23,186 bases of DNA from an uncultured Amylibacter sp. Its GTDB lineage: Bacteria > Pseudomonadota > Alphaproteobacteria > Rhodobacterales > Rhodobacteraceae. The stretch lies in NCBI GenBank assembly GCA_938001995.1, contig CALLAV010000196.1, forward strand, positions 1 to 23,186, read 5' to 3'. Below the pieces are notes generated by a model, which was not told the origin of the DNA, searched no databases, and saw nothing but the letters and a program-made list of their open reading frames with translations. Shown here piece after piece: positions 1 to 23,186 of the stretch (position 1 is the stretch's first letter; each line of letters begins with the position of its first letter). The translations under genes were made by a program, and so were the position numbers.

Positions 1-303
1 ATTTGGCCTATCGTTGCGACCCGTATCCCACAATTCGAGGCGGTGAAAATCACGGCGGAATGGGCGGGGCATTATGCGATGAACACCTTCGATCACAACG
101 CGATCATGGGGCCGCATACCAAGGTTGAGAACTTTATCAGCTTGAGCGGATTTTCGGGTCACGGGTTGCAGCAATCCCCTGCGATGGGGCGCGGTACTGC
201 GGAATGGCTGACCTATGGAGAATATCGCACGTTGGATTTGACTCCGTTTAACTATGCGCGGATTCCTGAGAACCGACCGATCATTGAAAAGGCGATCATC
301 TGA
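1..303 (+). CDS. FAD-dependent oxidoreductase (DAO family), C-terminal part
   Basis: This reading frame is open from the first base of the window and ends at TGA 301-303, so only the last 100 residues are present. The segment carries the pattern typical of the C-terminus of DAO-family flavoenzymes (sarcosine and D-amino-acid oxidase relatives): an aromatic 'EWAGHYAMNTFDHNAIMGPH' stretch followed by 'SGFSGHGLQQSPAMGRGTAE', the loop that closes over the flavin. The substrate cannot be told from this fragment. The stop codon shares one base with the ATG of the following aldolase gene, which indicates translational coupling and a shared operon. The family call is good; a specific oxidase name would be a guess. 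Confidence 0.8.
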   Translation: MWPIVATRIPQFEAVKITAEWAGHYAMNTFDHNAIMGPHTKVENFISLSGFSGHGLQQSPAMGRGTAEWLTYGEYRTLDLTPFNYARIPENRPIIEKAII

Positions 304-1079
304 TGGAACTGGAACGCAATCCGTTTGAGGCGGCGATCAAGGCTGGTGACAAGCAGCTGGGTCTGTGGATCAGCCTGTGCAGTGGGTTCGGGGCTGAGGT
401 GACGGCACCGTCTGGGTTTGATTGGGCGCTGATTGATATGGAACATTCGCCGAATGATTATCATTCGGTTTTGGCACAGTTGCAGGTGTTTGCGAGCTAC
501 GGCACGACGGCGATCGTACGGCCCGAGTGGAACGATACGGTGGCGGTGAAACGCTTGCTAGATCTGGGCGCGCAGGGGTTGCTTTTTCCAATGATCCAGA
601 GTGTTGAAGAAGCGGAGAAAGCTGTGGCGGCCACGCGGTATCCGCCGCATGGGGTGCGCGGCGTTTCGGGCAACACGCGGGCGAATAAGTTTGGGCGTGT
701 GTCCGATTATGTGGCACGTGTGGATGAAGAAACCACGGTGATTTTGCAGTTGGAAACGGCGGCAGCTGTGGCACAGGCCGAGGCAATTGGAACGGTGAAC
801 GGTGTGACAGGCGTGTTCTTTGGTCCAGCGGATATTGCGGCGGACATTGGGTTGGTCGGCAAGCCGATGGACCCAGCGGTTTGGGATTTGATTAAGCCAG
901 CGGCGAAGAAGTTGATGGACAAGGGCGTGCCTGTTGGAACGCTTGTGATGGACCCAGATTTCGCGGCGGATTTGTTGAACGATGGGTTTACCTTTGTGGC
1001 CTGCGGTTCGGATACGGGATTGTTGGCTAAGGCGTCGGATACGCTTTTGTCGACTGTGAAAAATAAATTGAAAGGATAA
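303..1079 (+). CDS. HpcH/HpaI family aldolase
   Basis: The 258-residue protein belongs to the class II, metal-dependent HpcH/HpaI aldolases, which cleave 2-keto-3-deoxy or 4-hydroxy-2-oxo acids to pyruvate and an aldehyde. The expected active-site set is visible: His48 in 'DMEHSP', Arg73 in 'IVRPEW', and the metal ligands Glu151 in 'LQLET' and Asp177 in 'GPADIA'. The signature 'GVRGVSGNTRANKFG' lies at 117-131. The length is normal for the family. The ATG overlaps the preceding stop by one base. With a uronate-dehydrogenase-like enzyme and an SDR downstream, the likely role is cleavage of a sugar-acid-derived keto-deoxy intermediate. The exact substrate (rhamnonate, hydroxy-oxoheptanedioate or another) cannot be read from sequence. 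Confidence 0.9.
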   Translation: MELERNPFEAAIKAGDKQLGLWISLCSGFGAEVTAPSGFDWALIDMEHSPNDYHSVLAQLQVFASYGTTAIVRPEWNDTVAVKRLLDLGAQGLLFPMIQSVEEAEKAVAATRYPPHGVRGVSGNTRANKFGRVSDYVARVDEETTVILQLETAAAVAQAEAIGTVNGVTGVFFGPADIAADIGLVGKPMDPAVWDLIKPAAKKLMDKGVPVGTLVMDPDFAADLLNDGFTFVACGSDTGLLAKASDTLLSTVKNKLKG

Positions 1080-1083
1080 ATCC

Positions 1084-1920
1084 ATGAAAAAGATTGTACT
1101 GACAGGGGCGGCTGGCCGTTTAGGATCGTACCTGCGCGAACCGCTCAGCAAAATGTGCGACGAGTTGGTGTCCACGGATATCAAAGACGATATCGGCACG
1201 ACCTATGACGGCGAAACGTACATCCAAGGCGATCTGGCCAGCATGGATGACATGGTGAAGGTCATGGAAGGCGCCGAGATGGTTGTCCACATGGGTGCGT
1301 TTGTGGATGAGGGGCCGTTTGAACAGCTGTTGGGGCCAAACTTTGTCGGGTCCTACAACGTGTGGGAAGCAGGTTACAAAGCAGGTGTACGGCGGATCGT
1401 TTATGGGTCTTCCATTCACGCGGTTGGGATGTATCCAAAGAACGAATTTATCGGGACAGATGTGCCGCATCGTCCTGATACGTTCTACGGTTTGGCGAAG
1501 TGCTTTACCGAGGATTTGGGTCGCATGTATTGGGAGAAGCGCGGGATGGAGAGTGTGCATATGCGCATCTTGTCTTGTGCGCAGCCCAATAATGCGCGCG
1601 CTCTTGGGTCGTATCTGTCATACGACGATCTGATCCAATTGGTGACGCGGTGCCTTGATACGCCCGTAACTGGCTTTGCCGTAATTTACGGTGTGTCGAA
1701 CAATGATCGTGTGCCAGTGGATAACGCGAAGGCGTCTTTCCTTGGCTATCGTCCGAAAGATAACGCTGAAGAAGTGGCGGCAGAGGTTCTTGCGAATGAG
1801 CCGCAGATGGACCCGCATGATCCAAACCATATGTGTCACGGTGGTCCGTTTGCGGGCGTAGAACTTGGTAATAGTGGTTTGGCGGGCATGAATGTTGTGC
1901 AAGACGCGAAGGAGACCTGA
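1084..1920 (+). CDS. NAD(P)-dependent epimerase/dehydratase, uronate dehydrogenase-like
   Basis: The 278-residue protein is an extended-SDR (NAD-dependent epimerase/dehydratase) enzyme. The N-terminal nucleotide-binding loop TGAAGRLG is at residues 7-14 and the catalytic pair is Tyr135/Lys139 in 'FYGLAKC', with Ser109-Ser110 upstream. Overall pattern and length match bacterial uronate dehydrogenases (Agrobacterium Udh type), which oxidise galacturonate or glucuronate to aldarolactones: 'PFEQLLGPNFVGSYNVWEA', 'PDTFYGLAKCFTEDLGRMY' and 'FLGYRPKDNAE' all have close counterparts as I remember that family. An AAAGGA ribosome-binding site overlaps the aldolase stop codon. The gene sits four bases after the aldolase gene, consistent with joint sugar-acid catabolism. 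Substrate assignment is inferred. Confidence 0.85.
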   Translation: MKKIVLTGAAGRLGSYLREPLSKMCDELVSTDIKDDIGTTYDGETYIQGDLASMDDMVKVMEGAEMVVHMGAFVDEGPFEQLLGPNFVGSYNVWEAGYKAGVRRIVYGSSIHAVGMYPKNEFIGTDVPHRPDTFYGLAKCFTEDLGRMYWEKRGMESVHMRILSCAQPNNARALGSYLSYDDLIQLVTRCLDTPVTGFAVIYGVSNNDRVPVDNAKASFLGYRPKDNAEEVAAEVLANEPQMDPHDPNHMCHGGPFAGVELGNSGLAGMNVVQDAKET

Positions 1921-1922
1921 TT

Positions 1923-2630
1923 ATGGCTGATGTAAAAGTTGCGCTGGTGACGGCGGGCGGGTCTGGCATGGGCGCGGACAGTGCGCGCGCGCTGGCTGCG
2001 GATGGGTTTAAGGTTGGGATTTTGTCGTCGTCGGGCAAAGGCGAGGCCCTTGCTGCCGAACTGGGTGGCGTTGGCATCACAGGCACGAACAAATCGGACG
2101 ATGACTTACAAGCTTTGGTCGATGCGGCCATGTCTCATTGGGGACGGGTTGATGTCTTGGTAAATTCGGCCGGTCACGGTCCGCGTGCGCCAGTCTTGGA
2201 ATTGACGGATAACGACTGGCACGAAGGGCTGGAAGTGTACTTTTTGAATGCTGTAAGACCCTCGCGTTTGGTCACGCCGATCATGCAGAAACAGGGCGGC
2301 GGTGCGATTATCAACATTTCCACTTTCGCCGCGTTTGAACCTAATCCAGTGTTTCCTACATCGGGTGTTATGCGTGCAGGGTTAGCAGCCTTTACGAAGC
2401 TGTATGCAGATAAATACGCCGCCGAGAACATTCGTATGAACAACGTGCTGCCTGGTTTTATCGACAGCTTGCCTGAAAACGCAGACTTTAAGGCGCAAAT
2501 TCCGATGGGCCGTTATGGCAGCTCGCTCGGAGAAATCGCGTCGACGGTTGCATTTTTGGCGGGGGACGGTGGTGCGTATATCACGGGCCAAAACATCCGC
2601 GTAGACGGCGGAATAACGCGGTCCGTTTAA
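1923..2630 (+). CDS. Atypical short-chain dehydrogenase/reductase lacking YxxxK
   Basis: The 235-residue protein has the SDR fold: cofactor loop TAGGSGMG at 10-17, an NSAG motif at 81-84 (normally NNAG), the catalytic-strand Ser133 in 'NISTF', and a C-terminal 'YITGQNIRVDGG'. At the position where Tyr-x-x-x-Lys should follow Ser133 by 14 residues, the sequence reads Ser147-Gly-Val-Met-Arg151, so both Tyr and Lys are missing. The flanking 'RAGLAAFTKLYADKYAAENIR' aligns well with ordinary SDRs, so this is substitution, not misalignment. AAGGAG at 1909-1914 is a strong ribosome-binding site. It is the last gene of the catabolic operon. It may use an altered mechanism or act as a non-catalytic partner; the family membership is secure, the activity is not. 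Confidence 0.85.
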   Translation: MADVKVALVTAGGSGMGADSARALAADGFKVGILSSSGKGEALAAELGGVGITGTNKSDDDLQALVDAAMSHWGRVDVLVNSAGHGPRAPVLELTDNDWHEGLEVYFLNAVRPSRLVTPIMQKQGGGAIINISTFAAFEPNPVFPTSGVMRAGLAAFTKLYADKYAAENIRMNNVLPGFIDSLPENADFKAQIPMGRYGSSLGEIASTVAFLAGDGGAYITGQNIRVDGGITRSV

Positions 2631-2643
2631 CGGGGTAAGCGGC

Positions 2644-3042
2644 CTATTCGATCTGTTCGATTGGGCCGCCTGCTTTTTGCCACGCGCCAAAGCCGCCTTC
2701 AATGTGGGCCACAGGTTCTAGGCCCATTTCCTGTGCCAGTTGCGCTGAAAGGGCAGACCGCCACGCGCTGGCGCAGTAAAAAACGTAGGTTTTGTCCTGG
2801 TTGAAGACATCTTTGTGATAGGGACTTTCTGGGTCGATCCAGAATTCTAGCATTCCGCGGGGGCAGGAAAATGCCCCTGGAATTTTGCCACCGCGTTTGA
2901 TTTCGCGCGGGTCACGCAGATCAACGATCACGTGGTCTTCGCTGTCGACAAGCGCAAAGGCGTCTTTGGTAGGAATGGTCGTCACCTCTGTGTTTGCTTC
3001 GGCGATCATGTCTTTGACGTGTTTAGTGATGTTTTGCGGCAT
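2644..3042 (-). CDS. Rhodanese-like domain protein
   Basis: A single-domain rhodanese of 132 residues, probably cytoplasmic as no signal peptide is seen. The active-site loop is C90-A-S-A-W-R95, followed by a helix, as in sulfurtransferases that carry a persulfide on the cysteine. 'VIVDLRDPREIKRGGKIPGA' is the typical N-terminal strand and loop. The reading frame stays open to 3243, but that extension would overlap the permease gene by 139 bp. The ATG at 3042 is preceded by AAGGAAAA at good spacing, so the short form is preferred. It follows the permease gene on the same strand with a 62-base gap and may be cotranscribed. The physiological sulfur acceptor is unknown. Confidence 0.9.
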   Translation of the reverse strand: MPQNITKHVKDMIAEANTEVTTIPTKDAFALVDSEDHVIVDLRDPREIKRGGKIPGAFSCPRGMLEFWIDPESPYHKDVFNQDKTYVFYCASAWRSALSAQLAQEMGLEPVAHIEGGFGAWQKAGGPIEQIE

Positions 3043-3104
3043 GGGCGTTTTCCTTTTTGGTATTAGGCACAATGGGCAGGCGCAGCACAAGACACCTGTT
3101 TGAT

Positions 3105-3989
3105 TTACGGCTCCGATTGTGTGGTCAACCGCCGTTCGCGCCACATGGTAAACAGACCAGCAGATAGGATAACAATCATGCCGACAATGGTCCAAAAATC
3201 TGGAATGTCGCCAAACACCAACCAACCGAGCCCAATGGCCCAAAGCATTACCGTATAACGAAAGGACGATACGATCGCGACATCGCCCACGCGCATTGTC
3301 GCGACTGCACAGTAATAACCGACCATTAGAAATACGGCCGACAGTGCGAGTATGCCAATTTCAAACAGCGAAGGGTTTTGCCAGTTTTGAGTGACAAGAA
3401 TGCCGACCCCACCTGTCATTGTAATCGCGAGCGCCGCAACAAAAGCCACCAGTGCAGATGGAATGGATGGGCTGAGTTGGCGCGCTGTCAGATCGCGCAA
3501 CGTGACGAATGCCACCGCTACCAGTCCGAGTAATGAGTACGCGTTAAATCCCGCGAGCCCTGGACGCACAATGATGAGGACACCAAGAAAGCCTATGACG
3601 ATTGCCGCGATCCTTTGGCGACCGATTGGCTCGCTTAAGAACAATGCGGCGGCCAAGGTGATGGACAATGGCAAAGCTTGTAAAATGGCAGTGATATTGG
3701 CGAGCGGAAGGTTGAACAGAGCGGTTAGAAACGACAGCGTCGCGCCAATTTCGGCAAAGGATCGTAGGCTAATCAGGCGCACGTCGCGCATCTTTGGGAG
3801 GATTGTAAATGCCCCCAAAGCATATGCCAGTGCTGCCATGATCGTAATGGCAAAGAGCCCACGGATGAAGATGGCCTGAAACAATCCGAGGTCGGCACCA
3901 CCAAATTTAAGCGCCGTGTCATTTAAGGCAAAGCCAGCCATCGAGGCGGACATCAGTGCCGCACCGCGCATATTTGGAGAGAGGTTCAT
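3105..3989 (-). CDS. EamA/DMT-superfamily permease
   Basis: The 294-residue protein is almost entirely hydrophobic with about ten predicted membrane helices arranged as two EamA repeats, the drug/metabolite transporter architecture. Typical features are 'LRSFAEIGATLSFLTALFNLPLANITAILQALPLSI' type helices, with the 'LFLSEPIGRQRIAAIVIGFLGVLII' segment near the middle and the matching 'LVFGDIPDFWTIVGMIVIL' segment near the end of the second repeat. It acts in the inner membrane as a metabolite exporter or importer; the substrate cannot be told. It is followed by the rhodanese gene on the same strand and lies 79 bases downstream of the OmpA-type gene, with no clear terminator between them. Confidence 0.88.
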   Translation of the reverse strand: MNLSPNMRGAALMSASMAGFALNDTALKFGGADLGLFQAIFIRGLFAITIMAALAYALGAFTILPKMRDVRLISLRSFAEIGATLSFLTALFNLPLANITAILQALPLSITLAAALFLSEPIGRQRIAAIVIGFLGVLIIVRPGLAGFNAYSLLGLVAVAFVTLRDLTARQLSPSIPSALVAFVAALAITMTGGVGILVTQNWQNPSLFEIGILALSAVFLMVGYYCAVATMRVGDVAIVSSFRYTVMLWAIGLGWLVFGDIPDFWTIVGMIVILSAGLFTMWRERRLTTQSEP

Positions 3990-4068
3990 TCAAGGCCAAA
4001 AATTGGGTTTCACTTGCTGAATGTAACATGCAAAATGTACGAGGGTCTAACGCTCAATGAGGCAGTGC

Positions 4069-4659
4069 CTAAGGCGTTGCGCAAGACCGCGCAAAGATTG
4101 TCACTCTTCGGTGGAGCGCATTTTCAGGGGCCAGCCCTGTAACCAAATTGTCCTCACCATCTGACAGTACTTCTTGAATACGCGATCCATCTTGGATGCG
4201 CTGACGCAGGTACTGTGCAACCACATTTGCACGTTTCATCCCCATCTCTTTGTTCAGATTTGAAGGGCCCGAGGCATCTGAATGCCCGACCAAACGCAGG
4301 CAAGCGGTGTTGAGCACACTTGTGTTGAGAATCCGCCCTAGCGTATTGAGCTTTTCGAGTGCTTGATCATCCAAACGATCACCACCTTTGCGGAAGAACA
4401 CATTGTTTTCGTTCAGTTCTTGCTGAGATACACTTAGATTTGAAGAAGTTTGAGCGACCGGCGTTGGTTCAGCCTCCTTGGCAGGTTTTACATAAATATC
4501 ATCTTGTGGGTCGCATCCTTCGGGCGCGATTCCATACTGTGCCAAAATATCCGCACAGACTTGCATTGCTGCGCTGGACTGGGCCTGTGCGAATTGAGGG
4601 GACGTCAAAAATAGCGCCATCAAAACCGTATAAATGACTCTGATCATTGGATTCCGCAT
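4069..4659 (-). CDS. Small OmpA-family periplasmic protein (first of two)
   Basis: The 196-residue protein has a signal peptide (basic start, hydrophobic 8-20, cleavage after about 'AQA' at 24-26), a short Cys-containing region (C35, C49), a polar linker, and a C-terminal OmpA-like peptidoglycan-binding domain at about 85-190. The domain has 'LVGHSDASG' with Asp128 and Arg143 fifteen residues later, the spacing of the diaminopimelate-binding Asp/Arg pair in OmpA, and a closing 'HRRVTIFARSC'. AGGAGG at 4666-4671 sits six bases before the ATG at 4659, so this start is preferred over an in-frame ATG at 4683. There is no beta-barrel domain and no lipobox. It diverges from the polysaccharide operon, suggesting an envelope-anchoring role there. 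Confidence 0.88.
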   Translation of the reverse strand: MRNPMIRVIYTVLMALFLTSPQFAQAQSSAAMQVCADILAQYGIAPEGCDPQDDIYVKPAKEAEPTPVAQTSSNLSVSQQELNENNVFFRKGGDRLDDQALEKLNTLGRILNTSVLNTACLRLVGHSDASGPSNLNKEMGMKRANVVAQYLRQRIQDGSRIQEVLSDGEDNLVTGLAPENALHRRVTIFARSCATP

Positions 4660-4811
4660 AGTGATCCTCCTGAACCCGAGCATTAGGGTAAGGCTCCTAA
4701 CAAAGGGTGAAGAACAAACAGGGAATTTTCAAAATTTTATGCGTCAATGTTTACGAATTTTTCTGATTCTCCGCGCAATGGTGCAGGCTACCGAACTCAA
4801 AGGGCCGAATT
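4660..4811. promoter_or_regulatory. Divergent intergenic region, OmpA-type gene / acyltransferase operon
   Basis: This 152-base gap separates two divergent genes and must hold promoters for both. It is AT-rich in its central part (about 4720-4765), with short A/T inverted segments around 'attttcaaaattttat'. AGGAGG for the minus-strand gene is at 4666-4671. An AGGG at 4801-4804 precedes the GTG start at 4812. I see no convincing -35/-10 pair or operator. Confidence 0.4.
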
Positions 4812-5972
4812 GTGCACACACCAGCGACGACTCCATCAGAAAACCGTCTGACTTGGCTTGATAGCTTGCGATTAACGGCGGGTGTTTCGATGGTTGGGTT
4901 GCATTCTACGTCCGATTCCATGGGTCAGCCATTTACGCAATACGATCAGGCAGAACGGGTGCTGCCGATGCTGCTACGCGCGGTGATATATACGGCGCGC
5001 ACGGAACTATTTCTGATCATTTCGATCTTTCTGCTGCTAATGGCATTGGACAAACGTCCCAAAACATACGGGGCAACAATTGCGGTTCAAGCCCGTCGAT
5101 TGTTAGTGCCGTTTCTATTTTGGACGGTGTTTTACGCCTTTTACAATCTGATCAAAGCTGGTGCTTTTGGGTACCAGGATGCAGTGTTTCAGGCATTGGC
5201 CTCACCGTTTGAATGGGTGGGGTATGTGCTGCTGGGTTCTGTGAAATACCACATGCACTTTATCCCCACTCTGTTTGGTCTGATCTTGATGTACCCACTG
5301 TTTATCATTGCAAAACGGTATCCAATTCTGGGTCTTTTGGTCTTTGTTTGTTTGCTAATCAAACGTGATTTAGACGCGTTTGTGTTTTCCCATTTCTGGG
5401 GGACAGAGGCACTGCCTTACCTTGTTAGAGGTGTTAAAATTGTGACCTACGCTGGCTATGGGCTTATAGCGGGTGCGTTTTTGGGGTTGTGGCAACAAAC
5501 GACGGCGCAATGGCGCGAACGCTTTGTGCCGCTCCTTCTGTTTTTTGCGGCGTTGCTTTTTACTATCAAACTTGTTGCGACTTGGAAGACAGTTGAAACG
5601 GGTAAATGGCCGTTTGATTACGCAGGTGGATACTACGCAGATTTTCTCATGCCCATCGTTTTATTCGCGGTCGCGCTGGCGCTTGGTCACCGTAATTGGC
5701 CTATGATCTTGACGCGGCTGGCGCCTTATAGTTTCGGGATTTACCTCTGCCATCCGATTTTTTTAGATCTGATAGAAATTTGGGTTAGCGGTGAAACTCT
5801 GTCCCCAATTGGGCAGGTGAGCGTGAAGATTATCGCCGCGATTGTTTTGACATCTGCCTTAGTTTGGATCCTGGAGCGGACTCGCGTTTTGGGCTGGACT
5901 GTGGGCCTCGGCCCATTACCAAATTTCGAAAATTCCGACAAAAAGACCAAAAGGGGTATGCGCGATGCTTGA
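4812..5972 (+). CDS. Acyltransferase family 3 membrane protein
   Basis: The 386-residue integral membrane protein has about ten helices and the acyltransferase-3 pattern: N-terminal 'RLTWLDSLRLTAGVSMVGLH' with the conserved Arg20 and His31, 'RTELFLIISIFLLLMAL', 'QARRLLVPFLFW' at about 92-103, and a C-terminal 'LAPYSFGIYLCHPIFLDL'. Family members transfer acetyl, succinyl or other acyl groups to sugars on extracytoplasmic polysaccharides. The GTG start at 4812 is needed to keep the conserved first motif, and AGGG lies seven bases upstream. Its stop overlaps the next gene by eight bases, implying coupled translation. In context it probably decorates the polymer made by the downstream GT2 synthase; the acyl group is unknown. 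Confidence 0.85.
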   Translation: MHTPATTPSENRLTWLDSLRLTAGVSMVGLHSTSDSMGQPFTQYDQAERVLPMLLRAVIYTARTELFLIISIFLLLMALDKRPKTYGATIAVQARRLLVPFLFWTVFYAFYNLIKAGAFGYQDAVFQALASPFEWVGYVLLGSVKYHMHFIPTLFGLILMYPLFIIAKRYPILGLLVFVCLLIKRDLDAFVFSHFWGTEALPYLVRGVKIVTYAGYGLIAGAFLGLWQQTTAQWRERFVPLLLFFAALLFTIKLVATWKTVETGKWPFDYAGGYYADFLMPIVLFAVALALGHRNWPMILTRLAPYSFGIYLCHPIFLDLIEIWVSGETLSPIGQVSVKIIAAIVLTSALVWILERTRVLGWTVGLGPLPNFENSDKKTKRGMRDA

Positions 5973-7407
5973 GTGTGAAATTTCCGAAGACCAAGGCATT
6001 GCGACCGTTACGCTAAAGAAACCAAGGTTTGGTTTTGGTGCGGGGCAGACACTAGAGGACGGGCTCAGTACCCTTGAGCAGCTTGACCCCAAAGGCATCA
6101 TTTTTGATGCCTCTGGACTAAAAAAAATGAGTCATGGGATGTTGGTTGGCTTGTTGGATGTGTTCATTCGGTTGGAACGAGCCCGGGCATTTCGCTCGTT
6201 TGCTTTGGCTTTGGCGTTGTGTTCTTTGCCCGAAAAAACCTTCGCACTTGCAAAAGCGCAAGGTTTTGACCGCATCATCCCTCTCTTTTCAAACATAAAA
6301 TCTGCGCGTGCCCATACAAGTTTTAAATCTATTCAGCTTCAAGGCGTTCCCAGCGTTGTTCTTTGCGCCAATCAAGGTACGCGACTTGCACCAATGACCA
6401 ATGAAACACCTGCGGCACTGCTCGACTTTTTGGGGCGCCCAATGCTTGGACGTGTTTTAGATCATGCTGGTAAGTTCGGATTGCGCCATTTTATCGTAAA
6501 CCCAGGTTTTTGCGAACGGCAAGTCAATGATTTTGCTCAAAAACAGACAGCTGCCTCTATCTTTTGCGTCAATGAATCATCTTGGCAGACCAAGCAATTT
6601 GATGATGTGGCAACTCTGGTTCGGTTGCACAGGGCACATGGCGGCTTTGGGCGAGACACGTTTGTTTTTCAATCAAATGTGCTGTCGGACGCGGATCTTG
6701 GGGATATGATGCAATTCCATCGTAAAACGGGTGCAGACGCGACCATTGCAGTGGGGCAAAATCGGCGCCCTTCGGCGTGTGATGGTGGCGATCAAAATAC
6801 GGATCACCTTGCTTCGGCGATCCTTTTGTCGCCGTGGGCCGCAGAAACGCTCGCAAAACAGAGTTACAAAATACGCGACACAAGGATAATTCCTGCGCTA
6901 AGAGCAGCACATTTGGATATTCAGTTGTTCGTGTCAGATCATTCCGCTGCAGCCATTAAATGTGGCGCGGATTATTTTGCTTGTCAGGCGGCTGTTTTGA
7001 AACACTGCGCTTTTGGTGTGAAACCCATTGGGGACGAAATCGCGCCTCAAACTTGGCTTGCCTATGGCAGTGAAGTGGACTCCAAAGTCGAAATTGGAGG
7101 CCCCTGTTTTATCGCAGAAAATGCGCGCGTCTCGCGGGGAACAGTTTTGCAAGGGACCAACGTGATTGGAGATCGCTCAATTGTGCATCGCAATGCAGTT
7201 CTTTCGAACAGTATCTTAATGCCAGACACGCAAGCTCATAAAAACAGTTTCGTCGATCATATTATCACGAGCGCAAAATGGTCCATCAATCACAGATTTG
7301 CCGACGGAAGTTTGCAGAATCGCGCAGTTCTTGACGGGATAAGCTCGGCAATGGAGGTGACGGAGACGCACCAAGACAGATTCCCAAAAATCGCAGAAAT
7401 TGCTTAG
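5965..7407 (+). CDS. STAS domain fused to degenerate sugar-nucleotidyltransferase with C-terminal beta-helix
   Basis: The 480-residue soluble protein has three parts. Residues 1-118 read as a STAS domain (anti-sigma-antagonist fold): 'GIIFDASGLKKMSHGMLVGLL' and a closing 'AKAQGFDRIIPLFSNIKSA'. The site next to the conserved Gly58, Ser in SpoIIAA-type proteins, is His57, with Ser56 before it. Residues 128-340 read as a GT-A nucleotidyltransferase: 'VVLCANQGTRLAPMTNETPAA', then 'FVFQSNVLSDADL'. The usual G-G-x-G-T-R-L...P-K-P is altered (Asn136, and Ala150 for Lys), and the metal-binding Gly-Asp is Ser237-Asn238. Residues 365-435 look like left-handed beta-helix hexad repeats. It may be a regulatory pseudoenzyme that senses a sugar nucleotide. 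It overlaps the acyltransferase gene by eight bases. Fold calls are good, lack of activity is inferred. Confidence 0.8.
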   Translation: MLECEISEDQGIATVTLKKPRFGFGAGQTLEDGLSTLEQLDPKGIIFDASGLKKMSHGMLVGLLDVFIRLERARAFRSFALALALCSLPEKTFALAKAQGFDRIIPLFSNIKSARAHTSFKSIQLQGVPSVVLCANQGTRLAPMTNETPAALLDFLGRPMLGRVLDHAGKFGLRHFIVNPGFCERQVNDFAQKQTAASIFCVNESSWQTKQFDDVATLVRLHRAHGGFGRDTFVFQSNVLSDADLGDMMQFHRKTGADATIAVGQNRRPSACDGGDQNTDHLASAILLSPWAAETLAKQSYKIRDTRIIPALRAAHLDIQLFVSDHSAAAIKCGADYFACQAAVLKHCAFGVKPIGDEIAPQTWLAYGSEVDSKVEIGGPCFIAENARVSRGTVLQGTNVIGDRSIVHRNAVLSNSILMPDTQAHKNSFVDHIITSAKWSINHRFADGSLQNRAVLDGISSAMEVTETHQDRFPKIAEIA

Positions 7408-7510
7408 AATAAGGATGAACCGTGTTTTGGTTACAATGCATTAACCAGCTCCAAATATAGTCAGAGTAAGGAACCGAACGCGTAAATAGATATCGGTAGG
7501 GAGCCATTTT
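7408..7510 (+). promoter_or_regulatory. Intergenic gap before GT2 synthase
   Basis: A 103-base gap within the otherwise overlapping operon. It contains a single TTAACC (7441-7446) and a strong ribosome-binding site AGGGAG at 7498-7503, seven bases before the ATG at 7511. The unusual size of the gap in a tightly packed operon leaves room for an internal promoter, but I see no clear promoter or terminator hairpin. Confidence 0.35.
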
Positions 7511-9316
7511 ATGCAGCCATATTTCCATCGGTTTGAGGATCGCACTGCTCCGTTTTATGCGCCAATGTCTTCAAAACGGACCACCGCATGGCAGTTCTTG
7601 GCAGGCCTGACAATTGGCGTTTCTATTTGGTATTTATGGTGGCGATGGACTGCTTCTTTAAACCCTGACGCGATGATCTTTTCGGTTGTTGTCGCGTTGG
7701 CAGAAACACTCTTTTTTGTCGGTACGCTCTTCTTTTTCCATGATATTTGGCGTGAAAAAGACACACCTCAAAAACCACCCCCAAACTGTCGCTCTGCACT
7801 CGGTGGCGACTACGATAAGGGGTCAGTTACTGTGGACGTATTTGTCACCACTTTTGATGAAGAGCCAGATGTGGTTCGTCCAACGCTAGAAGCGGCTATA
7901 AACCTCAAAATTCCTGAAAATACGCGCGTCGCTGTATGGCTGCTAGATGACGGCAATCGATCAGAGTTTGCACTTTTGGCTGAGAACATGGGTGTTGGCT
8001 ACTTGCACAGGGATAACAATCGCGGGTTTAAGGCAGGGAACCTGAAGAATGCACTTATGCAAACATCCGGTGATTTCATCGCGATTTGCGATGCGGACAC
8101 GCGCGTGTTCCCCAATTTCCTTGAAAACACACTTGGGTATTTCCAAGATCCCAAAGTGGCTTGGGTGCAAACACCGCATTGGTTTTATGACATCCCTGAG
8201 GGGCAGACTTGGATTGAATGGGCTCGTCAAAAATTGCCGTCGAGTACGACCTTTTTACAAAAACCTATTGCGGCGATTGGGCAATTTTTGTCTGGGCAAA
8301 CCCATGTGGGTGTTGATCCAATGTTGTCAGAACCAGCCTTGTTTTTTGATGTTATTCAACGACGTCGCAACCGCAATGGCGCGTCGTTTTGTTGTGGCGC
8401 TGGGTCTATTCATCGTCGCGAAGCCCTGTTTCAATCAGCGCTGTCACAATACGGCGCGTTTTTGTCGAATGATCCTTCAAGATTTGCGCTGGCACAAGAG
8501 TTTGAACCGTTCAAATTTCACGTTTCAGAAGATATTTACACATCGATTCAATTGCATTCTAACACCGAAATTCAGTGGATATCTGTCTATCATCCCCAAG
8601 TAGAATGCCGCATGCTGTCCCCTTGGACAATAGAGGCCTGGGCTACACAAAAGTTGAAATATGCTGGTGGCACTTTTGACATCATGTTGCGTGATAATCC
8701 TGTTTTCCAAACAGGCATGCCGTGGCGGATAAAGCTTCATTATCTTGCAACTTTTTGGTCGTATTTGTCCGCTCTTTGGGTTCCAATTATGATGCTCGCG
8801 CCGATTTTTTCATTGTTCACAGGATGGGCACCTGTTCAGTCGTATTCTTTTGAGTTCTTCATGCACATCTTACCCGTTCTTGTGCTGAGCGAATTGGCCA
8901 TGGTGGTGGGTTGCAAAGGTCACAATGTAAACATCGGGCGCGTTATGGCGATCGGTGGATTGCCAATTACTTTACGCGCATTGTGGTTTGTTTTGCGGGG
9001 GCAAAAACCAAAGTTTCCCGCTACGCCGAAAACGCCAGTATTTACCGAAAACAAACTCGATCGTGTCATGCCAAACGTAGCTTTGCTTTTGCTGATGTTG
9101 GCGGGCGTTACCTACGGAATCTGGGCGTACGCCACCCACCAAGACGGGTATACGATGTCATTTCTGATCGTGAATCTATTTTGGATTGCATGGAATGCGA
9201 TAAGCCATCTGCGGGTGATTGCTGTTGCTGTTTGGCGCCCATCAGAACGCGACTTGCCCTTACTCAATATGCCAGTCCCAGACACACAGGATACCCTCAA
9301 AAATGCACCAATCTGA
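7511..9316 (+). CDS. Cellulose-synthase-like GT2 polysaccharide synthase
   Basis: The 601-residue protein is a processive family-2 glycosyltransferase of the BcsA/CrdS type. It has two N-terminal helices (about 27-46 and 55-76), a cytoplasmic GT-A domain, and several C-terminal helices (about 410-600). Visible motifs: Asp146-Asp147-Gly, 'NNRGFKAGNLKNAL' at 169-182, Asp194-Ala-Asp196, 'VQTPHWF' at 219-225, 'CCGAGSIHRREAL' at 294-306, the catalytic-base motif as Ser339-Glu-Asp341 in place of TED, and the acceptor motif as Q380-K-L-K-Y384 in place of QxxRW. No PilZ domain follows, so direct BcsA-style c-di-GMP control is not apparent. It probably polymerises and extrudes a UDP-sugar-derived beta-glycan. 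Product identity is unknown; the nearby GH16 gene hints at a beta-glucan. Confidence 0.88.
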   Translation: MQPYFHRFEDRTAPFYAPMSSKRTTAWQFLAGLTIGVSIWYLWWRWTASLNPDAMIFSVVVALAETLFFVGTLFFFHDIWREKDTPQKPPPNCRSALGGDYDKGSVTVDVFVTTFDEEPDVVRPTLEAAINLKIPENTRVAVWLLDDGNRSEFALLAENMGVGYLHRDNNRGFKAGNLKNALMQTSGDFIAICDADTRVFPNFLENTLGYFQDPKVAWVQTPHWFYDIPEGQTWIEWARQKLPSSTTFLQKPIAAIGQFLSGQTHVGVDPMLSEPALFFDVIQRRRNRNGASFCCGAGSIHRREALFQSALSQYGAFLSNDPSRFALAQEFEPFKFHVSEDIYTSIQLHSNTEIQWISVYHPQVECRMLSPWTIEAWATQKLKYAGGTFDIMLRDNPVFQTGMPWRIKLHYLATFWSYLSALWVPIMMLAPIFSLFTGWAPVQSYSFEFFMHILPVLVLSELAMVVGCKGHNVNIGRVMAIGGLPITLRALWFVLRGQKPKFPATPKTPVFTENKLDRVMPNVALLLLMLAGVTYGIWAYATHQDGYTMSFLIVNLFWIAWNAISHLRVIAVAVWRPSERDLPLLNMPVPDTQDTLKNAPI

Positions 9317-10619
9317 TGCGCCTGTCGCCAAAAACCGATCAAGCCTGATCTTTGTCCTTGGCCTTGTATGCGCTGCGATTTTTGCAGTCTCTTTGGATGG
9401 GGCAGGTCGTTTGGTGCTTTTGGGAAAGTCATCGAACTTGGATCCCGAGGCAGTTGCTTCAATCGCACCGATTGGACCAGTGGGATTGAAGGATGCGGAT
9501 GTTCATGCGGCCGAGGTGGCGTGGCGGTACTTTGCCAAAAACACGCGGGTAGAAACTGGATTGGTCGATTCAGTCGCGGGATTTCCGTCAGGAACGCTCT
9601 GGGACCAAGGAAGTTATCTCTTGGCTTTGTCGTCGGCTCACGCGTTAGATCTGGTGGAGGAGACCGAGTTTTCTGCGCGCGTGGACCAGTTTTTAGAGAC
9701 GTTGGGGCAGCTTCCATTGTTTGAAGGCAAGCTTCCCAACAAGGTTTATAATACACAAACGCTCCAAATGACGGATTACGAGAACACCTTTACCGACGTT
9801 GGGATTGGGTGGTCCGCCTTGGATATGGGCCGATTGCTTTCGGCTTTGCGTGTGTTGGAAAGAAGAGCACCAGAATATGGGGACAAAATCCGGACGGTTT
9901 TGGCGGGCTGGGACTTAAATGCTATGACCCATCAAGGGGAGCTGGTTGGCGCCGCACTCCAAGGAGATGAGGTGATTTATCCCCAAGAGGGTCGCGTCGG
10001 TTACGAACAATATGCGGCGCGAGCTTCAGCGCTTTGGGGCCTTGATGTGGTTCGTGCTATTTCGGCTGCGCGGATCATGGACTGGGAAGTCGTGTCAGGG
10101 CAAAACGTACCGATAGACTTACGTACATCGAGCGCCTTCCGCTCCATCACCCCAACACTCAGTGAACCCTATTTTCTTCAAGGGTTGGAGTTGGGGTTTG
10201 ACAGCGAAACCCGCCAACTAGCAGCGCAAGTTTACATGGCACAAGAATCGCGGTTTTCCCAAACGGGCACGCAAACAATGGTGTCCGAAGATCATGTGAA
10301 TCAAGCGCCGTATTTCCTCTATTCGTCGGTGCACAGCAACGGTGAACCATGGGCTGTGGTGTCAGAGGATGGGTCGTTTCACAATGACAAACGCACAGTG
10401 AGCCTAAAGGCGGTATTTGCTTGGGATGCTTTGTATGGTCGCGAATATACGACAACTTTGCGTGCGGATCTAGCGAGCTTAGCGAGTGAAGGCGGGTGGA
10501 TTGCCGGGCGGTATGAGCAAACGGGTGCGTTAAACGATGCCCTGACATTGAACACCAATGCAGTTGTGCTGGAAGCGATTCACTATAAGAAATTCGGCCC
10601 ACTCTGGCAGATCCGCTAG
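9303..10619 (+). CDS. DUF3131-family membrane-anchored periplasmic protein (copy 1)
   Basis: The 438-residue protein has one N-terminal membrane segment (about 13-31, signal anchor or signal peptide) and then a periplasmic DUF3131-type domain from about 65 to the end. It shares block after block with the protein at 15882-17579: 'TLWDQGSY' (98-105), 'LPNKVYNT', 'GWSALDMGR', 'PQEGRVGYEQYAA' (227-239) and a C-terminal 'NTNAVVLEAIHYK'. I infer an alpha-helical toroid like that of glucoamylase-type glycan-active enzymes; the conserved Asp101 and Glu229 would then be candidate catalytic residues. An upstream in-frame start at 9219 would overlap the GT2 gene by 98 bases, so the ATG at 9303, overlapping by 14, is preferred. 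Likely trims or binds the GT2 product. Confidence 0.82.
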   Translation: MHQSDAPVAKNRSSLIFVLGLVCAAIFAVSLDGAGRLVLLGKSSNLDPEAVASIAPIGPVGLKDADVHAAEVAWRYFAKNTRVETGLVDSVAGFPSGTLWDQGSYLLALSSAHALDLVEETEFSARVDQFLETLGQLPLFEGKLPNKVYNTQTLQMTDYENTFTDVGIGWSALDMGRLLSALRVLERRAPEYGDKIRTVLAGWDLNAMTHQGELVGAALQGDEVIYPQEGRVGYEQYAARASALWGLDVVRAISAARIMDWEVVSGQNVPIDLRTSSAFRSITPTLSEPYFLQGLELGFDSETRQLAAQVYMAQESRFSQTGTQTMVSEDHVNQAPYFLYSSVHSNGEPWAVVSEDGSFHNDKRTVSLKAVFAWDALYGREYTTTLRADLASLASEGGWIAGRYEQTGALNDALTLNTNAVVLEAIHYKKFGPLWQIR

Positions 10620-10639
10620 AGCAGCTTTTGCCAACTGTT

Positions 10640-11869
10640 TTAGGATTTTTCTTTCAGGAAATCATAAAGATTGATGTAACCGCCATCACACGGGGTTCCT
10701 GGTGAAGAGGTCGGGCATGACACTCCGCGCTCTTCTGTGGGGACATTTGGTTGGTTGGTCTGTGAGACAGTCTTCGGCTTGCGAACTGGTTGTGGTTTTT
10801 TCTTTACCATTGGTGGTTTTGTTTTGCGCGATGTTTGCTCATGTACTGCCATTCGGCGCTTCAACAGCACCATCAGATCGAAATCCAAAACACCGTTTGG
10901 CAATATTTTGACATCCGCCTGAAAGCGGCTGATCGCACGCCGCGTGCGTTGGCCAATTTTTGGCTCAAAGGGTGCTTTTAGATATCCAAGCGCCTGAAGC
11001 ATTTGTTGCGCGTTTTCCAGTTCGCCTTCTGGCAAAGTTCGCGTAAATTTTCGTTCCTGTTTACCATTCGATTTGGCGGACGTAACGGGCTGCGCCAAAC
11101 AGGTCCAATAGGGAACACCCGCATGGCGCCCCAACAGTTCAATCAATCCAACTTCGATCAAATTTCGAACGGCTTGGCTTTCGCTTTCCACGCGGTTGAT
11201 TTGAACCGAAAAACCCAAAGTGGCCAGATTGATTAGGCCCGATGCTGATGCACCAAACCCTTGCCCAACCACCACCATTGAATTTGCAACCGATGCGCCG
11301 GGTAAAACGCGACGCGAGGGAAATGCGACCAAATGCATGTCCACGCTGACCACAGATAACTTCCGGTACGGGCCGAATTTCGCCCCGGTCAGCTTACCTG
11401 AACCAGGCGTTAATGTTGCTGTCCCGTCGTCGTCGGTCACTTCTCGGTCGAGTTGGCTGATAGATCCACGAATGTAGAATTGTGGAACGACTTCGTCGCC
11501 ATTTTGTACTTCTACGTCGAGAAGTCCTCCAAATTTAATCAACGCTTGGTCCACAAAAACATATGTTTGCGATTTGCGGTTCATTTGCGAAATGGCATTG
11601 ATCAGCATGTCGTCAGCGCCAACTTTGACGTAAGACGTCTCATCTGGAATGTCGGACGAAGAAATCAAGGTTTGACCGCGGCGCGACTTTCCTAAAAGGC
11701 CATCCATACATTCCAATGCCGCACTAAAGGATGTGAAATTGCGCGCGGGCCGCGTGTCAGGTTGTGCGATGGACGGGGCGAGCAGCGGGTTTGGCCCAAC
11801 GCAACCAACGCAGAGCGCTGTAACGCTCGACAAAAGGATCGTTCGCAGAGGGAAAAAAGCGATACGCAT
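10640..11869 (-). CDS. CsgG-like outer-membrane lipoprotein with peptidoglycan-binding domain
   Basis: The 409-residue protein starts with a lipoprotein signal ending in 'LCVGC' (lipidated Cys23; the -3 residue is unusual). Residues about 80-258 follow the CsgG/HfaB pattern: a strand ending 'FYIRGSISQLDREV', a roughly 35-residue Gly/Thr-rich hairpin, 'LSVVSVDMHLVAFPSRRVL', a second hairpin rich in Gly/Ala/Val at 191-226, and a closing helix with 'NLIEVGLIELLG...YWTCL'. In curli CsgG the two hairpins form the outer-membrane pore. Residues about 284-338 are a PG_binding_1 domain ('LQALGYLKAPFEPKIGQRTRRAISRFQ' pattern), followed by a Lys/Pro-rich linker and a short Cys-containing tail. It lies tail to tail with the DUF3131 gene, 20 bases apart. 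It could be the exit pore for the polysaccharide (inference). Confidence 0.8.
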   Translation of the reverse strand: MRIAFFPLRTILLSSVTALCVGCVGPNPLLAPSIAQPDTRPARNFTSFSAALECMDGLLGKSRRGQTLISSSDIPDETSYVKVGADDMLINAISQMNRKSQTYVFVDQALIKFGGLLDVEVQNGDEVVPQFYIRGSISQLDREVTDDDGTATLTPGSGKLTGAKFGPYRKLSVVSVDMHLVAFPSRRVLPGASVANSMVVVGQGFGASASGLINLATLGFSVQINRVESESQAVRNLIEVGLIELLGRHAGVPYWTCLAQPVTSAKSNGKQERKFTRTLPEGELENAQQMLQALGYLKAPFEPKIGQRTRRAISRFQADVKILPNGVLDFDLMVLLKRRMAVHEQTSRKTKPPMVKKKPQPVRKPKTVSQTNQPNVPTEERGVSCPTSSPGTPCDGGYINLYDFLKEKS

Positions 11870-12064
11870 AGGGCACCCATTTCGAATTCAGTTGATCCAA
11901 AATTAGCCAAAGGGTTTTAACATCTACTAAAATCAGCAGCGTTTATGACATTGTTTTTAATTAAAATTATCTTGTTCTAGCCGTCTGCGCGTAAGCAAAC
12001 GTTTACAATTTTCATGCATTTTCAATTTGAACGATTGTGGCTAAAATGCGGAGGAGCGTTTGAA
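11870..12064. promoter_or_regulatory. Divergent intergenic region, CsgG-like / OmpA-caspase genes
   Basis: A 195-base divergent region. It includes a perfect 12-bp A/T palindrome at 11955-11966, a near-match to a CtrA box (TTAA, seven bases, TAAA) at 11917-11931, and a GTAAgcAAACGTTTAC partial palindrome around 11992-12006. GGAGGAG at 12050-12056 is the ribosome-binding site of the plus-strand gene. No sigma-70 promoter stands out with confidence. Confidence 0.4.
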
Positions 12065-12679
12065 ATGCTAACCCAAAAGTACCGTAAAACCGTGCGGGCG
12101 ATTTGCCTGTTCCTCGGGGCGATGTGGATGGCAGCATCCGCAATGGCTCAAGTATCGCAACTGCCCTTATCTGCCGACTACTGCGCTATCTTACGCGCGT
12201 TCACAGATCAATCTGATCCGCGATGTCCTGTACCACAGGAATTGGGACTCACACGGAGTACTGGTTCTGCTGCGACCGACTCGTTTCCGAAAGAAGCGGC
12301 TTCGTTGAAAACTGCAGGTGGAGAGTCGGGATATTTTATCCGATTTGCCTTCAATTCCGTCGAGTTGAATACAGAATACCGCACACATCTTGATCGCTTA
12401 TCAGCCGTGTTCCAATCGGCGGCAATGGAAGGTGTGTGCATCAAACTTCTCGGGCATACAGACATCATCGGCGATCCAAAATACAATGACCGCTTATCGT
12501 TTGCGCGCGCTAAAATGGTAGAAGCGTACTTAGTTGGAAACGCAGCTGTCTCGAAGGATCGCATCGTGTCTTCTGGTGTTGGCGAAGCAAAACCGCTCCT
12601 GAATATTCCAGGGGGTCATCCGCTAAATCGCCGCGTTGAGATTTTGGCCAAAGCACAAACTGCGGGTGGTTGCGCCTGA
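12065..12679 (+). CDS. Small OmpA-family periplasmic protein (second of two)
   Basis: The 204-residue protein has a signal peptide (hydrophobic 12-27, cleavage near 'AMAQ' at 26-29), two cysteines in the N-terminal region (C40, C54) as in the paralogue at 4069-4659, and a C-terminal OmpA-like domain at about 90-196. The domain shows 'LLGHTDIIG' with Asp133, Arg148 fifteen residues later, and 'LNRRVEIL', the peptidoglycan-binding set. The ATG at 12065 is preceded eight bases upstream by GGAGGAG; an earlier in-frame ATG at 12014 lacks such a site and would precede the signal peptide by 17 residues. It ends two bases before the caspase-like gene and is surely cotranscribed with it. Probably anchors a periplasmic assembly to the wall. 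Confidence 0.87.
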   Translation: MLTQKYRKTVRAICLFLGAMWMAASAMAQVSQLPLSADYCAILRAFTDQSDPRCPVPQELGLTRSTGSAATDSFPKEAASLKTAGGESGYFIRFAFNSVELNTEYRTHLDRLSAVFQSAAMEGVCIKLLGHTDIIGDPKYNDRLSFARAKMVEAYLVGNAAVSKDRIVSSGVGEAKPLLNIPGGHPLNRRVEILAKAQTAGGCA

Positions 12680-12681
12680 CC

Positions 12682-13431
12682 ATGGCGTGTTGGCCAATGT
12701 CGATTCCTTACAAGTTAACCCGTTTCATTTGTTTTGTTTTGTTGTTTATACCGACGATTACTTTCGGATCGGAACGGGTCGCACTGGTCGTCGGAAATGC
12801 AACCTATTTGCATGGACCGGATCTAAAGACTCCTTTGAATGATAGCGCGGAAATCGCAAAACTGCTTAGGAAAATGGGATATGATACCGCCTTAGTTCAA
12901 AACGGCACCAAGGCTCAGGTGATGCTGGCCTTGGCGCATCTGCGAATTCGGTCGCAAACTGCAAGCAAGGTTGTTGTTTATTTTGCGGGGCATGGAATGC
13001 AAAAGAATGGTCAAAGCTTTCTGTTCCCAACAGATGGGATTTTTTCTGGTTCAGGCATGCAGAAAAACCTGATTCCTTTGACTACAATTACCCGGGCAAT
13101 TTCTGACAAAGCACGACAAAAACTGGTCTTTATAGACGCATGCCGCGATGATCCGTCGTATCAGATCGATTACGAAACTGTTTTTACGGCGCCACGAACA
13201 TTTATTCCCGCAGGACTATACGTGTTGCATGCCGCACAGCCAGGAGCGGCCGCTTTTGACGGTGCAACTAAACACAGCCCTTTCGCACAAGCGTTCCTGG
13301 ACCATGGGAGATCGACAGCGGATGTTGAAGTCTTGGCCAAACACATTCGGGTAGACGTTATTCGAGCGACGCAGGGTCTACAATTGCCGTGGTCTCAATC
13401 TTCGTTAATGCGGCCTGCTTCTCTGCACTAA
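12682..13431 (+). CDS. Secreted caspase-like (peptidase C14) protein
   Basis: The 249-residue protein has an N-terminal signal peptide (hydrophobic about 12-28) and then a compact caspase-fold domain: 'ERVALVVGNATY' (31-42), 'TPLNDSAEIAKLLRKMGYDT', 'VVVYFAGHGMQ' with catalytic His104, and 'LVFIDACRDDP' with catalytic Cys154. Both dyad residues are intact. Such proteins cleave after specific residues or act as scaffolds. Export to the periplasm is predicted, which is unusual for regulated caspase-like proteases. The start is uncertain: TTG 12670, ATG 12682 and ATG 12697 are in frame; ATG 12682, two bases after the OmpA stop, is chosen. Its 3' end overlaps the GH16 gene on the other strand by 74 bases. 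A role in processing a cluster component is inference. Confidence 0.83.
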   Translation: MACWPMSIPYKLTRFICFVLLFIPTITFGSERVALVVGNATYLHGPDLKTPLNDSAEIAKLLRKMGYDTALVQNGTKAQVMLALAHLRIRSQTASKVVVYFAGHGMQKNGQSFLFPTDGIFSGSGMQKNLIPLTTITRAISDKARQKLVFIDACRDDPSYQIDYETVFTAPRTFIPAGLYVLHAAQPGAAAFDGATKHSPFAQAFLDHGRSTADVEVLAKHIRVDVIRATQGLQLPWSQSSLMRPASLH

Positions 13432-14191
13432 ACAGGGTTTGCATTGGGGTGAATTTGACCTGTCCAAACCACGCTTCACTCGATTGTTCCGGCTCAGTTT
13501 TACCTGCCCATTGGCGTATCGATGGATCTGCGGCCCATACATTTGCGAAAAGCAACGACGGAGTGATGGGCAGATTGGTTTCAGCTTTCTTGGCCGAATA
13601 GATTAGCTCGTCTTCCACATACCAATTGATCCGATCGGGTAGCCATTCAAAGGCATAGAGCCGAGGTCGCTTGGCGGCATCAAAAGGCAGATCAATAAAC
13701 TTGTTCGTCAGAACACCATCGCTGAACCATGCGATATGTATCTGTTTCGTGTTTTTGCCGAGAAATTCAATATCAATTTCGTCGTGTTTGGTTCCATAGA
13801 AAGGACCGGTATAGGTGAAGAAGCCTGTAACAAATCCTGATCCTTTGGCAGGTTTGATCAGACTCTCATATCGACCATAGATCGTGGGGATTTTTCTGCG
13901 AATGGAGCCACCGATAAATCGGTTTTTCGACTGGGACTGAACTTTGCTTGGTGTGACCGTTAGGGTCAAACCCGCAGCCTCTTCATCTCCTCCGTTGTCG
14001 AAAACAACATTCTGCTTTCGCCAATCCGTGTCAAAATGAGGGTGATCAAAATCGTATTCTGCAATTTCCCACTTTTTTAGGTCGGATTTCTTGAACGCAT
14101 CAATGAAGGGAAAGTCTACAGGATCGGCTGTTCCAACACTTGATGCCATAGATAAAATGGAAATAGAAAGAACCACACCCTTACCCACCAT
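13358..14191 (-). CDS. Secreted GH16 beta-glucanase
   Basis: The 277-residue protein has a signal peptide (about 1-22) followed by a GH16 beta-jelly-roll domain. The catalytic signature E138-I-D140-I-E142 in 'HDEIDIEFLG' is complete, giving nucleophile and acid/base for retaining hydrolysis of beta-1,3 or beta-1,3/1,4 glucans. Other supporting blocks are 'YGRYESLIKPAKGSGFVTGFFTY' and 'YAFEWLPDRINWYVEDELIY'. An in-frame TTG lies at 14206, but the ATG at 14191 is placed seven to eight bases after a G-run and is preferred. A CtrA-like box lies about 100 bases upstream. A glucanase beside a GT2 synthase commonly serves in length control or release of the polymer, which suggests the product is a beta-glucan. 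Confidence 0.88.
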   Translation of the reverse strand: MVGKGVVLSISILSMASSVGTADPVDFPFIDAFKKSDLKKWEIAEYDFDHPHFDTDWRKQNVVFDNGGDEEAAGLTLTVTPSKVQSQSKNRFIGGSIRRKIPTIYGRYESLIKPAKGSGFVTGFFTYTGPFYGTKHDEIDIEFLGKNTKQIHIAWFSDGVLTNKFIDLPFDAAKRPRLYAFEWLPDRINWYVEDELIYSAKKAETNLPITPSLLFANVWAADPSIRQWAGKTEPEQSSEAWFGQVKFTPMQTLFSAEKQAALTKIETTAIVDPASLE

Positions 14192-14293
14192 CGCTTTGCC
14201 CCCCAAAGCACCACATCTTCGCGGAGTATCCGCAAAATTGAGATAAATTTTATGGGAAGCTAGAGAGTGAAGCCACGCTCAGCAATCGTTGAG

Positions 14294-14308
14294 TTAACAA
14301 TTGGTTAA
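14294..14308. promoter_or_regulatory. Putative CtrA-binding site
   Basis: TTAACAATTGGTTAA matches the alphaproteobacterial CtrA full box, TTAA, seven bases, TTAA, exactly, and a C follows as in the consensus. It lies 103 bases upstream of the GH16 ATG on the minus strand, between that gene and the terminator of the preceding operon, a sensible place for an activator site. Binding is inferred from the motif only. Confidence 0.5.
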
Positions 14309-14309
14309 C

Positions 14310-14341
14310 AAAAAGCGCCGAACAGAATAACTGCACGGCGC
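14310..14341 (-). terminator. Rho-independent terminator after the Gln-rich protein gene
   Basis: Read on the minus strand, a GC-only six-base stem (GCGCCG paired with CGGCGC, at 14336-14341 and 14315-14320) with a 15-base loop is followed by TTTTT (14314-14310). It lies 24 bases beyond the TAA of the Gln-rich gene (14365) and would end the DUF3131/Gln-rich operon before the GH16 promoter region. Confidence 0.7.
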
Positions 14342-14364
14342 CGAGTATTTAAAGATTGTGGTTC

Positions 14365-15882
14365 TTAACGATCCAAAACAACAGACTTGAAGTATTGGGA
14401 CAAGAGCACGAATTCTTCTTCGGTCATCACTATCTCTTTTTCTATTTGAGACGTTTTTAGTTGCTGCTGTTTTAGAACGTCATTTTCAAGCTCTTGCAAA
14501 ATCTCAGCAACCACATTTTCTTGGAAAACAGGTTGCTGTTCTTGCGGTTGGGGTCGTTCAACACTTGTTGCAATAGCTTGGTTGCCCTGTGGTTCCCCTT
14601 CGCCGAGTTGGATTAGCATAAGTGCTGTTTTTGCATCTAGCCCTATCTCGGTCATAAGATATTGCAGGCGTTTCGCCGTTTCCATTGCAGGATCTACAAC
14701 CCTATCTGATTGCTCGGCAGCTTGCATCACTTTCTCGGTTTGCTGCACTTGAGGCGTTGGATTTAAGGTTGTTTGGGCCAAACCAGTTTGTGTTTGATGC
14801 TGCACAGGTTGGCTCAGGCGTTGCAAATCGGCTTGAATCTGTGCTGAAGCGCGTTGCAAAGCTGCGATTTGATCTGAAACTGGTTGTTGCGTTGCGTTTT
14901 GCGGCATCAACTGAGCGATCGAACCAGCCATCCCTGCCTGTTGCGATGTCTGTGCTGGCTGTGCAGGTACGTTTTGCTGCTCTGCTTGGCTTGTTTGGTT
15001 TCGGTCCATCAATAATTCTCGAAGGACTTTGAGTTCCGATTTGACCTCGTCTACTTCTGATTGGTTGCTTGAAGCAATTGTTGGTTGAACCTGTATCTGT
15101 AGCGGTTGGGGCGCTTGCTGGAATTGAGTCTGACCCAGGTTGTTTTGCCCAGTTGGAAAGTTCTGCGGCTGTGGCATGGGAGATTGCCAAGTGGATGCTT
15201 GCGTTACCGATGCATCAGAACCGACAGCATTTGGTACGGGCCACCCACGTGGTAGAATCGAATAGTCCTGACGCGCTGCAACCCATCTTAAATATGCGCT
15301 AACAGCCAAAAAACCTGAGAGTGAAATGCGGTCTTTTTCGTTGTCGCCGCGCCGCACAATCAGGTCACCTCCTGAGGACAGAAGCAATTCCAATTGTGTT
15401 TCGAGCGGTTGCAAGATCCTTTCCGGAACCTCGATCTCGGACACGCCTTCGGAGACAAAAAACCGATCTCCGGTTTGGACATCGTCAATTTTCAATTGCA
15501 TTTGCCCACGACTGTTCAAAATCACTGAAAGAGCGCCTTTGCGTCCCATACAAGAATAGGTGCGCGGTCGGCAAATAACCTCAAAAACGTCCGTATCAAG
15601 ACGGGGCGTTGGGGCAAACCGTGCATATCCATCGGGGTCAAATCTAAAGTAGACCCCCTGAACCAAGCCTTCTTGAAAAGTAGGCCACCCAAATGCACCG
15701 CGCAATGATTGCTGTGCTTCCCTGGCGCCAATAGCAAAAGGGATGGATGTGTCAATTATCGCATTTTCAGATGCAAACGGTGCTTGATCCACTATGTTTG
15801 GATCTGTTTGCTGCGTTTGTGCCTGCGTCATTGTGCCAAAGGATACGGCGATTGCTGTAAGAATGGGTGTAAGGTTTCGCAT
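14365..15882 (-). CDS. Gln-rich secreted protein of unknown function
   Basis: I do not recognise this 505-residue protein. It starts with a signal peptide (about 1-21, ending 'TQAQ'). Residues about 40-215 look like a folded domain with a possible disulfide (two Cys in 'VICRPRTYSCMGRKG'), beta-rich 'LSVILNSRGQMQLKIDD' and 'LELLLSSGGDLIVRRGD', and an 'AYLRWVAARQDYSILPRGWP' helix. Residues about 220-430 are low-complexity, rich in Gln, Pro, Ser and Thr, with short helical stretches around 275-295 and 330-355 that could form coiled coils. The C-terminus (about 455-505) is charged and helical. The ATG shares one base with the stop of the DUF3131 gene (TAATG), so the two are translationally coupled and probably work together in the periplasm or at the cell surface. 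Confidence 0.8.
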   Translation of the reverse strand: MRNLTPILTAIAVSFGTMTQAQTQQTDPNIVDQAPFASENAIIDTSIPFAIGAREAQQSLRGAFGWPTFQEGLVQGVYFRFDPDGYARFAPTPRLDTDVFEVICRPRTYSCMGRKGALSVILNSRGQMQLKIDDVQTGDRFFVSEGVSEIEVPERILQPLETQLELLLSSGGDLIVRRGDNEKDRISLSGFLAVSAYLRWVAARQDYSILPRGWPVPNAVGSDASVTQASTWQSPMPQPQNFPTGQNNLGQTQFQQAPQPLQIQVQPTIASSNQSEVDEVKSELKVLRELLMDRNQTSQAEQQNVPAQPAQTSQQAGMAGSIAQLMPQNATQQPVSDQIAALQRASAQIQADLQRLSQPVQHQTQTGLAQTTLNPTPQVQQTEKVMQAAEQSDRVVDPAMETAKRLQYLMTEIGLDAKTALMLIQLGEGEPQGNQAIATSVERPQPQEQQPVFQENVVAEILQELENDVLKQQQLKTSQIEKEIVMTEEEFVLLSQYFKSVVLDR

Positions 15883-17579
15883 TAGAAATCCGCCTGTGTT
15901 TGTACTGAATGGCGTAACGCCGGAAGCCAGTCGCTTTCTTGAGGAGGGTCTGGATATTGGCGGCGTTCGCGAACATCTTGATCACGAAAGGCCGTATACC
16001 AAACTTCGGTGTCGCCCGTGTAAGGCGTTAGAATTGTGCCCTGCACTTTGTGCAAAAGCGATGTGAGGATGATACCGTTGTTATTGGCCGTGTAGATTGC
16101 AACGCGCCCTTGGCCACGTTCGTACAGACCTTCGTACATGCCATTTTCTGGATCGTACAATTCGATGATCGCGTCATAGAGCACGTCTGTGTATTCAGTT
16201 TCCCAAAGCGCCCAAAGACCTAGGGCCGCCTTTGCCGCCACTGCCGCGTGGTCTGGCACGTAATCACCGCGTGGGGTAACGGTATTCCACGGATATCCAT
16301 CCGAAAAAATCGTATCATAGGTAAAGTAGGGTGGCCCTTTTACATTGTGTTCTGAACGTGCTGTCATAAAGCCGGTGCGACGCCAGCGATTTTCTTGAAC
16401 TTGGTAAATACGGTCAGCAAATTCAGCGCGCCATCCATCAGAATGCAACCACTCTGGAGATGTGTCATCGTGGGGCAAGTCGAAACCAAGTTCTAGGCCG
16501 TCCTGCAAATAAGACTCTGTCACCACATAGTTTTGGCTGTGAAACACGCGTGGATCACGTCCATCGTAAGGAACCTGAATTCCAAAAATCGAAGCCGTCA
16601 GAAAAGGTTCGGCGCGGTGCGCAAGGAGCGGTTTAAACCCCCAAAGCGCAAATCCTTTTGCGGCATATTCCTCGTACCCTAACCGACCTTCTTGTGCATA
16701 AACTGTTTCACCTGTTTCTTTGTCGACATATGCGCCAAACAACAGGCCTTCTTTGTCTACAGTATTCGCAAAATCCCATTTCAGTAGGACCGAGTCTATG
16801 GTGTTCGCCAAATGTGGGTAACGGTTTTTAAGAATGCGCATCCAGACCAAAAACCGGCCGATATCTAAGGCTGAAAAACCGATTTCTCCTGGCTTATTGG
16901 TATAGTCCACCTTCGCGCCAGTTTTGGTATGGTACACTTTGTTTGGCATTTCCTTGCGGAACAATTCCAGGCTTTTGATCGTTGTCAAAAGTTGCGTCAT
17001 GCGTTTGTCGAATTCTGGCTTTTCGATCAAACACAACTCGTAAGCTGCCGTTGCCCCCGCCATATAAGACGCCGTGTCCCACAAAGTCGTCGACGGATAA
17101 TTACCAACGGAATTTGCAAGACCCGTTGTTTCTTGAGTGAATTTTTCAAAGTAATGCCACGCAACCTTTGCCGCCCGCATTTCGCGTTCATTCAAAAAGC
17201 CACGTCGGTCACGGTACTGCCGAACATATTCGTTACGCACAGTGTACCCAGTGGGTTGTTCCAAACCGCGGTCCAGTTTTTCAAAATAGTCTTCGTTCAT
17301 TTCGCACATCCGTGGCGGTTTTTCCCGCATTGGCAAACCGTGTTTCAGGCTGGTTGTGACGCTGGGTAGGTTGCCACGCATGAGGGCAGGAATTTGATCC
17401 AAATCACTGCCGGCGATGATTGGAATGATCTCTTCTTCTTGTGCAAGAAAGATAGTTTTAGCGGTACTGCCGATGGCATAAATAGTGCCTGAAAGCACCA
17501 CGATAGAGGCGATTAGAACACCCGTTCCAAAGCCGCCGCCGCGTCGCGATTTACCATTGTGTGACTGATTCTGCTGCAT
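15882..17579 (-). CDS. DUF3131-family membrane-anchored periplasmic protein (copy 2)
   Basis: The 565-residue protein has a basic Gly-rich N-terminus, one membrane helix (about 19-38) and a periplasmic DUF3131-type domain from about 130. It is a clear paralogue of the protein at 9303-10619: 'TLWDTASY' (165-172), 'MPNKVYHT', 'IGFSALDIGRFL', 'AQEGRLGYEEYAAKGFALWG' (295-314) and 'NNNGIILTSLLHK'. It is longer, with an extra N-terminal linker and a C-terminal tail of about 45 residues. The ATG at 17579 is preceded by GAGAGGA (17590-17596); in-frame starts at 17603 and 17660 are alternatives. As in the other copy, the conserved Asp168 and Glu297 are candidates for glycan chemistry. Coupled to the Gln-rich gene by a TAATG overlap. 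Confidence 0.82.
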   Translation of the reverse strand: MQQNQSHNGKSRRGGGFGTGVLIASIVVLSGTIYAIGSTAKTIFLAQEEEIIPIIAGSDLDQIPALMRGNLPSVTTSLKHGLPMREKPPRMCEMNEDYFEKLDRGLEQPTGYTVRNEYVRQYRDRRGFLNEREMRAAKVAWHYFEKFTQETTGLANSVGNYPSTTLWDTASYMAGATAAYELCLIEKPEFDKRMTQLLTTIKSLELFRKEMPNKVYHTKTGAKVDYTNKPGEIGFSALDIGRFLVWMRILKNRYPHLANTIDSVLLKWDFANTVDKEGLLFGAYVDKETGETVYAQEGRLGYEEYAAKGFALWGFKPLLAHRAEPFLTASIFGIQVPYDGRDPRVFHSQNYVVTESYLQDGLELGFDLPHDDTSPEWLHSDGWRAEFADRIYQVQENRWRRTGFMTARSEHNVKGPPYFTYDTIFSDGYPWNTVTPRGDYVPDHAAVAAKAALGLWALWETEYTDVLYDAIIELYDPENGMYEGLYERGQGRVAIYTANNNGIILTSLLHKVQGTILTPYTGDTEVWYTAFRDQDVRERRQYPDPPQESDWLPALRHSVQTQADF

Positions 17580-17722
17580 ACGAATTTCGTCCTCTCGTTG
17601 CATGCACTTAATCCGATCAGGGTTAACAAAGAGCGAAGGCAGGAGAATTAACCGCACCAATCATTTGTTAACCGAAAGGGCCTAGAGATTGAGACAAACG
17701 AGCAGTCAGGAAAGTAGAACCC
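17580..17722. promoter_or_regulatory. Divergent intergenic region with three TTAAC motifs
   Basis: A 143-base region between the DUF3131 operon (-) and the ABC/HlyD operon (+). It carries TTAAC at 17623-17627 and two direct TTAACC copies at 17648-17653 and 17668-17673, spaced exactly 20 bases (two helical turns). These resemble CtrA half-sites but none forms a TTAA-N7-TTAA pair. AGGAAAG at 17708-17714 is the ribosome-binding site for the ABC gene, and GAGAGGA (minus, 17590-17596) that for the DUF3131 gene. Confidence 0.4.
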
Positions 17723-19759
17723 ATGTCGCAAAACGCGCAACCCACAACGGCGGACACTTCTAATAACCACCAAATGATGAGTGATCCGACGGGTTTGGAC
17801 ACACAAGATATTTCGATGGATCCCGTCCAAATGATCGACCGATCTGCCCCGACTTGGGCGCAGCCGTTATCGTGGTTTTTTGCGAGTGGTTCTGCAATTT
17901 GCATTCTCAGCATCTGTGTGATGACAGTATTTTTTGCAGACCTGTCCGTAAAAGTGCAGCAGCCGTTAGTGGCGATTCTTTTGGCGGGTCTCGGTGTGAT
18001 TCCTGTTCTCGGAATCCTCATTTTCGAATTTTCTCATGCCAAAGCACTTGCGGGGTATCGAATCTTTCGGGAGCGAACAGAAGTCGTGGCACAAGCGTTC
18101 GTTGCCCTTGTTGCCTTTGTGTTGCTCACGTTCATTCATCCCGTACTTGGGCTGGCGATCCCCATAGGAACCGTGTTGATTTTTGGGATTAGTCGCCTGT
18201 TGAATCGGTTTTCGCGGCGTGAACCGATGTGGGATTTCCTACCCTCCGAGGCGATTTCTGTCTTTGCAGGTCGCGACAATATTGGGAAAAATTTGACGCT
18301 TAATGCACCTTTAGCACCTGCGCTGCAAAACAGTTATATTCGTGCGGCTGCGTGGTTCGCATTGGTATTGTCTTTAGGGTGTAGCAGCTGGCTTGCGGCA
18401 AGTGAGATCGTGGCGCCTGCTGCAACCGTTGCGGTTGCGTTGATTACGTTTTGGAGTGTGCACGCATTAGGGCGTTTCATTATACAAGGTGGGTCGAAAA
18501 ATCCGTTGGAAGTTGGCCTTGCGGCCAATGTGACTCGTGTTCGCGTCGCACCCGATCCCGAATCTGAAGTTCATACAAGCGGCCTACGCGTCGAAGGTTT
18601 GACAGTATTGAACGGAGATAAAGCACCAATTATTTCGGATGTTCGATTTCAAATAGAACCCGGGCAAGTTTTGGGCTTGATTGGCCCACCAGGCGCTGGG
18701 AAAACCACGTTAATGCAAGCGCTTATCAGCCCTTATGATCTGTCAAATCTTGACGTCAGAGGTGCTGTGCGATTGGGAGAAACAGATCTGTGGGAAAGGT
18801 CAAATCGACCTTCGAATGTTCCTGCTTTGATGTTTCCTTCTGTTCCTTTGATTTTGCCAACGTCGGGCGCAAACAACTTGTCGTTCTTTGAAACAGGATC
18901 CTTGTTGGAACAAGGTAAACGCATTTTGGAACAACTGGTATTTGCAACTGATAGTGTAGACAAAATTTGCTTGGCGCCTGATGCAACCAAACTTTCCGCT
19001 TCCGAACAAAAAGCACTGGCTTTTGCGCGTGGATTTTTGATGTCACCGCATCTCTACCTGTTGGATCGGCCTGAAGATGGCGTTTCTGAAAAGCTGATGG
19101 GTGCTATGGTTGCGCGTATGCGGCAAGAATGTCGTGCGGGCCGCAGTTTTATTATTGTAACAGAAAACCGTGCGATGCTGGATATCTGTGACAAGCTTAT
19201 GATGTTGCACGACGGGCGTGTGGTCGACTTTGGTCCAGCGCATGAAATAAAGGCACGGCAGTCGTCGGGTTGGCAGAGGTTCGTTGGCGCGCGTAGTTTG
19301 GAAACGGAAGAGAATTTAGAGGCATGGGTGCGCTCGCACTTTAAGCGTGATGGGGACGAGATAAACCGCCGAAATGCTTGTGTGGTTGCGGCGGAACTGT
19401 TGGCCTTTTCGTGTCAGAACGTTGAACCGCTTAGCCATCAATCCATCAGTTTGGAATTCAAACATTTTGAAGGGCATTGCCTGATTAAGTTGATCGATCG
19501 CGATCTGCCCGTGTCTTCTGGTGTTTTGTCCCGAGCGGAAACAGAAGCTGCAGAAGTGGGCGGTGCTGGGCGATTGTCACCTTTAGCGGCGGTCTTCAAG
19601 TTATGTGCGACGGTGGATGCAACAGTGGAACAAGACCACCGTGTGATTCTAGCAAAACTTGACACCTATGATCCGCGCAAAACGGGTGGCAAACCTCCTG
19701 CAAACGTAGTGCAACCAGGCGACCAATCAGGAGCAATAGACCATGCGAATAAAGCGTGA
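17723..19759 (+). CDS. Type-I-secretion-like ABC protein with degenerate ATPase and extra C-terminal domain
   Basis: The 678-residue protein has a polar N-terminal tail (1-45), about six membrane helices (50-250) resembling the PrtD-type exporter core, and an ABC domain (about 287-515). Walker A is intact, G321-PPGAGKTT329. The other catalytic elements are not: the Q-loop position is Ser373 in 'MFPSVP', the signature is L424-SASEQ, Walker B reads 'LYLLDRP' with Arg449 where the catalytic Glu belongs, and the H-loop His is Glu481 in 'IIVTEN'. ATP binding looks possible, hydrolysis doubtful. Residues about 530-650 form an extra domain whose order of elements (helix 'CVVAAELLAFSCQN', strand 'SISLEFKHF', 'CLIKLIDRD', then 'GGAGRLSPLAAVFKLCATVD') recalls RsbW-like HATPases; that call is tentative. 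It overlaps the adaptor gene by 17 bases. Confidence 0.8.
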   Translation: MSQNAQPTTADTSNNHQMMSDPTGLDTQDISMDPVQMIDRSAPTWAQPLSWFFASGSAICILSICVMTVFFADLSVKVQQPLVAILLAGLGVIPVLGILIFEFSHAKALAGYRIFRERTEVVAQAFVALVAFVLLTFIHPVLGLAIPIGTVLIFGISRLLNRFSRREPMWDFLPSEAISVFAGRDNIGKNLTLNAPLAPALQNSYIRAAAWFALVLSLGCSSWLAASEIVAPAATVAVALITFWSVHALGRFIIQGGSKNPLEVGLAANVTRVRVAPDPESEVHTSGLRVEGLTVLNGDKAPIISDVRFQIEPGQVLGLIGPPGAGKTTLMQALISPYDLSNLDVRGAVRLGETDLWERSNRPSNVPALMFPSVPLILPTSGANNLSFFETGSLLEQGKRILEQLVFATDSVDKICLAPDATKLSASEQKALAFARGFLMSPHLYLLDRPEDGVSEKLMGAMVARMRQECRAGRSFIIVTENRAMLDICDKLMMLHDGRVVDFGPAHEIKARQSSGWQRFVGARSLETEENLEAWVRSHFKRDGDEINRRNACVVAAELLAFSCQNVEPLSHQSISLEFKHFEGHCLIKLIDRDLPVSSGVLSRAETEAAEVGGAGRLSPLAAVFKLCATVDATVEQDHRVILAKLDTYDPRKTGGKPPANVVQPGDQSGAIDHANKA

Positions 19760-21032
19760 TCCCACGCCCAACGCGCGCCTTCGTTTGCAGCCTATTTTAT
19801 GGGTTACATGGGCGGGTGTGTGTGTCTTGGCTCTATGGTGTGCAGGGTTTTATCTGTCGGGTGTCCTTCAAGTATCCCAATCCCAAAGCTTTGTTGGGAC
19901 ACTGAGACCAAACCAAACACCTTTGAAATTAAAATTACCAGCGGGTGTGCCGTTAAAGTCCATGCTCGTCCAAGCAGGAGAGAAGGTGCGTGCTGGTCAA
20001 ACGGTCGCAGTTTTGGACCAGGCTGCAATGCGCGCAGAACTGGATCACATTGAGCGAAGCATCGCTGTGTCGCATGTTTTGCGCGGTTGCCTTTTGAACC
20101 CTTCTGAGGCCGCCGCCGAAACGTTATCCGAAAACGAAACGCAAAGATTGGCGTCAGACGAGCATGCTGAGCTGCAGGTTCTGATAAAAGCTGCGCAAGC
20201 GGATTGTGCGTCGGCTCTTCGCGCAGACACTTTGAAAAAGGTGCGGTTGGAGCGGGGTTTGGAACTCTTGCAGGAGAGGCTTATTTTGGTGAACCAAAAG
20301 CTGGCAATGGTTCTCGGCGTAAATGCTGACAAAGTGAAAAGAGGTGTTCATCCAGTATTGCGTGCCCACGCAAGTGTTTCGGTGGCCATGGAGCGCAATG
20401 AACTTTTGCAAAAATTACAAGCCGTGAAACATGAGTTGGATGCTTTGCGCGTTTCACAAGACCAAGCGCGTTTGGCGCGCGTGGCCAATTTGTCCAAAGA
20501 CGTTGCTGTGAATTTAAAACATCAGGCAGTTTTGAAAACCTACCTTGAAAATCCGCGTTTGACCGTGCCTGAAAAAGGTATGATCGGCAGGGTACGCCCT
20601 GTTCCTGCTGGGACCCAATTTGAGGAAGACCAAACAATCCTTGAAGTTCATAGCGAAGCGGAAGCGCAATACATGGCCAATCTCCGTGTGCCACTCGCTC
20701 AGGTTGATGCGATGCCTGTTGGAACCGAAGTGCATGTATCGCTGGCTGGTTTCACAAAACCTGTGCCAAAACTGAAAGGTGTGATTGACCATTGGTTTGA
20801 AGGTGATAGCGAAACGGGTGTTCATTTCGCCATGGCCCGAATTCGCCTTACCGATGAAAGCCAAAAGGCTTTGTCCAATCCTAAAAACGGAATCGCGTTG
20901 CGCGGCACGTCTACTGCCTCTGTTATTCGGGCGGAGTTGGAACCAGTGTCGCTAAGAGCCACATTGGAAAATTCGGTCGCGCGCAAAACTGGCTGGGCAA
21001 GGACGCTTTTCGCAAGTCTAGGTTCAGGTTAA
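19743..21032 (+). CDS. HlyD-type membrane fusion/adaptor protein
   Basis: The 429-residue protein has a short cytoplasmic start, one membrane helix (about 18-40), the first half of a lipoyl/biotinyl domain ('LPAGVPLKSMLVQAGEKVRAGQTVAVLD', 65-92 region), a long helical hairpin of about 93-270, the second lipoyl half ('PEKGMIGRVRPVPAGTQFEEDQTILEV', near 277-303) and a C-terminal beta-barrel region. This is the periplasmic adaptor design of type I secretion and related exporters, bridging the inner-membrane ABC protein to the outer membrane. AGGAG at 19729-19733 lies nine bases before the ATG, inside the ABC gene. Its partner has a damaged ATPase, so the pair may serve a structural role rather than classical protein export. 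Ends four bases from the convergent kdsD gene. Confidence 0.85.
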   Translation: MRIKRDPTPNARLRLQPILWVTWAGVCVLALWCAGFYLSGVLQVSQSQSFVGTLRPNQTPLKLKLPAGVPLKSMLVQAGEKVRAGQTVAVLDQAAMRAELDHIERSIAVSHVLRGCLLNPSEAAAETLSENETQRLASDEHAELQVLIKAAQADCASALRADTLKKVRLERGLELLQERLILVNQKLAMVLGVNADKVKRGVHPVLRAHASVSVAMERNELLQKLQAVKHELDALRVSQDQARLARVANLSKDVAVNLKHQAVLKTYLENPRLTVPEKGMIGRVRPVPAGTQFEEDQTILEVHSEAEAQYMANLRVPLAQVDAMPVGTEVHVSLAGFTKPVPKLKGVIDHWFEGDSETGVHFAMARIRLTDESQKALSNPKNGIALRGTSTASVIRAELEPVSLRATLENSVARKTGWARTLFASLGSG

Positions 21033-21036
21033 GCGG

Positions 21037-22026
21037 TTATGCCACGCCCAAAGTCAGCAATTGAATTAGGGTTACAACACCGACAGGTTTTCCATCTTCT
21101 ATCACGAAGGCCGCAGAGATTTTGTTGCTTTGAAGCACATGCAAAGCGCGTGCGCTCAGACGCTCTGGCTCTAAGAATACCGAGCCCGGCGTCATAAGTG
21201 CTCGTGCATGGGTGTCCCACATCGCGTCTTTCATCGATCCTTCAGAGTTTGCTTCCATATACCGGCGAATGTCGCCATCGGTAATAACACCAAGAAGCGC
21301 ACCCTTGGAATCTGTAACGCCAACGATGCCCAGCGTTTTTCGCGAAATTTCGCCCAAAACTTCGATGATGGGCGCGTCGATGTCCACGGTGGGCATATCG
21401 TCATCTTTGTACATGATATCGCGCACAGGCGTGAGAGCTGCGCCCAGTTTACCACCAGGATGAAAATCGCGAAAACTCTCTTCTGTAAAACCCTTCATCT
21501 TCAAAAGTGTGATGGCGAGCGCATCTCCAATGGCCAGTTGCAAGAGTGTGGATGTTGTTGGCGCAAGGTTATGCGGGCACGCTTCTGCGACTTTGGGTAG
21601 GACCAGCGGCGCATCAGAGGATCGCGCAAGTGTGCTATTCTCCCCACCTGTGATCGAAATCACGGGGACATCAAAGCGCCGCGCATAGCCCAAAATATCC
21701 GATAGCTCTTTGGTTTCGCCTGACCAGCTGAGCAGCATAACAACGTCTTGAGCATGGATCATTCCCAGGTCCCCATGGCTCGCCTCGGCGGGATGAACAA
21801 AGTAAGCGGGCGTGCCAGTAGAGGAGAAAGTCGCCGCCAGTTTGCGTCCGATTAGCCCGCTTTTGCCAACACCCGCCACGATAAGACGGCCCTTCATTTC
21901 AGAAATCAGCGACAGTGCTTTGTCGAGCGCGGCGCCTAATTCTGGCGTTTGGACCGCGGATATGACCGCCTGCAAGCCTGACAAGTTGGTGTCTAATGCG
22001 TCAATGATTGAAGCGTGGCGATCCAT
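21037..22026 (-). CDS. kdsD: Arabinose-5-phosphate isomerase (KpsF/GutQ family)
   Basis: The 329-residue cytoplasmic enzyme converts ribulose-5-phosphate to arabinose-5-phosphate, the first committed step of Kdo synthesis. It has an N-terminal SIS domain (about 35-170) with 'GVGKSGLIGRKLAATFSSTG', 'HPAEASHGDLGM', 'SWSGETKELSDIL' and 'HPGGKLGA', and two C-terminal CBS domains (about 205-265 and 275-329) with 'GVITDGDIRRYME'. Length and pattern match E. coli KdsD closely. An AGAGGTT site precedes the ATG at 22026. It lies 30 bases after a GT29-like gene and downstream of waaA, so the operon is a Kdo/LPS unit rather than part of the glucan island. Confidence 0.93.
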   Translation of the reverse strand: MDRHASIIDALDTNLSGLQAVISAVQTPELGAALDKALSLISEMKGRLIVAGVGKSGLIGRKLAATFSSTGTPAYFVHPAEASHGDLGMIHAQDVVMLLSWSGETKELSDILGYARRFDVPVISITGGENSTLARSSDAPLVLPKVAEACPHNLAPTTSTLLQLAIGDALAITLLKMKGFTEESFRDFHPGGKLGAALTPVRDIMYKDDDMPTVDIDAPIIEVLGEISRKTLGIVGVTDSKGALLGVITDGDIRRYMEANSEGSMKDAMWDTHARALMTPGSVFLEPERLSARALHVLQSNKISAAFVIEDGKPVGVVTLIQLLTLGVA

Positions 22027-22056
22027 GGTTAACCTCTGTTTGAGCTTGAAAAGGAA

Positions 22057-22680
22057 TTAGTGGGTCTGGCCATGCAGCACAACCCTTTGGTCCCTTGTCA
22101 TCAATTCTGCAACAAACTGCTTTTCGGCTGCAAAATCATGCGGCACCTGCGCGGCGCTTCGACGGCCTGACAAGGACAGGCTGGCAAAAAAGTCGAACCC
22201 GAATAGATGAATTTCAGCGGCCTTAGATTTTGTGACCAGGTCAATCAACATTGCGCCTGTTGTGGGTGGCGCGTTAAGTGTCTGGGCCATTCCGTCCCAA
22301 TCGGATTTGGGATGCAAGTAAAACCCTTTGGCCATTGCAATCCGCTGTCGGACGCGTTTGCGCTTTTTGGCCATCCAAAGCAGCCGATCAGGTGCGCGTG
22401 CGTCGATTATTGATTGATCCACGGGCATACCAAGTGCCAGCCATGTCGTCCTGCTTCCGTGGCTTTCTGGGCTGATCAAAGGGGCTGCGTGCATGCGGAT
22501 GATAATGTCACAGGAGTCGATTTTCGCGCCGTGTGATTGCTGCGCCAAGCTGCGGGCATTGCCAATGATTGCAATAGTTTTCCCCGACAGCTCTGCCATC
22601 AGTGCCTTTTGGGGGGCGGAAAATTTTTGCAAGAAACCGTCGCCGAAGACCATGCGATTGAAAGGGAATAAAATGCTCAT
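22057..22680 (-). CDS. GT29 sialyltransferase-like glycosyltransferase
   Basis: The 207-residue protein shows the sialylmotif set of family GT29, otherwise best known from eukaryotes. Motif L-like: 'IAIIGNARSLAQQSHGAKID' (36-55) then 'IIIRMHAAP' and 'HGSRTTW'. Motif S-like: 'PPTTGAMLIDLV' (138-149) with 'IHLFGFDFF'. Motif VS-like: His181 and Glu186 as H-x4-E. The frame extends upstream to 22704, but the ATG at 22680 forms an ATGA overlap with the waaA stop and is preferred. No membrane segment is apparent. Being between waaA, which uses CMP-Kdo, and kdsD, it is likely to transfer a CMP-activated acidic sugar, perhaps Kdo, to the LPS core. The family call is good; donor and acceptor are inferred. 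Confidence 0.8.
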   Translation of the reverse strand: MSILFPFNRMVFGDGFLQKFSAPQKALMAELSGKTIAIIGNARSLAQQSHGAKIDSCDIIIRMHAAPLISPESHGSRTTWLALGMPVDQSIIDARAPDRLLWMAKKRKRVRQRIAMAKGFYLHPKSDWDGMAQTLNAPPTTGAMLIDLVTKSKAAEIHLFGFDFFASLSLSGRRSAAQVPHDFAAEKQFVAELMTRDQRVVLHGQTH

Positions 22681-23186
22681 GGGGCTAACTCGAGCGCGGC
22701 GCAAATCTTATCAAGGAGTGGTGCGGGATCATTGATCGGCGGAAGCGCCTTGCACGCATTCTGAGCGAGTTTTTCAGACGTATCCAAAGCAGTTTGAAGC
22801 GCATTCGCAAGCGTATCAGGTGTTGAAATGATGCAGGCATTTGCTGAGCTAAGTGTCTCGAATTCGGGCGCAAAGTTTGCGGTCATTTCGCCAGTAACAA
22901 TCGCGCTGCCTGCACGGATCGGTTCATATGGCGTATGACCGCCGATGTTGGGAACCAGCGAGCCCCCGATAAATGTCACCGAAGCAAGGGCGTAAAGCTG
23001 TGGCAACTGGCCGAGTGTTTCAACGACATAAATTGAACCGTGTGTACCGCTACCAAGAGGTTTAGGGTCCAGCCCCAGATTTCGTGCGATGGATTTTATG
23101 TCGGCGGACCGGTTAGGATGCCGAGGCACGAGGATCAATTTCAGGGAGTCATCGTCGTCGACCAATTTACAAAATGCGGCGAGGAT
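22677..23186 (-). CDS. waaA: 3-deoxy-D-manno-octulosonic acid (Kdo) transferase, C-terminal part
   Basis: The frame is open to the right edge of the window and ends at TGA 22679-22677, giving the last 169 residues. Blocks typical of the C-terminal Rossmann half of WaaA/KdtA are present: 'LILVPRHPNRSADI', 'IYVVETLGQLPQLYALASVTFIGGSLVPNIGGHTPYEP' type segment with the GGS and GGHxPxEP motifs, then 'AGSAIVTGEMTANF'. The enzyme transfers Kdo from CMP-Kdo to lipid A at the inner-membrane surface. It is first in the visible part of an operon with the GT29-like gene (ATGA overlap) and kdsD, which supports the Kdo role. Confidence 0.9.
   Translation of the reverse strand: MLAAFCKLVDDDDSLKLILVPRHPNRSADIKSIARNLGLDPKPLGSGTHGSIYVVETLGQLPQLYALASVTFIGGSLVPNIGGHTPYEPIRAGSAIVTGEMTANFAPEFETLSSANACIISTPDTLANALQTALDTSEKLAQNACKALPPINDPAPLLDKICAALELAP

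Follow-up and report, generated by a model that had tools for sequence, protein, structure and literature searches.

A GT2-DUF3131 locus in an uncultured Amylibacter sp.: a probable variant of synthase-dependent polysaccharide machinery with a predicted glucan-processing fold at its core

The window analyzed in this work, a stretch of 23,186 nucleotides, corresponds to the entire contig C196 of a draft genome of 2.7 Mb that is 72% complete. Between positions 4069 and 21032 it carries an island of 13 open reading frames (ORFs), all of which proved to be real, as the initial annotation had observed. According to Pfam, the island is flanked on the left by members of the aldolase, epimerase, SDR and EamA families, and on the right by a KdsD-like SIS-CBS protein; near the end of the contig (22057-22704, minus strand) there is also a small protein with a partial match to the GT29 (sialyltransferase) family (38.6 bits). 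Most of the gene families named from the sequence alone were recovered by Pfam at E 0.01, namely the two OmpA proteins, the acyltransferase, the nucleotidyltransferase, GT2, two DUF3131 proteins, the peptidoglycan-binding domain, the caspase, GH16 and ABC, but the Gln-rich, HlyD-like and CsgG-like assignments found no match in that search. The ORFs abut or overlap in the pairs acyltransferase/STASNT, GT2/D3131b, OmpA2/caspase, GlnR/D3131a and ABC/HlyD.

The synthase operon, from which a short OmpA-domain protein diverges (OmpA1, 4069..4683, minus strand; Pfam OmpA 33.1 bits), encodes on the plus strand a membrane acyltransferase of the Acyl_transf_3 family (AcT, 4812..5972; 109.3 bits), for which an OpgC-like role is proposed, and a fusion of a STAS-like N-terminus with a nucleotidyltransferase that has a left-handed helix (STASNT, 5965..7407; Pfam NTP_transferase 33.6 bits). 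They are followed by a cellulose-synthase-like glycosyltransferase (GT2, 7511..9316, plus strand), whose nearest matches in the PDB are BcsA chains (E 2.4e-42), but which falls under the cut-off of the NCBIfam CelA equivalog (224.3 bits vs 699.1). Neither PilZ nor BcsB was matched by Pfam at E 0.01 among the 20 window proteins scanned. The QxxRW site reads QxxKY in 39/39 GT2 sequences: 38 have QxxKYA, and in the remaining one QRLKY precedes a Gly. A QxxRW string occurs elsewhere in two of the 39. By pattern search, 37/39 contain HVSED with a hydrophobic and then an aromatic residue behind it.

The island encodes two DUF3131 proteins. D3131b (9219..10619, plus strand; Pfam DUF3131 429.2 bits) has an N-terminal membrane anchor, seen as a hydrophobic segment; its mechanically assigned start is the TTG at 9219, and a likelier one is the ATG at 9303 (counted by eye), which overlaps the stop of GT2. 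D3131a (15882..17660, minus strand), a membrane-anchored periplasmic protein, is the most conserved protein of the island. It is 81-84% identical across several genera, compared with about 25-65% for its neighbors in the island, an unusual constraint for a periplasmic enzyme. The fold predicted for DUF3131 is the (alpha/alpha)6 fold of the SGL clan (GH144, GH162, GH189, GH192-194). Three residues are nearly invariant among the DUF3131 proteins, E390 (47/47), F446 (46/47) and Y513 (46/47), and are candidates, by order and rough spacing only, for the counterparts of E239, F286 and Y367 of XcSGL. A single-sequence search of the PDB with D3131a gave nothing better than E 0.52 and 0.97, and none of the SGL-type Pfam families matched any of the 47 proteins up to E 10. 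From the cyclic-glucan synthase domain DUF3131 differs in being a separate protein, encoded in a locus with a cellulose-like GT2, and the two share 17% identity, the mapping of catalytic residues between them being tentative. On the basis of the models, DUF3131, a family of unknown function, appears to resemble enzymes of beta-1,2-glucan metabolism, its predicted fold being newly recognized here as of the glucan-processing type. The literature passages on DUF3131 give it no function, and our limited literature search found no paper naming PF11329. The genome of the window contains a third, unlinked DUF3131 gene (L119 on contig C207, 6126-7445, plus strand), as do G120 (L124, 8482-9849) and G311; GT2 has no match within L119 or L124. 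Among the 47 DUF3131 proteins, one that is probably the longer of the two in L102 (G358; 11483-13732 or 9964-11556) also matches a GDSL lipase family, which would suit the removal of acyl groups from the polymer.

Next to D3131a, and likewise on the minus strand, lies the gene of a secreted Gln-rich protein (GlnR, 14365..15882; 14.1% Q), whose N-terminal domain is common to the barrel-like protein of the type I loci described below. On the plus strand lie a type-I-secretion-like half transporter (ABC, 17723..19759; Pfam ABC_tran 50.9 bits) and an HlyD/MFP-like periplasmic adaptor (19743..21032), which scores under the cut-offs of both NCBIfam RND_mfp (31.7 bits) and type_I_hlyD (22.6 bits). 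The transporter likewise misses the NCBIfam cut-offs for PrtD (77.4 bits vs 510) and HlyB (43.7 vs 725). The initial annotation regarded it as damaged; inspection by eye of 17 homologues leads us to a different view. The Walker A GK[ST] is kept in 17/17, another residue stands in place of the Glu behind the Walker B Asp in 17/17, and the switch His is replaced in 14/17, the window included (G112, G298 and G160 have, or may keep, a His there). The missing Glu is therefore a conserved feature of a degenerate ATPase domain, and local decay of the gene can be rejected. Judging from these motifs, the ATPase probably binds ATP without hydrolyzing it efficiently. An RsbW-like C-terminus, which had seemed likely by eye, was dropped at an hhalign probability of 5%.

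The remaining genes lie between these two blocks. The CsgG-like lipoprotein with a C-terminal peptidoglycan-binding domain (10640..11869, minus strand) was assigned from a predicted model and a fold match (VIA-align), according to which it would adopt the CsgG fold with long transmembrane hairpin strands. The protein of the window has no match to Pfam CsgG at E 0.01; among its homologues P0120 exceeds the cut-off (31.7 bits vs 20.8), P0045 (15.3) and P0109 (10.6) stay below it, and P0096 and P0062 give no match. There is also a weak match to NCBIfam HfaB (E 0.0016, 17.7 bits vs a cut-off of 300). Unlike curli CsgG or holdfast HfaB, this protein has an added peptidoglycan-binding domain and a polysaccharide synthase as its genetic partner; Pfam reported no curli partners among the window proteins scanned. 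It is followed by a second short OmpA-domain protein (OmpA2, 12014..12679, plus strand; 52.6 bits), whose gene is often found next to caspase and CsgG-like genes, by a secreted caspase-like protein (Casp, 12670..13431, plus strand; 101.3 bits), whose GHG and DACR motifs were both found by pattern in 5/6 homologues, the exception being G086, and by an optional GH16 member with the active-site motif EIDIEF (13358..14206, minus strand; 105.5 bits).

The distribution of these genes was followed in two partly overlapping sets of genomes, an order sample (244 genomes) and a family sample (198 genomes from 197 genera). In the order sample GT2 was counted at E <= 1e-60 and D3131a at E <= 1e-50; at the latter threshold the D3131a query also picks up D3131b, and in the 18 genomes that have both GT2 and D3131a the best match has at least 49% identity. 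Fisher tests were run on the co-occurrence, with the relatedness of the genomes ignored. In the order sample GT2 occurs in 20 genomes, D3131a in 19, the ABC profile in nine and the CsgG-like profile in six. GT2 accompanies D3131a in 18/19, the exception being G282 with a fragment of D3131a, and D3131a is missing in 2/20 GT2 genomes (G385, G389). All nine ABC genomes contain GT2, as well as D3131a within 0.3 kb, and in all six CsgG-like genomes GT2 shares a contig with the CsgG-like gene, at most 4.3 kb away. In the family sample (GT2 in 16, D3131a in 18, CsgG-like in eight, ABC in 11) D3131a is present in 16/16 GT2 genomes and 11/11 ABC genomes. The two genomes with D3131a and no counted GT2 are drafts, G139 with about 470 contigs and G160 with about 460, and in one of them GT2 is cut by the contig end. 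Of the eight CsgG-like genomes, six contain GT2, although on a different contig in G001; of the other two, G139 contains the cut GT2 and G008 lacks the gene. The complete synteny of the island is found in another genus: G112 keeps the 13 families in unchanged order and orientation, while in G086, G198 and G269 all 13 are present but rearranged. In six genomes the D3131a block is widely separated from the GT2 block, on the same contig in G381 (about 710 kb) and G298 (about 210 kb), and on different contigs in G120, G311, G072 and G197; since they co-occur even there, what we see is co-occurrence rather than mere linkage. The sub-operons, which were initially taken to belong together, were not seen to occur independently, and the genes of the island form one conserved system. 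The fragment of G282 (C19:49023-49466) is a 148-residue piece with 89% identity to D3131a, in a genome with no GT2 match, and perhaps reflects a lost locus or a contig edge.

The surveyed loci, 39 around GT2 and 80 named genome loci around DUF3131 (the best 80 of at least 559 relatives), sort into two main classes. Type I loci comprise SpoIIE-STAS-RsbW, D3131a, the acyltransferase, GT2, D3131b and a small secreted protein, often together with a barrel-like protein and an esterase. Type II, the class of the window, comprises the acyltransferase, STASNT, sometimes a secreted EDRFW protein, GT2 and D3131b, with GlnR-D3131a mostly divergent from ABC-HlyD, and with CsgG-like, OmpA2, caspase and GH16 genes as optional members. 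Among the best 80 of at least 559 relatives, 53 loci contain GlnR (type II), 26 are of type I and one (L191) is neither. Within 10-kb flanks, the 53 type II loci of this set have ABC in 48 and HlyD in 43, making the pair near universal, GT2 in 29, CsgG-like in five and the barrel in none; the 26 type I loci have GT2 in 26, the barrel in 18, and neither ABC nor CsgG-like in any. In the same best 80 of at least 559 the acyltransferase was found in 64 (relatives being annotated OpgC or acyltransferase), OmpA1 in 14 (and in 13/39 GT2 loci) and GH16 in six. The 53 include 11 Amylibacter-type loci with caspase-OmpA2, the acyltransferase (10/11), separate STAS and RsbW, D3131a, GlnR, ABC and HlyD, which represent an intermediate form; in two of these genomes (G120, G311) a second locus holds the CsgG-like gene close to GT2. 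The tree of GT2 places the window in a group of 15 type II rows with 100/100 support, and the Amylibacter rows, G057 and G001 branch outside this group. Type I loci with three DUF3131 genes and OpgC were found on two enterobacterial plasmids, from Salmonella and Pantoea. Both of these loci (L024, L025) also encode hybrid kinase/response regulators and L024 a globin, and the Salmonella plasmid is typed as conjugative. A type I relative, again with three DUF3131 genes and OpgC, has already been noted in Klebsiella pneumoniae as part of "block 3b" (PMC12974863), so that the initial designation of the island as undescribed needs qualifying; the passage cited assigns the block no function. That passage mentions no STAS-nucleotidyltransferase, GlnR, ABC-HlyD, CsgG-like, OmpA or caspase protein for block 3b, in which it differs from the island (PMC12974863).

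The locus most likely makes, trims and decorates a cell-surface sugar polymer. We consider it probable that a widespread synthase-dependent polysaccharide system without a described function, here named GT2-DUF3131, is represented by the island in its type II form and works by the steps proposed below. From the gene content, conservation, co-occurrence, predicted folds and motifs observed here we infer the polymer, the order of steps and the exit. GT2, to judge from its family, would polymerize a beta-linked glucan from a UDP-sugar and extrude it through the inner membrane, and the acyltransferase would add acyl groups on the periplasmic side. The acylated beta-glucan of the initial annotation is retained in this inferred form, as regards both the acylation and the glucan. 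The ABC-HlyD pair and GlnR may form the trans-periplasmic part, with an ATPase whose motifs suggest binding rather than efficient hydrolysis of ATP. The CsgG-like lipoprotein with its OmpA and caspase-like partners, an optional module at the outer membrane and peptidoglycan, could anchor the polymer or aid its exit. Against this scheme count the genomes with GT2 and without D3131a (G385, G389), those in which parts of the system are absent or fragmented (G139, G160, G282), the scarcity of CsgG-like genes in type II loci, the many genomes with neither a CsgG-like nor a barrel protein, and the CsgG-like genes that stand apart from GT2 (G001, G008). The different linkages to which GH16 and the SGL-type fold point, the apparently dead nucleotidyltransferase of the window and the switch His that the ABC proteins of G112, G298 and G160 may keep count against it too.

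The exit is the step at which an alternative comes closest. The CsgG-like protein has to be rejected as a universal exit, as it occurs in 5/53 type II loci among the best 80 of at least 559 relatives and in 6/244 genomes of the order sample. A full-length barrel protein is present in 5/35 genomes, all of type I and without CsgG-like, and the two never share a locus among the 39 GT2 loci and the best 80 of at least 559 DUF3131 relatives; their interpretation as alternative exits is confounded by descent, since the labels follow the GT2 clades. Neither protein is found in 19/35 genomes, 17 of which contain D3131a (hand tally), so the exit proposed above leaves many genomes uncovered, and the "new kind of exit path" announced initially is not supported, there being no single outer-membrane candidate common to the family. 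It is nearly as plausible as not that the CsgG-like, OmpA and caspase proteins instead form an HfaB-like module that secretes and anchors a polymer-holding surface protein, the polymer itself leaving via HlyD and an unlinked TolC-type protein, or via an unlinked porin. HfaB is a CsgG-like part of the Caulobacter holdfast anchor and is thought, according to the cited passages, to secrete HfaA and HfaD (PMC6707917). The weak HfaB profile match and the optional character of CsgG-like next to the near universal ABC-HlyD agree with such a role. So does G008, where a cluster of distant CsgG-like, OmpA, OmpA and caspase genes (L133, 2805-7910) lies in a genome with no GT2 or D3131a match; together with the CsgG-like gene of G001 on another contig than GT2, it indicates that this module can stand apart. 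On the other hand, no HfaA or HfaD homologues were noticed in the island, and in Amylibacter the CsgG-like gene is one gene away from GT2 and far from caspase-OmpA, which links it most closely to the synthase locus. Our limited literature search found no paper joining CsgG-like or PelC lipoproteins with polysaccharide export across the outer membrane.

As to the polymer, a more conservative reading, which we regard as possible though somewhat less probable than the module just discussed, is that odd accessory genes here surround an otherwise ordinary system for cellulose or mixed-linkage beta-glucan, with DUF3131 in place of BcsZ. As in the Bcs cellulose systems, a GT2 at the core is accompanied by a periplasmic protein with the (alpha/alpha)6 fold of a glycosidase, predicted here for DUF3131; in Bcs the partner is the glycosidase BcsZ (GH8). 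Cellulose synthases are the best matches of GT2, the GH16 protein carries the EIDIEF motif, and the bgsBA operon for mixed-linkage beta-glucan in Sinorhizobium/Rhizobium consists of two genes, encoding a GT2 of the CESA_CelA-like group and an HlyD-like protein (PMC9495663), a pairing that recurs in the island with a weakly scored HlyD. However, the passages cited on bgsBA name neither DUF3131 nor an acyltransferase, an ABC protein or a CsgG-like gene (PMC9495663), BcsB, BcsC and PilZ were not found in the window, and DUF3131 belongs to another clan than BcsZ. The GT2 score far below the CelA cut-off and the invariant QxxKY also speak against an ordinary synthase, as does the predicted SGL-clan fold, the clan families named in the cited passages acting on beta-1,2-glucan (PMC12102758).

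It is unlikely that the product is a periplasmic OPG-like glucan that is never exported, with DUF3131 closing or trimming it, the acyltransferase succinylating it like OpgC and the ABC and CsgG genes serving something else: the OpgC annotation of the acyltransferase in related loci would fit, but a periplasmic glucan would need neither the barrel-like protein of 18/26 type I loci (among the best 80 of at least 559) nor the trans-envelope parts that co-occur with the type II synthase. That unrelated operons became neighbors by chance, for which the unlinked blocks of six genomes could be invoked, is highly improbable and was rejected on the grounds of full synteny in another genus and of co-occurrence, which holds even in those six genomes.

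Our preferred reading remains a GT2-DUF3131 system that varies the synthase-dependent polysaccharide machinery and centers on a predicted fold of the glucan-processing type. It is tempting, if rather improbable, to go further and suppose that the QxxKY GT2 makes an acylated beta-1,2-linked glucan, shaped by periplasmic DUF3131 transglycosylases akin to cyclic-glucan cyclization domains, and that this glucan would be led to the surface by an ABC-HlyD conduit able to bind ATP but not to hydrolyze it and, in some species, by a peptidoglycan-clamped CsgG-type lipoprotein pore. If true, such a class of exported glucan and such a polysaccharide exit would, to our knowledge, be unlike any known system. 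The placement of DUF3131, by its predicted fold, in the beta-1,2-glucanase clan, and the distinct GT2 that nearly always accompanies it within the genomes sampled, turn hundreds of loci (at least 559 relatives), with kin on enterobacterial plasmids, into a testable polysaccharide family. The two classes, with one core and swapped outer parts, amount to a natural experiment on the passage of a glucan across the envelope, and the conserved ATPase without its catalytic Glu raises the question of the role played by an ABC exporter that lacks normal hydrolysis.

The fused STASNT protein merits a separate comment. Its nucleotidyltransferase looks dead in the window, where GTR is kept and the Lys of the PK motif and the Asp of the GD motif are lost; this Lys is missing in 6/16 STASNT proteins (window, G195, G197, G298, G112, G381) and kept in 10/16, and four of the six (window, G195, G112, G381) have lost the Asp as well. 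The phosphosite Ser is missing in 15/15 readable fused STAS domains (inspected by eye; one has Thr, G076, and one further row is gapped), whereas DSS, which we take to be the motif with the phosphorylatable Ser, is kept in 21/21 standalone STAS proteins (17 by pattern, four by eye). SpoIIE and RsbW have no match in the island of the window. Partner switching thus seems to be a trait of type I and of the Amylibacter intermediates that the form represented by the window has lost. Finally, the EDRFW family of secreted proteins of about 250 aa, named after their first residues, which gave no PDB-sequence match up to E 5 and, for two members, no significant Pfam match, is encoded between STASNT and GT2 in 8/39 GT2 loci (L055, 2953-3738; L088, 16476-17234; and six others) and occurs in 17 of the best 80 of at least 559 DUF3131 loci.
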